From positions 62,001 to 126,000 of the forward strand of contig DUNO01000017.1 in NCBI GenBank assembly GCA_012839295.1: 64,000 nucleotides of DNA, in the 5' to 3' direction. This document shows positions 1-64,000 of the stretch, piece after piece. How positions within the stretch are numbered: the first letter of the stretch is position 1; every line of letters starts with the position of its first letter. Origin of the DNA: Clostridiales bacterium (GTDB lineage: Bacteria; Bacillota; Clostridia; Lachnospirales; Lachnospiraceae). The notes beneath the pieces are model-generated. The model saw nothing but the letters and a program-made list of their open reading frames with translations, made no database searches and had not been told where the DNA came from. Both the position numbers and the translations under genes were made by a program.

Positions 1-1777
1 AAACTTTAGTTGTAAACAGCGCAGAGAAGCCAAGGGTCTGGTGTATTTTAATTGCCCTATGTCCTTTCAGTGGCGATTCGCCGTCATTGGCTGTGACAAA
101 GTCCTTCCGTGAGTCCATAAATGTATTTTTCATAGGCAATTGCAGAGGACATACGATGGTACAGTTATCACAATCGTTACATGAGTAGGCCAACAGCGTA
201 TCCAGCTTTCCTTCCTCCACCAGAGGCTCCAGGATTTCCTTCGGACAGCTTCCGAACTCATTCATCATGATACATTCCGTCATGCATAGCTTACACTCGC
301 ATTTTAAACAACGGGAGGCCTCTTCTACCGCCTGTTCCTCGGTAAATCCTAAATCTATCTGGTTAAAGTCCTTGATCCGCTCCCGGACAGGCCTCAGGTT
401 GTTATGCAGCCTGGGTTTGTCTTCGGTTCCTTCCGGCAATGGTATCTCTAATTTCGTTTCATAGGCCCATTCATGCTTTAAATCCCTGTCTTCTTTCAGA
501 TCTCTTTCATTTAAATAACGATCCATACTGATGGCAGCTTTTCTGCCCAGGGCCATAGCCTCCACTACGATTGTTCCGCCGGCTGCATCCCCGGCAACAA
601 AGACATTCTCTATGCTTGTAGCAAGTGTTTCAGGATCTGTTTGATATCTGCCACCCCCAATTTGGGCAATAGAACCGCCGGTAATATCCTCCACCAGCTG
701 TCCGGTAGCCATAATTACGGTATCTACTTCAATTAACCTTGTTTCTTCTTCATAGCTGGGGTTAAACTTACCATTATCGTCAAAAATTGATTTTACTTTT
801 TGAATCCTAATAGCTCCTACTGCCCCATCATCTTCTAATATCTCCACAGGCCCCCAACCAAAATTACAAATAACGCCCTCTTCCAGCGTTTGATCCGTTT
901 CTTCCTTGCAGGCCGGCAAAGTTTCCAGTGTTTCTAAAGAGCACTGATAAACCTCCTCTGCTCCTATTCTCAAGGACGAACGGGCGCAGTCCATGGCAAC
1001 ATCTCCACCACCAATGATCATGATCCGTTTGCCTGCTCCAGAAAACTTTCCCGTAAGGCTTATTTCTTTTAAGTACTCCGTTGCGGGATATACCCCGTCT
1101 GTACTATTACCCGGCATCGAAACAATATTACCCTTATGGGCTCCATGTGCCAGCAACACAGCATCATACTTCTCCCTTAATTCCTCCAGGGAAATATCTT
1201 TTCCGATTGTTACTCCCATTTTAAAATGAATGCCCAGTTTATCCAAATAGCTGTATTCATAATCTATGATATCACCAGGCAGTCTATATTCCGGAATACC
1301 TACACGCAGCATCCCTCCAACCATGTCCAGCTTTTCATAAATTGTCACGGAATGACCCGCTTTTCTTAAGTCTATGGCTGCCTGTGCCCCGGCAGGTCCG
1401 GCACCAACAATAGCCACATGCTTTCCGGTATCTTCACCAGTTGTCAAATCCCAAATGGACTCATGATCTGCTTTTTCTGCTGCAAAACGCTTCAGGGCTG
1501 CGATTGAAATTGGCTGACCGTATTCCGCTTCTCTTCTACAGACACTTTCACAGGGATGGGCACAGATCCTGCCTAAGGTGTTAGGCAAAAACACCTTCTC
1601 CCTTATTACTTTGACTGCCTCAACATAATTTTGCTCAGCAATCAGATTTACATATCTTTTTGCGTCCGTACTCATAGGACACCGGCTCGTACAAAAAGAA
1701 TCCTCTAGTCCCATACATTCATTCACTATCTTTTCCGCATTATGAATAACGCTTTCGCTAAATTTGACCGAGTTCAT
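1..1777 (-). CDS. GltD-like NAD(P)H/FAD oxidoreductase with ferredoxin domains (3' end outside window)
   Basis: The reading frame is open from an ATG at 1777 to the left edge (592 codons), so the C-terminus lies outside the window. An N-terminal iron-sulfur domain (about residues 15-100; Cys 21, 29, 33, 72, 76, 80) resembles domain II of dihydropyrimidine dehydrogenase and the glutamate synthase small subunit. It is followed by an FAD motif VAIVGAGPAGAQAA near 121 and an NAD(P)H motif IMIIGGGDVAMD near 250. Cysteine-rich stretches RCLKCECKLCMTEC (about 490) and SCNDCDNCTIVCP (about 530) indicate further 4Fe-4S clusters. In this family the protein moves electrons between NAD(P)H, FAD and iron-sulfur partners in the cytoplasm. 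It lies downstream of the fumarate-reductase-like subunits on the same strand, so it probably feeds them electrons (inference). It is not a genuine glutamate synthase subunit, because no large subunit is present. Confidence 0.85.
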   Translation of the reverse strand, partial: MNSVKFSESVIHNAEKIVNECMGLEDSFCTSRCPMSTDAKRYVNLIAEQNYVEAVKVIREKVFLPNTLGRICAHPCESVCRREAEYGQPISIAALKRFAAEKADHESIWDLTTGEDTGKHVAIVGAGPAGAQAAIDLRKAGHSVTIYEKLDMVGGMLRVGIPEYRLPGDIIDYEYSYLDKLGIHFKMGVTIGKDISLEELREKYDAVLLAHGAHKGNIVSMPGNSTDGVYPATEYLKEISLTGKFSGAGKRIMIIGGGDVAMDCARSSLRIGAEEVYQCSLETLETLPACKEETDQTLEEGVICNFGWGPVEILEDDGAVGAIRIQKVKSIFDDNGKFNPSYEEETRLIEVDTVIMATGQLVEDITGGSIAQIGGGRYQTDPETLATSIENVFVAGDAAGGTIVVEAMALGRKAAISMDRYLNERDLKEDRDLKHEWAYETKLEIPLPEGTEDKPRLHNNLRPVRERIKDFNQIDLGFTEEQAVEEASRCLKCECKLCMTECIMMNEFGSCPKEILEPLVEEGKLDTLLAYSCNDCDNCTIVCPLQLPMKNTFMDSRKDFVTANDGESPLKGHRAIKIHQTLGFSALFTTKV

Positions 1778-1923
1778 AAGTTTCACCCTTTCCTACTTGA
1801 TAAATATTCTTTTTAGCAGCCACAACAGGAACAGACTTTGATATTTATTTCACATTTTCCTATAAAAAAATATCTGATGAGGATTAGCTCCCCGATCAAT
1901 GTTGTAGGCCTTCATTCATCAAA

Positions 1924-2406
1924 TCAATTTTCCCAAAAATTATAGTTGTCACTTCCCTCAGGCTTCATATTACGCTTTTCCGCTTCTGTTCTTAACATTG
2001 CAAGAAGCTTGACGTGAGGTATCTGCGAGGGACAGACAATTTCGCAGCTGCCACACATGACGCATTTCCATATTCCTGAGAATACTGCCTGTTCTACTCT
2101 GTCAGCCTGGTCATATGGGTCAAGATGGCGGAAGGCAACCTGCGCCATTGCCCCAGGCCCAATATAATCCCAGTCGTTAAGCTTCAGCGCCCCACACACA
2201 TCATAACAAAGCATACACTCACGGCAATTATTCAAACGTTCCAATGTATTCCAGTAAAGGTCATAATCGATATCTCCAGATTTCTCAACCGGGTTGATGG
2301 TCTTCTTAGCCACTTCAGTTTCAACGAACTTCTTCATGTAAGGCTTACGGTCGATCATGAGATCTCTGATGATCGGAAGACCCTCTAAAGGCTCAAAGGT
2401 ATGCAC
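1924..2406 (-). CDS. FrdB/SdhB-like iron-sulfur subunit, C-terminal half (4Fe-4S domain)
   Basis: This 160-residue product carries two cysteine clusters, CRECMLCYDVC near residue 61 and CVMCGSCEIVCP near 115, as in the C-terminal half of succinate dehydrogenase/fumarate reductase iron-sulfur subunits. Its first residues, HTFEPLEGLPIIRDL, match the family's conserved segment linking the 2Fe-2S and 4Fe-4S halves, so it does not begin at a natural domain start. As read, it would start at a GTG inside the end of the upstream 2Fe-2S gene, in another frame. Removing one C from the six-C run at 2406-2411 joins both halves into one normal FrdB-like protein of about 247 residues. It is therefore half of a frameshifted or recoded gene, or the run is a sequencing error. 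Confidence 0.8.
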   Translation of the reverse strand: MHTFEPLEGLPIIRDLMIDRKPYMKKFVETEVAKKTINPVEKSGDIDYDLYWNTLERLNNCRECMLCYDVCGALKLNDWDYIGPGAMAQVAFRHLDPYDQADRVEQAVFSGIWKCVMCGSCEIVCPSQIPHVKLLAMLRTEAEKRNMKPEGSDNYNFWEN

Positions 2407-2665
2407 CCCCCGGCTTAAGAGGAGTATAGCATGCCAGTCCCGGCTCGCCGTCGATCACCATGGAGCACCTGCCACAGATACTGCCCCGGCAGTTATAGTC
2501 ATAGACAATCGGTTCCATATTCTCATATATGTAGTGAAGTACCTGTAAGCCAGTCATAAATCCACTGGGATCGTCCTGCCAGGGTACTTCATAATCCTTA
2601 TAATAAGGAGCGTCGTCTTTGGATGGATCATATCTGAATACCCTTGCGATAATTGAATCTGTCAT
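2393..2665 (-). CDS. FrdB/SdhB-like iron-sulfur subunit, N-terminal half (2Fe-2S domain)
   Basis: This 90-residue product contains the plant-type 2Fe-2S signature CRGSICGRCSMVIDGEPGLAC at about residues 59-79, preceded by the usual beta-grasp ferredoxin fold (RVFRYDP at the start). In succinate dehydrogenase/fumarate reductase B subunits this domain takes electrons to or from the flavoprotein. The frame stops just after LKPGGAYL, where family members continue into the 4Fe-4S half. That missing half is encoded immediately downstream in another frame, overlapping by 14 bases. The start codon abuts the stop of the flavoprotein gene, indicating translational coupling. No membrane anchor subunit is seen nearby, so the complex may be soluble (inference). 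Confidence 0.85.
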   Translation of the reverse strand: MTDSIIARVFRYDPSKDDAPYYKDYEVPWQDDPSGFMTGLQVLHYIYENMEPIVYDYNCRGSICGRCSMVIDGEPGLACYTPLKPGGAYL

Positions 2666-4572
2666 TATTCTGTCTCCTTTCCTATCGCCATCTTATCATC
2701 TTGATTATTGAGGGCAAATGTATTAAGGCCGATGTCTGTCGGAACCATTTGAGCCATAATTGATTTAGGAACGATTTGGTCAAATTTCGGAGCAAAGTCT
2801 GCATTCCATTCGCCATTATCCTCCAGCTTTACCACCGTATTATCTAAGCCAGTGTTATTATCAAGATTAGGATAATCCGTACGCATATGGAATCCACGGG
2901 TTTCTTTCCGGATCAATCCGGCATAGGAAGCTCCGAGTGCGCAGTAAAGCATATTCTCCGCTTCAAAGCAATCACGCCATTCACAATTCATGCGATAAGA
3001 CTTGTCAGCCGTCCACATCCTGGGAATATCCTCCTCTTTGATACGGGTAAGCTCTTGAATGACTGCTTTAATTTTCGCCTCATCCTTTAGCGGGCCATTT
3101 TCTCTGTCCCAATATGTATTCTGGATGCTTCTCATAACCTTATTTGCCCTGATTGGATTTTTTGGCTCCCTCTCAAGATAGCTATAAGCTTTGTCAAGGA
3201 TTTTATTAACCTCTCCTTCTGCAACGGGCGGTGTATCAATGCTGGATGCCAGCTTTACAGCTCCATTTGCAGCGATCCATCCACCCGACTGTGCTGCGAT
3301 CTGCGTCATGCCGCCAACACCTCCAGGAGCCGCGCCGGCAAAGAACATGCCTGGTAGGATGGTTTCTGATGTAGGGGATAGTTCACGGGGGCAACCGGCG
3401 CTGTCCCAGGTTTCAGGAACGACCTCGACATATTGGGGAAGCTCATAGTCAAGCAATTCCTTTTGCCTCTCTTCAACGCGGCGGAAATAACGTGGAAGAG
3501 CCGGTGCGCAAGCTTTATCAATCAGGCATCCGCCATTTTCGGTAGCGCGCCCGGTATGCCTCAGTCCATAGAAAATCCTCATGCTCGCACCCATATTAAC
3601 AAGAGGATGATGGCCTTCCAGCAGTTCTTCCCAGGATACCATATTGGCATCAAAAATCATATTTTTTGGAGTTTGATGACCATCAAAGTTAAAGTTACCC
3701 ATGGTCTGCCTGATGCCCGCCGGTGTCCACTGGGAGGCATCCCCGCAGAATTGTTCCATATCGGCCATAGGAATGCCATGCTTTAGCAGCATTGCGATAC
3801 CGTCTCCCGTATTTTCTTTACCGGCCATTGATTCGGCACCCATTCCATTCCATCCCGTAATCCAGCAATAGCTCCCAGTGGCCATAATCGTGGCCTTTGA
3901 ACGAAATACATGTGGGATTCCATGAATCATATCGATTGCCACAGCCCCAGCCGCGCGCCCTTGTGGGGAAAGCAGTATATCAACGACATAGGTGTTATCA
4001 ATTATTTCTGTCACATTGCCATTACGCTGGCACCATTGTGCCATCATCCTTGGCCAGAATCCTTGGTCGTGTGTGACAGGAAACTCCGGATTTATCGTAT
4101 TACGGCTTAACACGGTTCCATCCTCGTTGTAAAGCGGTATGCTTCCGTATTTAAGGCCGTTTTGGATAATCTTCTCTTCCTTGTGTGCCTTAAGCAGGTG
4201 ATAAAAGTAAGGCTGGTTAAGAAGTCCTTCACAGACCATATCCATAACTGCAATGGTGTTTCCCAGCGTTGCATCATCCTCCGGACTAAATTCCATACTC
4301 TGATACGTATGACCCCAGTTCATCCCAGAAGAACCAGAATGCCCGAACACACCCTTATCAACGATGATCGCCGTCTTTCCTTGGCTAACGACACGCAGTG
4401 CCGCTTCCATGCCGGCTATTCCACCGCCAATGACGAGCACATCACACTCATGTGTCTGAACCTGCCTCGCTTCGCCGGCACCAGGTCTCCTTGGATTAAC
4501 AGATTCCGTATGAGAAGTACCCGTTTTATTCCCTGCAACGCCTCGTAAAAAGTCCCTTCTCGAATTAGACAT
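2665..4572 (-). CDS. Fumarate reductase/succinate dehydrogenase-type flavoprotein
   Basis: The product is about 635 residues from the ATG at 4572, with an in-frame upstream ATG at 4617. An FAD-binding Rossmann motif DVLVIGGGIAGMEAALR lies near the N-terminus, and an internal FYGLRHTGRATENGG segment and a late GMFFAGAAPGGVGGMTQ segment fit the FAD_binding_2/FrdA family. The N-terminus reads SNSRRDFLRG, which resembles a twin-arginine motif but lacks the hydrophobic stretch needed for export, so a cytoplasmic location is more likely. The gene is first in an operon with the split FrdB-like genes and the GltD-like oxidoreductase. The active-site region does not let me choose among fumarate, urocanate, enoate or another acceptor, so the substrate is open. 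Confidence 0.8.
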   Translation of the reverse strand: MSNSRRDFLRGVAGNKTGTSHTESVNPRRPGAGEARQVQTHECDVLVIGGGIAGMEAALRVVSQGKTAIIVDKGVFGHSGSSGMNWGHTYQSMEFSPEDDATLGNTIAVMDMVCEGLLNQPYFYHLLKAHKEEKIIQNGLKYGSIPLYNEDGTVLSRNTINPEFPVTHDQGFWPRMMAQWCQRNGNVTEIIDNTYVVDILLSPQGRAAGAVAIDMIHGIPHVFRSKATIMATGSYCWITGWNGMGAESMAGKENTGDGIAMLLKHGIPMADMEQFCGDASQWTPAGIRQTMGNFNFDGHQTPKNMIFDANMVSWEELLEGHHPLVNMGASMRIFYGLRHTGRATENGGCLIDKACAPALPRYFRRVEERQKELLDYELPQYVEVVPETWDSAGCPRELSPTSETILPGMFFAGAAPGGVGGMTQIAAQSGGWIAANGAVKLASSIDTPPVAEGEVNKILDKAYSYLEREPKNPIRANKVMRSIQNTYWDRENGPLKDEAKIKAVIQELTRIKEEDIPRMWTADKSYRMNCEWRDCFEAENMLYCALGASYAGLIRKETRGFHMRTDYPNLDNNTGLDNTVVKLEDNGEWNADFAPKFDQIVPKSIMAQMVPTDIGLNTFALNNQDDKMAIGKETE

Positions 4573-4733
4573 GTGTACATCTTCTCCTTTTTTAATAAAT
4601 TTCCCATCATAGTACATAGGATAGGTGAAATGAAGTTATTTCACATCCAACTACTAAATATGAGTTACAATTATGTTAACATGAAACGCTATCCCGGCAC
4701 TAGAAACAAAATCCCCGTTTTTGTGTCATTTAC

Positions 4734-4793
4734 TAGGGCGTGTTTGAAAATTGCTTATACTGGCCTGTGCAATGAATTTTCAAACACGCCCTA
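4734..4793. repeat. Perfect 19-bp inverted repeat (palindromic intergenic element)
   Basis: Arms 4734-4752 and 4775-4793 are exact reverse complements (TAGGGCGTGTTTGAAAATT on the left), separated by 22 bases. It lies in the 362-base gap between the divergent flavoprotein and TetR-type genes, too far from either 3' end to be their terminator. It lacks a T-tract. A dispersed palindromic or miniature element, or an insertion-sequence end scar, is more likely. I saw no second copy in this window. The rest of the gap holds only presumed promoters of the two genes. Confidence 0.7.
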
Positions 4794-4934
4794 ATCCGTT
4801 AATAAGCATGAACCCCTGAAAATATGCCCGGTTAAAGATTTAGTAATTGGCAACAATTTCTGTTTCCTATTCAAATTTCATAACATCTGTGATATGATGA
4901 ATCTATCAATTCTGTTTCATAAAGGTAGGTGTTT

Positions 4935-5555
4935 ATGATAAATTCTAAAGGCTGTAAATTCAAAATCCAGGATGCTTTTCTTGAGCTTATGACAAAAAAT
5001 TATTTGCAACGCATCTCCGTTAAAGAAATCATTGATGAAGCGGGGATTAGCCGGTCGACTTATTACCGCTACTACTATGAGCAAATTGAAATTCTTTATG
5101 ATATCATCGACAGCTTTATCCAGGAATTAGCCCGGGTTACCGAGGATGTCGGTATTCCCAATGTTGATCCGGAACAAAACGCTTTATACTCACTGTTTAT
5201 CCAAGAAGAATTACAGTGCTATTATGAGCATGCAAATATTCTGCGTAAAATTTTTAAGAATGCTGAAGCGGCGGAAATACTGAAGGATAGAATCTATAAT
5301 CACTTCGTGGAGTGTTATGATGGCTGGATAGAGAAGGCCCGGAAGGAATATCCCCAATTGTATGGGGCGGGTCAATTTAACCATACCATCCATAGAGGAT
5401 TTTCCTTTTCCGGGAATTATGAGTTGATTCGAAATTGGATTCTTACAGGCTGTAAGGAGCCTGCTTCTGTGCTGCTGGAATTTCTGACAACCATGGGAAG
5501 CAGCTATCCCTTCTTTTTTAACGGGAGTAAAAAGGCTCAGCTAATTGAATTATGA
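4935..5555 (+). CDS. TetR/AcrR-family transcriptional regulator
   Basis: The product is about 206 residues. The N-terminal helix-turn-helix fits TetR proteins (ISVKEIIDEAGISRSTYYRYY at about 30-50), and the C-terminal part is helical with no recognisable ligand signature. I prefer the ATG at 4935 because an AAAGG sits about nine bases upstream; an in-frame GTG at 4929 is possible. It is transcribed divergently from the fumarate-reductase-like operon and probably controls it (inference from position). Its 3' end overlaps that of the convergent cysteine desulfurase gene by 19 bases. Confidence 0.85.
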   Translation: MINSKGCKFKIQDAFLELMTKNYLQRISVKEIIDEAGISRSTYYRYYYEQIEILYDIIDSFIQELARVTEDVGIPNVDPEQNALYSLFIQEELQCYYEHANILRKIFKNAEAAEILKDRIYNHFVECYDGWIEKARKEYPQLYGAGQFNHTIHRGFSFSGNYELIRNWILTGCKEPASVLLEFLTTMGSSYPFFFNGSKKAQLIEL

Positions 5556-6676
5556 TTACGAAAAGCTTCAAAATACATGATTAACTGGTTCACAGCCTGG
5601 TCGATTTCAAATTTCGTTGTATATCTTCCCACGCTAAAACGGATTGCACCCAATGCAATTTTTTCTTCAACTCCCATTGCCGCCAAAACCGGCGAAATGG
5701 TTTTTGATCCGGAATGGCAGGCAGAACCGGTTGATGCACAGATTTCAGGCAACGCTGCCAAAATATCTCCGCCAATACTGCCAATAAAACTGACATTCAA
5801 CGTATTTGGTAAGCGGTTTACACCGTCTCCATTGAGGTGGATTCTATCACCGAAAGCTTCTTTTAATGTATTGTAGAAATACTCTCTAATCTGGAGAAGC
5901 TCATCCTTCTTTAGATGTTCCTTTGCCTGTACGGCGGCTTCTCCCAGTGCCACGGCATAAGGAACATTTTCTGTTCCAGCACGCCTGCCGCTTTCCTGGC
6001 TTGCACCATGCAGAAGCGGTTCAATCTCCAATCCTCCACGGATATATAGTGCCCCAATTCCTTTTGGAGCATAAAGTTTATGCCCGGCAATCGTCAGGAA
6101 GTCTATCGGTAATTTAGAAACATCAATCTCCACCTTGCCAAGAGACTGGGATGCATCGGTATGGAATAAGACATCTTTTTCTCTGCATATTTTGCCCAAC
6201 TCTTGAATGGGCTGCAAAGTTCCTACCTCATTGTTAGAATGCATAACCGTTACCAAGATAGTATCCTTTCGTATAGCTTTCCTCAAATCCTCCGGGTTTA
6301 CCAAGCCTTTCTCGTTAACCGGGAGATAAGTTACCTCATAACCGTTCTTTTCTAAAAAAGCAAGCGGCGCTAAAATCGCCGGATGCTCAATGCAGGAAGT
6401 AACAATATGCCTTCCTTTGCTTTTATAGGTATAAGCAACCCCTTTAACAACCATGTTGTTTGATTCACTTCCACAGCCTGTAAATAAAATTTCGCTGGTC
6501 TTAGCGCCGATTAAATCTGCAACTTGGCTACGGGCATTTTCCACGCCCTTCTTTGCAAATTGTCCCAGCTCGTAGCTGTTCGAGGGATTTCCAAATTGCA
6601 TCTCCAGATACGGCTGCATAGCTTTGTATACGTTCTTATCAATCGGTGTCGTTGCATTATAGTCCAGATAAATCAT
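5537..6676 (-). CDS. Cysteine desulfurase (NifS/IscS-type, PLP-dependent)
   Basis: The 379-residue, full-length class V aminotransferase fold has the N-terminal signature YLDYNATTP. His97-equivalent lies in CIEHPA, the PLP lysine is K200 in TIAGHK, and the catalytic cysteine is C320 in STGSACHSG. It removes sulfur from cysteine as a persulfide for Fe-S clusters or other thio-compounds. No scaffold gene (IscU/NifU) is adjacent. The neighbouring Fe-S-rich redox operon gives a plausible need, but a TetR-type gene lies between them. A GGGAGG ribosome binding site precedes the ATG. It is divergent from the second TetR-type gene and may share its operator. Confidence 0.92.
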   Translation of the reverse strand: MIYLDYNATTPIDKNVYKAMQPYLEMQFGNPSNSYELGQFAKKGVENARSQVADLIGAKTSEILFTGCGSESNNMVVKGVAYTYKSKGRHIVTSCIEHPAILAPLAFLEKNGYEVTYLPVNEKGLVNPEDLRKAIRKDTILVTVMHSNNEVGTLQPIQELGKICREKDVLFHTDASQSLGKVEIDVSKLPIDFLTIAGHKLYAPKGIGALYIRGGLEIEPLLHGASQESGRRAGTENVPYAVALGEAAVQAKEHLKKDELLQIREYFYNTLKEAFGDRIHLNGDGVNRLPNTLNVSFIGSIGGDILAALPEICASTGSACHSGSKTISPVLAAMGVEEKIALGAIRFSVGRYTTKFEIDQAVNQLIMYFEAFRNHNSIS

Positions 6677-6797
6677 AGTTTCCTCCCGGGTTAAATTAAT
6701 TGTATTTGATAAACAAAATGCCCAATTATTAAATAATGCATGTTTTAATCATAACAGCGCTTATTAACTGCTCAACAAACATTACACTTGTAATAAC

Positions 6798-6873
6798 ATT
6801 GACATGCGTCGTACTTTTTGCTATATTATATAATTATATATTTAATATGTCAATTACGCCGAAAAAGTATGAC
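6798..6873 (+). promoter_or_regulatory. Promoter with nested inverted repeats before the second TetR-type gene
   Basis: A near-consensus promoter reads TTGACA (6799-6804), 17-base spacer, TATATT (6822-6827). Two nested dyads bracket it: ATTGACAT (6798-6805) with ATGTCAAT (6847-6854), and GTCGTACTTTTT (6808-6819) with AAAAAGTATGAC (6862-6873; one mismatch). Dyads overlapping a promoter upstream of a TetR-type gene suggest autoregulation. The stretch also lies upstream of the divergent cysteine desulfurase. Confidence 0.7.
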
Positions 6874-6891
6874 AAATTGGAGGTATCTGTC

Positions 6892-7443
6892 GTGTATAAA
6901 GGAACAAACCCTTCTGCTAAGCGGTCTCAAGAGTGGATTGCAAACTCGCTTATTTCTTTAATGAAAGAGAAAATGCTTGAGCAAATTACAGTAAAGGAAA
7001 TCATGGAGAGCAGTGATCTTTCCAGACAAACCTTTTACCAGGTATTTGATTCAAAGGAGGAAGTGCTTGAATACTACATGGATAAATTGTTTGAAGAATA
7101 TTTAAAGCGTTGTAAAACGGATGATATTAAAAATCTATGCGATGCCGGAAAAATCTTTTTTGAGTTTTTTCATCAAAATGAAATTTTTATTGAAGCATTG
7201 GCCCATAATCAAAAGATCTGTATTCTGCAGAAAAAGTGTCATGAGTATCTGCAGAATGAACAGTTTATGAAGTTTACTCATGCAGCTATTCATAATCCAC
7301 AGGAAAAATCATTTTCTTCTGCTTTTGTAACCGCTGGGTTAATCGGTATGTTAGTAGTTTGGATTAAGAGCGGCAAACCAATTAGCACCGATGAACTGGC
7401 AGATCTTGTTTGCAGGATTACAAACACACCTGTAAGCACCTAA
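6892..7443 (+). CDS. TetR-family transcriptional regulator
   Basis: I place the start at the GTG at 6892 because GGAGG (6879-6883) precedes it by eight bases and because a strong promoter (6799-6827) lies inside the longer possible frame from 6736. The resulting protein has about 183 residues. ITVKEIMESSDLSRQTFYQVF forms the DNA-binding helix-turn-helix, and the C-terminal half is helical as in TetR proteins with the TetR_C-like all-alpha domain. It may control itself, the divergent cysteine desulfurase and the CGGC-domain gene 43 bases downstream. No ligand can be inferred. Confidence 0.8.
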   Translation: MYKGTNPSAKRSQEWIANSLISLMKEKMLEQITVKEIMESSDLSRQTFYQVFDSKEEVLEYYMDKLFEEYLKRCKTDDIKNLCDAGKIFFEFFHQNEIFIEALAHNQKICILQKKCHEYLQNEQFMKFTHAAIHNPQEKSFSSAFVTAGLIGMLVVWIKSGKPISTDELADLVCRITNTPVST

Positions 7444-7486
7444 TAAAATATAGAGAGATAAAATTCATGTGGAGGTAAAATCATCT

Positions 7487-7819
7487 ATGAAGATTGGAAT
7501 TATCAGATGTATGCAGACGGAGGATTATTGTCCCGGGACAACGTGCTTTCGCATGGCACGGGAAAATAAAGGTGGCTTTGAAGGGATTGAGGAGGATATT
7601 GAAGTAATCGGCTTTATCAACTGTGGAGGATGTCCTGGGAAAAAGGCAGTGCTCCGTGCTAGGGAGCTGGTGAAAAGGGGCGCTGATACAATCGTATTTG
7701 CATCCTGTATCCAAAGAGGTACCCCTATCGGCTATCCCTGTCCGTTTGCAAAGAAAATGAAGGATATCATATCCAAAGATTTAGAAGATAAAATTAATTT
7801 TATTGATTATACCCATTAA
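7487..7819 (+). CDS. CGGC-domain small cysteine-rich protein
   Basis: This 110-residue protein starts at the ATG at 7487 behind GGAGG at 7471. It reads MKIGIIRCMQTEDYCPGTTC, then has the CGGC motif in INCGGCPGKKAV, then FASCIQRGTPIGYPCPF. This matches the CGGC (PF08821-type) family, whose conserved cysteines suggest metal or redox binding; the function is not established. It follows the TetR-type gene closely and probably shares its transcript. A 17-bp hairpin lies about 80 bases after the stop. Confidence 0.8.
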   Translation: MKIGIIRCMQTEDYCPGTTCFRMARENKGGFEGIEEDIEVIGFINCGGCPGKKAVLRARELVKRGADTIVFASCIQRGTPIGYPCPFAKKMKDIISKDLEDKINFIDYTH

Positions 7820-7896
7820 TTTCATGAAGCTTGAATTATATACAAATACGCAAATCAAGACAATTGGATGAGTATACAGCGTGTCTTATCAATATA

Positions 7897-7936
7897 GAAT
7901 CATGACCACCGGCTATGAAGCCGGTGGTCATGATTC
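7897..7936. terminator. Bidirectional hairpin terminator
   Basis: Arms 7897-7913 and 7920-7936 are perfectly complementary over 17 bp with a 6-base loop. The hairpin sits between the ends of the convergent CGGC-domain gene and the GH2 gene and could end transcripts from both sides. A T-rich stretch lies about 25 bases beyond it on the plus strand. Confidence 0.75.
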
Positions 7937-7939
7937 TTG

Positions 7940-10429
7940 CTATTCTATTCCTAATACTACCTCTTTTTTTGCGCATCCCTCTGCACTGATTGTTACACGG
8001 ATTTCTCCGGCTTCAAAGCCGGATCTGACTACCGCAAGAACATATCCGTCATATAGCTTCCAGGTATGGTTATCATAGGAATTCTCTGTTCCCGGATCGG
8101 CATTTCCCATCCCTTGCAGTGTTCCAGCGCCTTCTACGGTAACGCTCACCTCTCTGGCTTCCTGGAGATTGGGGGTTCCAGCCTCATCCTTCATGGAGAT
8201 CATGAGATAGGATAAATCAGCCCCATCTGCTTTCAGGACATTGCGGTCAACCTCTACACAGAGCTCGGTAGCTCCCCTTGCAGATTTCAAAACCGTCTTT
8301 TCCGCTTCCACTCCATTCCTATAATTTACCGCCTCTAATATGCCTGGTTCATATGTAGTCTCGAAGGAAGCATAGAAATCATGCTCCTCCCCTGCGCCTT
8401 TCCTGCCCAGTGAGACTCCATTTTTGTATAGCTCTACCTCCTCTGCATCGGAATAGACATTAACCACAGCACCCTTTCCTTCATACCCGTCCCAGGTCCA
8501 GCTTTCTAATTCATCCTTCCATGGCCAAGCACTCTGGTTTGGTTTTTCTCCGAAATGGTTCACCCGTTCCACCCCAATATATGGTTCCTTTCGAAGTCCA
8601 TAGACGATCTCCCTGTAATAGCTGATTGGGCGGCGGTTGCCGATAATATCGATATCACCCATGCCGGATAAGCTAATTGGCCAGTTCGTCATAAATCCCT
8701 GGCGGCCATCGTAATAAAAACAGCTGGAGCCGGCCTCGCCAAGATAATCGTATCCTGTCCAGGTCATATCCCCGATTACGTGTGAGTTGTTCTTTACAAT
8801 TCTCCAGAGACGGACCAGATCCGAGGGTAAGGTTTCCGTACCAAGGATCACACGGTGAGGGAACAATTCATGCTCCATCTCATGACGTGCAGTCAGGTAG
8901 TTATATCCGACCAGATCTGTAACGGATGCAAATTCATCCAACAGCCCTGTTACAATATGATTTGCCGCAAAGGCATCCGCCATCGGGCCTTTCATCAAAT
9001 CAGTACTGCCATTTGCCGCATCTACTCCGGCATCTGATTGGGGCGCCTGGGCCTGCATCTGCATCATCTGCTCCATGGTCATCCCTGTAATGTCGCTCAT
9101 AATTTCTCCCATATGTTCAATACAGGAGAGTAATCCATTGATGGCTACCGTTACATACCGGCTATCATCCAGGCTATGGAACTTTTCCGTGATCAGACGG
9201 TTTAACTGGGCACCCTTTGCTGAGGCTGCTTCCTGAATCTCATTACCGGACACATACATGATGACAGAGGGATGATTATAGTCCTTGGCAACCATCGCTT
9301 CTACATCCTCTTCCCAATAATCCGGGAATTTATTCGCATAGTCGTTATTATTTTTAGATCTGGTCCAAAAGTCCGCCAGCTCATCTAAGACTAACATGCC
9401 CTCCCTGTCACAAGCCCTAAGCATAGCTTCGCTCATAGGATGATGGGAGCTTCTCAAACAATTAAAGCCAGCTGCCTTTAGCTGCTGTACCCTTCTTTCC
9501 TCTGCCCTTTCCAGCGTTACGGCTCCAATCACACCGTTATCATGGTGGATACATGCTCCCCGGAGCTTTACCTCTTTTCCGTTTAGCCGGAACCCTTTCT
9601 TTGCGCTCAGTGCAATTTGCCGGATACCGAATTGCTCTATCGTTTCATCCAGGCATTCCTCATCCGTCATGACCCTTACAATACAGGTATAAAGGGAAGG
9701 TGCTTCACAGCTCCATAGCTCTGGATTTTCCACCTGGATTCTGGTACGGATATGCTCCTCGCCTTCGCCAAAGACAGTAACCGGGAGGGTTACATTTGCA
9801 ACCTCCTCTTCCCTTGAATTCTGTAGCATAATATGAACCCTTGTTTTTTTCTTTGAACGCTCCTGATTGGCCAGCTTCATGTATACTTCAACTGTTGCAA
9901 GATCATCATCTATCTCTTTAGTCCCTATACGGAGGCTGCCACTCTTAATATGGACCGGATTTGCCTCCAGCAAATATACATCCCGGTAAATGCCGCTGCC
10001 AGTGTACCACCGGCTGTTTTCCTCTGCTGAATTGTTTGCAATCACGGTTATGGTATTGCTTGCACCATAATTTAAGAAATCATCTGCGCAAATAAGGAAC
10101 CCCCGATAACCATTTGGGCAGCCTCCTGCATAATCTCCATTGATGTATACTCTTGCATTTTCATAAACGCCCTCGAATTCTATATGAATTGATTTTTTGC
10201 TCCATGCCTGGGGTGCTTCAAATACCTTCGTATAGGTATAGCATCCACCTGGATAAAACCCGGTTTGATGCTTGTTTTTTGTGCTCTCGGTCCGGGTCTC
10301 ATGTATCATCGCATCATGTGGAAGCGTTAACATTTCCACATCGGTCTGCATCCCCATCATAGCTGCCATCATCGGGTTATCGCCTGGTTTTGATACGGTC
10401 CAATCGCTGTTCCACTTTTTACTAATCAT
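7940..10429 (-). CDS. Glycoside hydrolase family 2 (beta-galactosidase-like), cytoplasmic
   Basis: The product is about 829 residues from the ATG at 10429, behind GGAGAGAG; an in-frame upstream start at 10459 lacks this signal. The layout is GH2: sugar-binding jelly roll (GGCYTYTKVFEAP, IHIEFEGVYENARVYING), immunoglobulin-like domain, TIM barrel starting LRGACIHHDNGVIG, then C-terminal beta domains. The acid/base Glu is E397 in SGNEIQ and the nucleophile is probably E532 in ILGTET. No signal peptide is seen, so it should act on imported oligosaccharides. It is the last gene of the sulfatase/rhamnosidase run. Exact specificity (beta-galactoside, beta-glucuronide or other) cannot be read from sequence. 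Confidence 0.87.
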   Translation of the reverse strand: MISKKWNSDWTVSKPGDNPMMAAMMGMQTDVEMLTLPHDAMIHETRTESTKNKHQTGFYPGGCYTYTKVFEAPQAWSKKSIHIEFEGVYENARVYINGDYAGGCPNGYRGFLICADDFLNYGASNTITVIANNSAEENSRWYTGSGIYRDVYLLEANPVHIKSGSLRIGTKEIDDDLATVEVYMKLANQERSKKKTRVHIMLQNSREEEVANVTLPVTVFGEGEEHIRTRIQVENPELWSCEAPSLYTCIVRVMTDEECLDETIEQFGIRQIALSAKKGFRLNGKEVKLRGACIHHDNGVIGAVTLERAEERRVQQLKAAGFNCLRSSHHPMSEAMLRACDREGMLVLDELADFWTRSKNNNDYANKFPDYWEEDVEAMVAKDYNHPSVIMYVSGNEIQEAASAKGAQLNRLITEKFHSLDDSRYVTVAINGLLSCIEHMGEIMSDITGMTMEQMMQMQAQAPQSDAGVDAANGSTDLMKGPMADAFAANHIVTGLLDEFASVTDLVGYNYLTARHEMEHELFPHRVILGTETLPSDLVRLWRIVKNNSHVIGDMTWTGYDYLGEAGSSCFYYDGRQGFMTNWPISLSGMGDIDIIGNRRPISYYREIVYGLRKEPYIGVERVNHFGEKPNQSAWPWKDELESWTWDGYEGKGAVVNVYSDAEEVELYKNGVSLGRKGAGEEHDFYASFETTYEPGILEAVNYRNGVEAEKTVLKSARGATELCVEVDRNVLKADGADLSYLMISMKDEAGTPNLQEAREVSVTVEGAGTLQGMGNADPGTENSYDNHTWKLYDGYVLAVVRSGFEAGEIRVTISAEGCAKKEVVLGIE

Positions 10430-10471
10430 TATCTCTCTCCTTCTTTTTACTGTTATCATGAAAATAAAATG

Positions 10472-12229
10472 CTAGAATGTACGGGAAGCCAGTATGGCAA
10501 AGTACTGGATCATCGGCCTGCTTTCTTCTGGTATCATCATTTCAATCACTTTAAACATGTGTGACGCGTTTATTTCATTTTCACTAGCAAGCTGTTTTAT
10601 GATACCATCAGCTGCTGACATTGCTTCCTTTGGTAAAAATCCCGCCATCGTGTGATATATGTTTGCTGCTCCTCTGTCCCAGGTTATATCAGACAGTGCT
10701 TCCGGAATCCTCTCCTTCTCCTCCCGCTCTCTTAACCGGCGGATATCATCCTCTGTCACCTTGCCTTCTGCCGGGAATCCATATCGCCCGTAACGCTCCG
10801 TTGGGCACTCATCCTGATGCATGATTTCAAGCATAGCATTAGCCATGATAGTTTCCTGTTTCAGGTTGTTCAGGTTATTCTCCTGCTTTGGATCCTCTGA
10901 TAACCGGAATAATTTCGTACCATAATTTGTATGGTCATTGCTTCCAAGCTGGGCTTTTTTGAGAATCTTCATCGTCCTGCATCCCTTTGTAAAGGAAAAA
11001 GGTTCCTGAAGGGATATATCCTGGAGTTCATTTACATTGAACCTGCTTACCATATGGGTCGGCATCAATGTATACTCATAGTATGGTTCATCGGCAATCG
11101 GCGCCTTCATATATACCCAGTCTCCGTCGGTAATATTACAGCTGTTTTCATGAAAACCAAACAAGGCATAGTCCCGAATTTTTTCATTCTTTTCAACCAC
11201 ATTGCGGAGTGTTTTTCCCTGCATATCCTTTGGTATTTCTAAATTGAAGAAATCCAAAAGGGTTGCCGGGATGTCGATTGTCTGTGTCAATTGGGACCGT
11301 CTCTCTCCACAGATCTTATTCCTTGGGTCATAGAGAAACATTGGCGTATGGCTGATCTCCTCATAGGTAGGCATAATCGATTTTGCCCACCAGCCGTGCT
11401 CTCCTAACAAAAATCCATGGTCCGTATTTACGATAAGCATGGTATCTTCCCAGAGATTGTACTGATCCATAAGATCCAGAACCTTGCCCAGGTAACGGTC
11501 GCACATGGTAATCAGTGCAGCATACTGGTTCCGCATATGGGCAACTGCATCCTCACCCTCTGTAACCACATAATAGGGCGGCCAGTCATGCAGCGGCCCC
11601 TCATATCCATCCGGAAACAGCTCCTGGTATTCCGGCTGTGTAAAAAATGGCTCATGGGGATCAAAGGTTTCTATCTGTAAGAACCAGTTATCCACATCAT
11701 GGAGCTTGTCAATAAACTCCAGCCCATCTGCAAAGGTAACTGCCTGTGGCATCTTCTCTTCACAATCCATATATTCACGGTTTGCCAGGTCATGGTAGTT
11801 TACCCGGCCAGGCATTTTATGTTCGTGGACGGCTTCCAGCAGCTCCTTATTATATTTCCACGTATCTCCCTCCTGGCCACGGCTAAAGGAATATGAATTA
11901 TAACGTGTATGGTAGGTAGCCCCACCATCCTGCCAATAATGATCGTGATCGGTGGTCAGGTGCGTATAGATACCATTATTTTTCAAAATTTCCGGCATCG
12001 AGTCGTCGAAAGGCTCAATAGGCCCCCAGCTGCGGTGTTCAAAATTGTATCTCCCTGTGTGTAATTCCCTGCGTGCAGGCATACAGGGAAGGCTTCCCAC
12101 ATAATTTCCGTCAAAAGTTACCGCATGCTCTGCTAACCGGCGAAAATTCGGAGTTTTTATCCAATCACAGCCGTAGGGTTCGAGCATCAGTCGGTTTAAA
12201 GAGTCATACATGACCATTATTGCTTTCAT
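10472..12229 (-). CDS. Sulfatase (formylglycine-dependent, CxPxR type)
   Basis: The 585-residue protein belongs to the alkaline-phosphatase-fold sulfatase family. The maturation motif is C49-M-P-A-R53 in SLPCMPARRELHTGR, where the cysteine becomes formylglycine. Metal-binding motifs include MYDS near the start and NTDHGF further on. It lacks a signal peptide and so would desulfate oligosaccharides inside the cell. It is one of three sulfatases in a row and 42 bases upstream of the GH2 gene. The anaerobic maturase (anSME) such a Cys-type enzyme needs is not in this window. Regiospecificity is unknown. Confidence 0.9.
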   Translation of the reverse strand: MKAIMVMYDSLNRLMLEPYGCDWIKTPNFRRLAEHAVTFDGNYVGSLPCMPARRELHTGRYNFEHRSWGPIEPFDDSMPEILKNNGIYTHLTTDHDHYWQDGGATYHTRYNSYSFSRGQEGDTWKYNKELLEAVHEHKMPGRVNYHDLANREYMDCEEKMPQAVTFADGLEFIDKLHDVDNWFLQIETFDPHEPFFTQPEYQELFPDGYEGPLHDWPPYYVVTEGEDAVAHMRNQYAALITMCDRYLGKVLDLMDQYNLWEDTMLIVNTDHGFLLGEHGWWAKSIMPTYEEISHTPMFLYDPRNKICGERRSQLTQTIDIPATLLDFFNLEIPKDMQGKTLRNVVEKNEKIRDYALFGFHENSCNITDGDWVYMKAPIADEPYYEYTLMPTHMVSRFNVNELQDISLQEPFSFTKGCRTMKILKKAQLGSNDHTNYGTKLFRLSEDPKQENNLNNLKQETIMANAMLEIMHQDECPTERYGRYGFPAEGKVTEDDIRRLREREEKERIPEALSDITWDRGAANIYHTMAGFLPKEAMSAADGIIKQLASENEINASHMFKVIEMMIPEESRPMIQYFAILASRTF

Positions 12230-12299
12230 TTTTCTTTTCCTCGCTTTCTTTACAAAGACAAGACTAACTGATCGTTCGTCTTATCCGCATCTTAATAAT

Positions 12300-13730
12300 T
12301 TAGCCAATATCCTCCCGGTCATACATCTTAATGATGTATGGATGGTTTTCATCATATTCCGTCAACGGCACAGGATTTTCTACCCTGCCAATTGGCCTGA
12401 CATTGTCCCCATAAAATCCTTTGGCCTGGTCTCCTAAATCCTGCCTGCATTCTGCCAGCATTTCTTGCATCCTCTCTACAATATCCGGATGGTCCTTCGA
12501 CACATCGTGCTCCTCTGCAACATCCTCTCTTAGATGATACAGCTCACACATGTCATCGAACTTTGTTTTAACTCCTTTTTCCATATGCTCCAGATCATAA
12601 TCATAGCCTGCAAATTCCCTCACCCGCAGCTTCCAGTCGCCCCACCTGACCCCATGTAAATCAAAGCCATAGTAATAATAAAAGGTATCCCTTGGGCTCT
12701 TGGCATTCTCATCAAATAAGAGGCTGCTAAAATCCATACCGTCTATTTTATTTTTGCTCTGATAATCGATTCCACACAATTTGGCAAAGGTAGGCAGAAA
12801 ATCAATTGAGGAAACAATATCCTTGCAGACACCCTTACGGATATGCCCCGGCCAATAGAACACGCAGGGTACACGCAAGCCGCCCTCCCAGGTGGTCAGC
12901 TTCGCACCCGAAAGGGGGGCATTGCTGCCTCCGTAGCGTGCATTACTTCCGTTATCCGATGTAAATATAACGATTGTATTGTCCGTAAGCCCTTGCTTCT
13001 CCAGCTCATGTAAAATACATTTGGTGGACCAGTCAATTTCTTCTACGCATGCCCCATAATCCCCATTCTGGGAGTTTTTCACAAATACCTCAGGCGCATA
13101 CAGCGGCAAATGGACATGCATATGTGCCATATACAGAAAAAATGGTCGGTCTTTGTTCTTACGGATGAATGAGGTCGCCCTTTCAACGTAGCGTTCCGTA
13201 AGGGAGCACTGATCGGGCTGCTCTTCAATAACCTCCGAATCCTCCATCAAAGGAAGCGGAACCTTTTTCCGGTGATGTGGTAAGTTAAATTTCTCATAAG
13301 GATCTTTTTGTACCCCTAAATCATTGCTGTATGGAAGACCATAGAATTCATCGAAGCCGTGGTCAAGCGGCAAAAATCCGGGCTGATCCCCACAATGCCA
13401 CTTTCCTATCAGCTTGGTACGATAGCCACCGCTTTTTAGGACATCTGCTATCGTGACCTCCGACTGGCTTAATCCCATCCCCTGTCCCGGGAAAAGTACG
13501 CCATTTCCTTCAAAGGTACCAAACCCGATCCGGGTCGGATAGCACCCGGTCATCATGGCACCTCTCGATGGCGTACATATTGGTGACGCCATATAAAAAT
13601 CCGTAAATAACAGCCCATTCTCCGCCATATGGTCGACGGCAGGTGTCCGGTTTAATTTTGAACCGTAGCACCCAATATCCCCATACCCTAAATCATCGCA
13701 GTTAATCAGAACAATGTTTGGTTTGCTCAT
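12300..13730 (-). CDS. Arylsulfatase-type sulfatase (formylglycine-dependent)
   Basis: The product is about 476 residues from the ATG at 13730, behind GGGAGG (a TTG two codons upstream is unlikely). It starts KPNIVLINCDDLGYGD, the typical metal-binding strand. The maturation site C-T-P-S-R lies in PICTPSRGAMMTG (Cys 52), and GKWHCG and FTSDNGS supply further active-site residues. This is the classical S1-type architecture, shorter and more canonical than the sulfatase downstream. No export signal is present. It shares orientation and close spacing (70 and 48 bases) with the flanking sulfatases, consistent with sequential removal of different sulfate esters. Confidence 0.92.
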   Translation of the reverse strand: MSKPNIVLINCDDLGYGDIGCYGSKLNRTPAVDHMAENGLLFTDFYMASPICTPSRGAMMTGCYPTRIGFGTFEGNGVLFPGQGMGLSQSEVTIADVLKSGGYRTKLIGKWHCGDQPGFLPLDHGFDEFYGLPYSNDLGVQKDPYEKFNLPHHRKKVPLPLMEDSEVIEEQPDQCSLTERYVERATSFIRKNKDRPFFLYMAHMHVHLPLYAPEVFVKNSQNGDYGACVEEIDWSTKCILHELEKQGLTDNTIVIFTSDNGSNARYGGSNAPLSGAKLTTWEGGLRVPCVFYWPGHIRKGVCKDIVSSIDFLPTFAKLCGIDYQSKNKIDGMDFSSLLFDENAKSPRDTFYYYYGFDLHGVRWGDWKLRVREFAGYDYDLEHMEKGVKTKFDDMCELYHLREDVAEEHDVSKDHPDIVERMQEMLAECRQDLGDQAKGFYGDNVRPIGRVENPVPLTEYDENHPYIIKMYDREDIG

Positions 13731-13778
13731 TTCCAACCTCCCTTTCCGCCGCTTCTTAATTATATTATCTTGGAGCCT

Positions 13779-15386
13779 CTATATTTCCTGCCAGAGCTTC
13801 ACACAATATGCCAACGCATCAGGCCATTCCACACCACCAGTCTTTAAATAATTCCGGACTTCCTCTTCCTTTCCTTTTGGGCAAAGGCCACGGATGAAGG
13901 TCCATGTCTGTTCCGGTGAGTTCCGTTCATCGAAATGCCTTGGCACAATATCACAGGTTCTCTGGTACCAGTTCAGCATCTCTGACTTCATCTCATACAG
14001 AAGCTCCTTATCTGCTGTACGGATGATATTATGGCGTTCTCCCGGATCCTTTTGCAGGTCATAAAGCTCATCCCTTCCAGAAGGGCGATGGACATATTTA
14101 AACCGTCCATCAAACATCATTGTTCCCTTCTCATGACAGTCGTCATCCTTTTGTGCGGTTACCTTCGGCCATATTTCCATGGAAGGGCTCGGCCCGTTTT
14201 CCCCCTTAGAATGCCACTCGTCACAATGGGTCTCCCCAGGATTCCTGCCGCCTTCACAGTATACATAATCCCTGTTTTTGGTACTGCGCTGTTCAATCAC
14301 AGGGCGAAGGGATCTGCCGAAATGAGTCTCAGAGGGCTCTATGCCTGCATAATCGAGTACTGTTGCATAGAAATCAATCAGTTCTGTTAAACTGTCCGAA
14401 ACACCGGAGTCTACCTTTTCTCCCTTCGGCGGTTTGATCAGTAATGGCACCCTGGTCAAGCAATGCTCAAAACTGTTCTGGGCTTTTTCAGTAAGATCAT
14501 AATCTCCTGCAAAATCCCCATGGTCTGACAAAATAAAGATAGCTGAATTGTCGTATTCTCCCGCCTCCTTCAAGGCATCGCAGACCATACCCACCATTTC
14601 ATCTACCATGGAACACTGGGCAAGATACACAGCCCGTAATTCATTCCATTCCTCTTCAGTTATCACTTCGTTGCCTGACAGTTCATGAATTTTCTGTACC
14701 ATCAGTGATTTGTCTGTACATTCATGAAAAGGGATTCTCTTTGCCAGCTTCTCATCGCGAATTAATTTTCTATACTTTTCTTCAACCCGGTATGTCGGAT
14801 GTGGATTCATCCAGCCCAAAAAAATACAATAAGGTTTATCAGGCTCCACCGGATGTTTGATCAGTTCAATAGCTCCCAATGTATGATCCAGATCCGGTCC
14901 TCCATTTTTACTTACTACACCTTCAAAGCAGGAATATGGATATTTTTTTTCATTTTTCTGTGGCATGTTCTGTGCCATGGTAAGAGGGTTTACCGGGGTA
15001 ATTTCTTTTTTCTTATCGTAAAAATATACCTCATCAGCATGTTTTTTTTCCAGACCCTCTATCTGCCCTGCATAAAGATCCCCCCTGCCATTCAGCCATA
15101 CATAATATCCCGCATCCTTCAGTTCAGAGAATAAGCTCTTCTCTTCTTCATGGAGTAAATAGCGCATGGTCCGGTGTCCTCTGGTATGGGGATACAGCCC
15201 TGTCAAAAATGAACAACGGCTTGGAACGCATACTGTATTTTGGCAAAAAGCATTGGAAAATGATACTCCCTCCTCCAAAGCTAATGTATCCAATCTTGGG
15301 GTATATGCAGCTTCATTTCCCAGATGTCCCATTGTATCAGCTCTCATTTCATCGGGATTAAGAATAATGATGTTAGGTTTCTTCAT
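13779..15386 (-). CDS. Sulfatase (formylglycine-dependent)
   Basis: The 535-residue protein starts KKPNIIILNPDEMRADTMG, a sulfatase metal-binding strand. The maturation motif is C53-V-P-S-R57 in TVCVPSRCSFLTG, and ILSDHGDFAGDY provides the second metal site. It lacks a signal peptide. Its ATG overlaps the stop of the upstream GH78 gene by four bases (ATGA), so translation of the two is coupled. That supports a shared pathway in which a rhamnoside and a sulfate ester of the same oligosaccharide are removed. It is unlike the other two sulfatases in sequence and probably differs in specificity. Confidence 0.92.
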   Translation of the reverse strand: MKKPNIIILNPDEMRADTMGHLGNEAAYTPRLDTLALEEGVSFSNAFCQNTVCVPSRCSFLTGLYPHTRGHRTMRYLLHEEEKSLFSELKDAGYYVWLNGRGDLYAGQIEGLEKKHADEVYFYDKKKEITPVNPLTMAQNMPQKNEKKYPYSCFEGVVSKNGGPDLDHTLGAIELIKHPVEPDKPYCIFLGWMNPHPTYRVEEKYRKLIRDEKLAKRIPFHECTDKSLMVQKIHELSGNEVITEEEWNELRAVYLAQCSMVDEMVGMVCDALKEAGEYDNSAIFILSDHGDFAGDYDLTEKAQNSFEHCLTRVPLLIKPPKGEKVDSGVSDSLTELIDFYATVLDYAGIEPSETHFGRSLRPVIEQRSTKNRDYVYCEGGRNPGETHCDEWHSKGENGPSPSMEIWPKVTAQKDDDCHEKGTMMFDGRFKYVHRPSGRDELYDLQKDPGERHNIIRTADKELLYEMKSEMLNWYQRTCDIVPRHFDERNSPEQTWTFIRGLCPKGKEEEVRNYLKTGGVEWPDALAYCVKLWQEI

Positions 15387-18178
15387 ATTTTTTCCACTCC
15401 TTCACTCTCATTCAGCTTTGCGAGTATCATTTCAAGCAATTGCGCAACCTGGGGAGGTAACACTGAGCTGATATCTAATATGGAACGTTCTTTCGCAAAC
15501 TGCATAAACATCGGGTTATCAAGCATTTCCGATGCATATTCCCGGAACATCTGTGAAGCAATGGGATTCTCCAAGAGCTTTCCCAGCTTCCAGTCCTTCG
15601 TATACACCTCCTTTTCAAAGGACAATTCTGTGGCATATTCATAATGATAGTCTCCGGAGCCCACCGTTATCTCTTCAGCTTTGTCTGGCAGACGCAGAAC
15701 GGCGCTGGTATTTACCGGAACACGGACATCAATAATAAATTTCTTATTTTTGCACTCCACGCTACAGGAAAGCTCACCATAAACTGTTTGTAGGGAGGCT
15801 TTCATTGAAGGAATCCCCTTAACCGGCTTGGGCGCAATCCTTGACTTTTTATAGCCGGGCTCCAATGCCTCAAGGCCGCATAGCTTTTTATGCATCCAGT
15901 CACCGATGGAGGCGAAGGCATATTGATTCAGGGAATTCATTTCATATTTATTAAAGCTTCCGTCAGGATTTACGCCGTCCCAAAGCTCCCAGATTGTTGT
16001 TGCTCCTAATTTGACACTATATAACCAGGACGGGCAATCCTCCTTTAAGAATACATTTCCGGCAGTTTCATGCGCCCCATTGTCTGATAGCACCTGGCAC
16101 AGGAATTGGGTACCGATAAAGCCGGTGGTCAGATGATTCTCATGCTTTAGCAGGTTGCTTAACAGGGTTTCAAAAACACGCTTTCGGTCCTTTTCCTCCA
16201 CAAGATTATAGTGTAACGCTAATGCACAGCCGGTTTGAGTTTCGCTGATCAGCCTTCCGGTGCTGGTAACGTATTCATGCCGAAAGCTTTCAAGGATATC
16301 CCGGTAATGCTTCTTATACTCCTTTGCATCCTCAGTATGCCCTAATACCTCAGCTGCTTCTGCAACAATATAAGTTGAATAAGCATAATATGCATTGGCT
16401 ATGTAATATACATCGGTTGACCCGGCTTTTTCTCCGGGGCTAAGATTCAGCATTTCATCAGTAGCAGGCTTCATCGGTCCCTTTTCCATGTCTAATGCAA
16501 CCCAATCCCCCAGCTGCTGCCCGGATTGTATCAGCCCATTGCCTCCTGCTCTGCTCCGTGAATAGTCCACACAGGCCTTCATGCTTTCGAACTGCTCCTC
16601 CAGGAAACGCTTATCTCCATAAGCCTTCCACATCGTCCATGGTACAATCGTTGCGGCATCATGCCAGATTGCAATGGCCGGTGTACTACCCAGTATATTT
16701 GGAACAGCCATCGGTACGCCATATTCTGCTGACTGTTCTGCCTTTAGGTCACGAAGCCATTTTGATATGCATAAGGCAACATTCTTGTTAAAAGCAGCTG
16801 TAGGGAGAAATATCTGTAAATCACCCGTATATCCTAACCTTTCATCTCTTTGGGGACAATCTGTAGGAATATCCAAAAAGTTACTGCGTAAGGTCCAGTT
16901 GATATTCTGCCAGAGCCGGTTGACATCCTCATTGGAGCATTCGAAGCTTCCGGTCTGCTCCAAATCGCTGTGCAAAGCACAGGCTGTAAAATTCTCTAAA
17001 TCAGGGTTATTCCCCAAGCCATCCACCTGTATATACCGAAAGCCATGGAAGGTAAATGCCGGCAGGAATACATCCTCGCCCCCACTGCAGATAAAAGTAT
17101 CCGTTGCCTTTGCGGTACGCAGGTTCGTAGTATAGAAGCATCCCTTCTCATCCAGGGCTTCCGCATGCTTGACCGTAACCTTCGTTCCCTGCGGGCACTT
17201 GAGGCGTGCTTCGATAATGCCGGTCATATTCTGTCCAAAATCAATAACCACCTCACCCTTCGGCGTAATAATAAGCTCCTTTGCCTTCAGGCGTTCCGTA
17301 ATTCTTACCGGCTCACTCTCCTGTCCGGTCAGGATATCCTTTGGATGCTCATATAGCACTGCACTCACAGGCTCCGGCGCTACAAAAGTATAGTCAATGA
17401 TTTCCCCGTGATATATTTCGCTGTAACGACGTGCACCGGTGGTACTTTTCCAGCTTGCATCCGTTAGAATGGTTTCTTTTGTTCCATCCTCATAAGCAAT
17501 CTCGATTTGTGCGATGGCAGCGGTTCGGTTGCCATAATGGCTGCCTTGATTATGAAATCCCAAAATGCCCTTATACCAGCCGTTGCCCACCGTCATCTCA
17601 ATGCTGTTTTTTTCATTTAATGATGACGTTATATCATAGGTCTGATATTGTAACCGCTTGTGATAAGTGGTCCAGCCGGGTGCAAAGAAGGTATCTCCAA
17701 CCTTTGTTCCGTTTAATGCAAGCTCATATACGCCTAGTGCACTGGCATAAATACGGGCCGACTTTACCTTCCCTGACAGGGTGAAATCCTTGCAAAAAAT
17801 AGCGCAGGGCTCCAAATCATCCTCGAAACCGTGGGTGATCCAGTCTGCCCTAAAGTTCTCCCAGCTCATAAGGCCCGTTTCAAACCAGCCCTCTGCTGCC
17901 GCTTCCTCCCCATGGTTATCTTTGACCGTGACTTTAACCTCGTACCGGGTGGCTGGTATGAAATCCTCTCCCTGATATTCCACATGTATGGATTGCTCAC
18001 TTTGCATTTCCCCGGTATCCCAGACCAGTTTGCCCTGGGAAGTAACTGCTATCTGGTAGCTTATCTGCATTGTGTCACGTTCAGAGGATTTCAGCTTCCA
18101 GGAAAATCTAGGTATCCTTGTATCGATTCCCAGTGGATTCACGCGATATTCCGTTTTTAAATCATATATTGTTAACAT
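15383..18178 (-). CDS. Alpha-L-rhamnosidase (GH78) with extra C-terminal helical domain
   Basis: This 931-residue protein has the GH78 layout: N-terminal beta domains (TWKLKSSERDT-like start, LNGTKVGDTFFAPGWTTYHKR), the bacterial rhamnosidase N domain, then an (alpha/alpha)6 barrel with the hallmark FLDIPTDCPQRDERLGYTGD and a C-terminal beta domain. Beyond the usual end, residues from about 859 form an added helical tail (KLGKLLENPIASQMFREYAS and onward) that resembles tails on other enzymes here. It releases terminal alpha-L-rhamnose. No signal peptide is present. The gene overlaps the downstream sulfatase and sits 20 bases from the upstream esterase, in one operon. Confidence 0.9.
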   Translation of the reverse strand: MLTIYDLKTEYRVNPLGIDTRIPRFSWKLKSSERDTMQISYQIAVTSQGKLVWDTGEMQSEQSIHVEYQGEDFIPATRYEVKVTVKDNHGEEAAAEGWFETGLMSWENFRADWITHGFEDDLEPCAIFCKDFTLSGKVKSARIYASALGVYELALNGTKVGDTFFAPGWTTYHKRLQYQTYDITSSLNEKNSIEMTVGNGWYKGILGFHNQGSHYGNRTAAIAQIEIAYEDGTKETILTDASWKSTTGARRYSEIYHGEIIDYTFVAPEPVSAVLYEHPKDILTGQESEPVRITERLKAKELIITPKGEVVIDFGQNMTGIIEARLKCPQGTKVTVKHAEALDEKGCFYTTNLRTAKATDTFICSGGEDVFLPAFTFHGFRYIQVDGLGNNPDLENFTACALHSDLEQTGSFECSNEDVNRLWQNINWTLRSNFLDIPTDCPQRDERLGYTGDLQIFLPTAAFNKNVALCISKWLRDLKAEQSAEYGVPMAVPNILGSTPAIAIWHDAATIVPWTMWKAYGDKRFLEEQFESMKACVDYSRSRAGGNGLIQSGQQLGDWVALDMEKGPMKPATDEMLNLSPGEKAGSTDVYYIANAYYAYSTYIVAEAAEVLGHTEDAKEYKKHYRDILESFRHEYVTSTGRLISETQTGCALALHYNLVEEKDRKRVFETLLSNLLKHENHLTTGFIGTQFLCQVLSDNGAHETAGNVFLKEDCPSWLYSVKLGATTIWELWDGVNPDGSFNKYEMNSLNQYAFASIGDWMHKKLCGLEALEPGYKKSRIAPKPVKGIPSMKASLQTVYGELSCSVECKNKKFIIDVRVPVNTSAVLRLPDKAEEITVGSGDYHYEYATELSFEKEVYTKDWKLGKLLENPIASQMFREYASEMLDNPMFMQFAKERSILDISSVLPPQVAQLLEMILAKLNESEGVEKI

Positions 18179-18198
18179 ATTATCATCCTTTCTTTGAT

Positions 18199-19197
18199 TT
18201 ACAAGGCTTCACAAAAGGCTACGGCACGTTCGATCCAGCCCTCCACATCAGTTCCACGCCCTTCGCCAAATCCATGCCCGCCTTTCTCGCCTTCCTCCAA
18301 CCGGACAGGGATGCCTTTTTCCTCCAATACCTCTTTTAGCCGTTCGGAATTTTTGCTTGGCACGACCGGATCATCCTTACAGCATACAATATAGCAGGGT
18401 GGGTAATCCCTGCCTACATGCTCATCCACATTGTATTCGCGCAGCTTTTCTTCACTATAATTTTTACCAAGCATCGTCTCGCAAAAGGTATTTGCTGACT
18501 TATCCTTATTAAAAAGCCTATTGGAAACAGCCGGATAAACAGGGAACATAGCCTTGGGCTTTGGCAAGCCATATGTAGCAAATCCATGGTTTTCCGTTCC
18601 CCAAAGGGAGGTAAGGTTTCCACCCGCAGAAAAACCACACACAATGTAATGCTTTGGATCAATTTTAAACTGATCTGCATGCTTTATTACATATTTTATT
18701 GCAGCTGCCAAGTCATCCAATGGTTTTGGCAGCAGTCCCTTTCCACCGGTACGATAAGTTAAGACGAAAGCAGGATATCCCAGTTCATTCAGCTTGGCGG
18801 CCACCGGATATGCCTCTACCATGGAGCAGACAGCGGTATAAGCTCCCCCAGCGCAAACCATTACAAAGGGCCTGCTCTTATCATTAGGAGCAATGGCTTT
18901 TTTCGGAGGGAAATAAATAATGTTTACATCCTTTTTCTTAGGGCCGCCTTGGCTCTCCTCTTGTGAATATACAGGATATAGGTAGTTGCCAGCCTTTGCC
19001 ACCTCTATGAGACGCTTAATTCCGTTCAATGTACTTTCTGCATTCCAACCAGCATTTTTTTCCAAGTTATCTAAGCTGGCATATGAGATCATTTGGGTAG
19101 CGAGTCCGCCACCGGAAATAAAATATGGTATAGCCTCTTTTAATTCCGGGATTTTCTTAATGTCCTTAACTAAAGTCTTTGATGTTATTTCTATCAT
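18199..19197 (-). CDS. Alpha/beta-hydrolase carbohydrate esterase-like, with N-terminal helical domain
   Basis: The 332-residue protein has an alpha/beta-hydrolase core with the nucleophile elbow GFSAGG and an oxyanion region VMVCAGGAY. The late KDDPVVP (acid) and GGHGFG (histidine) complete the triad, as in BD-FAE/acetyl-esterase enzymes that deacylate polysaccharides. Residues 1-72 (SKTLVKDIKKIPELKEAIPY and onward) form a separate helical module, reminiscent of DUF1858-like or the enzyme-tail domains seen elsewhere here. It has no signal peptide. Between GH78 and GH43 genes, it probably removes acetyl or other acyl groups from imported oligosaccharides; the substrate is inferred. Confidence 0.82.
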   Translation of the reverse strand: MIEITSKTLVKDIKKIPELKEAIPYFISGGGLATQMISYASLDNLEKNAGWNAESTLNGIKRLIEVAKAGNYLYPVYSQEESQGGPKKKDVNIIYFPPKKAIAPNDKSRPFVMVCAGGAYTAVCSMVEAYPVAAKLNELGYPAFVLTYRTGGKGLLPKPLDDLAAAIKYVIKHADQFKIDPKHYIVCGFSAGGNLTSLWGTENHGFATYGLPKPKAMFPVYPAVSNRLFNKDKSANTFCETMLGKNYSEEKLREYNVDEHVGRDYPPCYIVCCKDDPVVPSKNSERLKEVLEEKGIPVRLEEGEKGGHGFGEGRGTDVEGWIERAVAFCEAL

Positions 19198-19234
19198 TAC
19201 TACCTTTCTCCCTTCAATTCACTTATCCTCTCCC

Positions 19235-21016
19235 TTACACGACTTTCAAGCTATCACCTTCGGTTATACCCCTTTCATTAAAGGCATCAAGCCTCAGGTA
19301 AAGCGGCTGGTCTTTTATAATAGCGCCAAGATTCACCTGGCTTGTTCCAAATACCATATAGCTATGATAAAGCTTATCAGGCGAGTATCCCCAGACAACA
19401 TTAACGCCAACTGCATCGGAATCATCCCAGGATACCAAGAGGTCAAGGCCGGATAGGAATTTCGTCTTAATTCCCTTTGGTTTTTTCGGAAGCTCTCCTT
19501 CACCGATGCCAAACACCCTAAGACCTGATAGATTTGCATTCTGTCTATAGGGAAGTTCATTTACCGTACATCTAATATATCTTGCTTCGATCCCTTCTTC
19601 CCTGACAACCAGGTCATGGGATAAATCTGTATCGGCATCGGATTTATCTTCAATTACAAAATACTCTTTTCCGTCCAGGGAACCTTCTAATATCCATCTG
19701 GTATAGAGCTTTCTATCTTCGATATGCCGCTTTGAACTGGTGACATCCTGCAAGGCTACCCCTTCCGGGATTTGGATGTTCTCTATCTGATCAGCAAAAT
19801 TGATCTGAATGGCCCGGACATCACAGTTATGCTGTAAGTCTATCTCCAGCCATTCACCCGAATGATTGGTAGCAGCCCTCCACCAGGTCTGTACATTTTC
19901 ATCCGTTGCCTTGGAAGCATCCCTGCCTTCTTCAAAGGATGAGGCTTTTGCAGGCTTTTTGTAAGAGAGGAGCATCCACTCGGGAGCTGCCCATGGATCC
20001 ATGGTTCCCTGCACCATCCTCCTAGGCCAGTCACCATATCCTGTATTACAGAATAATTCGCCATCCTTGTCATAACCGGCAGGCCATAACCCGACCCGCC
20101 GTTCAAACTGTTGGTTCACACTGATCCTCATGGATGCTATGTGCCACAAGTTCCCGAACCTATCTTCGATTGTTGACCCGTGACCGGCACCGGGCAGAAA
20201 GCCACCCGGCTGATAAGAATAAGGATTGCTCCTTTGCAGGGTATAAGGCCCAAGAGGATGATCTGAGACATATACACCGTCTCCATAAACATTAAAATGA
20301 GTACCTGAGAAGGAATATTGTAAGTAATATCTGTTGTTATGCTTATTTATCCAGGCTCCCTCTATGTATGGATCATTACCGAAGTATTTCCGGATCATTT
20401 CCACCTGCTCCTCCGGTACCTCCGGCATAGTGCTTAAAAAGCCCTGAACCTTAGCCTCTATTTGTTCCGGCGTCTGAGGTGGGATATGGTTTTCTCCCGC
20501 CCGCTCAAATCCATATTCCCTAATATGGGCAGAAATGAGCTCCACTGGCTCGCTCTTTGGAGCCATATCCTCCGGGTTTAATTCTACCCCGTAAATCGGT
20601 GCTACATTGGAGCATCCCCAGAAAAGATAAATTCTGCTATCATCATCTGCAAATAAATTCGGATCCCAAAAAGGGAAGCTTCCCTTAATTTCCTCAAATT
20701 CGCTTTGAAAGGGATCCTTCGTCCGAAAAAAGGAACAGTTACCGGCATTGGATGCGGAAAAATAAAGGTAATCTCCGATGACGCATGCGTCCGGGGCATA
20801 ATCATAAACCGGAACATCCTTTAACGGATGAAATTCCCACTCCACAAGATCGTCGCTTGACAAAAAACCGCCGGCCATAGACGGAAATAACAAATACTTT
20901 CCTTTAAAGGATACTAAGGTTGGATCCGCAGCCTCCCTGGCTAGCGAAAGCTTTCCGTATTCATCGATAAACTGATATTTATACTCCATGCTGATTGGAT
21001 TGCATATATACTTCAT
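19235..21016 (-). CDS. GH43-like glycosidase with discoidin and Fn3-like C-terminal domains
   Basis: The 593-residue protein opens with a five-bladed propeller characteristic of GH43. Candidate catalytic residues are Asp in AREAADPTLV (base), Asp in FPFWDPNLFADDDS (pKa modulator) and Glu in DPYIEGAW (acid). From about residue 340, KASSFEEGRDASKATDEN and the following segment look like an F5/8 type C (discoidin) carbohydrate-binding domain. The last 80 residues (SGLDLLVSWDDSDAVGVNVV) resemble fibronectin type III. There is no signal peptide. GH43 enzymes typically remove xylose, arabinose or galactose. It lies between an esterase and another GH43 in the sulfatase locus. Confidence 0.83.
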   Translation of the reverse strand: MKYICNPISMEYKYQFIDEYGKLSLAREAADPTLVSFKGKYLLFPSMAGGFLSSDDLVEWEFHPLKDVPVYDYAPDACVIGDYLYFSASNAGNCSFFRTKDPFQSEFEEIKGSFPFWDPNLFADDDSRIYLFWGCSNVAPIYGVELNPEDMAPKSEPVELISAHIREYGFERAGENHIPPQTPEQIEAKVQGFLSTMPEVPEEQVEMIRKYFGNDPYIEGAWINKHNNRYYLQYSFSGTHFNVYGDGVYVSDHPLGPYTLQRSNPYSYQPGGFLPGAGHGSTIEDRFGNLWHIASMRISVNQQFERRVGLWPAGYDKDGELFCNTGYGDWPRRMVQGTMDPWAAPEWMLLSYKKPAKASSFEEGRDASKATDENVQTWWRAATNHSGEWLEIDLQHNCDVRAIQINFADQIENIQIPEGVALQDVTSSKRHIEDRKLYTRWILEGSLDGKEYFVIEDKSDADTDLSHDLVVREEGIEARYIRCTVNELPYRQNANLSGLRVFGIGEGELPKKPKGIKTKFLSGLDLLVSWDDSDAVGVNVVWGYSPDKLYHSYMVFGTSQVNLGAIIKDQPLYLRLDAFNERGITEGDSLKVV

Positions 21017-21175
21017 ATCACATTCTCCTGTTTGCTTTTTATTACTTACTTAAATCACATATTTTCTATCATTGGATATTTTTCTTTCCATTCAATAATG
21101 TTTCCTAGGAAGATATAAAAACATACCTTTTTCCCATTCTTACTACGAATATGTGGAATGAATTCCTGCTCATTT

Positions 21176-22810
21176 TTAACCTTCAATTGGTACATAAGAA
21201 TACCAGTCAAAGGCAGCATACTTTTCCTTTGTTTCCGTGACGCCGCTGGCAAACATACCGATATATGCACCTACAAAGCCTCCAGCTGTTTCAGAGCCTA
21301 AGAAGCCTCCATCCACATTTTCACATACAGCTACCAGCTGTTCTTTGCTGGTTCCGGCATAGAAGCTGTAATTTGTTTCATTCCCTTTAATTTTTAAATA
21401 TATCGCAGGTTTATCCTTCGTCATATTGACTTCTACGCTTCCATGGCATTCTTCCTTGTAATATTGCCTCTCTTCCTTGACCAGCAGCTTTGTCGAAACA
21501 CACTTGACACATGGATCACCTTTTTCATTCAGGCAGCATTCCAGCCGAAGCTGGTGCGCATCATTTTGTAATACAACAAGACCGGCGTGTTCCGATTCTT
21601 CCGGAAGGAACACCAGCTTAACCATTACCTCAAAGCTCTTATGCTGTTGCCTTCTGCCCAAAAAGCTGACACATTCCTTCGTTTTGCCTATCAGAAGATA
21701 CTTTTCATAAAAGCTTGTGCCGATTCCATCAAGCTCCCAGGGAGTTATTTGCTTCTTGAGAAGCTTTAGCATAAGGCAGCTGTCCTGTAGCTTTACGAAG
21801 TCCTCATAGGGAGTTCCAAGGAAGTTCCACTCCATTCCAAGCTTATCCCCATCAAAGTGATCCAATACTACAGCCCGCTTCTCCTTTGTACCATTGACAG
21901 GAAGGCTTTCCGGACTCGGATAGCTCAGCTCCACCTTACCCGTACCATAGCTGACAACCGGCCATCCATCCTCCCAGGTTACCGGAGTAATAAAGGTTTC
22001 CCTCCCCATAATTTTATGGTATCCGCCCATTAACCTTGATCCCAGCATCACCATATACCAAGAGCCATCCTTCAGCTCAACAAGATCCCCATGACCGACA
22101 TTGCAGATAGGGTAATTTTTGCCCAGATGCCTGTGTGTCAATATTGGATTTCCTTCGAAACCTTCATATTCTCCCATAACCTCTTTACTTCTGCTGATCG
22201 TAATCGCATGATAATGTTCCGTGCCACCCTCTGAAATCATCAGATAATACCAGCCGTCTTTTTTATAGATATGGGGACCCTCCGGAGAAGCTGCATTCTT
22301 TAAAGCTCCCGCCCAAAGAACTTTACGTTCTCCGACCAATTCCATCTTTTTCAGATCAATCTCACTGCACCATACTCCGGGTTCTTCGCCATATCCTGCC
22401 GAACCTGTATAATATACTTTGCCATCATCATCAAAAAACAGGGATGGATCAATACCTACCGCCCCTTCGATTACATGCAGCTCCGACCAGGGACCTTTCG
22501 GATCTTTTGCTGTTACAATAAAATTCTTGCCCTGCATGGATGCATTTGTGGTTATCATATAATAGGTACCCTCGTGATAACGGATTGTAGGGGCAAAGAT
22601 TCCGCCCGAGATCATTTCATAGGTAAGGGACAGCTGGCTTTCCCTGTCAAGAACATGTCCAATCTGCTCCCAATGTGCCAGATCCCTGCTATGAAAAATG
22701 GGAACTCCCGGAAAAAAGCTAAAGCTGGATGTGACCATATAAAAATCATCTTCTACCCTTACAATTGACGGATCCGGATAAAACCCGGATAAAATTGGAT
22801 TTGTTAACAT
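21176..22810 (-). CDS. GH43 beta-xylosidase/alpha-L-arabinofuranosidase-like enzyme
   Basis: The 544-residue protein starts NPILSGFYPDPSIVRVEDDF, the hallmark of XynB-type GH43 with the base Asp in DPS. Further active-site residues lie in GIDPSLFFDDDG and in AASPEGPH (acid Glu). A C-terminal beta-sandwich of about 200 residues (DHFDGDKLGMEWNFLGTP onward) is typical of the two-domain subfamilies 11/12. It lacks a signal peptide and would act on short xylose- or arabinose-containing oligosaccharides. A probable promoter lies far upstream (23089-23116), giving a long leader. The 159-base gap to the next gene shows nothing clear. Confidence 0.88.
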   Translation of the reverse strand: MLTNPILSGFYPDPSIVRVEDDFYMVTSSFSFFPGVPIFHSRDLAHWEQIGHVLDRESQLSLTYEMISGGIFAPTIRYHEGTYYMITTNASMQGKNFIVTAKDPKGPWSELHVIEGAVGIDPSLFFDDDGKVYYTGSAGYGEEPGVWCSEIDLKKMELVGERKVLWAGALKNAASPEGPHIYKKDGWYYLMISEGGTEHYHAITISRSKEVMGEYEGFEGNPILTHRHLGKNYPICNVGHGDLVELKDGSWYMVMLGSRLMGGYHKIMGRETFITPVTWEDGWPVVSYGTGKVELSYPSPESLPVNGTKEKRAVVLDHFDGDKLGMEWNFLGTPYEDFVKLQDSCLMLKLLKKQITPWELDGIGTSFYEKYLLIGKTKECVSFLGRRQQHKSFEVMVKLVFLPEESEHAGLVVLQNDAHQLRLECCLNEKGDPCVKCVSTKLLVKEERQYYKEECHGSVEVNMTKDKPAIYLKIKGNETNYSFYAGTSKEQLVAVCENVDGGFLGSETAGGFVGAYIGMFASGVTETKEKYAAFDWYSYVPIEG

Positions 22811-23088
22811 TTTTTATACTCCTTTTCAATTGATACAAATTCTATTTAACCTCTCAAGTAACAATGCGGATTATGAATTTCCTCTTTGGCTAAAGCTTAA
22901 GGATTGCCTAAAAACCTTATAAGCTACGCTGTATTTTATTAATATTCTAAGCTTTCTGCCCAGCCTTATATATAAAAGATTTGTTATTTTTTATATATTT
23001 TCAACTATAGTCGTATTTATTTATAGTAAAAACTATGAATTCACGTGAACACCCCCAATTTCAAACACTTGTTGGAACTTATAATTTT

Positions 23089-23116
23089 ATTATAATATTA
23101 GTAAAACAAGTATCAA
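23089..23116 (-). promoter_or_regulatory. Probable promoter with long leader before the GH43 gene
   Basis: On the minus strand, TTGATA (23116-23111), a 16-base spacer and TATAAT (23094-23089) form a good sigma-A promoter. Transcription would start near 23082, leaving a leader of about 270 bases before the GH43 start at 22810. The leader is AT-rich with a short dyad (AAAGCTTA / TAAGCTTT) but matches no riboswitch I know. This covers most of the 440-base gene-free stretch 22811-23250. Confidence 0.55.
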
Positions 23117-23191
23117 CCATCAATATTTCTATATCTGTTGGAATTTAAGTGACCAGGAAAGAAACTGAAGGAAAAGCCCTTTATCCTGTTT

Positions 23192-23250
23192 ATGAATAAA
23201 TGAAGGGATCCTGCTATAATCAAACAAGCAGGATCCCTTCATTTATTCAT
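23192..23250 (-). terminator. Long hairpin terminator after the GPH transporter gene
   Basis: Arms 23192-23215 and 23227-23250 are perfectly complementary over 24 bp with an 11-base loop, directly abutting the stop codon of the transporter. It probably separates the transporter/GH78 transcript from the GH43-to-GH2 transcript downstream. Confidence 0.8.
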
Positions 23251-24621
23251 TTACTTCTTATTGCTTTCTTTCTCATCCCTTCTGGCTTTGAGAGTGGTAA
23301 TAACTTCTTCCAATTTGTGCTTATTAATATTGTATCCCAGGATAAAGATGATACCCGCTATTACGGTAAATACTGCCGGAACTATGATAGTTACCGCGAT
23401 AATGCCAAGCCTTGCACTGGGACTTTGTTCCTGGTGCGCAACATATCCTGTTGCTGCTAATACATAGCCTGGAATGGCACCGCCAATTCCTCCGGCAGCC
23501 TTGGCAACAAAGGAATTCAAGGAAGCCAGTGCCCCTTCCGCACGTATTCCCTTCTTATATTCAATATAGTCAATATTATCAGCCTGAATTGCAAATGCAT
23601 TTGTCATCATGGCACCGCCGGAGATACCTACTATGACCGCACTGATATAATACAGCGGCACGGAGGTTACTGCTAGTAGCCTTATCAAGCCGGCAGCTCC
23701 TGCCAAGATAAACGTTCCACTGTATAAGGCCTTCTTACCCAGCTTATTTGTTAATTTTTGTCCTATGAACATACCTATGAACATGGTAAGCATCTGAATC
23801 AAGCCCACAACACTTAATACCTCAAGCTTATTATCCAGAATATAAGTGGCAAAGAAAATATTGACGGAACTCGATCCGGTAGTGCCAATACTATAGATCA
23901 GTACTGTCAAAAATGTAGTCAGCACCGGTCTTTGCAGCAGCATTGGAATAACATCCTTAATTTTATATTTTTCTTCCTCAATGGGCTGTACCCTTTCCTT
24001 TACCCCCAATACCCCTATAATGGAAAAGGCCAGGGCAACCACCGTACCTCCCACGATTAATGCTGCATATCCGGCAAAGCCACCTCCAAAGCCCTTTAAA
24101 ACTAATGGGCCAACAGACATTACAATAATTGAGCCTGCCATAATACAAGCCCCTTTTATTGTACTTAAGGACGCTCTTTCCTTCATATCAGATGTCATAA
24201 CCGGCAACAGCGAATTCAAAGGAATATCCATCATATCAAAGCTTATTCCAATCAATAGATATGTAATATATACGATCACCAGTTTTATGCCTGGGAACAT
24301 GATCGGCCCGAACCATAAGAGCAAATAATTAATGGAGCATACAATAACCCCGATCAATAAATAGGGGCGGAATCTTCCCATTTTCGACTTTGGCAGGTGA
24401 TCAATGATAAATCCCATAATGGGGTCATTAACACCATCTAAAACCCTGGCTATAATAAATAAAGTTGCAACGGCTGCCGGATCTATTCCCGCAATATCCG
24501 TATAGAAAATCAATAGAAAGCTTCCAATCAATGTCATAATCGGGAGATTTCCCAGATTCGCTAAACCAAATGCCATTTTCTCCCCAACACGAATTCTATT
24601 TGGATTGTCTTTGTTACTCAT
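23251..24621 (-). CDS. GPH-family sugar/cation symporter (MelB-like)
   Basis: The product is about 456 residues from the ATG at 24621, which has GGGAGG seven bases upstream; an earlier in-frame ATG at 24636 has no such signal. The N-terminal RIRVGEKMAFGLANLG and the loop ARVLDGVNDPIMG followed by SKMGRFRPYLL are signatures of the glycoside-pentoside-hexuronide family. About 12 membrane segments are visible. It imports glycosides or oligosaccharides with a cation. Between two GH78/GH43 groups, it is the likely uptake route for the products that the cytoplasmic enzymes degrade. Confidence 0.9.
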   Translation of the reverse strand: MSNKDNPNRIRVGEKMAFGLANLGNLPIMTLIGSFLLIFYTDIAGIDPAAVATLFIIARVLDGVNDPIMGFIIDHLPKSKMGRFRPYLLIGVIVCSINYLLLWFGPIMFPGIKLVIVYITYLLIGISFDMMDIPLNSLLPVMTSDMKERASLSTIKGACIMAGSIIVMSVGPLVLKGFGGGFAGYAALIVGGTVVALAFSIIGVLGVKERVQPIEEEKYKIKDVIPMLLQRPVLTTFLTVLIYSIGTTGSSSVNIFFATYILDNKLEVLSVVGLIQMLTMFIGMFIGQKLTNKLGKKALYSGTFILAGAAGLIRLLAVTSVPLYYISAVIVGISGGAMMTNAFAIQADNIDYIEYKKGIRAEGALASLNSFVAKAAGGIGGAIPGYVLAATGYVAHQEQSPSARLGIIAVTIIVPAVFTVIAGIIFILGYNINKHKLEEVITTLKARRDEKESNKK

Positions 24622-24694
24622 CGTATTGCCTCCCATAAATAATTTTTTATTTTCGCATATGCCTGCGCATATACTGTAACATCATCCTTCTCAA

Positions 24695-27367
24695 TTAATG
24701 GATCAAGCAAGAATACTCATAGTGACCGCTGCCGACTGCATAGGCTGTTCCGTCCGGCAGGATAATGTCCGCTGTTGTATTGCATGGAATCTTAACACTC
24801 AGATGGAAGGTTCCATTCTCCTTTCGCCAATCGGAAACGATATCACCGTATTCGCTGCTGAAGGTTCGCTTCGCCCATTGCATCCTCTCATCCGGCTGAG
24901 GATGTATCATAATATGTTTATAACCAGGACGGCTCTTATCAATGCCATTGACATATCGAAAGATCCAATCATCCACACATCCAAAGGCGTAATGATTCAA
25001 GCTCATAGTAAATACCATATCCCCAAGGCTGGAGCAAAACGGCGTACCATCCTCTGCAAGAGCATACCAGCTCTCCCAAATCGTTGTTGCACCATGCTGT
25101 ACCTCATACAGCCAGGATGGCGCTTTCTCCTGATATAAGAGCTCATACGCCAAATCAACCCTTCCAATTTTGCACAATGCATCCTGTAATATCGGGGTGC
25201 CTAAAAAGCCCGTATCCAGGCACCCCCCGTTATCCTTCAGAATTTGCACAAGCCTGTCTGCAAAAAGCTGCTTATGCTGTTCCGGTACCAAGCCATAATA
25301 AATCGACATAGCATATGCACCCATAAGCTCAGCCGGCATTCTGCCGTCCTCCCGGATGACTCCCTTACCGTAAGCATCCTTGATCTTTTCGGCCATATCC
25401 TTATAATAGGCAGCATCCTCCGCTTTCTTTAATACCCCGGCGATTTCAGACAAGGAGGACACACTGTAGTAAGCATAAATCGGCGCAACATACTGCTGGG
25501 AGATACGGATAGCCTCGTAGGTTCCTTCCCCATAGCCATCCTTTGAATAACTGGGAATCAGGTGTTCCCCATAATGGAATCCCGAATTCCACAGATACTG
25601 CTCCACCTCATCCGGAAGGCTGCTTTCAGGCGGACGCCGGTTTTTTGCCGTGCGAAGAACATAATCGCACCAGCTCTTCATGGATTTATATTGTTCCTGA
25701 AGGATCCGGGTGTTCCCTGTTACCTGGTACATATAGTAAGGAACTAATACCGCAGCATCACTCCAGCCGGCGGAGCTAACCTCTCCCGGCAGATTATATT
25801 GCTGCTCATATCCCTTCTCCAGGCCAATCCAAGCGCCGGCATTGGGTACCACACATGGAACAGAGCCATTGTCCCTCTGCTCAATCGCCAGATTCTTAAG
25901 CCATCTCGTCAGGAACGGAGTTACGTCCTCATTCAACAGGGCTGTGGTAGTATATACCTGGATATCCCCTGTCCAGCCGGCTTTTTCCCGCTGAGGGCAG
26001 TCCGTCGGGATGGAAAGCATATTGGCACGCTGCGACCAGCGGGTATTTTCATATAAGCGGTTAACATCCTGATTAGAGCACTCAAAGGTTCCTGTATTTT
26101 CTTTTTCAGAGCTAATTACGACAGCCGTAAAATCCTCCGGATTAATTGCCTCCAGGCCGGAAACCTGCACGTAACGAAAGCCGTGAAACGTAAAATATGG
26201 CTCATAAACCGATGGATTGCCATCAGAGATATATACGACCCTCTGATCGGCAGTAGGGTTATTGATAAAGAAATTCCCATCCTTATCAAGGCCTTCCGTA
26301 TGCTCCAAAGTAATGGCCTGACCCTTTGGGGCATGAACCCGGAAGCGGACCCGGCCGGCAATGACCTGCCCAAAATCCAGAATATGCTCTCCTTTTGGGG
26401 AGACAGCCGCTGCGACTACCGGTAATGTCATAACAGGCCTTACGGGCTGCCCATATTGTGCCTTCAAGTTCTTATAACCATGATCAGCCAATCTGCCCTC
26501 CTGCCAGTTAGTATCGTCATATCCGGGCACATCCCAGCCATGCGGAATCAGGTTTGCATCAAAGCACTCTCCGGCGTAGAGATCAGAGAAGCGGACCGGC
26601 CCCTCCGATACCTTCACGGTTTCATCAGAAACCACCGTTTCCCGGGTTCCGTTATCGTACTCCACTTCTATCTGCAGTAAAATGGCGTGGGCAGGATTAT
26701 AGTCATCTGCAACGGTCTTGCTCATATAACAGTGGTACCAGCCATCACCTACATACATGCCAACCACATTCTCGCCGTCTTCCAGCAATGAGGTGACATC
26801 ATAAGTCTGGTAACTCAGATAATCACGGTATACGGTAAATTCAGGAGCAAATTCACGGTCGTCCGGACGCTTACCATTCACTGTCAAACGGTATATACCA
26901 TGACAGGTCGCATATAGTCTTGCCTTGACAACCTTACCCTTAAGCCGAAATGCTTTCCGAAACATCGACGCACAGGGCTGTTCAGAAAAATGCATAGCTC
27001 TTTCAAAGGTGTCCAAGGGTGATTCTACCCATTTGGCTACCCATTCAGACTCTTCAAGAAATGCGCTCTCAAATATGGAATTTGCCGAGGCTTCATTTCC
27101 ATAGTTATCAGTTACAGTGACCGTCCATTGGTAAGTAGTTCTACTTTGTAGTGGCGTTCCTTCATAGGGAACAAAGGCAGAGGTACCTGATTCTACCCTT
27201 CCTGTATCCCAAACAATCCCTCCTTCCTGATCGGTTACGGTGATTTGATAGGCTGCTTGCATTACATCACACTGGTCACTTTCAATGATCCAGGAGAAGT
27301 ACGGTATACTGTCAATACCAAGCGGTTTCTTCATGTTCAGACATCTTAGTTTGCTTAAACGTATCAT
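24695..27367 (-). CDS. Alpha-L-rhamnosidase (GH78)
   Basis: The product is about 890 residues from the ATG at 27367, directly behind AAAGGAGGA; a longer frame begins at 27421. The GH78 pattern is clear: beta-sandwich N domains (TVNGKRPDDREFAPEFTVYR), a second sandwich (PYFTFHGFRYVQVSG), and the alpha-barrel hallmark IPTDCPQREKAGWTGDIQVY. There is no signal peptide and no added helical tail. It is 73 bases upstream of the GPH transporter on the same transcript and divergent from an AraC regulator, so import and hydrolysis of a rhamnoside are probably co-regulated. Confidence 0.9.
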   Translation of the reverse strand: MIRLSKLRCLNMKKPLGIDSIPYFSWIIESDQCDVMQAAYQITVTDQEGGIVWDTGRVESGTSAFVPYEGTPLQSRTTYQWTVTVTDNYGNEASANSIFESAFLEESEWVAKWVESPLDTFERAMHFSEQPCASMFRKAFRLKGKVVKARLYATCHGIYRLTVNGKRPDDREFAPEFTVYRDYLSYQTYDVTSLLEDGENVVGMYVGDGWYHCYMSKTVADDYNPAHAILLQIEVEYDNGTRETVVSDETVKVSEGPVRFSDLYAGECFDANLIPHGWDVPGYDDTNWQEGRLADHGYKNLKAQYGQPVRPVMTLPVVAAAVSPKGEHILDFGQVIAGRVRFRVHAPKGQAITLEHTEGLDKDGNFFINNPTADQRVVYISDGNPSVYEPYFTFHGFRYVQVSGLEAINPEDFTAVVISSEKENTGTFECSNQDVNRLYENTRWSQRANMLSIPTDCPQREKAGWTGDIQVYTTTALLNEDVTPFLTRWLKNLAIEQRDNGSVPCVVPNAGAWIGLEKGYEQQYNLPGEVSSAGWSDAAVLVPYYMYQVTGNTRILQEQYKSMKSWCDYVLRTAKNRRPPESSLPDEVEQYLWNSGFHYGEHLIPSYSKDGYGEGTYEAIRISQQYVAPIYAYYSVSSLSEIAGVLKKAEDAAYYKDMAEKIKDAYGKGVIREDGRMPAELMGAYAMSIYYGLVPEQHKQLFADRLVQILKDNGGCLDTGFLGTPILQDALCKIGRVDLAYELLYQEKAPSWLYEVQHGATTIWESWYALAEDGTPFCSSLGDMVFTMSLNHYAFGCVDDWIFRYVNGIDKSRPGYKHIMIHPQPDERMQWAKRTFSSEYGDIVSDWRKENGTFHLSVKIPCNTTADIILPDGTAYAVGSGHYEYSCLIH

Positions 27368-27560
27368 GCTCTCTCTTCCTCCTTTGCTAATGCAATAATA
27401 GCTTAGCTTTTCATGCGCCATTCCACAATGTAGTAACTCGACTTATGAAATAGTGAATTGTTCTATTACGACTTTAGATCCGTGAAACACATTTACTTTT
27501 GGTGTTGGGTTTGCTATCATAACATTGATAAAAGGAATGTTGCTGAAGGAGCTGTTAAAA

Positions 27561-28673
27561 TTGAATAATTTTACATTAACATCTGTCTTAGACGTGGTAG
27601 AAAAAGCGGTTTCCGAGAAAAAATCAGAGAATTTGAAAAGACATCAACAGGAATTTATAGAATATAATCCACAGGATAACAATTCCATTGTTTTTGAACC
27701 AACGGAGTCCTCGTCCGCTTCCCTGGGCATGGACAAGGTTCTGCGTCTTCCCTATTCATATTTCATGTCAATAGAATACTGCATTTTGCCTAAAGAACAG
27801 CCTCAGCAATATCATCTATGCACCTATGTCCCGTCTAATATGCCTGTCAAAAATAAATGCGGGGTTTTCAAAAGCTGTAAAGAGGATCATGTATTGCACA
27901 GACATGATTACTTTGAACTCATATATGTATACAAAGGGAAACGGGTTATGCAGGTGGAGGATGAAAAAATCATACTCCACGAAAAGGATATTTGTATTTT
28001 TGATATGCAGTGTGCCCACCTCGATATCCGGATGGACAGTGAGGGAATTGCGTTCTATTGCTGCTTTACAAGCAAACTGGTAGATTCCTATTTTTTAAGA
28101 TGTCTAACCAATAAACGTATCCGGGAATTCTTTCTAGCCAAAGGAGAACAAAAGACAGATGTAAGCTATATGAAATTGACGCCTGATCCTAAGGCAACAG
28201 AAGCTTTGGAAAAGAATTTTGCTGAAATATTTGAAGAAATGGAGACTTCAGAAATAGGTTGGGAAAGGATGGCCCAAATCTGTACCCTCCGCTCAATGAA
28301 TCGCTTTCCTACAAATGTCACTCCAGATGTAGTCGTTTTTTCGAAGCGTTTGCAGGGAACAAAGCTGTATCATGCCGTTGCAAAGTTTATTAGCAGTAAT
28401 ATAGCTGACATTAGCCTGGAGAAATTGTGTGAACAGTTCCACTACCAGGCTGATTATTACAACCGCCTGATTAAGAAAAATTCAGGATTAACATACTCCG
28501 AATATGTCCGAAGCCTACGGATGGAAAAAGCGAAAAATTTATTGATCAATACTGATATGTCCATACAAAGTATTGTGCTCCTTCTCGGATACCAATGTTA
28601 TTCCTATTTTTATAAGGCCTTTCAGAAAGAAAACGGTATGACACCGATGGAGTATAGAAGAAGGCACCAATAG
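27561..28673 (+). CDS. AraC-family transcriptional activator (cupin sensor)
   Basis: I favour the TTG at 27561, preceded by AAGGAG with nine bases between (about 370 residues); an in-frame TTG at 27525 is also possible. A cupin-like sensor contains HRHDYFELIYVYKGK and later CAHLD. The C-terminal pair of helix-turn-helix motifs contains SLEKLCEQFHYQADYYNRLI and SIQSIVLLLGYQCYSYFYKA, then MTPMEYRRR. It is divergent from the GH78/transporter operon and is the prime candidate for its sugar-responsive activator. Confidence 0.88.
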   Translation: MNNFTLTSVLDVVEKAVSEKKSENLKRHQQEFIEYNPQDNNSIVFEPTESSSASLGMDKVLRLPYSYFMSIEYCILPKEQPQQYHLCTYVPSNMPVKNKCGVFKSCKEDHVLHRHDYFELIYVYKGKRVMQVEDEKIILHEKDICIFDMQCAHLDIRMDSEGIAFYCCFTSKLVDSYFLRCLTNKRIREFFLAKGEQKTDVSYMKLTPDPKATEALEKNFAEIFEEMETSEIGWERMAQICTLRSMNRFPTNVTPDVVVFSKRLQGTKLYHAVAKFISSNIADISLEKLCEQFHYQADYYNRLIKKNSGLTYSEYVRSLRMEKAKNLLINTDMSIQSIVLLLGYQCYSYFYKAFQKENGMTPMEYRRRHQ

Positions 28674-28716
28674 CAACCTGCCAAAAAGAATTTTCTTTCT
28701 ATTGGCAGGCTGCTAT
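28670..28716 (+). terminator. Terminator after the AraC-family gene
   Basis: Arms 28670-28684 and 28702-28716 pair over 15 positions with one mismatch, starting in the stop codon and followed by a T-rich stretch. Confidence 0.75.
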
Positions 28717-28771
28717 CTTTCGTTTATTTGCTTTTTCTTTAAATCACTAATTATCCCACTGTGTGGCGCGG

Positions 28772-29668
28772 CTAACCTTTCACACCACCGATCATAATGC
28801 CCTTCACCAAATATTTCTGGAAAAATGGATATGCCATCAGAATTGGAAGTAAACCTATTACTGCAACTGACATTCGTACACCTGTGGTGGGGAGATTAGA
28901 TGTCACACTGCTGATTCCACTTTGTGTTGCTGCCGCCGAAGACAAGAACTGTACATCTGACAGCATTCGGTTCAGAATATTCTGCACGCTGAAATACTTC
29001 GAATCAGTAACATAATACAGACCGTTCATCCAGTCATTCCAATAACCTAAACCTATCATGAAAGCCAAGGTTGAAATCATCGGCTTCGCTAAAGGTATAA
29101 TTACTTTAGATAGGGTTGTAACCTCTGAACCACCGTCAATTTTTACCGCTTCAAGCAATTCCGTTGGAATTGTCGTAGTAAAATATGTACGCATCATAAT
29201 AATATAAAAAGCATTCAGCAGCAGGTTTGGCACTAATAGAGCCCCGAATGTATTTTTAATATGAAAGACCTTAGTCCACATCATATAGGAAGGGACTAAA
29301 CCTCCATTAAACAGCATGGTAAAAAACACAAAAAACGCAAATATATTCCGCAATGGAAGATCTCTTCTTGATAATGGATAGGCAAATAAGATCGTCAAAA
29401 TAATACTTGTAGCCGTGCCGATTAATGTCACGCCAATGGATACCACATAGCCATGTAATACCTTCACGCCACCTCCACCTAAGATATAGGTATAAGCATA
29501 GGTACTCAGCTTTTCTGGGAAGAATGAATATCCATTTATCATTAATGTAGTTTCATCCGTAAAGGATGAAACTACAATGAGCAGGAAGGGAACAATGCAT
29601 ATAAAGCAAAGAATAATCAGGGCCAAGTGTAAAATCACTGTAGCGTATTTCATTTTTTTCATATTCAT
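28772..29668 (-). CDS. ABC sugar transporter permease (LplC/YtcP-type)
   Basis: The 298-residue protein has six predicted membrane segments. The EAA loop that contacts the ATPase reads ELLEAVKIDGGSEVTTLSKV. The C-terminus AYPFFQKYLVKGIMIGGVKG is typical of the second permease of LplABC/YtcP-type polysaccharide or oligosaccharide importers. It is the last gene of a three-gene operon with a lipoprotein and a partner permease. No ATPase is encoded nearby, which is normal for these systems: a shared MsmX-type ATPase usually energises them. Confidence 0.92.
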   Translation of the reverse strand: MNMKKMKYATVILHLALIILCFICIVPFLLIVVSSFTDETTLMINGYSFFPEKLSTYAYTYILGGGGVKVLHGYVVSIGVTLIGTATSIILTILFAYPLSRRDLPLRNIFAFFVFFTMLFNGGLVPSYMMWTKVFHIKNTFGALLVPNLLLNAFYIIMMRTYFTTTIPTELLEAVKIDGGSEVTTLSKVIIPLAKPMISTLAFMIGLGYWNDWMNGLYYVTDSKYFSVQNILNRMLSDVQFLSSAAATQSGISSVTSNLPTTGVRMSVAVIGLLPILMAYPFFQKYLVKGIMIGGVKG

Positions 29669-29680
29669 TCCGTTCTCCTC

Positions 29681-30592
29681 CTAAAACAGTGCATTTTCTT
29701 TGTCAATTTTATTAACCATCAGGTTCGCACCGTACACAAGGATAAAACCTAACAGGGACTGTAGAAATCCGGCTGCAGCAGCCCGCCCCACGTCATTTGA
29801 CACCAGCAATGCCCGATAAACATATGTATCAATTGTCTGGGTTACATCCAACAAGGTACCGGCTCCCATAGGAATCTGATAAAACAAACCAAAATCAGAG
29901 TAGAAAACTCGCCCGATAGAAAGTAAGGTTAAAGTAATAATGGTTGGCTTAAGGCAAGGGAGAGTGATTGAAACCACCTGTTTCAGCTTTCCTGCCCCAT
30001 CAATAGAGGCAGCTTCATAATAAGTCGGATCAATACCGATAATGGTTGCAAAGTAAATAATTGAGCTATATCCAAAGCTCTTCCATAGCTGGACGAAGGT
30101 AAGGATAAATGGCCAATATTTCGGTGAAGTATACCAGGAAATCGCATTCTCTCCTCTTAATAATGTATGGTTGATAAAACCATTATCCTGGCTTAAGAAT
30201 GCATATACAATGTAGGAAACGATTACTGTGGATATCAGATAGGGAACCAGTATTATCGTCTGGTATAATTTTCTTGCCTTCCTCCCGGCCACTTCGTTTA
30301 ATAAAATTGCAACGATGATTGCCAGCGTTGTTCCCAAAACAATAAACACAAAGTTATAACCGAGCGTATTCCTAATCATTTTCCATGCATCAGCTCCTAT
30401 AAATAAGAACTTAAAATTTGAAAGTCCATTCCAAGGACTCTTTATCATCCCAAGGGAGTAATTGAATTTTTTGAAAGCTAAAACCAAACCTCCCATGGGG
30501 ATATAATTGTTAATTATCAAATATATCGTGCCTGGCAACATCATCATGTACAGCGGAATATATCTTCTCCACTTATTTTTTTTATGTGGCAT
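29681..30592 (-). CDS. ABC sugar transporter permease (LplB-type)
   Basis: The 303-residue protein starts KNKWRRYIPLYMMMLPGTIY, the typical LplB N-terminus and first membrane helix. The EAA motif is YYEAASIDGAGKLKQVVSIT. It pairs with the permease 12 bases downstream and the lipoprotein 21 bases upstream. In this family the two permeases form the channel for oligosaccharides released from plant or other complex polysaccharides. Substrate is not evident from sequence. Confidence 0.92.
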   Translation of the reverse strand: MPHKKNKWRRYIPLYMMMLPGTIYLIINNYIPMGGLVLAFKKFNYSLGMIKSPWNGLSNFKFLFIGADAWKMIRNTLGYNFVFIVLGTTLAIIVAILLNEVAGRKARKLYQTIILVPYLISTVIVSYIVYAFLSQDNGFINHTLLRGENAISWYTSPKYWPFILTFVQLWKSFGYSSIIYFATIIGIDPTYYEAASIDGAGKLKQVVSITLPCLKPTIITLTLLSIGRVFYSDFGLFYQIPMGAGTLLDVTQTIDTYVYRALLVSNDVGRAAAAGFLQSLLGFILVYGANLMVNKIDKENALF

Positions 30593-30613
30593 TTATCTTC
30601 ACCTCGTCATTTA

Positions 30614-32113
30614 TTACTTATTTGCTAAGAACTCATCCAACTGCCTCTGTTTCTCGGCGATAATCTTATCCTCACCGGCAGCCTGTAACTCTTTTTTAAA
30701 TACCGCGAGCGTTTCCTGAGTATCTACTGCACCACACATAATAGAAGCTAAATATTTATCAATTACATTAGAGCATGCTGCATACTCATCAGATACAGGA
30801 GTACTGTCAAATACACATCCCAGGGTACCTGAAATATTTGCGTTATTATCATACTCTTTTAGTGCCTTATAAAATCCTGAAATAGTGGCATCATCGTCAT
30901 ATGTAATCTGCATGTTTGGAAGTACCCAGGCATTGATAGATCCAACGGTATATGTGTTATTCTGATCGGTGATGCCGTCCGGGTTCTCTGCTCTTCCCTC
31001 TTCATCAAGTACGTAGTTGGTTCCTTCCATACCCCAGGCAAGTAAATTTGCAACGTCTGCATTGGTATAAAGCTCCTTTAGCACTTGAAATGCCACATCC
31101 GGGTGCTTGGTATTGCCTACAATTGCATAGGTCATTCGCGATGTAGAGAAGGAACAGTTCTGCATCAGGGACAAGGTATAGTAAGTGCTTTCCTCATTGA
31201 ATGTACCATTTGGATAACCGCCATTATTGAATGCACAGAATGCTTTTCCTGTCGTTACCAGTCCAGACCATGCCTCTGTATTACTTAAACAGTCCTGCAT
31301 AATCAGTCCTCCCTTATACCACTCCCTCATAGTTGTTGCAAAATCAATGAAGTCTTTACAATCAGTGATACTAACCACCTTACCTGTATTACCGTAGTCT
31401 TCCACCACTCCAAGGCTCTTAGGGTCGGCCATGGTATCCCAGGTGTAGCCAGTTAAAAGCAAGGAACCATTCTGAGGCACGATACCATAAATGTCAGGAT
31501 ATTTCTTTACTGCCATGGCTGCCATGTCATGAATTTCATCCAGAGTCCAGATTTTTTCTTCATCGGATAAATCCAATCCCAGATCATCTGCCATCTTACG
31601 ATTTACCATAACGCAGGCTTCTGAAGAAAAGTTATTATTGTTTGGCACGACATAAACCTTACCATTTACTCTTTCAGAATCAATGTAAACCGGGTCAACG
31701 TAATTGGTAAATGCCTCCTTGTCACTTTCGTAATAGTCTGTGATATCTAATAACACCCCGTTATTAACCAGGGTTGAGATGGGATAACCGGCCAGCATGA
31801 CCACATCTGCCTCATCCTCCCCTGTCAACATCAGGTTCATCTGATTGCTGTAGGCACCCCACCCAAGCCATGTAATATTAATCCTGGCACCAATCTTCTC
31901 AGCCAAAATCTCATTAATGGCATCCTGTACAGCCGGTGTATTATCCGTGTTGGCACCAGATGGCATCACCACTTGGATAACCGGTACATCACCAGACCCC
32001 TTTCCCTTATTTTTAGTCTCAGCGCTGTTGCTGCAGCCAGTAAGCATGGATGCTACCATCATAATTGACATACATCCCACAATGATTTTTCTCCAATTTC
32101 TCATTTTTTGCAT
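30614..32113 (-). CDS. ABC transporter sugar-binding lipoprotein
   Basis: The start is taken at the ATG at 32113, preceded by GGAGGG; an ATG at 32125 overlaps that site. The signal peptide ends in the lipobox MLTGC, with the lipidated cysteine at about residue 27. The mature part (about 470 residues) is a family 1 extracellular solute-binding protein, with VVMLAGYPISTLVNNGVLLD-type segments. It delivers oligosaccharides to the two downstream permeases. A sigma-A promoter lies 150 bases upstream, divergent from the two-component genes that probably sense the same sugar. Confidence 0.92.
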   Translation of the reverse strand: MQKMRNWRKIIVGCMSIMMVASMLTGCSNSAETKNKGKGSGDVPVIQVVMPSGANTDNTPAVQDAINEILAEKIGARINITWLGWGAYSNQMNLMLTGEDEADVVMLAGYPISTLVNNGVLLDITDYYESDKEAFTNYVDPVYIDSERVNGKVYVVPNNNNFSSEACVMVNRKMADDLGLDLSDEEKIWTLDEIHDMAAMAVKKYPDIYGIVPQNGSLLLTGYTWDTMADPKSLGVVEDYGNTGKVVSITDCKDFIDFATTMREWYKGGLIMQDCLSNTEAWSGLVTTGKAFCAFNNGGYPNGTFNEESTYYTLSLMQNCSFSTSRMTYAIVGNTKHPDVAFQVLKELYTNADVANLLAWGMEGTNYVLDEEGRAENPDGITDQNNTYTVGSINAWVLPNMQITYDDDATISGFYKALKEYDNNANISGTLGCVFDSTPVSDEYAACSNVIDKYLASIMCGAVDTQETLAVFKKELQAAGEDKIIAEKQRQLDEFLANK

Positions 32114-32237
32114 AATACCCTCCATTTCGTTTTTTTGCCACTTGTTATGGACAATTGTATCTTAACAGTTCTCTTTCTTTGTCTCTATCAAAAAAGAGAC
32201 TCGAAATGTTCTCCTTACGACTTTCGGGCTTCAGCTG

Positions 32238-32290
32238 TTGAAGCATATAAAGAATGATGTTAATATATACTCACATTGATGGACTGTCAA
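32238..32290. promoter_or_regulatory. Overlapping divergent promoters of ABC operon and two-component genes
   Basis: On the minus strand, TTGACA (32290-32285), 17 bases, TATATT (32267-32262) drives the lipoprotein operon. On the plus strand, TTGAAG (32238-32243), 17 bases, TAATAT (32261-32266) could drive the histidine kinase. Their -10 elements overlap, so the two directions may compete or be co-controlled by the response regulator. Confidence 0.65.
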
Positions 32291-32362
32291 ATTGTTTTAC
32301 TGTGATTAAAAGTTTTCAATCATTCTTTCATAAAAGAAACAACTACTTGAAGGAGCGTTATT

Positions 32363-34054
32363 ATGTTATCTAAAAAAATGAAGTTTCACCGAAAATTAAT
32401 ACAGGTTTTTATTCTGGGATATATATGGATTATCGCAACTCTTTGCATTTTCTCTGGATTTTTATATCATGAATATGGACAAAGCATAAGAAAGACAGGA
32501 AACAAGATGTTAGAACTCTATGAGAAGGAACTAGAAAATATTTTAATTCTTTCTGGCAACGATCTTCTCAACATATTATTCAACAATTCCTATGCTAAAC
32601 TTCTGAAGCTTAGCAGCTCTGATGTAAAAAAATACAGTGCTGCTTATGAGCTTAGATCTATTTTATATAATCAGATGTCCCTACAGCCTGGTATCGTCGG
32701 CTTTCAGATTCTGTATAATGATGGGGGCGACTGTCTTTACACTTATCGGGAAACCGTATCCCACGAGGATAAAAAAATTATTAAGAAATATGTTATGAAA
32801 CAACTGACTCAAGGCCAAAAAATGAGTCAGTGGAAAATCATATACGGTAACAAAAAAAATTATCTATTATTCACCTCCGGGGATTGTGGAGTATATCTAA
32901 GCGTGATTGTAGATTTTGAAACGATTGCTGCAATTACAGATATGGATGAGTATTCTGATAATGATGTAGCAATTATCTTTTGTGATAATGTTAAGGTCTT
33001 ATCAAATGCACAGACAGCGTCTGACCTTGGGATTATCAATGCAGGAAATATACATAACGAGGAACGAATGAAAGGCAACCTGCTTCTTTCACGAAAAATA
33101 AATCAGACGGACCTTACCATAATGGTGTCTATCCTATACTGGAATACAAATGTATGGATAATAGCAATGATTATAGTTCTGCTGATCATCACAATGACGG
33201 TGGTCTGTGTTATCTTCAGCTACTCTTCCATCAATAAATTATTCATTCTACCGCTTAATGCTATAAATCAAACCATCTTAAAAATTAATGATGGAAATAT
33301 GGATATCCGTATGTCTTCTGATATGGCTATTACCGAATATGCCCAGATTAGCATGAGCTTTAATGATATGATGGATCAGATTAAATCTCTGAAAATCCAA
33401 GCATATGAGGAACAAATCAAAGAACAGTATGCCAGATTTCAATATCTGCAGCTTCAGATCAAACCTCATTTTTTTCTAAATTGCTTAAAGATATTTTATG
33501 CCCTTTCGCAACAGAAAAAATACCAAAATCTCGAAAATATAATCATCGACACCTCAAAATATTTCCGTTATATTTTCCGAAATAATTTTGATTTGGTTAC
33601 AATCAGAGAAGAATTAGATTTTACTAGAAACTATTTAATGCTACAAAAAAACAGCGCCCAGCTTGACATAGATTACTCTTTTGAAGTAAAGGATGAGTTG
33701 CTGGAGGAAAGAGGTATTCCCCTTATGATACAAACTTTTGTAGAAAATACAATAAAATATGCTAAGCCGGCAGAGAAACTAATACTAAAAGTAAAAATTA
33801 TCTGTCTCAAGGGGGAAGACGACAACTACCTAAATATAATCATTACCGATAACGGCGCCGGATACTCCCCTGAATGGTTAGATAAAATTAATCAGGTTGA
33901 TTACAACTCACCAGATGGAAATCATGTAGGAATCCTCAATCTAAAACAAAGACTACAACTCAGGTTTGGCAAAAATGCAGAAATCATAGTGCGAAACCAT
34001 AATGGGGCTATCAGCGAAGTTATCTATCCTCTCGGAAATACACTTTCAACCTAA
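32363..34054 (+). CDS. Sensor histidine kinase (YesM-type)
   Basis: The 563-residue protein has a membrane segment near residues 14-34, an extracellular sensor region of roughly 230 residues, and a second segment (VWIIAMIIVLLIITMTVVCV). A HAMP linker follows, then the His_kinase domain with QIKPHFFLNCL (phosphorylated His369), and an ATPase domain with MIQTFVENTIKYA. This is the LytS/YesM class, which usually senses extracellular oligosaccharides, often with the binding lipoprotein. It forms a pair with the response regulator immediately downstream and is divergent from the ABC importer. Confidence 0.93.
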   Translation: MLSKKMKFHRKLIQVFILGYIWIIATLCIFSGFLYHEYGQSIRKTGNKMLELYEKELENILILSGNDLLNILFNNSYAKLLKLSSSDVKKYSAAYELRSILYNQMSLQPGIVGFQILYNDGGDCLYTYRETVSHEDKKIIKKYVMKQLTQGQKMSQWKIIYGNKKNYLLFTSGDCGVYLSVIVDFETIAAITDMDEYSDNDVAIIFCDNVKVLSNAQTASDLGIINAGNIHNEERMKGNLLLSRKINQTDLTIMVSILYWNTNVWIIAMIIVLLIITMTVVCVIFSYSSINKLFILPLNAINQTILKINDGNMDIRMSSDMAITEYAQISMSFNDMMDQIKSLKIQAYEEQIKEQYARFQYLQLQIKPHFFLNCLKIFYALSQQKKYQNLENIIIDTSKYFRYIFRNNFDLVTIREELDFTRNYLMLQKNSAQLDIDYSFEVKDELLEERGIPLMIQTFVENTIKYAKPAEKLILKVKIICLKGEDDNYLNIIITDNGAGYSPEWLDKINQVDYNSPDGNHVGILNLKQRLQLRFGKNAEIIVRNHNGAISEVIYPLGNTLST

Positions 34055-34066
34055 ATGGAGGTAAAA

Positions 34067-35659
34067 ATGAATGTTTTAGTAATTGACGACCAAAAAGAAG
34101 TAGTACTTGGAATCGTAGAGGTAATTAATTGGGATAATCTAGGTGTTACCCAGGTATTCTCAGCCTACAGTGCAGCAGATGCGCGCGAAATTCTGTCAAA
34201 ATATTCGATTGACATCATGCTATGCGACATAGAGATGCCAAAGGAGAACGGCTTAGAACTACTTGCGTGGGTGCGATCACAAAATTTAAATACCGAGTGC
34301 CTATTTTTGACATCACACGCAGAATTTAATTATGCAAAGGAAGCTTTAAGATTAGGAAGCTTTGATTATATCTTACAGCCGGCTCCCTATGGAGAAATAG
34401 TGGAAGCTCTGACTAAATTAATCAACCAGATTACCCAAAATCGCAAATTGGATAAGCTGAAAAAGGTACAAAAATATGAAGACGAAGTAACAAATAGAAT
34501 GGCAGATGATTATTTCAGAGAGGCTTTAGAAACTGGCAGCAGGGAATTAGATGTATTGGATCATATATTTGAGCTGCATCTGATGCAAAAATATGTCGGT
34601 GAAAGCGTTGGCATCGTCTTGCAACAGGTGCTCACATATGGAGAGGACAAGGAATCACAAAACCTCCATCACCTGACAAAGACCATTTACGAGATCCAGA
34701 ACCGAATCCTAAAGAAACAGAATCTGCAAACAATTTTGTTAAGATATCGTCCACTGCAATATATTCTTATAGTGTTTGGAGAATCACTAAACACGGACAG
34801 GTATTGCGCCTGTTTTCAAGAATATCATTCCTATGAACGAAAGTATCTGGATTTCCAATCTGCACAGTATCTAGGAAATGTCATAGAACCTGCTTCATTT
34901 TTGGATGAAGTACAGCGATTATTACATTTTGCTGAAAATAATGTTATGAGAAAAGCCGAAATCTTCTTATATTCCGATGTTATTGTAGATGATGCAACTA
35001 TGAATTTGGACAAGCTACGCATAGAGCGATGGGAATATTATCTGGAACATAACCGAGGAAATCAGATTATTACAAGCATTCGGCAATATTTTGAATTCTC
35101 ACCCCAACAAAATAGAAATGCATTAAAGGTATTGCAGAATCTGTTCTGGAAATTCAACTCTGCCGTAGTGTCCGTAGCCCACAAAAAAAACATGGAATAT
35201 AACAGCTTTTTCTGTGAAAGCACGTTTCCCTTTGAGAAGTACATTGAGGCTTATAAAACCTATGACCAATTTTTACAAGCTGTGACATTTGTAGTCGATA
35301 CATTGGATAAGGTCGGTTTTAACCTTAATGATGTAACTGAGGAGGATATTGTCCAAAAAGTAAAAAACTATATTGACGATAATTTAAGTCAAAATTTAAG
35401 CCGAAAAATGATCGCAGATTACGTGCATTTGAATGAAGATTATCTGACCAGAGTGTTCAAGAAAAAAACCGGATACATGCTGAAGGAATTCATTATCAAG
35501 GAAAAGATGGCTCTAGCAAAAGATTTATTGGTTAAAACTAATATTTCCATCAGTATAATCGCAATAAAGTCAGGCTTCACCAATTTTTCTCACTTCTCTC
35601 AGGTATTCCGAAAGCTAGAAGGAATGACTCCAAATGAATATCGTAATCTGTTTCGATGA
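34067..35659 (+). CDS. Response regulator with AraC-type DNA-binding domain (YesN-type)
   Basis: The product is about 530 residues. The ATG at 34067 is preceded by GGAGG five bases away; an in-frame ATG at 34055 directly follows the kinase stop. The receiver domain carries Asp54 in MLCDIEMPKENG and the Thr/Ser and Lys switch region (FLTSHAEF, YILQPAP; here the usual Lys before Pro is replaced by Gln). A long linker follows, then two helix-turn-helix motifs (RKMIADYVHLNEDYLTRVFK and ISIIAIKSGFTNFSHFSQVF) ending MTPNEYR. It probably activates the divergent importer operon. The Gln in place of the conserved receiver Lys is worth noting. Confidence 0.92.
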   Translation: MNVLVIDDQKEVVLGIVEVINWDNLGVTQVFSAYSAADAREILSKYSIDIMLCDIEMPKENGLELLAWVRSQNLNTECLFLTSHAEFNYAKEALRLGSFDYILQPAPYGEIVEALTKLINQITQNRKLDKLKKVQKYEDEVTNRMADDYFREALETGSRELDVLDHIFELHLMQKYVGESVGIVLQQVLTYGEDKESQNLHHLTKTIYEIQNRILKKQNLQTILLRYRPLQYILIVFGESLNTDRYCACFQEYHSYERKYLDFQSAQYLGNVIEPASFLDEVQRLLHFAENNVMRKAEIFLYSDVIVDDATMNLDKLRIERWEYYLEHNRGNQIITSIRQYFEFSPQQNRNALKVLQNLFWKFNSAVVSVAHKKNMEYNSFFCESTFPFEKYIEAYKTYDQFLQAVTFVVDTLDKVGFNLNDVTEEDIVQKVKNYIDDNLSQNLSRKMIADYVHLNEDYLTRVFKKKTGYMLKEFIIKEKMALAKDLLVKTNISISIIAIKSGFTNFSHFSQVFRKLEGMTPNEYRNLFR

Positions 35660-35739
35660 AATGAGTTGATGTGGAAACTTCTTTCTTTTGCTCACACATA
35701 ATAATCTAAAATGACATAAAAAGTGGGGTGATTTATATG

Positions 35740-35793
35740 AAAAGGCACTGAAAGGACTTTTGACTATGTCAATAACTTTTCAGTGCTCTTTTC
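35740..35793 (+). terminator. Terminator after the two-component genes
   Basis: AAAAGGCACTGAAA (from 35740) pairs with TTTCAGTGCTCTTTT (ending 35793) with one bulged base. It lies about 80 bases after the response regulator stop. Confidence 0.65.
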
Positions 35794-35825
35794 ATTACTA
35801 TTGCATAACAATATATTATTGTTAA

Positions 35826-36050
35826 TTAACAAAGTACTTTCGTTTCAAACGGTTTTACCGGATTTCCTTCTTTATTGTAGAGATTCACCTCATAATATCC
35901 CGTCCTTGCAAAGGAAATAGTTACGTCGTCAGAAAATTCTCCTAATATCAATAATCTATCTTCCTCTACAGTTGTTTTCAGTGGCTCTAGTATCTTTCCT
36001 TCTGTATCCTTTACGACATTTATTCTAATAATGTTTATCGCATGAGCTCT
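35826..36050 (-). pseudogene. Orphan 3' gene fragment, unidentified
   Basis: A stop-free minus-strand stretch of about 74 codons has sensible protein character (INVVKDTEGKILEPLKTTVE, ending GNPVKPFETKVLC) but no start codon or ribosome binding site; an in-frame stop lies directly upstream. The alternating hydrophobic pattern suggests a beta-sandwich C-terminal domain. It looks like the tail of a deleted gene, next to a truncated reverse transcriptase and a decayed GH3. I do not recognise the family. Confidence 0.45.
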
Positions 36051-36084
36051 TTAGAAACTGGAGCCTTCAGAAGCTTTATATTCC

Positions 36085-36360
36085 TCATGCCGCTGCCTTG
36101 CGCAGCTCTTCATTCCTCTTTTCCACGTCGAAGAGCAGGTACAAAATCAGGGTAATGATTGCCCCAATCAGCGGAGACAGGATTACACCATCATCAGCAT
36201 ATCTTTCAAAGGGAGCTGATTTATACTGTTTATCCATCCACATATTAAAGACATAGTGCAAAAACATATTTGCCGGCACAGGACTGATGACTCCGCCTTG
36301 TGGCGTTCCCGATGTTCTTTCTATGATTTCTCCTTTTACTGTCACAAATGGCGTTTTCAA
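36085..36360 (-). pseudogene. Truncated group II intron reverse transcriptase, fused to a foreign hydrophobic tail
   Basis: The N-terminal two thirds read [20 protein letters not shown] and [10 protein letters not shown], the RT motifs just before and including the catalytic YADD of group II intron proteins. The frame then changes character to [20 protein letters not shown] and ends about 30 residues later. That stretch is not RT-like but resembles the last membrane helix and tail of a transporter (tentative). Fingers, most of the palm, maturase and endonuclease domains are absent, and no intron domain V or boundary was seen. It is a mobile-element remnant, certainly inactive. Confidence 0.75.
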
Positions 36361-36409
36361 CCATCTGCTGCCCCCCTTGTAACCAGCTGAAATATCTACT
36401 AATTACAAG

Positions 36410-36443
36410 GGTCGCCTTACTAATCGTGATTAATAAGGCGACC
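36410..36443. terminator. Hairpin beside the intron remnant
   Basis: GGTCGCCTTACTAATC (36410-36425) pairs with 36428-36443 with one mismatch. No strong T-tract follows. It may be a leftover terminator or a structural piece of the lost element. Confidence 0.4.
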
Positions 36444-36540
36444 GTATATGTATGACACTTTTGTCAAGTATAAAATCGAAAATTCATATTTTTTTCAGAA
36501 GTATGGCTCATATTTTAACTTAATGACATTGCGTTGAAAC

Positions 36541-36607
36541 GTGCGCCCACCGGGCGCACTAATTTAAGAAATAAGCCCGGGCAATTAATTACCCAGGCTT
36601 ATTTCTT
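36541..36607 (-). terminator. Two tandem hairpins downstream of the orphan lipoprotein gene
   Basis: A 21-bp near-perfect stem (36566-36586 with 36587-36607; two mismatches that become G-U pairs) is followed on the minus strand by an 8-bp GC-rich stem (GTGCGCCC 36541-36548 with 36552-36559). Lying about 100 bases past the lipoprotein stop, they probably end its transcript. The gene-free stretch 36361-36703 otherwise holds only the hairpin at 36410-36443. Confidence 0.6.
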
Positions 36608-36703
36608 TAGATGGGTTTTTCTTGACAATTCTGTTGTCTTGCCGGCATCAAAAACGAAAGAGGTGCTGTTTCATACTTCAGCCTCCTTCCGTTATATCAA
36701 ACA

Positions 36704-38428
36704 TTATCTATTATTATAACGTTCGTAGGCTGCTTGATTAATTGCTATATTTTCCTCCACGCCAAAAGCTTTGATCTGTGCTTTGAAGTCTTCCCAGCTT
36801 GAATCATTTAATTCTTCTGTTCCCATGATGAACTTAAGAATCATAGAGTTTAAATAATCATCTATATTAGCCTGGTTGCTTGTATATTTCTGATCCTCTT
36901 CTATCGTTCTGGAAACCCCTACCGGTAATTTATTATCATCTTTCTGATATGCTACCCATAGCTGACTTGCATCATATGCCTCTTTTGTATATGTTACCTT
37001 CTGATTATCCATGTTAGCTAAACCTGGCAAACGGGCGGCTGCGAGGTTATTCATGTTATCAACATTTCCTCCCATAAAGGTAAAATTGCTGTTAAAGATA
37101 ATTGTGCCATCCTCTGCCAAGGTATATGAACCTTCTTCCAATCCATTATTTATCATAATTTCATTCCTATCAGCACCCTGTTCCTTCGTCAAACCATAAG
37201 TTTTCAGTAAAGAACCTTCCTCTGTATATAGATAATCCAGCGTTGTTAACAGTCTTTCAATATCCTCACAGGCTGATGTAATTACTACCTTCGATACATC
37301 CTCAAACCTGCCACTATAAAGACGGTTAGGTGCAGTTGTAATCCCATTCTTTGCATCAATTGGGTTCTTTAACCCGCGAACATCTACATATAGTCCATAA
37401 TCAGGCATCGACATTCTATCTCCCACCTGTGAGGTTAATCCAAACCAAATGCCGGCCGCCCCACCATAGGTTAGTGAAGTATTCGGCAAATAGAACATAT
37501 CTGTTGTTCTGCTGGCAAAATCCTTATAGATATATCCCGCCTCATACCATTCATTCATCTTCTTCAGGTAATTATAGAAGCCATCCTCTATTGGCCCGTA
37601 CTTCACTGTGCCATTATCCATATAATAAGTCATTGATGCACCAAAGCTGCTTATTAAATCATTGGACGGAAAATAACCATATGCCGGAATAATCAATGGT
37701 GCATAATCCTGCATTCCTGCCGCTTCAAAATACTGCTTAAACAATGGAAGCATATAATCCCAGTCTTCAATAGTTGTTGGTTCCGCATTTCCACTGGGGA
37801 ATTTAACATTATCACCAGTCATCGTTTTTAAGATATCATAGCGGTAAACCAATCCCCCCCACATTAACTGATCCCTTGTATGCAGCACCGAAAGCTTCAG
37901 GATCTTTCCATCATCGCTATAGATGTTCTTCCTGAATGCCTCATTTTCGTCCAATAATTTCTTGAAGTTAGGCATATAGTCTAAATAATCTGCTATATTG
38001 ATGATCACATCGTCTTCATATAGCTTATCGATCGATCCTGTATATGATGTAACATCAATCATATCCGTATATTCTCCGGTACCAAACATCAGATTCAGAG
38101 ATTCCTGTTCCGTTCCGGATACCGGCTGCTGGCACTTCAAGGTCATGTTAAACTTCTCATTCAAATACTGTAAACCCGGGTTGTCACTATAGTCAGAGTA
38201 AAAATCATTGGGAGATGAAAATAGCCAATAGGAAAATTCCTTATGCTCAGAAAAATCAACAGTTTTTGGCTCCCCTGTCCCTTCCCCTGAGGTTGATGCC
38301 GGTGAAGCATCTCCTGAAGTGGAATTATCAGGGTTATTGCTGTTATTGGCATCGCCCGCTTTTTTACAAGCGCTAAAGGTACTGAATATCAGCAGCGTGC
38401 ACAATAAAATTGCTATGAATTTTTTCAT
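36704..38428 (-). CDS. Orphan extracellular sugar-binding lipoprotein
   Basis: The product is about 574 residues from the ATG at 38428, behind AAAGGAGGAGAC. The signal peptide MKKFIAILLCTLLIFSTFSA ends at lipobox Cys21, followed by a Ser/Thr/Asn/Gly-rich linker (about 22-60). The rest fits a large LipO/LplA-type family 1 solute-binding protein. Unlike the lipoprotein at 30614-32113 it has no adjacent permeases; its neighbours are pseudogene fragments. It may serve the LplB/LplC pair encoded 6 kb away, or be left behind after loss of its own transporter. A palindromic site lies upstream. Confidence 0.88.
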   Translation of the reverse strand: MKKFIAILLCTLLIFSTFSACKKAGDANNSNNPDNSTSGDASPASTSGEGTGEPKTVDFSEHKEFSYWLFSSPNDFYSDYSDNPGLQYLNEKFNMTLKCQQPVSGTEQESLNLMFGTGEYTDMIDVTSYTGSIDKLYEDDVIINIADYLDYMPNFKKLLDENEAFRKNIYSDDGKILKLSVLHTRDQLMWGGLVYRYDILKTMTGDNVKFPSGNAEPTTIEDWDYMLPLFKQYFEAAGMQDYAPLIIPAYGYFPSNDLISSFGASMTYYMDNGTVKYGPIEDGFYNYLKKMNEWYEAGYIYKDFASRTTDMFYLPNTSLTYGGAAGIWFGLTSQVGDRMSMPDYGLYVDVRGLKNPIDAKNGITTAPNRLYSGRFEDVSKVVITSACEDIERLLTTLDYLYTEEGSLLKTYGLTKEQGADRNEIMINNGLEEGSYTLAEDGTIIFNSNFTFMGGNVDNMNNLAAARLPGLANMDNQKVTYTKEAYDASQLWVAYQKDDNKLPVGVSRTIEEDQKYTSNQANIDDYLNSMILKFIMGTEELNDSSWEDFKAQIKAFGVEENIAINQAAYERYNNR

Positions 38429-38471
38429 AACTTGTCTCCTCCTTTTAATATATAATTGGGCTATGTTGGAC

Positions 38472-38487
38472 AAACCAAACTTGGTTT
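38472..38487. promoter_or_regulatory. Palindromic operator-like site upstream of the orphan lipoprotein gene
   Basis: AAACCAA-AC-TTGGTTT is a 7+7 bp perfect dyad with a two-base centre, 44 bases before the lipoprotein start. Size and symmetry suit a LacI-type repressor or similar; no such regulator is in the window. Confidence 0.4.
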
Positions 38488-38573
38488 AATCCCATCCATA
38501 TATGTATATTAAACAAAAACAGGAGGCATTTATATCAACTTTCTATTATTTTTTATATTTTTTTATTCTAATG

Positions 38574-39507
38574 TCACAAAAACAAATCAATACTCTCACA
38601 ACGTACATATTCCTTCAAATTATCAAAAAGCGAGCTATAAGGCTTAACAGCTACCGGCTCATACCCTGTCTCTTCATTGTAAACATATTTACAGGTTGAG
38701 GATTTTAAAATTACATTCAACAGGTTCATCGCAGATTTTTGAACATCACCCAGTGTAATATAGGCATCCCTCCGGGTTCCCTTATAAGTGACCGTCTTCG
38801 TTCCATCCTCATTTTGAGTTATCACGGCGATCCCCTGCTCTGCCATCTCTTTCACCTTTTCGCCGGCTTCCATGCCGGCGGCAACTGTTACTCTGCCTTA
38901 AGCTCCTCCGTTTTCCCAAATGCGATCAGGGACTGGTAGGGCTTATCAAGGCTTCCCTCCGGAGCCGAAAAATATACCTGGACCACTTCCCTGCCGGAAT
39001 ATTTACTGCCCTTATTTGTAACACAGGCTTGGACAGTTATGGCTTCCTTATCGATAGAAACCTTCCTCACCTCCATGTCAAAATCCGTGTAGGATAAGCC
39101 ATAGCCAAATTCATAGGCCGGTTTTATGTTGAAGCTGTCAAAATGGCGGTAGCCTACGTAAATACCCTCCCCATAATTCACCTGCTTGCCGTCCCCTGCA
39201 TTGGTTCCAAAGGTTTTGGATGCAGGGTAATCGGAGTAATCCGCTGCCCAGGTCTGTGTCAGCTTGCCGGAGGGCGTAGCAGCTCCGCTTAAAATATCAG
39301 CCAGGGCATTACCGCCCTCCTGTCCTGCCAATGACATTAAGAGCAGGGCATCAAGGCCTGGGGAAAGCCTGCGATCATCTTTAATGTAAATGCCTTGGCA
39401 GATGATATATTAGGGTTTGCAGCCATACCTGGAAAATATTTTTCTAATACCGCCTTTGCTGCTTCGCTTTTTAATAAATCACCTAACTTTGAATTTACTG
39501 AAAACAT
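38574..39507 (-). pseudogene. Decayed GH3 beta-glucosidase-type gene in three pieces
   Basis: A real gene start is present: AAGGAGG precedes the ATG at 39507. The first 50 codons encode NSKLGDLLKSEAAKAVLEKY, a small helical domain, and then the frame runs abruptly into GH3 sequence and stops at 39337. A shifted frame continues with GLDALLLMSLAGQEGGNAL (from about 39358) through YGFGLSY-type and Fn3-like GH3 sequence (FGYGLSYTDFDMEV) to a stop at 38888. A third frame (from 38873) carries the tail typical of large GH3 enzymes (YITLGDVQKSAMNLLNVI). The whole catalytic barrel with its nucleophile is missing, so the gene cannot make an active enzyme. Confidence 0.8.
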
Positions 39508-39694
39508 AGTATAAATACCTCCTTAGCAGATAGCTTATAAACTTATTGGAATTTCACAGTTCTATTATAATGGGCTACCAAGGGATATATCAATCAACAA
39601 ACAGGAAGGATCTGTTGGGAATTAGATATAAAGATAATCCGTACTCCCCAGTCAGATCGTTCCCTGCGCCTATTCGTGCTTAGCATAAGCAGCA

Positions 39695-39722
39695 AAAAAG
39701 CGCTCCAAAGTGAACGCTTTTT
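39695..39722 (-). terminator. Terminator after the CLC-type gene
   Basis: AAAAAGCG (39695-39702) and CGCTTTTT (39715-39722) form an 8-bp stem with T-runs on both sides, about 40 bases past the CLC stop. The 253-base gap 39508-39760 otherwise shows only the presumed upstream region of the GH3 pseudogene. Confidence 0.65.
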
Positions 39723-39760
39723 ATTTGAGCTTATGATATGTCTTTTTACAACAAACAACC

Positions 39761-40996
39761 CTATTTTCTGATTCTCTGGGCACCATAGATGGATTTATTC
39801 CCGTTAAATACATAAGCGATGGCACAAACTACAAAGAAATATGGAAGGTAATCATAGCCGAATACCTCAACCCCGATAAAAATCGGGGCAAGTATGGTAT
39901 TGGTGGCACTTCCAAACAATGCGGCGTAACCTAAGGCTGCCACAAACTGTACGGGCAGGCCAAGGAAGCCCGATAGGACTACCCCCAGTGTTGCGCCAAT
40001 GGAAAATAAAGGTGTCACCTCTCCCCCCTGGTATCCGATTGCAAGGGTCAAAATAGTAAAAGCCGCTTTTAAAAGCCAGTCATACCAGTAGACCTGCTCT
40101 CCCAGAAAGCTGTTTTGAATCAAATTGGTGCCCAGGCCGGAATATCTGCCGTGATGGATAAGAAACAATAAAACGCTCAGCATGCAGCCCATTATAAAAA
40201 TTTTAAGGAGCGGATTTTTAAACCGCTTATTAAAATGGTTCTTACTATAGGCGAGGATGTGTGCAAACAATCCTCCGACAACCCCAAATATAATACCTAA
40301 GAATATCATTTGAAAGGCGAAGGGCAGTGATAGTCCCAGTGAACTGTGCAACTCAACCCGGAACTTTTCAAGCCCTAACAAATGAGACGTATAGCTTGCC
40401 ACAAAGGAAGCTACAATGGAAGGAAACAGTGCACCGTATTCAACGGATCCGGCAACCAATACCTCCATGGCAAAGAAAATCGCCGCAACCGGTGTCTGGA
40501 ACAGCCCCGCAAAGCCGGCGGCCATACCGGTGATGAGAAATACCTTCGAACTATCCTGCAAGCCTATTTTTCTGCCGATTGTATGGGATAGGGCTCCACC
40601 AATCTGTACGGCCACACCTTCCCTGCCGGCACTTCCACCAAATAAATGGGTCAGCCAGGTACTTACCATCACTAATGGAATTAACCGCTTCGGAATCACA
40701 TTCTCCTCTTCAAAGCCGGCGGCAAAGATCAGGGACATTCCTTTTGCGCTGTTTTTGCCAATTCTTTGATAGGTATATACAATGAACACGCCGATTAAGG
40801 GCAGAAAGATGATTAACAGGTTAAAATGCTGGGTGCGAAAATCCGTAAGCGCTAACAACACCCTTCCAAAGAGTGCATCAATAGCTCCGACTAATATCCC
40901 AATACCAATGGAAATAATCCCAATAATCAATATATTTTTATATTCCTTGCTTATCCCTTTCACGATCCGGCTAATCAATTGTCCATTCTCTCCCAT
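39761..40996 (-). CDS. CLC-family anion channel/antiporter, compact CLC-F-like subtype
   Basis: The 411-residue membrane protein has the CLC landmarks GSAGREGVAVQIG (gating Glu126) and GYQGGEVTPLFSIG, plus NPLLKIFIMG and GRYSGLGTN. Its length (about 410, against 440-470 for chloride exchangers) and the GREG...GGEVTPLF pattern recall the fluoride/proton antiporters of the CLC-F clade. That subtype call is from memory of the motifs and is tentative; a chloride exchanger is the alternative. It sits 32 bases after a lysophospholipase-like gene, probably on one transcript. I saw no fluoride riboswitch. Confidence 0.82.
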   Translation of the reverse strand: MGENGQLISRIVKGISKEYKNILIIGIISIGIGILVGAIDALFGRVLLALTDFRTQHFNLLIIFLPLIGVFIVYTYQRIGKNSAKGMSLIFAAGFEEENVIPKRLIPLVMVSTWLTHLFGGSAGREGVAVQIGGALSHTIGRKIGLQDSSKVFLITGMAAGFAGLFQTPVAAIFFAMEVLVAGSVEYGALFPSIVASFVASYTSHLLGLEKFRVELHSSLGLSLPFAFQMIFLGIIFGVVGGLFAHILAYSKNHFNKRFKNPLLKIFIMGCMLSVLLFLIHHGRYSGLGTNLIQNSFLGEQVYWYDWLLKAAFTILTLAIGYQGGEVTPLFSIGATLGVVLSGFLGLPVQFVAALGYAALFGSATNTILAPIFIGVEVFGYDYLPYFFVVCAIAYVFNGNKSIYGAQRIRK

Positions 40997-41028
40997 CTTG
41001 TGATAAATATGATCCTCATTAATATTGC

Positions 41029-41958
41029 TTAAGTTTTAGAATCAAGCCAATCAACAACATCCTTCATAACCTCATCCCGATTGGTTTCATTCAGCATCTC
41101 ATGCCGTCCCTCCGGGTAAAGCTTCATGGAGACATCCAAAAGACCGCATTTTTTATAGGTATTATATAGTTTTCTGACTCCTTTACCGGCTCCCCCAACG
41201 GGATCCTTATCCCCCGAAAAGATATAAACCGGCAAATCCTTTGGCACCAGCAGCACATTCTTAAGCTTATCCGTCTCCTTCAAGCCCTTCATAAAATCAT
41301 AGAAAAAGCCGGCGGTAAATACGCTTCCGCAGTAAGGGTCATTGATGTATTTATCCACTTCCCCATTGTCCCTGCTCAACCAGTCAAATTCGGTGCGGTT
41401 AGGACGGAAGGCGTTATTAAAGCTGCCAAAGGAAAGCTTGTTCATTCTTTCACTTTTCACCCTTCTGCCCCTCTTCTTAACCTCATGGCCTGCAACAAGA
41501 AACCCCAGGTTATGTAATAGCGCCGCACTGCCATTGGAACCGGAAAGGATCACGCCCTTTATTTCCTTTCCAAAGAGCATGATGTACCTCTGGGCCGCGA
41601 AGGATCCCATGCTATGTCCGAACAAAAATACAGGAAACTCCGGATATTCCTTTTTAATCAGGGTTGTTAACTGGTGCATATCCTTTACCATCCAGTCAAA
41701 GCCATCCTCTTCAGCCAAATAACCGACATTCTCAAGGTCTCCCGAGGTCATCCCATGCCCCCGGTGGTCATTTGCATATACAATATATCCATTCTTCGTC
41801 AGTACCTCTGCAAATCTCCCGTATCGGGCTGCTGTTTCCGCCATCCCATGTGCTATCTGAACGATCCCCTTGGCTTCCCGGCCCGGGTCGGGACTCCAAT
41901 GGTAGACGAAAATAATTGACCCATCACCTGATTGAAAGCTAAAATTCTTCGATTGCAT
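41029..41958 (-). CDS. Lysophospholipase/monoacylglycerol lipase-like alpha/beta hydrolase
   Basis: The 309-residue protein is a Hydrolase_4-type enzyme: oxyanion region QIAHGMAETAARYGRF, nucleophile Ser in FGHSMGSFAAQRY, acid in SGDKDPVGG and His in PEGRHEMLNE. Family members hydrolyse monoacylglycerols, lysophospholipids or other esters in the cytoplasm. It is followed after 70 bases by the CLC-type gene. A good promoter with a leader of about 130 bases precedes it. Real substrate unknown. Confidence 0.88.
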   Translation of the reverse strand: MQSKNFSFQSGDGSIIFVYHWSPDPGREAKGIVQIAHGMAETAARYGRFAEVLTKNGYIVYANDHRGHGMTSGDLENVGYLAEEDGFDWMVKDMHQLTTLIKKEYPEFPVFLFGHSMGSFAAQRYIMLFGKEIKGVILSGSNGSAALLHNLGFLVAGHEVKKRGRRVKSERMNKLSFGSFNNAFRPNRTEFDWLSRDNGEVDKYINDPYCGSVFTAGFFYDFMKGLKETDKLKNVLLVPKDLPVYIFSGDKDPVGGAGKGVRKLYNTYKKCGLLDVSMKLYPEGRHEMLNETNRDEVMKDVVDWLDSKT

Positions 41959-42095
41959 GTGACACCTTCCCTCTTATATTTTTTATAAGTATATGGAGCG
42001 TGAAACAAGTCTCCCTGCACCAGGGCACTGCTGCTGTTATCTCCCTGGTTTTGGATGGCTGCCCTCCATGTTAAAATAAGTAACATCCCTTTACA

Positions 42096-42125
42096 AGTAT
42101 AGGTTTAATCGATGGAAAATGTCAA
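42096..42125 (-). promoter_or_regulatory. Promoter of the hydrolase/CLC operon
   Basis: TTGACA (42125-42120), an 18-base spacer and TATACT (42101-42096) on the minus strand. Transcription would start near 42089, leaving a leader of about 130 bases that contains ACCAGGG/CCCTGGT complementarity but no riboswitch I recognise. This is the main content of the 253-base gap 41959-42211. Confidence 0.65.
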
Positions 42126-42211
42126 TCGGCACTCAGATATTATTTTATAAAATCTCCAGCGGGAACCTTGTCATTACTGTTTCCGGTACGCCGCTTTTGA
42201 TCGCCTTCCAC

Positions 42212-43426
42212 TTACTGGATATAGCAGGCCAGAAAATCCCTCAAGGCATCTGCAGCCATCTTAAGCTGCTCCATCCCAGGCAAATATACGATACGGAAAT
42301 GATCCGGCTGCTCCCAATGGAAACCGCCCCCGTGGGTTAATAGGATCTTCTTTTCCTTGAGGAAATCCAGTACCAGCTTCTCATCATCCCGGATGTTAAA
42401 TTTCTTCGTATCAATCCTGGGGAAGATATAAAAGGCCGCCTTTGGCTTAACGGCACTGATTCCGGGAATTTCCTTTAAGGCATTGTATATGAATTCCCTT
42501 TGCTCGTAAACACGCCCACCCTTTACTAGCAGCTGCTTTGTCTCATCCTTATATTTCAGTGCGGCTTCAATCAGCGATTGTGCCGGAACATTGGAGCATA
42601 AGCGCATGGAGGAAAGCAGGTTAATCCCTTCGATATATCCCCGTGCATGGGACTTGTCGCCGGACAGACACATCCAGCCGCAGCGGTAACCGGCAATCAG
42701 GTGGGATTTTGACAATCCGTTAAGGCTTACCGTCAGCAGGTCAGGGGCGAGGGAGGCAATTGCAACATGCTCATGGTCATCCATTACCAGCCGGTCATAG
42801 ATCTCATCTGCAAATATAATCAGGTTATTCTGCCTTGCCAGCTGGACAACCTCCTCCAATACCTCCTTTGGATAGAGGGCTCCTGTCGGGTTGTTTGGAT
42901 TAATTATGACAATGCCCTTGGTATTTGGCGTTATTTTTCTTTTAATATCCTGGATATCAGGATACCACTCTGCCTCTTCATCACAGATATAATGTATTGC
43001 ATTTCCTCCTGCCAGGATGACGGAAGCGGTCCAGAGGGGATAATCCGGAGCCGGAACCAGGATCTCATCTCCCGGATTCAGCAAAGCCTGCAGGGATAAG
43101 GTGATTAATTCGCTGACGCCATTTCCCGTATAGATGTCATCCATGGTCACATTAGGGATATTCTTCTGCCTGCAATACTCTTCAATTGCAATTCTGGCTG
43201 ATCTGATACCCTTGGAATCAGAATACCCTTCCGTCTCTGTCAGCTGTACCGACATGGCCCGGATGATTTCTTCCGGTGCGCGAAAGCCAAAGGGCGCAGG
43301 GTTTCCGATATTCAGCTTTAATACATCGATTCCCGCCGATATCATCCTGTTTGCCTCATCCATAACCGGCCCCCTGATATCGTAGCATACATTGTCTAAC
43401 CTCATGGATTTACTAAATTCTCTCAT
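42212..43426 (-). CDS. Pyridoxal-phosphate aminotransferase, AlaA-like (glutamate-pyruvate type)
   Basis: The product is about 404 residues from the ATG at 43426, behind GAGAGGAG; a longer frame reaches 43477. It is a fold-type I class I/II aminotransferase: LNIGNPAPFGF near the start, PDYPLWTA, INPNNPTGALYP, and the PLP lysine in SLNGLSKSHLIAGYRCGWM. N-terminal SKSMRLDNVCYDIRGPVMDE is typical of the AlaA/YfbQ branch, which makes alanine from pyruvate and glutamate. A full T-box leader upstream shows that charging of a specific tRNA controls it, fitting an amino acid biosynthesis role. Confidence 0.88.
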   Translation of the reverse strand: MREFSKSMRLDNVCYDIRGPVMDEANRMISAGIDVLKLNIGNPAPFGFRAPEEIIRAMSVQLTETEGYSDSKGIRSARIAIEEYCRQKNIPNVTMDDIYTGNGVSELITLSLQALLNPGDEILVPAPDYPLWTASVILAGGNAIHYICDEEAEWYPDIQDIKRKITPNTKGIVIINPNNPTGALYPKEVLEEVVQLARQNNLIIFADEIYDRLVMDDHEHVAIASLAPDLLTVSLNGLSKSHLIAGYRCGWMCLSGDKSHARGYIEGINLLSSMRLCSNVPAQSLIEAALKYKDETKQLLVKGGRVYEQREFIYNALKEIPGISAVKPKAAFYIFPRIDTKKFNIRDDEKLVLDFLKEKKILLTHGGGFHWEQPDHFRIVYLPGMEQLKMAADALRDFLACYIQ

Positions 43427-43543
43427 AACAATTCTCCTCTCAATTCGCTTTTGTTCGTAAGTAATTGCGAAGCCCAATAACTGCCGTTATTTTTCATTGA
43501 CTATACAGCTTCGCAATTGACAGAGCCTAGATTAGCCGGGAAT

Positions 43544-43890
43544 AAAAAAAGCCCCAAACGCTATATAAAACGTTTAGGGCGAATATATCATCCGTGTTAC
43601 CACCTAAATTCAGAGACACCTCTCTGCACTCTGCCAGTACAATCATACTGCTTCCCTGTAACGTGGGAATACGTTGAAGCCTACTGGGATTTCATTATAC
43701 ATCCGTTCGGTCCAAAGCTCCAAGACTGCTTCCATACAAACTCCATAAAGATTCGCACCAACCATCTTCTCTCTGAAATATCATTCATATGTACTACTTC
43801 TTTTCATAGCCGTTTCTTTTTCTATGTAATGAAGGCTTAATACCTGGCACAACCATGCTGATATGATCGCTGGCCTTCATTAATTTTTCT
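43544..43890 (-). ncRNA. T-box riboswitch leader controlling the aminotransferase gene
   Basis: On the minus strand the leader holds, in order, a stem I region with a CAGAGAG element and GGTTGGTGCGAA loop (43771-43751 area), the T-box TAGGTGGTAACACGGA (43606-43591), and a terminator made of GCCCTAAACG (43580-43571) and CGTTTGGGGC (43560-43551) followed by seven T. The T-box bulge reads UGGU, requiring a tRNA with discriminator A73. A GCA triplet at 43729-43727 in the context GAAGCAG is a candidate alanine specifier; this assignment is tentative because I could not fold stem I fully. Uncharged tRNA would switch the gene on. Confidence 0.88.
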
Positions 43891-43891
43891 T

Positions 43892-43920
43892 ATTCTAACA
43901 ATTTAATATCCCGTTGTCAA
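43892..43920 (-). promoter_or_regulatory. Promoter of the T-box leader
   Basis: TTGACA (43920-43915), a 17-base spacer and TAGAAT (43897-43892): a near-consensus sigma-A promoter directly before the T-box RNA. Confidence 0.8.
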
Positions 43921-43923
43921 TAC

Positions 43924-44038
43924 CTGAAATTTTTATTAAGCTTTTGTCTGAAAAGTCTGAAAAATTTATGGATCTTTTGTTACTGAAGTTTTATTAAGCT
44001 TTGTCTGAACTTTGTCTGAGTTTTTTATTGATCCTTTG
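43924..44038. repeat. Imperfect tandem direct repeat of about 58 bp
   Basis: Units 43924-43982 and 43983-44038 both run CTGAA..TTTTATTAAGCTT..TGTCTGAA..GTCTGA..GATC.TTTG with scattered substitutions and small indels. The repeat lies between the T-box promoter and the 3' end of the aldo/keto reductase gene. No function is apparent. Confidence 0.65.
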
Positions 44039-44074
44039 GTCGTGCAATCCACTCCTGCTGCTGGGGGCTCATTC

Positions 44075-45034
44075 TTAAAGCTGACCTTGTCCTTCCTCAA
44101 GCCAAAGATATTCAGCTTCACTAAGCCTTTGCCCCACGGTACCCGCTGTCGTTGCTACATGTTTAGCGGACGGGCTTGTAATTGCATATACATCAAAGGG
44201 CGCGTGAAACAAGTAGACCAGTGCCAGCTCTGCTACAGTAGTTCCCTTTTTCTTGGCTAATTGCTCCAGCCTTGAAAGCCGTTCCATATTTTGCGGATGA
44301 TAATATTCCTTGATAAAGCCTTCAAAAAACATGTCCTTTACTTTATCCAAAGGATCCGTGGATTTTACTTTTCCAGATAAGAAGCCCCTGGCCAGGGCAG
44401 AATATGCAAATACGGGCATTTGATTCCTGCGGTACCACTCCCGTTCCTCTTTGTTCTTTTCACCTGCCAGGCAAACACTATCGAAGGGATCCTCTATCTG
44501 CTCCAGGTAGCTGTAGCATTGCTGGGCAACCGCAAAGCCCTTTAAGCCCTTCTTATAAGCATATTCCTGAGCCTCTTCAAGCCTGCCCCTGGCCCAATTA
44601 GAAACGCCAAAAATACCAATCTTATTAGCAGAATGCAATTCATTCAATGTCTCAATAATTGCTCCCACATCAGAAATCTTATCATCTTTATGCAGGAAAT
44701 AGATATCCACAAAATCCATTTTCAAGTTTTTCAAGGACTCTTCCAGTTCGCCTTTGATTAACTTCGGTGTGATTTTAATGTCCGTCCCATCAATCATGCA
44801 GCCCTTGGTAATAACCGTGATTTTGTCCCGGTTTTCACGCTTTGATACCCAGTCTCCCAAGGAGGCCTCACTGCCCCCATAGCCCCTTGCCGTATCAAAG
44901 GTTGTTATTCCAGCCTCATAAGCGCAGTCTAAAGTCTCTGAAGCATCTTTTCCTCCCCACATTTGAGGAGTAGCAGCTCCGTATATAATCCGGGAAACCG
45001 GATTTTTAACTCCTTTAAGCTTTGAATATTCCAT
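44075..45034 (-). CDS. Aldo/keto reductase
   Basis: The 319-residue (beta/alpha)8 NAD(P)H oxidoreductase shows the family's tetrad: Asp in TTFDTARGYGGSEASLG followed by its Tyr, Lys in VITKGC and His in YFLHKDD. The GVSNWARGRLEEA segment is the usual beta-6 motif. It reduces aldehydes or ketones, or oxidises sugars; substrate cannot be told. A ribosome binding site AGAAAGGGG precedes the ATG, and it has its own promoter (45109-45138), so it is probably a single-gene unit. Confidence 0.92.
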   Translation of the reverse strand: MEYSKLKGVKNPVSRIIYGAATPQMWGGKDASETLDCAYEAGITTFDTARGYGGSEASLGDWVSKRENRDKITVITKGCMIDGTDIKITPKLIKGELEESLKNLKMDFVDIYFLHKDDKISDVGAIIETLNELHSANKIGIFGVSNWARGRLEEAQEYAYKKGLKGFAVAQQCYSYLEQIEDPFDSVCLAGEKNKEEREWYRRNQMPVFAYSALARGFLSGKVKSTDPLDKVKDMFFEGFIKEYYHPQNMERLSRLEQLAKKKGTTVAELALVYLFHAPFDVYAITSPSAKHVATTAGTVGQRLSEAEYLWLEEGQGQL

Positions 45035-45108
45035 TCTCGTGCCCCTTTCTATCCGTGCCCTTTTTAGCTCAATGCTATTGCTTATAGTAACATCATTATC
45101 TTATTATT

Positions 45109-45138
45109 AGTATAGTTTTAATCACTGGCTGCTGTCAA
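45109..45138 (-). promoter_or_regulatory. Promoter of the aldo/keto reductase gene
   Basis: TTGACA (45138-45133), an 18-base spacer and TATACT (45114-45109) on the minus strand, about 75 bases before the start codon. Confidence 0.7.
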
Positions 45139-45209
45139 ACAATATAACGATCTAATTTTATAAGCTCTAACCAAGCAGACAAACCAGGAGGAGCCCGACT
45201 TAGTCTACA

Positions 45210-46028
45210 TTAGTCGACATGGAACAATTTTTTTATTCCTCCAATAGAAAAAGCATTGACAAATCCTTGGGAACGGGCATATCCTGCTGCTTCATCCGCA
45301 TTGATACCATAACTGCAGAAGAAGACGATAAAAGACTCCTTTGCCATACTACCAAGCCAGTCGGGAAGCTCCATGGGAGGTAGGGCAATACTTCCTTCCA
45401 ATTCCTCTCCTGCCTGCTGTTGTCCCTGTACTCCGCGCAGGTCTACCAGGATTCCTCCCTTTGCCAGCTGCTGTCTGGCATAGTCAAGGGATATTCTAAA
45501 CTGTACTGCCTCACGGAGGGGGAGCCGAAGCCTTTCACCCTTTTCAAGGAGGAGCTGCAGGGCGTCCCCATCTATATATCCCTCCAGGATGCCAACGTCT
45601 GCTACTTTCTTTATCCGGACGCATTTTGGGCAATCAGGCAGAGTTACCAGCTCCCCGTTGCCACATAAGAGAAAGACCTGTTGTGTTGCTTCATCGCAGA
45701 GGATGCCGTTCACCCTCCCGGAAGCACGCCAAAAGCCGGATACCGGTGATGCTGCTACCAGGCTCATCTGATCCCAGACACCGCCAAGGAGGGACTGGAA
45801 TACACAGGGATATCCATCCTCTTCGGACAGGCCTGCCGCAATAAAGCCCTGGTCAAAGCATTCTAACGCCGTAAAGCTGCAGGGCGGATAATAGCCCCGA
45901 TACATCTCATTAAACTTTAACTCTTCCCAGATGCCGTTGTTATGCCTTTGCCACAGCTTACCCTCCGGTGATAACCCAAGTACCGGCCTGCCCTCCGTTC
46001 CGCCGCATTGCTTTAAGTCATGCCTCAT
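45210..46028 (-). CDS. Two-domain protein with C-terminal rhodanese-like domain, function unknown
   Basis: The product is about 272 residues from the ATG at 46028, chosen for AAGGA eight bases upstream; earlier in-frame starts exist to 46088. The first 150 residues contain Trp/Gly-rich strands (KLWQRHNNGIWEELKFNEMY, GGVWDQMSL) resembling one or two blades of a BNR/kelch-like propeller. The last 100 residues match a rhodanese fold: KGGILVDLRGVQ, then the active-site loop FFCSYGINADEAAGYA with Cys238, then IGGIKKLF. The pairing is unfamiliar to me. Rhodanese domains carry persulfide or bind phosphate-like groups. It stands between a GH3 and an aldo/keto reductase gene with no obvious partner. 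Confidence 0.6.
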   Translation of the reverse strand: MRHDLKQCGGTEGRPVLGLSPEGKLWQRHNNGIWEELKFNEMYRGYYPPCSFTALECFDQGFIAAGLSEEDGYPCVFQSLLGGVWDQMSLVAASPVSGFWRASGRVNGILCDEATQQVFLLCGNGELVTLPDCPKCVRIKKVADVGILEGYIDGDALQLLLEKGERLRLPLREAVQFRISLDYARQQLAKGGILVDLRGVQGQQQAGEELEGSIALPPMELPDWLGSMAKESFIVFFCSYGINADEAAGYARSQGFVNAFSIGGIKKLFHVD

Positions 46029-46118
46029 TATATTATCCTTCTTCATCCTTCTTCCATATCGCAGACCTCTATACCATAGCCCGCTCATAAAGGTGGTATT
46101 CTTTATGCTTCATCCTTG

Positions 46119-46166
46119 TTATAGGGATTGCTTCATAAAACCTGTTTTATAAGGCAATCCCTATAA
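46119..46166 (-). terminator. Terminator after the Big_2-tailed GH3 gene
   Basis: Arms 46119-46131 and 46154-46166 are a perfect 13-bp stem, with an inner ATAAAA/TTTTAT stem (46135-46140 with 46145-46150). It lies about 20 bases beyond the stop at 46188. Confidence 0.75.
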
Positions 46167-46187
46167 AGCTTATTATAGTATCATTGC

Positions 46188-48779
46188 CTATCTAACTGCA
46201 AATGCCACCTTCGTACTCTTCGTAACATTTTCATACTGAACAGTTGCAACAACAATAGCCGTACCGGATCCCAGGGCTGTTACTACACCATCAGAATCAA
46301 CATCTACAACTGTAGAATCCGTACTCTGATACTGGACTACGTACTCCTTGGCCTTAAGGTGGACCGTATCCTCAAGAGTTGCGGCTACTTCAACGGTTGC
46401 CATTTCCCCTTGCGCAAGCACCTGCCTGCTGCTAAGGGCATACACATTGCTGAGGGCAGCCTTCCATTCACCTGTAATTCCAACCTCAGCCGTCAAAACA
46501 ATATCAGCGGAGCTTTTTCCAATTTCCAGCTTGTAGGTGCCTGGTTCTACAATCATCTTCTTTTTCAAATAGCTCCAGAAGGTGATATCAGAAACCGGTA
46601 GTTCCAAGGTTACCCGCTTCTTCTCCCCTGCTTTCAGCCAAATCTTATCAAAGGCCTTCAACTGGCGGAACGGCTTATTGTCCGATGTCCCTGACGGTAT
46701 CACCTTGGAAACATATAATTCCACGATTTCGGCACCATCCATTTTGCCTGTATTCTGGAGGTCGAAGCTCACCTCCATCCGTTCATTTGCATCAAATTCT
46801 TTACGGTTAACCATAAGGTTGGAGTATTCAAAATTAGTATAGCTTAGGCCATAACCAAAGGGGAATAACACATCCCCTTCAAAATACATGTAGGTACGCG
46901 TCTTTAAATCCAGGGTATCATGCTTTCTTAAGCCATAATCATTGATATGGGGCAGGTCAGCTAAGGAGCGGTACCAGGTTGCAGTCAGCTTTGCATTTGG
47001 ATTTACCTCTCCAAACAATATATTGGCAATTGCGGTACCCTGTTCCTGTCCGGCAAAATGGGCATTTACCAAGGTATGTGCCTGGTCAATAAACTCTCCG
47101 GTAACCGCACCTAGCGTGGTCAATACAACAACCGTATTTGGATTGGCTGCCAACAGCTTTTTGATTTTTTCATCCTGCCCGTAAGGTAAGTCCAGGGTCT
47201 CACGGTCATGCTCCTCGGAGGCGTTGGTTGCATCCGTACCGGCAACCACGATTACATAATCCACTTCTTTTGCCGCCTTAAGGGCACGTTCCATTAACAC
47301 CTCATTGTCAGCACACTTGTCCGGATCCTCCGGTTGGAATTTCTTTGGAGCCATAAAGGCCATTGCGGCATCCTGGGGATTCACATTGGGGCCAAAGAAA
47401 TCGCCCATCATTTCTGCCATTCTTTCCTGGTCCATACCAGGAAGCATATCCATCAGGCCTGATTTACCAAATTCCTTATCCGTGCACCAGCCCTTTTCGT
47501 AACGAACCTCAATTCCGGTTCCAGCCACTTCATTTTTGATACCATCCAGGGCAAGGACATTGATGACCGTGTCAACTACCACTGACATGCTGCCGGCACT
47601 GTAGCCGCCCAGCTCCCGGTAAATTGCGTTCGGACCTACAACCAGGATGCTCTTTACCTGATCCTTTTGGATTGGCAGAAGGTTCTTCTCATTTTTTAGC
47701 AGGACAATGGTGTCATTTGCCATGTCAACGGCAAGCTCTGCCATCTCCTTACTGCAGATATATTCTTTGCCGATATGACTGTAAGGAACCCTTTCCTTAT
47801 CATCGAATAACCCAAGGCGGAATCTTGTCGTGAAGATACGGATCAGCGCGCGGTCAATGATTTCCTCCCGGATCAGCCCCTGCTGGACTGCCTTGAACAG
47901 CGACTTTTTGTGCTCTGTTCCGCAGCTCATATCTGTTCCCGCAATTAAGGTCATGGCCGAAGCTTCTTCCATATTCTTTGCATAGAAATGCCCGGAGTGC
48001 ATGTTCGGTGACATGGAGAACATTGGATTGGTATAGGTGTCGGCCACAGCGCCGCAGTCGGAAACCACAAAGCCGTCAAAGCCCCATTCTTCCCGCAGCA
48101 AGGTGGTTAGCAGCGTATCGTTACAGGAGGCAGGAACGCCGTTGATCCGGTTATAGGAGGTCATAATGCTCTGTGCCCTCCCTTCGCGGATTGCATATTC
48201 AAATACCTTTGCATAGTATTCACGCAGGGTCGCCTCGTCCACATCGGAGGAGCCCCTGTGCCTGTTATTTTCACTGCTGTTGAGGGCATAGTGCTTCGGG
48301 GTGGCAATTACCTTTATGTATTTCCCATCCTCACCCTGCAGGCCCTGGATGTAGCCTGCCGCCAATTTGCCTGCCAGATATGGATCCTCCCCGAAGTTCT
48401 CATCACTTCTGCCGTTACGGGGATCCCGTGCCAGGTTTATGGTGGGGCACCACATATTCAGCTCATCCCCGCAGGTATTATAGTATGCCCGGCACTCATC
48501 GGCAATGGCATCCGTAACCTTTTTAAGCTTTTCCACATCCCAGGACTGGCTCATGGCCAGGCAGACCGGATAGCTGGTAACATCCATGGGCCTGAATTTG
48601 AAGGGGCCGAAAAAGCCATGGGAAGCCTCGCTCCAATAGTTATAGTAAGGTATCTCAAGTCTTGGGATGGCGGCTCCATGATTTGATACTTGGCTGATCT
48701 TTTCCTCCAGGGTAAGCTTCGACACTAAGTCCGCTGCCCTTTCCTCAAATGTCCGTGTTTGATCCTTGTAAATGCTCAT
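46188..48779 (-). CDS. GH3 glycosidase (beta-glucosidase/beta-xylosidase type) with C-terminal Big_2-like domain
   Basis: The 863-residue protein has the full GH3 layout: TIM barrel with KHYALNSSENNRHRGSS and nucleophile D241 in GFVVSDCGAV, the alpha/beta sandwich (VIVVAGTDATNASEEHDRET), and the Fn3-like domain (PFGYGLSYTNFEYSNL). The final 85 residues (YQSTDSTVVDVDSDGVVTAL) form a bacterial Ig-like (Big_2) domain, usually found on secreted or surface proteins, yet there is no signal peptide. AAGGAGG precedes the ATG. It probably releases terminal beta-linked glucose or xylose. The 227-base gap upstream shows an imperfect dyad (TCCTATC / GATAGGA) near 48850-48900. Confidence 0.9.
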   Translation of the reverse strand: MSIYKDQTRTFEERAADLVSKLTLEEKISQVSNHGAAIPRLEIPYYNYWSEASHGFFGPFKFRPMDVTSYPVCLAMSQSWDVEKLKKVTDAIADECRAYYNTCGDELNMWCPTINLARDPRNGRSDENFGEDPYLAGKLAAGYIQGLQGEDGKYIKVIATPKHYALNSSENNRHRGSSDVDEATLREYYAKVFEYAIREGRAQSIMTSYNRINGVPASCNDTLLTTLLREEWGFDGFVVSDCGAVADTYTNPMFSMSPNMHSGHFYAKNMEEASAMTLIAGTDMSCGTEHKKSLFKAVQQGLIREEIIDRALIRIFTTRFRLGLFDDKERVPYSHIGKEYICSKEMAELAVDMANDTIVLLKNEKNLLPIQKDQVKSILVVGPNAIYRELGGYSAGSMSVVVDTVINVLALDGIKNEVAGTGIEVRYEKGWCTDKEFGKSGLMDMLPGMDQERMAEMMGDFFGPNVNPQDAAMAFMAPKKFQPEDPDKCADNEVLMERALKAAKEVDYVIVVAGTDATNASEEHDRETLDLPYGQDEKIKKLLAANPNTVVVLTTLGAVTGEFIDQAHTLVNAHFAGQEQGTAIANILFGEVNPNAKLTATWYRSLADLPHINDYGLRKHDTLDLKTRTYMYFEGDVLFPFGYGLSYTNFEYSNLMVNRKEFDANERMEVSFDLQNTGKMDGAEIVELYVSKVIPSGTSDNKPFRQLKAFDKIWLKAGEKKRVTLELPVSDITFWSYLKKKMIVEPGTYKLEIGKSSADIVLTAEVGITGEWKAALSNVYALSSRQVLAQGEMATVEVAATLEDTVHLKAKEYVVQYQSTDSTVVDVDSDGVVTALGSGTAIVVATVQYENVTKSTKVAFAVR

Positions 48780-49006
48780 AGGTACCTCCTTAAAATATTT
48801 TATAACTATAGTTTAGACCTTTTGCCAAATTTGTGTTGCCGATTTCCGCCATTTCCTATCCCATTTCTGGACATACACACCATATGGGAAGGATAGGATA
48901 GACAGAATTTGATCAAAGACAATCTTATACAATCTTATTAGTTTACATAATATAATTATGATTCCTTATCTCAATACAGAACATTTATTTTAGGAATAAC
49001 AGCCTT

Positions 49007-51154
49007 TCACCCTAGACCGGCGTTCTCTATTTTTATCCTTCCCTCCAGCAGATCCTTCCTGGCGCTGCTGGTTCCGATATATACCTCATACTCCATATGC
49101 TCCAGCTCAAATTGGCCTGTCGACGGATTGTACCACTTTATTTCTTCCCATGGACATAAAAGGGACATCCTGATTGATTCCCCGGGAGCCAGCGTAATCC
49201 TCTCAAAGCCCCTTAGGAGCTTATGGGGTCTGTCAATCCTGGAGTTTTTGAAGCCGACATAGAGCTGGAGCACCTCATCCCCTGCCCTGCCACCGGTATT
49301 TTTCACGGTACAGGAGGCTGTTATTCCCTTTTTATCTGCCGAAAAATCCCCGTCACTGATCTGGAACCGGGTATAGGAAAGGCCGAACCCAAAGGGCAGG
49401 TCAGGCTCCTTCCCTTCCTTTTCAAGCTTAGCATAGCCATGATAATAATCATACCATTGATACTCCGTATGCCAATTGACCTCCGGCAGATCCTCTTCCC
49501 TCTTCGGGATTACAAATGGAAGCTTTCCGCTGGGATTAACCTTGCCGAAAAGGATTTCTCCCAGAGCAGTCCCTCCTTCCATGCCCGGATAATATGCCAT
49601 CAGTATGGCACCAACCTCTTCCTTCCATTCCTCCAGCATGATCATATTGCCGCCAAACAACACTACAACCGAATTCGGGTTAACCCTGCTTACCTCCTTA
49701 ATCAGCCTGACCTCCTCCCGGTGAAGCCCCAGCTCCACTGCCCTGTCACCTCCAGTGCTTAACCCGGCAATTCCAAGCTCTTCATTATCTGTAAATTCCC
49801 CTTCATCCAGATAATCATAGCCTACCGTAAAGATAACTGCATCCGCCTGGGAAGCGATCCGCTTGGAATGCTCCAGGTTCATGCCTGGGTAGAAAACCAC
49901 CTCAATATCCGGCGCTACTTTTTTAATCCCTCTCAAGGGGGTAACCACATAGGGAGGCCATACATTGCTGGAGCCGCGGTCCCCTGTATTTTCAGCATTT
50001 CCAAGCCTCCCAAGTACTACGAGCCTGGTGGTCTCCTTTTTATCCAGTGGCAATATACCATCGTTTTTAATTAATGTGATCCCTTCCCTTGCAGCCTGCA
50101 AAGCCAGCTTTCTGTGGCTAGGGCTCCCTATCATTTCCTCTAAGCACCTTCCGGAGTGCATAGGCAAGAATAGGTCTTCGGTGTTTTCCTTATGATAATA
50201 TTGGTGCCGCTTTGCGCCAGCCGCCTTCTCAAAGGCCAGCAGGGTACGGATAATCCTAAGGGCTGCGTCATCAATGATTTCCACCGGAACTGCTCCGGCT
50301 TCTACGGCATGGAGGAGCCGCCTGCCAAAGTACTGCTCGAAGCACATTTCTATATTCATCCCGCCCAGGGCAGCCTCCACCGTATCCTTGACACCAAAGG
50401 CAAAATCGCTGATGACAAATCCGTCAAAGCCCCATTCTTCCTTTAGTACCCGGTTAATCAGGTAGTCGTGATGGCTGCAGTCAACGCCCTGATATTTATT
50501 ATAAGCGGTCATAACGCAAGCCGCCCCGGCCTCAATGCATTTCTTAAAATGAGGCAGGAACACCTCCCGCTCTGTCCGCTTGTCACATTCAATGTTGACC
50601 TTGAACCTTGAATACTCCATCTGGTTAAAGGCATAGTGCTTTAAGCATGCAATTACCCCTTCCCGCTGGAGCCCCTTGACCAGTTGGCTTCCCATCTCCC
50701 CGATATGGTAGGATTCTTCCCCATAGGTCTCCTGGCTACGTCCCCAGCCCGGATGGTAGGGCAGGTTAATACATACCCCGCCGGATAAATTTCCACGATA
50801 TGCCCGGATTTCCCTGCCGATGGCCTGCCCAATCCTCCGCTCCAGCTTACGGTCAAAGGTGGCACCCCTAAGCATGGTTACGGGAAAGCAGGTGCTCTGT
50901 CCCGCCCCACAGGCCGCACCCCGTGGGCCATCGCAAAATAATACCGGAGGTATCCCTTTTCCTTCAATTCCTCCTGCCGGAATCGGCGTCATATTGTAGT
51001 GATGGTTGTCCGGGTCTGCGATAAACTCCTGATACATGTCATCAACGGTCATATTGCCGCCCATCAAGCTGATCTTTTCCTCCAGGGTCAACCCTTGGAG
51101 GATTTCCTTTGCCTGTTTTGTAAAGTTTAATCTATGTTTTCTTGAAATCCCCAT
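49007..51154 (-). CDS. GH3 glycosidase (compact form)
   Basis: The 715-residue protein carries GH3 landmarks: PPVLFCDGPRGAACG, ACLKHYAFNQMEYSRFKVNI, and the nucleophile D250 in GFDGFVISDFAFGV. The second domain is present (AVIFTVGYDYLDEGEFTDNE) and the C-terminal Fn3-like domain (PFGFGLSYTRFQISDGDFS). The acid/base sits in the second domain and cannot be fixed by eye. No signal peptide or Big domain. It is divergent in sequence from the neighbouring GH3, so the pair probably differ in specificity. An AraC regulator lies 111 bases upstream on the same strand. Confidence 0.9.
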   Translation of the reverse strand: MGISRKHRLNFTKQAKEILQGLTLEEKISLMGGNMTVDDMYQEFIADPDNHHYNMTPIPAGGIEGKGIPPVLFCDGPRGAACGAGQSTCFPVTMLRGATFDRKLERRIGQAIGREIRAYRGNLSGGVCINLPYHPGWGRSQETYGEESYHIGEMGSQLVKGLQREGVIACLKHYAFNQMEYSRFKVNIECDKRTEREVFLPHFKKCIEAGAACVMTAYNKYQGVDCSHHDYLINRVLKEEWGFDGFVISDFAFGVKDTVEAALGGMNIEMCFEQYFGRRLLHAVEAGAVPVEIIDDAALRIIRTLLAFEKAAGAKRHQYYHKENTEDLFLPMHSGRCLEEMIGSPSHRKLALQAAREGITLIKNDGILPLDKKETTRLVVLGRLGNAENTGDRGSSNVWPPYVVTPLRGIKKVAPDIEVVFYPGMNLEHSKRIASQADAVIFTVGYDYLDEGEFTDNEELGIAGLSTGGDRAVELGLHREEVRLIKEVSRVNPNSVVVLFGGNMIMLEEWKEEVGAILMAYYPGMEGGTALGEILFGKVNPSGKLPFVIPKREEDLPEVNWHTEYQWYDYYHGYAKLEKEGKEPDLPFGFGLSYTRFQISDGDFSADKKGITASCTVKNTGGRAGDEVLQLYVGFKNSRIDRPHKLLRGFERITLAPGESIRMSLLCPWEEIKWYNPSTGQFELEHMEYEVYIGTSSARKDLLEGRIKIENAGLG

Positions 51155-51265
51155 TGCGCCCTTCTCCTGTACCTTATCTATACGCTTTTCCTAATTTTAT
51201 CATTCTATGCTTTCAGTTCATTGTTCCTATACCGGCTTTTGCTATCATTACTCCTGCTTCTATTC

Positions 51266-52195
51266 TTATGTATTCTCGCTCAGCTTCACTAATAGCTCCT
51301 GGGCTTCTCTCATATTGAAGCCCAGGTATCCCTGGATATTCTTATTTACTGCCACTGCCGCACCGTATTTTCTATACTCGTTGGGCGTGACCCCAGTATA
51401 TTTTTTAAAGACCCGGTAGAAGGTATTCTCCGAATCGAAGCCGCATTCCTCAGAGATTACATTGATGGATATCTGGGTGGATTTTAGCAGCATCTGGGCA
51501 AAATTTATCTTAAAACTCAGGATCAGGTCCTTGGCTGTCATACCGATGGAGCTTTTTAATAGACGGTATACTGATTTTTCGCTCATCCCAATATTGCGAT
51601 ACATATCCTCCAGTACGGTTTCGCTTTTGAATTCCCTCTGGATGTAATCGATGATATTTGACAGTATCTCCATCTCATCCGCTTCCCTTTTATTCTCCGC
51701 ATTCTGGTAGATGTCATAGGGAACCCGTTCTAATATGACCGAGGCTAAGAGGTATAAATAACCTTTTATTTTCAGTGTCTGGGGATGGGAGGTATCATAG
51801 GAGGATATCCCGATCTGTGTCAGGAGCCGGGTCACCTCTCCAGCATAATCCTCCGCTGAAAATTCAGTTCCCTTGCTGTTCAGGTAATAATGATAGGTGC
51901 AATGCTCATGGCTTGGATCAGAGAGAAGGGAATGGTGCAGCTGGAGGAACAGGCAGATATTGTCCTCCTCTGCCCGGAACAGCTCATGGGCAACATGGGA
52001 GTTAATCAGGATCACATCCCCTGCCTCCAAGCGCGTTGATTCAGATCCCTCACGGACCAGCAGGCTGCCCTTTAACACCAGGATCATCTCATATTCATAA
52101 TGCCAATGGAGGTCTGATTTATCAATAGACATGGCAAATACCTTCGCTGGATACTGTTTGTTTAATTCAATCGGTTCAAAAATAGAAGAATACAT
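51266..52195 (-). CDS. AraC-family transcriptional regulator
   Basis: The product is about 309 residues; I favour the ATG at 52195 (an ATG at 52204 has its purine-rich site too close). A cupin sensor holds DLHWHYEYEMILVLKGS and SHVAHELF. The C-terminal pair of helix-turn-helix motifs contains YRNIGMSEKSVYRLLKSSIG and INVISEECGFDSENTFYRVF, then VTPNEYRK. It lies directly upstream of the compact GH3 gene in the same orientation and probably activates the GH3 pair in response to a sugar (inference). Confidence 0.88.
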   Translation of the reverse strand: MYSSIFEPIELNKQYPAKVFAMSIDKSDLHWHYEYEMILVLKGSLLVREGSESTRLEAGDVILINSHVAHELFRAEEDNICLFLQLHHSLLSDPSHEHCTYHYYLNSKGTEFSAEDYAGEVTRLLTQIGISSYDTSHPQTLKIKGYLYLLASVILERVPYDIYQNAENKREADEMEILSNIIDYIQREFKSETVLEDMYRNIGMSEKSVYRLLKSSIGMTAKDLILSFKINFAQMLLKSTQISINVISEECGFDSENTFYRVFKKYTGVTPNEYRKYGAAVAVNKNIQGYLGFNMREAQELLVKLSENT

Positions 52196-52380
52196 AGACA
52201 CCATGCCTTTCTTGGAATTAAAATTTTGTTACTTCTTAAAAATGATTGTGCCCGAAGTAAATGGTACAACTTTATTTTACCAGAAAAGGATTCCTATTGT
52301 TATCCCTTTTCGCCTTCTTTTATTGCATTTTTGGACAATGCCCCTATTCGTATGTAATTGAAGAAACCTCTTAATTTAAA

Positions 52381-52418
52381 ATAACCGCAGAAGACATTGT
52401 TTGCCATACTGCGGTTAT
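52381..52418 (-). terminator. Hairpin downstream of the fructosamine-kinase-like gene
   Basis: ATAACCGCAG (52381-52390) pairs perfectly with CTGCGGTTAT (52409-52418). It lies about 100 bases beyond the kinase-like stop. The remainder of the 52205-52519 gap is the presumed promoter region of the AraC gene. Confidence 0.5.
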
Positions 52419-52519
52419 GCTTAACCAACAAATAGCCAAATGCATTTTACCATCATGCTTGCATCCTTCGGTATGGAGAACAATAACCAGGTGCGGAATC
52501 AGGTTCAATGATGGTTCTT

Positions 52520-53419
52520 TTACAAATAGATATTCACTGCATCCATTAGTTTTTGCATATATTTTTCCCCAAAAAGAGTGACATGGCCAAGCCACTGATT
52601 GATCTGCCACAAAGACTTCCTCTCTTTATATCCTGGATCTATCGGATAAACCTCATGATATGCATTAAAGAAATGTTCAGGTACCGGATAAAAAAAGTCA
52701 ACTGTAGATAAATCTATTTCTCTGTTTCCATAATAAATACCGCAATCTATGGCTATCATCTTTTTTCCATCAAACAGCAGGTTTCCAGGCCACGGATCAC
52801 CATGAAGCAGGGAAAAGGCCTGCGCCTGGCCACATATTTGGGGAAGCTTATTTATCAGCTTTTCGACAGGCAGGCATTGCCTATAAGTCATATTTCCAGC
52901 ATCCACTGCCATTTTCATTGTGTCCCTTAACCTTCTCTCCCCAAAAAATTCTTCCCAGGTATCCATTGGCCTGTTATCTTGACGGAATACACCTAGATAA
53001 CTATGTGTTTCAAGTCCACACTTGTTCCAACAGGATTTATGAAGGGTGGCAAGCCCTATACCAAGAGCCTCCCAATCCTTTTTTGTTTCTACAGGCTTCA
53101 CATCAACAGCTTCCATGATCAAAAGTGCTGTTCCCCCGACATTAAGGACATCTATTACATCAGGCGTTATTACCTGGGAATTACTTCTTATATAATTTAA
53201 CCCCCAAGCTTCCTGCGTAAATTGGTCGAATGAAAAAGGATTCGTACCCGCTTTTACAAAAACCTTATCGTTCTCACCTATAAAAATTGCTGCGTCATGC
53301 ATAGCACCAACATTATTATTTTTTATGGAAAGAATCTTAAACTGTTTGCCTAAATAGTCTGAGACGGATTTTTCTATAGTTTCTTTAAATGCTCCATCAG
53401 CAAGTTTTTTTACCCCCAT
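52520..53419 (-). CDS. Fructosamine kinase/aminoglycoside phosphotransferase-like protein
   Basis: The product is about 299 residues from the ATG at 53419, nine bases after GGAGG. It has a protein-kinase-like fold: NVGAMHDAAIFIGEND and KVFVKAG (ATP lysine), IMEAVDVKP hinge, catalytic loop LLHGDPWPGNLLF (Asp base) and metal loop MIAIDCGIYYGNREIDL. The HGDxWxGN plus YYGxREIDL pattern is that of the fructosamine/ketosamine-3-kinase family, which repairs or metabolises glycated amines. Family members usually read DLW and DPA; here DPW and DCG. Other phosphotransferases of the APH group are possible. Neighbours are glycosidase genes. Confidence 0.8.
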   Translation of the reverse strand: MGVKKLADGAFKETIEKSVSDYLGKQFKILSIKNNNVGAMHDAAIFIGENDKVFVKAGTNPFSFDQFTQEAWGLNYIRSNSQVITPDVIDVLNVGGTALLIMEAVDVKPVETKKDWEALGIGLATLHKSCWNKCGLETHSYLGVFRQDNRPMDTWEEFFGERRLRDTMKMAVDAGNMTYRQCLPVEKLINKLPQICGQAQAFSLLHGDPWPGNLLFDGKKMIAIDCGIYYGNREIDLSTVDFFYPVPEHFFNAYHEVYPIDPGYKERKSLWQINQWLGHVTLFGEKYMQKLMDAVNIYL

Positions 53420-53433
53420 AAACAAGTACCTCC

Positions 53434-53550
53434 CTATTGGCTCTTTTTAACTGGATATTTTGGACGCTCTGTATCAATATGTTCATGTTCCACAAACCGG
53501 CTAAACCAGCTGCCGTAGGGAAACAAGTTGTGGTCCGCACCACCATTTTG
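53434..53550 (-). pseudogene. Possible gene tail of unknown origin
   Basis: A minus-strand frame encodes NGGADHNLFPYGSWFSRFVE and ends KYPVKKSQ just before the kinase-like gene. It has protein-like composition but no start codon or ribosome binding site, and begins next to a terminator hairpin. It may be the remnant of a deleted gene; chance cannot be excluded. Confidence 0.25.
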
Positions 53551-53562
53551 TTTTCTTAAACC

Positions 53563-53588
53563 AAGGAGCCGCCTTCCGGCAGCCCCTT
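53563..53588 (-). terminator. Terminator after the third GH78 gene
   Basis: GGAGCCGCC (53565-53573) pairs with GGCAGCCCC (53578-53586) through G-C and G-U pairs with a four-base loop, close to the GH78 stop at 53595. The T-tract is weak. Confidence 0.55.
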
Positions 53589-53594
53589 TCGCTA

Positions 53595-55769
53595 TTATAT
53601 ATTACTAAAGAATGTATGGATTCCCCTTGATATTTCATAGGATTTCCCGGCAATCGTTACATATGCCGCCACAGGTGTTTCTATTTCATACCGCCATGCT
53701 CCCGCCACCTTTTTCCACTCGGAGCGGATCAGGCCGTGTCTGGTTTCCAGAGACACCTTTAACCAGTCCAGACGCTCATCCGGCTTCGGTGCAACTACTA
53801 CCCTTTCATAGCCCGGGAATTCCTCCATTGCCTTAATGCCGCCAGCCACACCGTATACCCAGTCGGCAACCGCGCCATAAGCATAATGGTTATAAGAGTT
53901 CATGTCCGCGCTCCAGAAATCACCGTTCTCCATGATGCCATCCCAGTGCTCCCAGATCGTGGTAGCTCCCTTGGTGATAGGATATAACCAGGAAGGATAG
54001 CTTTCACGCAGCAGCAGGGAATAGGCTAAATCCCCGTAACCATAATCACTTAATACATGGAGCAGGTATGGGGTTCCGACAAATCCTGTTTTCAGCTGGA
54101 CACCGCATTCCTTTACCATGGATGCAAGCTGGTCCGCAGCGGCCTGACAATCCGGGGCTAATTTAAAATGCGCGGCAAGGACACATTCCGTCTGGGTATA
54201 ATACTCCGGATATGCCTTCCTAAAAGCAGCTACAATAGAGTCGTACAGTGCTTCATACTCGGAAACATCCTCTTCTAATACCTTTCCTGCCTTAACCACC
54301 AGGGAGGTAGAATAAGCATAAAAGGCGGAAGCGATAAAATCCTCCCTGCTGGATCCCTTATAGCTTCCAGAGGGTGCATCCAGCCCCAGCCAGTCCCCGA
54401 AATGCTGTCCACCAGTCCACAGATGGGTATCCTTTGTATGGGCAGTGATATATCCCACCCATTTCTTCATGCTGTCAAATTGGGAGGCAAGGATCTGGGG
54501 ATTCCCATATGCCAGATAGATTTCCCAAGGGCAGATGGTGGAGGCATCAGCCCAGGCAGCACTGCTCTCCCCAGCTAGTACATCAGGTATTACATGGCCC
54601 ACACGTCCGTCCTCTCCCTGGTCCGCAGCCAGGTCAGCCAGCCATTTCGTAAAGAACTTCTCTACATCATAATTAAGTGCCGCTGCTTTTACAAACACCT
54701 GTGCATCCCCTGTCCAGCCAAGGCGCTCATCACGTTGGGGGCAATCCGTCGGGATGTCTAGGAAGTTTCCTTTCTGCCCCCATATAATATTGTCAAACAG
54801 CTGGTTCAGCTTCGGATTGGAGCAGCTTAAATAGCCGGTACGCTTAATATCGGAATATACGACAACCGCCGTGAAGTTTTCCAGCTTTGCTGCTTCCACT
54901 CCTCCGGGGAACTGGTCAATGCGTATGTAGCGGAAGCCAAAGAAGGTCTGCTTTGGCTTATAGGTCTGCTTGCCTTCCTTGCAGATATAGCGGTATTTTG
55001 CTTTGGCACTGCGGTAATTTTCCGTATAGAAGTTGCCTTCCTTGTCAAGCACCTCCGCATGGGACAATTCAACTTCCTCACCAGCCTTTGCATCCACCTC
55101 TAATTCAATATAGCCCGTTACCTCCTGGCCAAAGTCGATTACCACCTCACCCTTGGGTGTATGGAACAGGCTTGCCCCATGGACACGTTCCTTTTCAAGA
55201 ATCTCTTCCCCCTGCTGTAATATCAGGGTATGGGAGGGACCATCAAAGCTTTGGACCTGATTTCCTTCGCCGGTTATGACCGTAAGGGACGCATCATAGG
55301 TCTCACCGTCGTAAATTTCCGAAAAACGGACATGGCTTTCACCAAAGCTCCAGGTTTCATCCGTAATAAGCGTTTCAGAAGTCCCATCCTCATAACCAAT
55401 TTCTAATTGTGCTAGAAGCCCTGCCGGGTTTTTACGCAGCTCCTGCTGGATCTCTGACGTTTCCCAGCCTACGAGCCTGCTTCTGTACCAGCCCTTACCG
55501 ACGGTTACGAGGAGACAGTTATCTTCCTTAAGCTGTTCTGTTACGTCATATACCTGGTACTGCAGCCTCTTATTATAAGTGGTCCAGCCGGGAGCGAGTA
55601 CATAATCCCCTACTCTTTTTCCGTTCAGCTCTGCTTCATAAATACCAAGTGCCGTAATGTAGAGCTTTGCCTCCTTTACCCTTCCCTTGGCAGTGAAGCT
55701 TTTTGAAAACAGGGGAGCAATATCTCCCAGGTCAAAGGATGGTCTAATCCATTGTGCTTTCCATTCCAT
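53595..55769 (-). CDS. Alpha-L-rhamnosidase (GH78), shorter form
   Basis: The product is about 724 residues from the ATG at 55769, behind GGAGG; the ATG at 55784 is itself part of that site. It begins EWKAQWIRPSFD, directly at the rhamnosidase N domain, and so lacks the leading Fn3-like domain of the other two GH78 enzymes. LNGKRVGDYVLAPGWTTYNK and NFLDIPTDCPQRDERLGWTG are diagnostic. No signal peptide. A divergent AraC gene 147 bases upstream is its likely regulator. It appears to be a single-gene transcript. Confidence 0.92.
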   Translation of the reverse strand: MEWKAQWIRPSFDLGDIAPLFSKSFTAKGRVKEAKLYITALGIYEAELNGKRVGDYVLAPGWTTYNKRLQYQVYDVTEQLKEDNCLLVTVGKGWYRSRLVGWETSEIQQELRKNPAGLLAQLEIGYEDGTSETLITDETWSFGESHVRFSEIYDGETYDASLTVITGEGNQVQSFDGPSHTLILQQGEEILEKERVHGASLFHTPKGEVVIDFGQEVTGYIELEVDAKAGEEVELSHAEVLDKEGNFYTENYRSAKAKYRYICKEGKQTYKPKQTFFGFRYIRIDQFPGGVEAAKLENFTAVVVYSDIKRTGYLSCSNPKLNQLFDNIIWGQKGNFLDIPTDCPQRDERLGWTGDAQVFVKAAALNYDVEKFFTKWLADLAADQGEDGRVGHVIPDVLAGESSAAWADASTICPWEIYLAYGNPQILASQFDSMKKWVGYITAHTKDTHLWTGGQHFGDWLGLDAPSGSYKGSSREDFIASAFYAYSTSLVVKAGKVLEEDVSEYEALYDSIVAAFRKAYPEYYTQTECVLAAHFKLAPDCQAAADQLASMVKECGVQLKTGFVGTPYLLHVLSDYGYGDLAYSLLLRESYPSWLYPITKGATTIWEHWDGIMENGDFWSADMNSYNHYAYGAVADWVYGVAGGIKAMEEFPGYERVVVAPKPDERLDWLKVSLETRHGLIRSEWKKVAGAWRYEIETPVAAYVTIAGKSYEISRGIHTFFSNI

Positions 55770-55853
55770 AATCAATACCTCCATTTTTACTATTATGATT
55801 CATACTAACGGTCACACTATTTTGCTTATTATGACTTATTATAATTCTTATGG

Positions 55854-55882
55854 TTGACTTTTAGCTTAACAGATTCTATGAT
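55854..55882 (+). promoter_or_regulatory. Promoter of the AraC gene divergent from GH78
   Basis: TTGACT (55854-55859), a 17-base spacer and TATGAT (55877-55882), about 50 bases before the AraC start. Confidence 0.75.
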
Positions 55883-55931
55883 GAAATAAAACACCTGATT
55901 ATTACTCAAACAGGGGGTGAATTTAACCTTT

Positions 55932-56792
55932 ATGAATACGGATTATACTATTGAGTTAAATGAAGCTGCCTTAGACAACGGGGATAAGTTTGTGATAAAG
56001 ACCTATTACCAGGAGGATGTGTCAACCCACAACCATAATTTCTTTGAATTGGTCTATGTCATCGGCGGTTCGACCCTCCATACCTTAAACGGGATCAGCG
56101 GTTCCCTAGGCCTGGGTGACTACTTTATTGTAGATTACGGAAGCGAGCACTGCTATGCCCAGAGCAAGGATCTGACCTTGATTAATTGCCTGTTCCTGCC
56201 GGAAATTATCGATGACACCTTAAAGGGCTGCCGTTCCTTTGAAGCCCTCCTGCATGTATGCCTGCTCCGTTATTATAAGCTGTATTTTGGAAAGACCTCT
56301 GCCAACCGGATCTTTCATGACGATGACGGACGGATCCTACAGCTTTTAACAGGAATGATGAAAGAATATGAGGAAAAGAAGGTAGGGTATGCTGAGGTTT
56401 TTCGCAGCAGGCTGCTGGAAATCTTAATATTGACCATGCGCAATGTGGTGGACAGCAATTTAAGCAGGATAAAAAACGATACCATTCTGGAGGCAATCGG
56501 GTATATTAACAGTAACTACCCCATCCAAACATTGTTGTCCAAATTCTGCGAAGAGTATCATTACAGTCCCCAGTATATCAGCAGGAAATTTAAGCAGGAA
56601 ACAGGCTTTACCATCAGTGAATACCTCCAGAAGGTACGGATTGAGAAAAGTTGTGAATTATTAGCCGGCAGTGATATGCCAATTTCAGATATCGCAGAAT
56701 CAGTAGGATATGCCGATTTAAAGTTTTTTAATAATCTGTTTAAACGGATGATTAAAATGTCTCCGCGGGAGTACCGAAAGGTATCCTCTTAG
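55932..56792 (+). CDS. AraC-family transcriptional regulator
   Basis: The product is about 286 residues. The start is uncertain: a GTG at 55917 overlaps the only purine-rich site (AGGGGG), and the ATG at 55932 lies 14 bases from it, so I favour the ATG. The cupin sensor reads VSTHNHNFFELVYVIGG and the C-terminal helix-turn-helix pair contains LSKFCEEYHYSPQYISRKFK and ISDIAESVGYADLKFFNNLF, ending MSPREYRK. It is divergent from the GH78 gene and is its probable sugar-dependent regulator. Confidence 0.88.
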   Translation: MNTDYTIELNEAALDNGDKFVIKTYYQEDVSTHNHNFFELVYVIGGSTLHTLNGISGSLGLGDYFIVDYGSEHCYAQSKDLTLINCLFLPEIIDDTLKGCRSFEALLHVCLLRYYKLYFGKTSANRIFHDDDGRILQLLTGMMKEYEEKKVGYAEVFRSRLLEILILTMRNVVDSNLSRIKNDTILEAIGYINSNYPIQTLLSKFCEEYHYSPQYISRKFKQETGFTISEYLQKVRIEKSCELLAGSDMPISDIAESVGYADLKFFNNLFKRMIKMSPREYRKVSS

Positions 56793-56880
56793 TGAGCTTA
56801 GAATAGAAAAAGCGAAATTTTTTTTATATAGGAGGAGGTGAGCTTCTTTCACTATACTACATAGAAAGGAAGTGAGCCTG

Positions 56881-56988
56881 ATGATAACAGTTTCAGATGC
56901 TCTATCTTTGATGATGAGCTTTGGTATGTTGATCATAGCATTACTCACATTTATTGTTGTAATAATAAAGTTACACAATAAAAAATGA
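56881..56988 (+). CDS. Small membrane peptide, putative holin-like type I toxin
   Basis: The 35-residue peptide MITVSDALSLMMSFGMLIIA and onward has a single hydrophobic helix (about residues 8-29) and a basic tail KLHNKK. It closely fits the putative holin-like toxin family (Hol_Tox, TxpA-like) by length, the ITVSDALSLM start and the VVIIK end. Ribosome binding site AAAGGAAG at 56864-56871 lies about nine bases upstream and can pair with CTTCTTTC at 56844-56851, so translation may be restrained by mRNA structure. The stop codon is inside a strong terminator stem. An antisense promoter faces the gene from downstream. In such systems the peptide depolarises the membrane. Confidence 0.8.
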   Translation: MITVSDALSLMMSFGMLIIALLTFIVVIIKLHNKK

Positions 56989-57075
56989 TTATCCCAAAAC
57001 TGTCCAAGGTAACGGATAATCATTTTTTATTCCAAATCTAGGGCAAGCGTAAGTCTTTAACTCATGTTTCCTGTT
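56975..57075 (-). ncRNA. Candidate antisense antitoxin RNA overlapping the toxin 3' end
   Basis: On the minus strand TTTACT (57109-57104), 16 bases and a perfect TATAAT (57087-57082) should start a transcript near 57075. It would reach the shared hairpin, also followed by T residues on this strand, giving an RNA of about 100 bases that overlaps the last codons and terminator of the toxin gene. This tail-to-tail layout matches txpA/RatA-type pairs. RNA extent is inferred, not observed. Confidence 0.55.
56980..57028. terminator. Bidirectional terminator shared by toxin mRNA and antisense RNA
   Basis: AAAAAATGATTATCC (56980-56994) and its exact complement 57014-57028 form a 15-bp stem with A/T runs on both flanks, able to stop transcripts from either side. 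Confidence 0.8.
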
Positions 57076-57261
57076 ACCTGTATTATAATCTCTTTGAAAG
57101 AAAAGTAAAGCGTATCCATAAATATTCCTTATATAACTTATATATTCTGCTGAAAGAATGTCCGCATATGAAGCACCCATTAAAATACTACTTAAACAAT
57201 ATCACCAGTAAAATAATCCTTACGGTCATTGTAATCTGCATCCCTATCACAATATTCAGAT

Positions 57262-58059
57262 TTACACTTCTTTCCCAAACACCTGTATCTGAGTCAAAGC
57301 ACAGTACTTCTCTCCGTTTGGACGTTTCAAGTCGGTTATAGTCAACCGGTTTATTTTATTTCCTTCCAGAGGGATATTATAGCTTTGCTTTAATGGAGAA
57401 AAAGCTAGTGGGATATCTGTACCGTCGGAAAGTAAAAGTCTCCCTGAGAGCCAGTTTGCGTCATGCTCTTTATATTGATCATTTCTTAGGATGATGACAC
57501 ATTCCTCTGCTATGATATCTCTGCCAAAATCTACGGTAGCACTTACGTCGTCTGTATAACCTACTCCCCAGGAACAGAAGGGATATGGTCCGTGACTCTC
57601 TGTATTTATGATGCCGTCTATAGCATTTCTCGGCTCAAACCACGGCTCTCCCCGTGTTACTGTGTTTGCAGTCACATGGGGGAAGCCGAGCATATTGTCC
57701 TTTTGATCAAGAGGGTTCTCTGAGATGTTACGACTGCCCATGAGTTGCATTGCCGATGTTTCACATATGCTTATATGGTGGACTTCACCTACAAATGCGT
57801 AATAGTGATAAGCCCATGAAGCTATACCGTAAGGAATCTTAAAGACAAATTCTCCTTTTGGCACATAGAGAGTGGTCTCTGCTATAAAGTCATCGACTTT
57901 AATATTTACGAAAGGAACTGATATTTCAGAAAATAAAATATAATCCCCTTCTCTGTATAATCCCTCGTATGTCAGGAACAGCGCTTTTCCGGTATCATTT
58001 TGTTCGGAATAAGCCGATATTATTTCATGATTAAATCTGCCAAGCATACTTATCTTCAT
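57262..58059 (-). CDS. Discoidin-like carbohydrate-binding protein
   Basis: The 265-residue protein has an N-terminal beta-rich half (TTLYVPKGEFVFKIPYGIAS) and a C-terminal half of F5/8 type C character (NTVTRGEPWFEPRNAIDGII, VDFGRDIIAEECVIILRND, ending LTQIQVFGKE). No catalytic signature or signal peptide is visible. It overlaps the end of the DUF5605-type glycosidase gene by four bases, so it is translationally coupled and probably works with it, perhaps as a separate sugar-binding subunit. Similar stand-alone proteins accompany glycosidases in clostridial loci; direct function is unproven. Confidence 0.65.
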   Translation of the reverse strand: MKISMLGRFNHEIISAYSEQNDTGKALFLTYEGLYREGDYILFSEISVPFVNIKVDDFIAETTLYVPKGEFVFKIPYGIASWAYHYYAFVGEVHHISICETSAMQLMGSRNISENPLDQKDNMLGFPHVTANTVTRGEPWFEPRNAIDGIINTESHGPYPFCSWGVGYTDDVSATVDFGRDIIAEECVIILRNDQYKEHDANWLSGRLLLSDGTDIPLAFSPLKQSYNIPLEGNKINRLTITDLKRPNGEKYCALTQIQVFGKEV

Positions 58060-59840
58060 AATGGCACCTCATTTAGTTCTCTACTTACTGTATTACATGT
58101 TTTGACTGAGATTCTGCCTCCGGAGTATTTGCAAAATGCACCTAGCGGCATCTTAAGTGCCATTTCAAACTGAGGGAGCGAAAAAAATGAACTGAAGTAC
58201 TTCTCCATGATTACTTTCGCAGCAGGATTGTTCAATGCTTCTTCCATGGTATTATCCATGGTAAAATACCCCTTGGGGAAGCTATAATGCGGATAGTCCT
58301 TTAACTTTTGCACAAGCACAGCCATCCCTTCTTTTCCGGGAAGCTTTACCCGCAGTTTACCTCTTGCGCTTCTTTCTATAGCAGTTCGGCTCATTTCCCA
58401 TATATCTATAACTTCTACATAGCAGCCTGTATCATTTTCAGGGAGCTCAAGATCCAGAAACGCTCTGCATTCTTTACCAAGATAATATAGCGTGTAGTCA
58501 TCTCCGATCGTTGCCGTATAGTTTAAATGACCTATAATAAGTTGTTCTCGCTCTGAAGTGGTTAGACTGGCCACGGCTTTTGCATAAGGATTTTCCGGAG
58601 CTGCTTTTCCCGGCAGGTTGTTGGGATCCTGTACGGGAATCCTTAAGTTTGGTTTCGGGGTACCGCCAACTTCACATAACAGACTCTTTAGAAATGCGAT
58701 ACGCTTTGGGCTTTCTCCATATAATTTACCGCCTTTTGCCCACCATAGTACTTCGTCTTCTCTGTAAAATGTCTCTCCGTGGGAGCAATAGCCGCCAAGC
58801 ATCATAACTGCCCAAAATCTGTGGGTAAGCTCAAATGCAGATATATTCCCCCAATCGGGTTCAATGTCACCTTCATAACGAACCTCATCCAAAATCACCG
58901 GTTTCTTGTAATCCATAACAAGATTCAAAACCTTTTCATAGATATTGGTCTGCAAAGACAGATGGCTTATCCAAGGCGTTTTCGGATCAAACACTCTCAA
59001 CCAGTTATGTATGGATAAAAGATGATTATAGGGATCATTCGAGCTTACATATTGACCTATGGTCAGCCAGTCTTCATTCGTCTTGGTAAAGACCATATCA
59101 TATTCATTTGCAAGGCTCCACCAGATATTTCGATATGCCGAAAGCCTGCGTAGCAAATAGTCAAGGTATACTAAATTTTCTGAAAGTGAAAGCTTTGAAA
59201 AGCCCCATCTGTCATAGGGATGAAAGAGTATCAAGTCTGTTTCGATCCCAAGAGATAGTAAGTCGTTTAAACACTTCTCAAGATGATCCCAGTAAGAAAA
59301 GCTCGGTTTGTTAACATCCCACGCTCCTGCGTCATTTTTCTCAAAGGGGTATAGCTGCGGGTCATTGCTGTTATATATGGCGTGTTTCGGGAATACACAC
59401 ATACGGACTTTATTAAAGGGGCTTTCTCGCAGAGTTTCAACCGTCTCTTTGACTATTTCGTCAGTTTGATGAATCCAGGCGTATATCGTGGTGCCATATG
59501 GCACGAACTTTGTACCGTCGTCGTAAACAAAATCGGTACCGGCCGGTTTAACTGCACCATGGTTTAGTCCGGTTGCACGGATACATTCAAAGGTACCGCT
59601 CTCTGTCACTCTGTCCGGAGAATTTAAGTACAATGTAAAATGCCATAAGCCTTCTTCTTTGGGCATAAAGCGAATCTTATAGTCACCGTTTCCGGCATAA
59701 AAGCCTTTGATTCTGATCCCTCCGGTTTCTTGGCCATCTTTTAAAAAAATTCCGTAAAAATCCACGTCCACATGAGAATTGTGTGGTGCGGGGCTTTGTA
59801 TTGTGGCCTCAAAAATACTATATTGTTCGATTTTTTTCAA
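58056..59840 (-). CDS. DUF5060/DUF4038/DUF5605-type glycosidase (GH140-like), with helical tail
   Basis: The 594-residue protein uses a TTG start at 59840 behind GGAGGG. An N-terminal immunoglobulin-like DUF5060 domain (about 1-85) is followed by a TIM barrel (FVPYGTTIYAWIHQ to about 400). Candidate catalytic glutamates lie in WWSLANEYD (acid/base) and PVILDEVRYEG (nucleophile). A beta-sandwich then leads to a helical tail from about 526 (TMEEALNNPAAKVIMEKYFS). The barrel resembles apiosidases and related clan-A enzymes; activity is unknown. No export signal. It is coupled to the downstream carbohydrate-binding protein gene. Confidence 0.82.
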   Translation of the reverse strand: MKKIEQYSIFEATIQSPAPHNSHVDVDFYGIFLKDGQETGGIRIKGFYAGNGDYKIRFMPKEEGLWHFTLYLNSPDRVTESGTFECIRATGLNHGAVKPAGTDFVYDDGTKFVPYGTTIYAWIHQTDEIVKETVETLRESPFNKVRMCVFPKHAIYNSNDPQLYPFEKNDAGAWDVNKPSFSYWDHLEKCLNDLLSLGIETDLILFHPYDRWGFSKLSLSENLVYLDYLLRRLSAYRNIWWSLANEYDMVFTKTNEDWLTIGQYVSSNDPYNHLLSIHNWLRVFDPKTPWISHLSLQTNIYEKVLNLVMDYKKPVILDEVRYEGDIEPDWGNISAFELTHRFWAVMMLGGYCSHGETFYREDEVLWWAKGGKLYGESPKRIAFLKSLLCEVGGTPKPNLRIPVQDPNNLPGKAAPENPYAKAVASLTTSEREQLIIGHLNYTATIGDDYTLYYLGKECRAFLDLELPENDTGCYVEVIDIWEMSRTAIERSARGKLRVKLPGKEGMAVLVQKLKDYPHYSFPKGYFTMDNTMEEALNNPAAKVIMEKYFSSFFSLPQFEMALKMPLGAFCKYSGGRISVKTCNTVSRELNEVPL

Positions 59841-59920
59841 AGTTTTCCCTCCTCGTGTTATTCAATGAAAACAAATCCAGAGCTTTCGATTAATCTATCA
59901 GCCATATGCGTCTCCTTTGG

Positions 59921-61995
59921 TTAATGTGAAAATATTTTTATAGATCCGCATATTAGACCTTCACTTATTGCTGCTAAGGTCACTCCCGGCACTTGATTTT
60001 CCAAGTTCGATACAGGCTGATCAGATGCAATGATAACCTGAGCCAAACCATTAAATGCCTTAATACTGCTTTTGTTAGGTAAATCATGATTTGAGGGATT
60101 ACCGTTTGCTGTGCCGAGAATTCTAAACTTGTCCTCATTACAGTCATCGCTAATTATGCTGAAATTGATTTCATTATCCGACGTAGGGCAGGTGTAACCT
60201 GACTCGTCTATAATTTCAGCTTTTATAAGAACTTCACGTTCACCTTTATGCATCAAACTAAGTCTTATTGCATATGGATCTCCTACAGTTGTGACCTCAT
60301 CCTCTGCGGCAATCCCACCGTTGTTATATGCCACTATCTTGGCATTACCCGGTTCATATGACACGTTCCATGAATTGATAAGACCTTTGGTATGGGCTTT
60401 TTTCCCATGTGATACACCATTTATAAACAACTCAACTTCCTCGCAGTTCCTGTAAGCATCTATCTGTATCATTGTGCCTTCTTTGCCGGGATGATTCCAA
60501 TGAGGCAGCATATGTACCATAGGTTTATCAAGCCAACAGCTTTGCCAGAAATAGAAAGCGTCTTTTTCAAATCCGCAGAGATCCATAGCACCGTACTGGC
60601 TGATAACGGCAGGCCAATTCCACGGGGTTGTTTCACCACGATAGTCGAAAGCAGTCCATGCAAATATTCCTCCGAGAAATGGTGCTTCATCTTTGTAATG
60701 TTTCCACATCGTCCATGTCATAGTTAAAACCCGCTACAGCCGGTATCGCATTATATAATTCATCCCTTATGGCAAAATGTCCCGCCATAGTGGTTGGGCG
60801 AGAGGGATCAAGTGCTTTTGCATGCTCTGCCAAGCTTTTCAGTATCCGTCTTCCGTTTTGAAGTGATGCTATAAATTCTTCATTTTCAAGAGACCACATA
60901 AATATGCTCGGGTGGTTTCTGCTGCTTTTTATCATTTCGTATAATTCATCCAAATTCTCGGAAGAACTCCCAAAACGTCTGTTTTCATTTAATACAAGTC
61001 CTTCCTTGGAGTATTTTATATCTCTGATGCCAAACGGTGTTTCATATACATCCATGATTTCACCTTGAATAAGGATCTGTGTCCGCATTAAGTAAAGCTT
61101 TGGCGAATCTATATCCCACAACAGCGGATTTTGGAGGTTAAAAGCCGTTTGAATCTTACATTCTGACACTGCTTCTAATGATGAAGATGTCTCTGTAGTG
61201 GATAAAACGAAACCATCGGGAGAGATCAGTATATTTTTGACCATAAAGTCATGGTGTGAAAAGCTGCTGTTTTCTATTTCGACATCTAAATTTATGTTAC
61301 ATACATCATATTTACGATCTGTATCCGGGAACCGGCAATATACAAAAGTTCCATTTCTCTTGACATGAACATATGGTACTTCAGTTAACCATGCATTTCG
61401 ATAAATTCCCGCTCCTTCCGCCCACCAGCCTTCTTTTAAATGTGTTTCTGTCTTTACCAATATGACATTTTCCCCTTCTTCACCATAGAAAAGGTAGTCG
61501 CTGATATCATAGGCAAAGCCTGTGTATCCTGATAGATGTGAACCTATGAAACAGCCGTTTACCCACACGGTGCTATCCATCATCACACCTTCAAACTCGA
61601 TGAAGATTCTTCGGCTCCCGGATTCCTTAGAAACCGAAAATTTCTTTCTGTAATAAGCGGCGCCGCCCTCCAAGTAGCCTGCTTCTATCTGCCTCGCAGT
61701 ACTGATAACTGCCTTTTGGTGCGACCGGTGCTAAAAGAGTACTCCAGTCATGAGGCAGAGTGACATTTTCCCAGGAACCTTCTAAATCATCAGCGACATT
61801 ATAGAGATCATTGGCACTTTCCTTTCGCATAAGAGCTGCCAGATGAGGATGGTATCTGTATACAAAACCTTCTTTTGCTGTCAGGTTTGATGCACCACCG
61901 CAGGTACCGGTTTTACCTGTAACTTTAGGAATCGGTGTTTCAAATTCTCCCATATGGAATGACCAGTTGTCGTTAAACTCAATTTTATTTCGCAT
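59921..61995 (-). pseudogene. GH2 beta-galactosidase-like gene broken by frameshifts and internal deletions
   Basis: The gene has a proper start (ATG 61995 behind GGAAGGAGAG) and GH2 N-terminal sequence (IEFNDNWSFHMGEFETP, VTLPHDW). Near 61680-61705 the frame shifts from CEADRSRLLGG to EAGYLEGGAAYYRKKF. Near 60984-60995, GLVLN runs directly into ENRRFGSSSENL, skipping about 80 residues of the catalytic barrel normally present, while the acid/base site MWSLENEEF remains. Near 60715-60730 the frame switches again from GFNYDMDD to TWTMWKHYKDEAPFLGG, losing the usual nucleophile region. The C-terminal domains (AWTAFDYRGET onward) are intact. Missing catalytic parts make activity very unlikely. 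Confidence 0.85.
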
Positions 61996-62023
61996 ACTCT
62001 CTCCTTCCTGATAGATCCAACTT

Positions 62024-63970
62024 TTATACTTGATGAATCTTAACTTCAATTGCATAGGGCTTATCACTTTCAACTGTATCACTTATTATAAGCCTTAGAC
62101 GCCATACCTTATCCCCCCAGACTTTTGAGAGACGCATATCTTTTCCGGTATCGTAGCTGTCTACGGCAGGTTTAACATTGTCTGAATAGATGACCAGCAC
62201 GTCTTTCCCGCCATTGACTCTTATAATTGCACCTGATTCGGTAAGTTCAGGTTCGTTGGCAAGTACCAGTGAAATATAAGTTTCACTGCAACCGGTGGAG
62301 ACGACTTGTGTAAACTCAAATTCATCTGTTATAGATATTTCTTCCTGTGCTCTGTCAAATCTAAATTTCCTTCTCCAAAAGACAAGACCGCTTTCGGGTA
62401 AATATACATCTTTTAAGTCCATGGAAAGCTCACTGATCTCACCTGAAGTATCGTATGTCACCGCTTTTGCCCTGTAAACTCCGGCATCTTCCAGTTTCAT
62501 CTTAAACATATCAAGGTACTGACCGTAGCCATTTACACAGGGCACGTTATGCCACCCGCTGCTGATCGGGACTACCTGCGCCCGCCTGGGGCTAAATGCA
62601 TCAGAACCATATTCGCCTCTGCCCATATCTATGATAGCAGGCTTTCCGTCCGAATAGATGATTAAACTACCGACATCGAGGTGATTGTGACTACCCACGG
62701 TAGAGCCTCCTTTTACTGCCAGATAAAGTCCGGCAGAGGTGCCTTCTGTCTGTCTTTCAAACATAAGCTCTGCATCAGGAAGGAACCGGCTTTTTAAGTA
62801 GGGGAACCCCTGTGAAGTTTCCTTATAAAATTCTTTATACTCAAATAGTTCCCTTATTGATAAAAACGGATGTAGTAAATATCCCGTGCTTGTGACAAAT
62901 ACTTCCGTTCCGTTTACATCACGCATACCCAGCGAGAATTTCTTCAATGTCTCATTCCCGCTGATATTTGCTATACTGTAGAGTCTTTGGGCAGCAGTAT
63001 GAAGATATACGTCGGCATCGGCGAAATTTACAAAGGCATTACCGTCAATGTGGTTAGCGTATATATACGAGGTGAGCTTACCAAGCCGTTCATTCTTCGT
63101 GAAGTCAAAAGCTCCGCCGGTGGAGATACGAAGAAGATTAAGACTGTCAAAGAGGCTGCCGCATGAGGTCGTCCAGTAGCTGGTGCCTTCTTTATCGCTG
63201 CCGTCTTCGGGATATTCGGCTATAAATTTATCAAGATAATACAGGCATTTTTCAAATACTCTGCTTTTAGTCTCTTTGTCTTTGTTTGTGAGGAGCGTAA
63301 TGGAAATGACATTTGAGATAATCCATGCAAGCCAGTTATTTATAAAGTTTCGGCACTTGCCATGACCCATCCACGGATAGTCGTCATGTGTTAAAAACGG
63401 GATAATGATGCGCTCATCCAGGAGCTTGTTAAGGCGTTTACCGATGGATATTGATATGCTGTCAAGAAGTGGTGCTGCCATGTGATAACAGCTTGCAAAC
63501 AGTGCAGCAGAATCAGAGCCGAGGATATCAATATACATAATCGATGAATCTGAAACATCAGGCAGCCTGGGAACCGACGAACCTGTCTTTGGATAAAGTT
63601 GATTATGTATGGGAATAACCCATGTAGCCTCGTCACAAGCCGCCCAGATACCATTTGCGATATCGTCCGAAAAACGGCTCTTGTTTTCTATACATTCGGC
63701 AACGGTAAGGTAAGCAAGAGCAAGGCGTCTTGCAGTTATCTTATCATCTACCGGTGCTCTGCTGCCGGTTCTGTCACAGTCCAGGATGTCTGAGGCGAGA
63801 ATAGGAGGCCAGCTGTAACCACAGTACTCTTTGGCACGCTCCAATATGATTTTAGTCAAATCAAACGGAAGTCCTTCCCACGCAGCCCGGTCTGATATAG
63901 GCGGGAGGAGAACGTTTAGATTAACGTCTGTAAGTAGTTTATCAAAGTCTTGGTAGTATTTTTCGAACAT
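62024..63970 (-). CDS. Heparinase II/III-like polysaccharide lyase family protein
   Basis: The 648-residue protein has an N-terminal (alpha/alpha) toroid and a C-terminal beta-sandwich characteristic of heparinase II/III-type lyases. The diagnostic motif is VGSHNHLDVGSLIIYSDG followed by IDMGRGEYGSD. Candidate barrel residues lie in NNWLAW and EDGSDKEGTSYW. AAAGGAG precedes the ATG. There is no signal peptide, so it may cleave unsaturated or uronate-containing oligosaccharides inside the cell; some family members are uncharacterised or hydrolase-like. It is the first gene of the operon with the broken GH2, the GH140-like enzyme and the binding protein. Confidence 0.85.
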   Translation of the reverse strand: MFEKYYQDFDKLLTDVNLNVLLPPISDRAAWEGLPFDLTKIILERAKEYCGYSWPPILASDILDCDRTGSRAPVDDKITARRLALAYLTVAECIENKSRFSDDIANGIWAACDEATWVIPIHNQLYPKTGSSVPRLPDVSDSSIMYIDILGSDSAALFASCYHMAAPLLDSISISIGKRLNKLLDERIIIPFLTHDDYPWMGHGKCRNFINNWLAWIISNVISITLLTNKDKETKSRVFEKCLYYLDKFIAEYPEDGSDKEGTSYWTTSCGSLFDSLNLLRISTGGAFDFTKNERLGKLTSYIYANHIDGNAFVNFADADVYLHTAAQRLYSIANISGNETLKKFSLGMRDVNGTEVFVTSTGYLLHPFLSIRELFEYKEFYKETSQGFPYLKSRFLPDAELMFERQTEGTSAGLYLAVKGGSTVGSHNHLDVGSLIIYSDGKPAIIDMGRGEYGSDAFSPRRAQVVPISSGWHNVPCVNGYGQYLDMFKMKLEDAGVYRAKAVTYDTSGEISELSMDLKDVYLPESGLVFWRRKFRFDRAQEEISITDEFEFTQVVSTGCSETYISLVLANEPELTESGAIIRVNGGKDVLVIYSDNVKPAVDSYDTGKDMRLSKVWGDKVWRLRLIISDTVESDKPYAIEVKIHQV

Positions 63971-64000
63971 AATGTCTCCTTTATTATGGAAAATAGTTTG

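Follow-up and report, generated by a model that had tools for sequence, protein, structure and literature searches.

The window (the whole 64,000-nucleotide stretch of DNA that was analysed) contains ten minus-strand genes that form one array at 7940–27421 and that, on balance, probably serve to break down, in the cytoplasm, short glycosides that are O-sulfated and probably O-acylated and that contain rhamnose together with xylose or arabinose as a pentose, and perhaps also galactose. Searches with Pfam and NCBIfam placed every named gene above a family cut-off and agreed with the inventory of the original prediction, which had listed three Cys-type sulfatases, two GH78, two GH43, a GH2, an esterase and a GPH transporter on one strand. 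The span given there, 7940–27367, holds for the gene set but not for the end, as position 27367 marks an ATG inside the last gene, GH78b, whose true end is 27421. In order of coordinates, the array comprises a beta-galactosidase-like GH2 with a Glyco_hydro2_C5 domain and with NE and TET motifs (7940–10459; Pfam), three Cys-type S1 sulfatases, the alpha-L-rhamnosidase GH78a (15383–18178; Pfam), an alpha/beta-hydrolase esterase with a GFSAGG motif and an extra N-terminus of ~80 residues (BD-FAE/Abhydrolase_3; 18199–19197; Pfam and NCBIfam), a divergent GH43 joined to an F5/8 type C domain (GH43F; 19235–21016; Pfam), a second, xylosidase/arabinofuranosidase-like GH43 with a beta-xylosidase C-terminal domain (21176–22810; Pfam), a GPH cation symporter of the MelB/GusB type (23251–24636; Pfam and NCBIfam, TIGR00792 at 303.4 bits against a cut-off of 231.35), and the alpha-L-rhamnosidase GH78b (24695–27421; Pfam). 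A divergent AraC-family gene on the plus strand (27525–28673) is, from its sequence, the presumed regulator of the locus. The sulfatases are Sulf1 (10472–12229; CMPAR), which has a C-terminal tail of its own of ~95 residues (Pfam and alignment), Sulf2 (12300–13736; CTPSR; Pfam), which resembles arylsulfatase A and GalNAc-6-sulfatase and starts with TTG, and Sulf3 (13779–15386; CVPSR; Pfam, with sequence and structure comparison), which overlaps GH78a by 4 nt. With a Pfam sulfatase domain and a C-x-P-S/A-R-x4-TG stretch (CMPARRELHTG in Sulf1, CTPSRGAMMTG in Sulf2 and CVPSRCSFLTG in Sulf3), all three fit the S1 formylglycine type, and C49, P51, A52 and R53 of Sulf1 were invariant in an alignment of nine sequences. 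Both rhamnosidases show the expected domain order and the conserved acidic stretches of GH78; we take the DCPQRDERLGYTGD and TIWE stretches of GH78a to be catalytic, and GH78b carries the variant DCPQREKAGWTGD at the position of DCPQRDERLGYTGD.

The layout is operon-like. Most intergenic gaps are short (-4, 12, 20, 37, 42, 58, 70 and 159 nt), and the widest, of 440 nt, lies next to the GPH gene, between it and the second GH43. Inside this gap (23116–23089) falls the strongest promoter-like match in the region, which could divide the locus into two units, although matches of this kind are no commoner than in shuffled sequence. The hydropathy of the N-termini, a crude measure of signal peptides taken as the best 12-residue stretch in the first 45 residues, did not exceed 1.2 in any of the nine enzymes, compared with 2.6 in the lipoprotein SBP of the window. 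Consistent with what had been claimed from the letters alone, no signal peptide is obvious by this measure, and the enzymes look intracellular. The assembly (6.36 Mb in 82 contigs, the window belonging to contig C16), from a Gram-positive bacterium that is probably gut-dwelling, contains 23 sulfatase matches, two of them weak and partial. Their clustering exceeds chance, as a 24.7-kb stretch of contig C16 holds five of them, against an expectation of about 0.09. Two of these lie 5.5–9.8 kb before the start of the window, in a set (L010) that combines paralogues of Sulf1 and Sulf3 with LacI and GPH genes and has a SASA-type esterase nearby. The original prediction had suggested searching the genome for an anSME, and one was found on contig C2 at 386.7 bits, the only one of six matches to exceed the cut-off of 349.45.

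Relatives of Sulf1 (E <=1e-60) were present in 14 of 200 genomes of the bacterial family, the own genome counted, and two of these genomes retain parts of the array. G148 has GH43F, Sulf3 and GH78a in the same order, contiguous and with overlapping frames (Sulf3 77% and GH78a 66% identical). In G179, GH78a (59%) adjoins Sulf1 (80%), and GH2 (80%), GH43F (61%) and GH78b (64%) are found no further than about 30 kb away. The overlap of Sulf3 and GH78a is therefore found in the window and in a second genus, the adjacency of GH78a and Sulf1 in a third, and the linkage of sulfatase and rhamnosidase is conserved in three genera. An anSME above the cut-off lies within about 7 kb of Sulf1 in G148, G179 and G110 (386, 380 and 406 bits). 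We propose that the GPH symporter would bring in an intact small substrate sensed by the AraC protein, that the Cys-sulfatases, matured by the anSME of the genome, would strip sulfate, that the esterase would take off acyl groups, and that GH78a, GH78b, both GH43 enzymes and GH2 would remove the sugars one at a time. Sulf3 and then GH78a may act in sequence, which would place at least one sulfate on or beside a rhamnosyl residue. If a Gram-positive bacterium couples the two activities in this way, a sulfated rhamnoside, not necessarily seaweed ulvan, would be expected in diet or environment, and the locus supplies defined enzymes for finding such a compound.

Import and intracellular breakdown of a sulfated rhamnose-containing substrate, as originally proposed, are thus supported, by inference, by the lack of obvious signal peptides, the GPH symporter, the anSME and the three-genus linkage; the identification of that substrate as ulvan, although possible, is unsupported. 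Ulvan oligosaccharides (sulfated rhamnose, xylose and uronic acid) released by other bacteria might be imported and finished inside the cell, a reading that fits the rhamnose, xylose and sulfate but that we regard as improbable. Like the array, the ulvan locus of Formosa agariphila contains GH78, GH43 and several S1 sulfatases; its enzyme P36_S1_25|GH78 couples sulfatase and rhamnosidase and offers a precedent for Sulf3 and GH78a, GH43_10 is used for xylose, and the PUL holds eight sulfatases of five S1 subfamilies (PMC9549685). According to the same account, lyases and GH105/GH88 enzymes act first in Formosa (PMC9549685), whereas Pfam and NCBIfam recognised no lyase family, in keeping with the earlier statement that no lyase is directly linked, and no GH105/GH88 for unsaturated uronate in the ten proteins of the locus; the absence of obvious signal peptides, the presumed GPH import and the lack of a specific sulfatase match set it further apart. 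The nearest GH88-like and heparinase-like genes lie >34 kb from the locus, the former 1.6 kb beyond the end of the window. A genome search for GH105, also suggested originally, thus gave nothing in the locus but six matches to PF07470 (GH88/GH105-type) elsewhere, two strong (C79 and C46) and a weaker one on C35. Scavenging of this kind has been suggested for Bacillota MAGs from Kyphosus fish, whose fucoidan and agar CAZymes largely lack signal peptides (PMC11077953), and some relatives of Sulf1 among the matches listed come from apparently marine MAGs, habitat being judged from names. Among the same matches, from Bacilli, Clostridia, Paenibacillus, Streptomyces, Chloroflexi, Spirochaetes, Planctomycetota and Lokiarchaea, most relatives are by their names not obviously marine (Bacillus-group, Paenibacillus, Streptomyces, and gut and termite MAGs; untallied). 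A literature search found no publication linking sulfatase, rhamnosidase and ulvan with Lachnospiraceae.

The nearest characterised relatives of the enzymes, compared by sequence and structure, neither single out ulvan nor exclude it. By sequence, the top PDB matches of Sulf3 were 7oz8, 4upi, the iota-carrageenan 2-sulfatase 6pt4 and, in fourth place, the ulvan sulfatase 6hhm, and both ulvan-type structures (6hhm and, in eleventh place, 6hr5) were among the best eleven, which favours ulvan. When an AlphaFold model of Sulf3 (pLDDT 81) was used, BT1918_S1_46 (7oz8) and the carrageenan enzyme led and the S1_7 ulvan sulfatase 6hhm came only 18th, at 24% identity; the host-glycan, carrageenan and choline sulfatases ranked above it have much the same identity to Sulf3 (about 20–24% for the best-ranked solved sulfatases in the structure search), so that Sulf3 is no nearer to 6hhm than to these. 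Matches this distant allowed no subfamily assignment for any of the sulfatases. Sulf1 gave weak matches to GlcNAc-6-sulfatase and phosphonate hydrolases, Sulf2 was nearest to arylsulfatase A, steryl-sulfatase, GalNAc-6-sulfatase and carrageenan sulfatases, the second GH43 was nearest to the beta-xylosidase 5z5d and to arabinofuranosidases, and the esterase gave general matches only. The nearest PDB chains of the GH2 were 7rsk/6b6l and beta-galactosidases, and NCBIfam GalB reached 456 bits, under its cut-off of 900; a glucuronidase motif pattern was uninformative on this enzyme, as it matched no protein, true glucuronidases included. The beta-galactosidase-like GH2 and the arylsulfatase-A-like Sulf2 likewise lend ulvan no support.

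These affinities also bear on the sulfated host glycans that the original prediction, rightly, had kept open along with other rhamnose polymers. Sulf2 and GH2 might act on mucin or GAGs, trimming their sulfated galactose-type sugars, as the relatives of Sulf2 and the best structural match of Sulf3, an enzyme from a host-glycan study, would allow, and the CAZyme-rich Hungatella and Eisenbergiella are confirmed mucin foragers with mucin-type sulfatases (PMC13236585). Against this, Pfam and NCBIfam recognised no hexosaminidase family in the locus. To our knowledge, pairs of GH78 and GH43 enzymes, both present here, have no role in mucin or GAG breakdown, and a host glycan is accordingly very improbable as the substrate.

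The neighbourhoods of the sulfatases and of GH43F were surveyed separately. Sulf3 relatives were found at 20 places in 14 of 397 family genomes, which were read with flanks of about 1.5 kb; GH78 lay beside two of them (the window and G148), Sulf1 near six, GPH near five and anSME near two. A wider survey covered the best 80 of 579 confirmed relatives of Sulf1, with neighbours labelled by local BLAST; 71 of the 80 loci gave a Sulf1-labelled ORF, and many were shorter than the 10 kb flanks, being cut by contig ends. The neighbours in these best 80 of 579 were anSME (16), GH3d (11), GPH2 (10), LacI (8) and Sulf3 (8). GH78 was recognised at none of these loci, many of them cut by contig ends, and clustering of the unlabelled neighbours of the same 80, with their first residues read, revealed no recurrent sugar-specific enzyme. 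Linkage of sulfatase and GH78 is thus rare (two of 20 Sulf3 places and none in the best 80 of 579 Sulf1 relatives), and the substrates of the sulfatases therefore need not contain rhamnose at all. Three further sets, those of G018, G046 and the own L010, combine Sulf1 and Sulf3 with GPH and LacI; the stretches read there showed no recognisable GH78.

Searching with GH43F (E <=1e-80) identified relatives in 28 of 397 family genomes, the own genome counted, and 20 further loci were read, from 18 of the 27 other genomes and two from the own genome; the loci of the window, G179 and G148, which do have sulfatases, were left out. As in the window, GH43F in these 20 loci is accompanied by GPH (13), AraC (12) and GH78 (10); also present were an FMN-type glucuronidase (8), which the window lacks, GH1 (8; label confirmed with Pfam on one protein), GH2 (6), GH3 (5) and CE (1), one GH2 matching the FMN-binding glucuronidase 7kgz at 1134.6 bits. 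A sulfatase was recognised in none of the 20, in contrast to the three in the window. From these neighbour counts, the locus looks like two conserved sets joined, and its likeliest origin is a glycoside locus (GH78, GH43F, GPH and AraC) that was joined with a separately travelling set of Sulf1 and Sulf3. That sulfatase set, elsewhere accompanied by LacI and GPH, also occurs apart from the glycoside locus.

The most unusual element of the locus is a tail of ~75 residues that extends past the GH78 C-terminal domain of GH78a and is unnamed by Pfam. Over 22 such tails, no Pfam family recurred (13 families with one member each, E 0.016 or worse). Iterated profiles detected this helical module (15386–15619 in GH78a, minus strand) on GH3, GH2 and GH140-like proteins as well, including the end (58059–58280, minus strand) of a GH140-like protein at 58056–59840, outside the locus. 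The 22-tail profile matched the C-termini of glucuronidases (7kgz at 2.8e-26, 8ges, 8get and 6mvh near 4e-12, and more weakly 6mvg at 1.7e-7 and 6mvf at 0.0095) and also the beta-glucosidases 7ms2 and 8j9f. Because GH78 tails are themselves part of this profile, the two groups were also compared separately: hhalign aligned eight GH78 tails (five of the eight rows came from the mixed profile) with 24 other tails at 96.4% and E 1.1e-9 over 73 columns, the best of 100 column shuffles reaching 2.3%. An HMM built from GH2 and GH3 tails only gave 24.6 bits for the GH140-like tail (0 of 952 shuffles equal or better) and 42.7 bits for an esterase tail (0 of 996), but 4.3 bits for the single GH78a tail, with 25 of 993 shuffles equal or better; as it fails to separate the GH78a tail from shuffles, the membership of that tail rests on the profile-profile test. 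By profile comparison, then, homology links the tail of GH78a with the C-terminal end of the FMN-binding gut beta-glucuronidases (7kgz, Rh3 GUS; 6mvh, Rh2 GUS; 6mvg). These belong to GH2 by catalytic family, whereas the module-bearing enzyme of the locus is a GH78. The same module is seen in the solved structures of the beta-glucosidases 7ms2 (GH3, C. thermocellum) and 8j9f/9lql, again with a different catalytic domain.

One study of the glucuronidases locates their C-terminal domain outside the active site and suggests that it may act as a gate; truncation of Rh2GUS beyond residue 644, which removes the module too, reduced hydrolysis of mycophenolate glucuronide eightfold (PMC9377255). The C-terminal domain of Rh3, described as mobile and unresolved, is critical for triclosan-glucuronide, and FMN lies about 30 Å from the active site (PMC8748916, 2022); at about 150 residues, this domain is twice the ~75 of the module, which is therefore only part of it. 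By analogy with the proposal for the homologous glucuronidase tail, the GH78a tail probably lies at the active site, where it would make polymers poorer substrates than oligosaccharides or glycosides that bear an aglycone; the shared tail thus points weakly to small glycosides. An alternative that we consider unlikely, though worth weighing, would be a plant-derived saponin or flavonoid glycoside, hydrophobic in its aglycone and in part sulfated by plant or host, with GH78, GH43, GH2 and the esterase removing Rha, Xyl/Ara, Gal and acetyl groups. Some plant saponins bear just this set. The importance of the homologous C-terminus for drug glucuronides (PMC9377255, PMC8748916), the pairing of GH43F and GH78 with an FMN-type glucuronidase and GH1 in homologous loci and the apparently intracellular enzymes favour it, but three sulfatases per locus are many for a glycoside conjugate, and the module also ends GH3 beta-glucosidases and so is no proof of an aglycone. 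Returning to the sulfated rhamnosyl glycoside pathway, we raise as a tentative and somewhat doubtful wider possibility that the module is a portable active-site gate, fixed by one bacterial family on at least five cytoplasmic enzyme families (GH2, GH3, GH78, GH140-like and alpha/beta-hydrolase esterase) and adapting them to bulky small glycosides, with this pathway as one product. If true, the mobile C-terminal domain of drug-reactivating glucuronidases would be one case of a wider device, and the shared tail would predict which further gut enzymes have it.

Apart from glucuronidases, a literature search found no protein for which the module had been described, though this does not prove that no such description exists. 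Modelled alone, the module is predicted to form short helices (pLDDT 86.8), for which Foldseek returned nothing at E <1; the best rows were 2k5e, 2k53 and the tails of 7ms2 and 9lql. The likeness to 2k5e and 2k53, presumably DUF1858 proteins, is weak (E 1.5 and 4) and only a lead, and identity with DUF1858 (PF08984) was not established (hhalign 12.9% and 14.3% over 21 columns); a literature search for DUF1858 with a glycoside hydrolase turned up only a Lactobacillus genome. The Sulf1 tails were rejected as the same module (hhalign 0.5%), and the N-terminus of the esterase of the window, despite a likeness by eye, did not prove to be one either, an alignment of two sequences giving 1.6%. Within the own genome, 15 module places reach E <=0.5, six of which are in the profile by construction; the other nine are a GH2 on C56, GH3 on C81 and C34 and a GH78 on C36 (all at 0.002 or better), GH78 on C57 and C25 (0.04–0.06), and three short ORFs. 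In other genomes, the module ends six esterases, one confirmed with Pfam, and it was detected in 54 of the 200 genomes sampled from the family and nine of the 398 sampled phylum-wide, the own genome being included in both counts.

Another contig of the same assembly, C35, carries four sulfatase matches, one of them a fragment, and one GH88-type match within a 23-kb span (7.7–30.5 kb), and this cluster is a better candidate than the sulfatase/GH78 locus of the window for degrading lyase products or GAG. A second Sulf1-LacI-Sulf3-GPH set is located 4–10 kb before the window start (L010:10227–15971, L010 being the preceding stretch of the window's contig), and counterparts of this set are also present in other genera. 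The Cys-type S1 sulfatase Sulf1 within the window ends in a C-terminal tail of ~95 residues (10475–10774, minus strand). If the alignment to a relative reached residue 560 or beyond, the tail was scored as present; it is common to 15 of the best 80 of 579 relatives, and the others among those 80 are without it. This tail is distinct from the C-terminal helical module of GH78a.

A second sugar locus spans 58056–63970 and continues past the window end (L011:73–9550, L011 being the further stretch), encoding GH140-like, heparinase II/III-like, GPH, GH88-like and GH106-like proteins and a broken GH2; its substrate perhaps contains uronate. The GH2 gene (59921–62082) is split across three frames (59921–60721, 60687–61673 and 61627–62082), two of which have confirmed GH2 domains; either the gene is a pseudogene or the assembly is wrong here. 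Perhaps decayed genes are also present: 38891–39409 is similar to the central part of a GH3, and a short frame at 39340–39522 is similar to the module of the GH140-like protein. A T-box leader (RF00230, 128.8 bits) was identified at 43572–43816 on the minus strand, with an aminotransferase gene (42212–43477) directly downstream.
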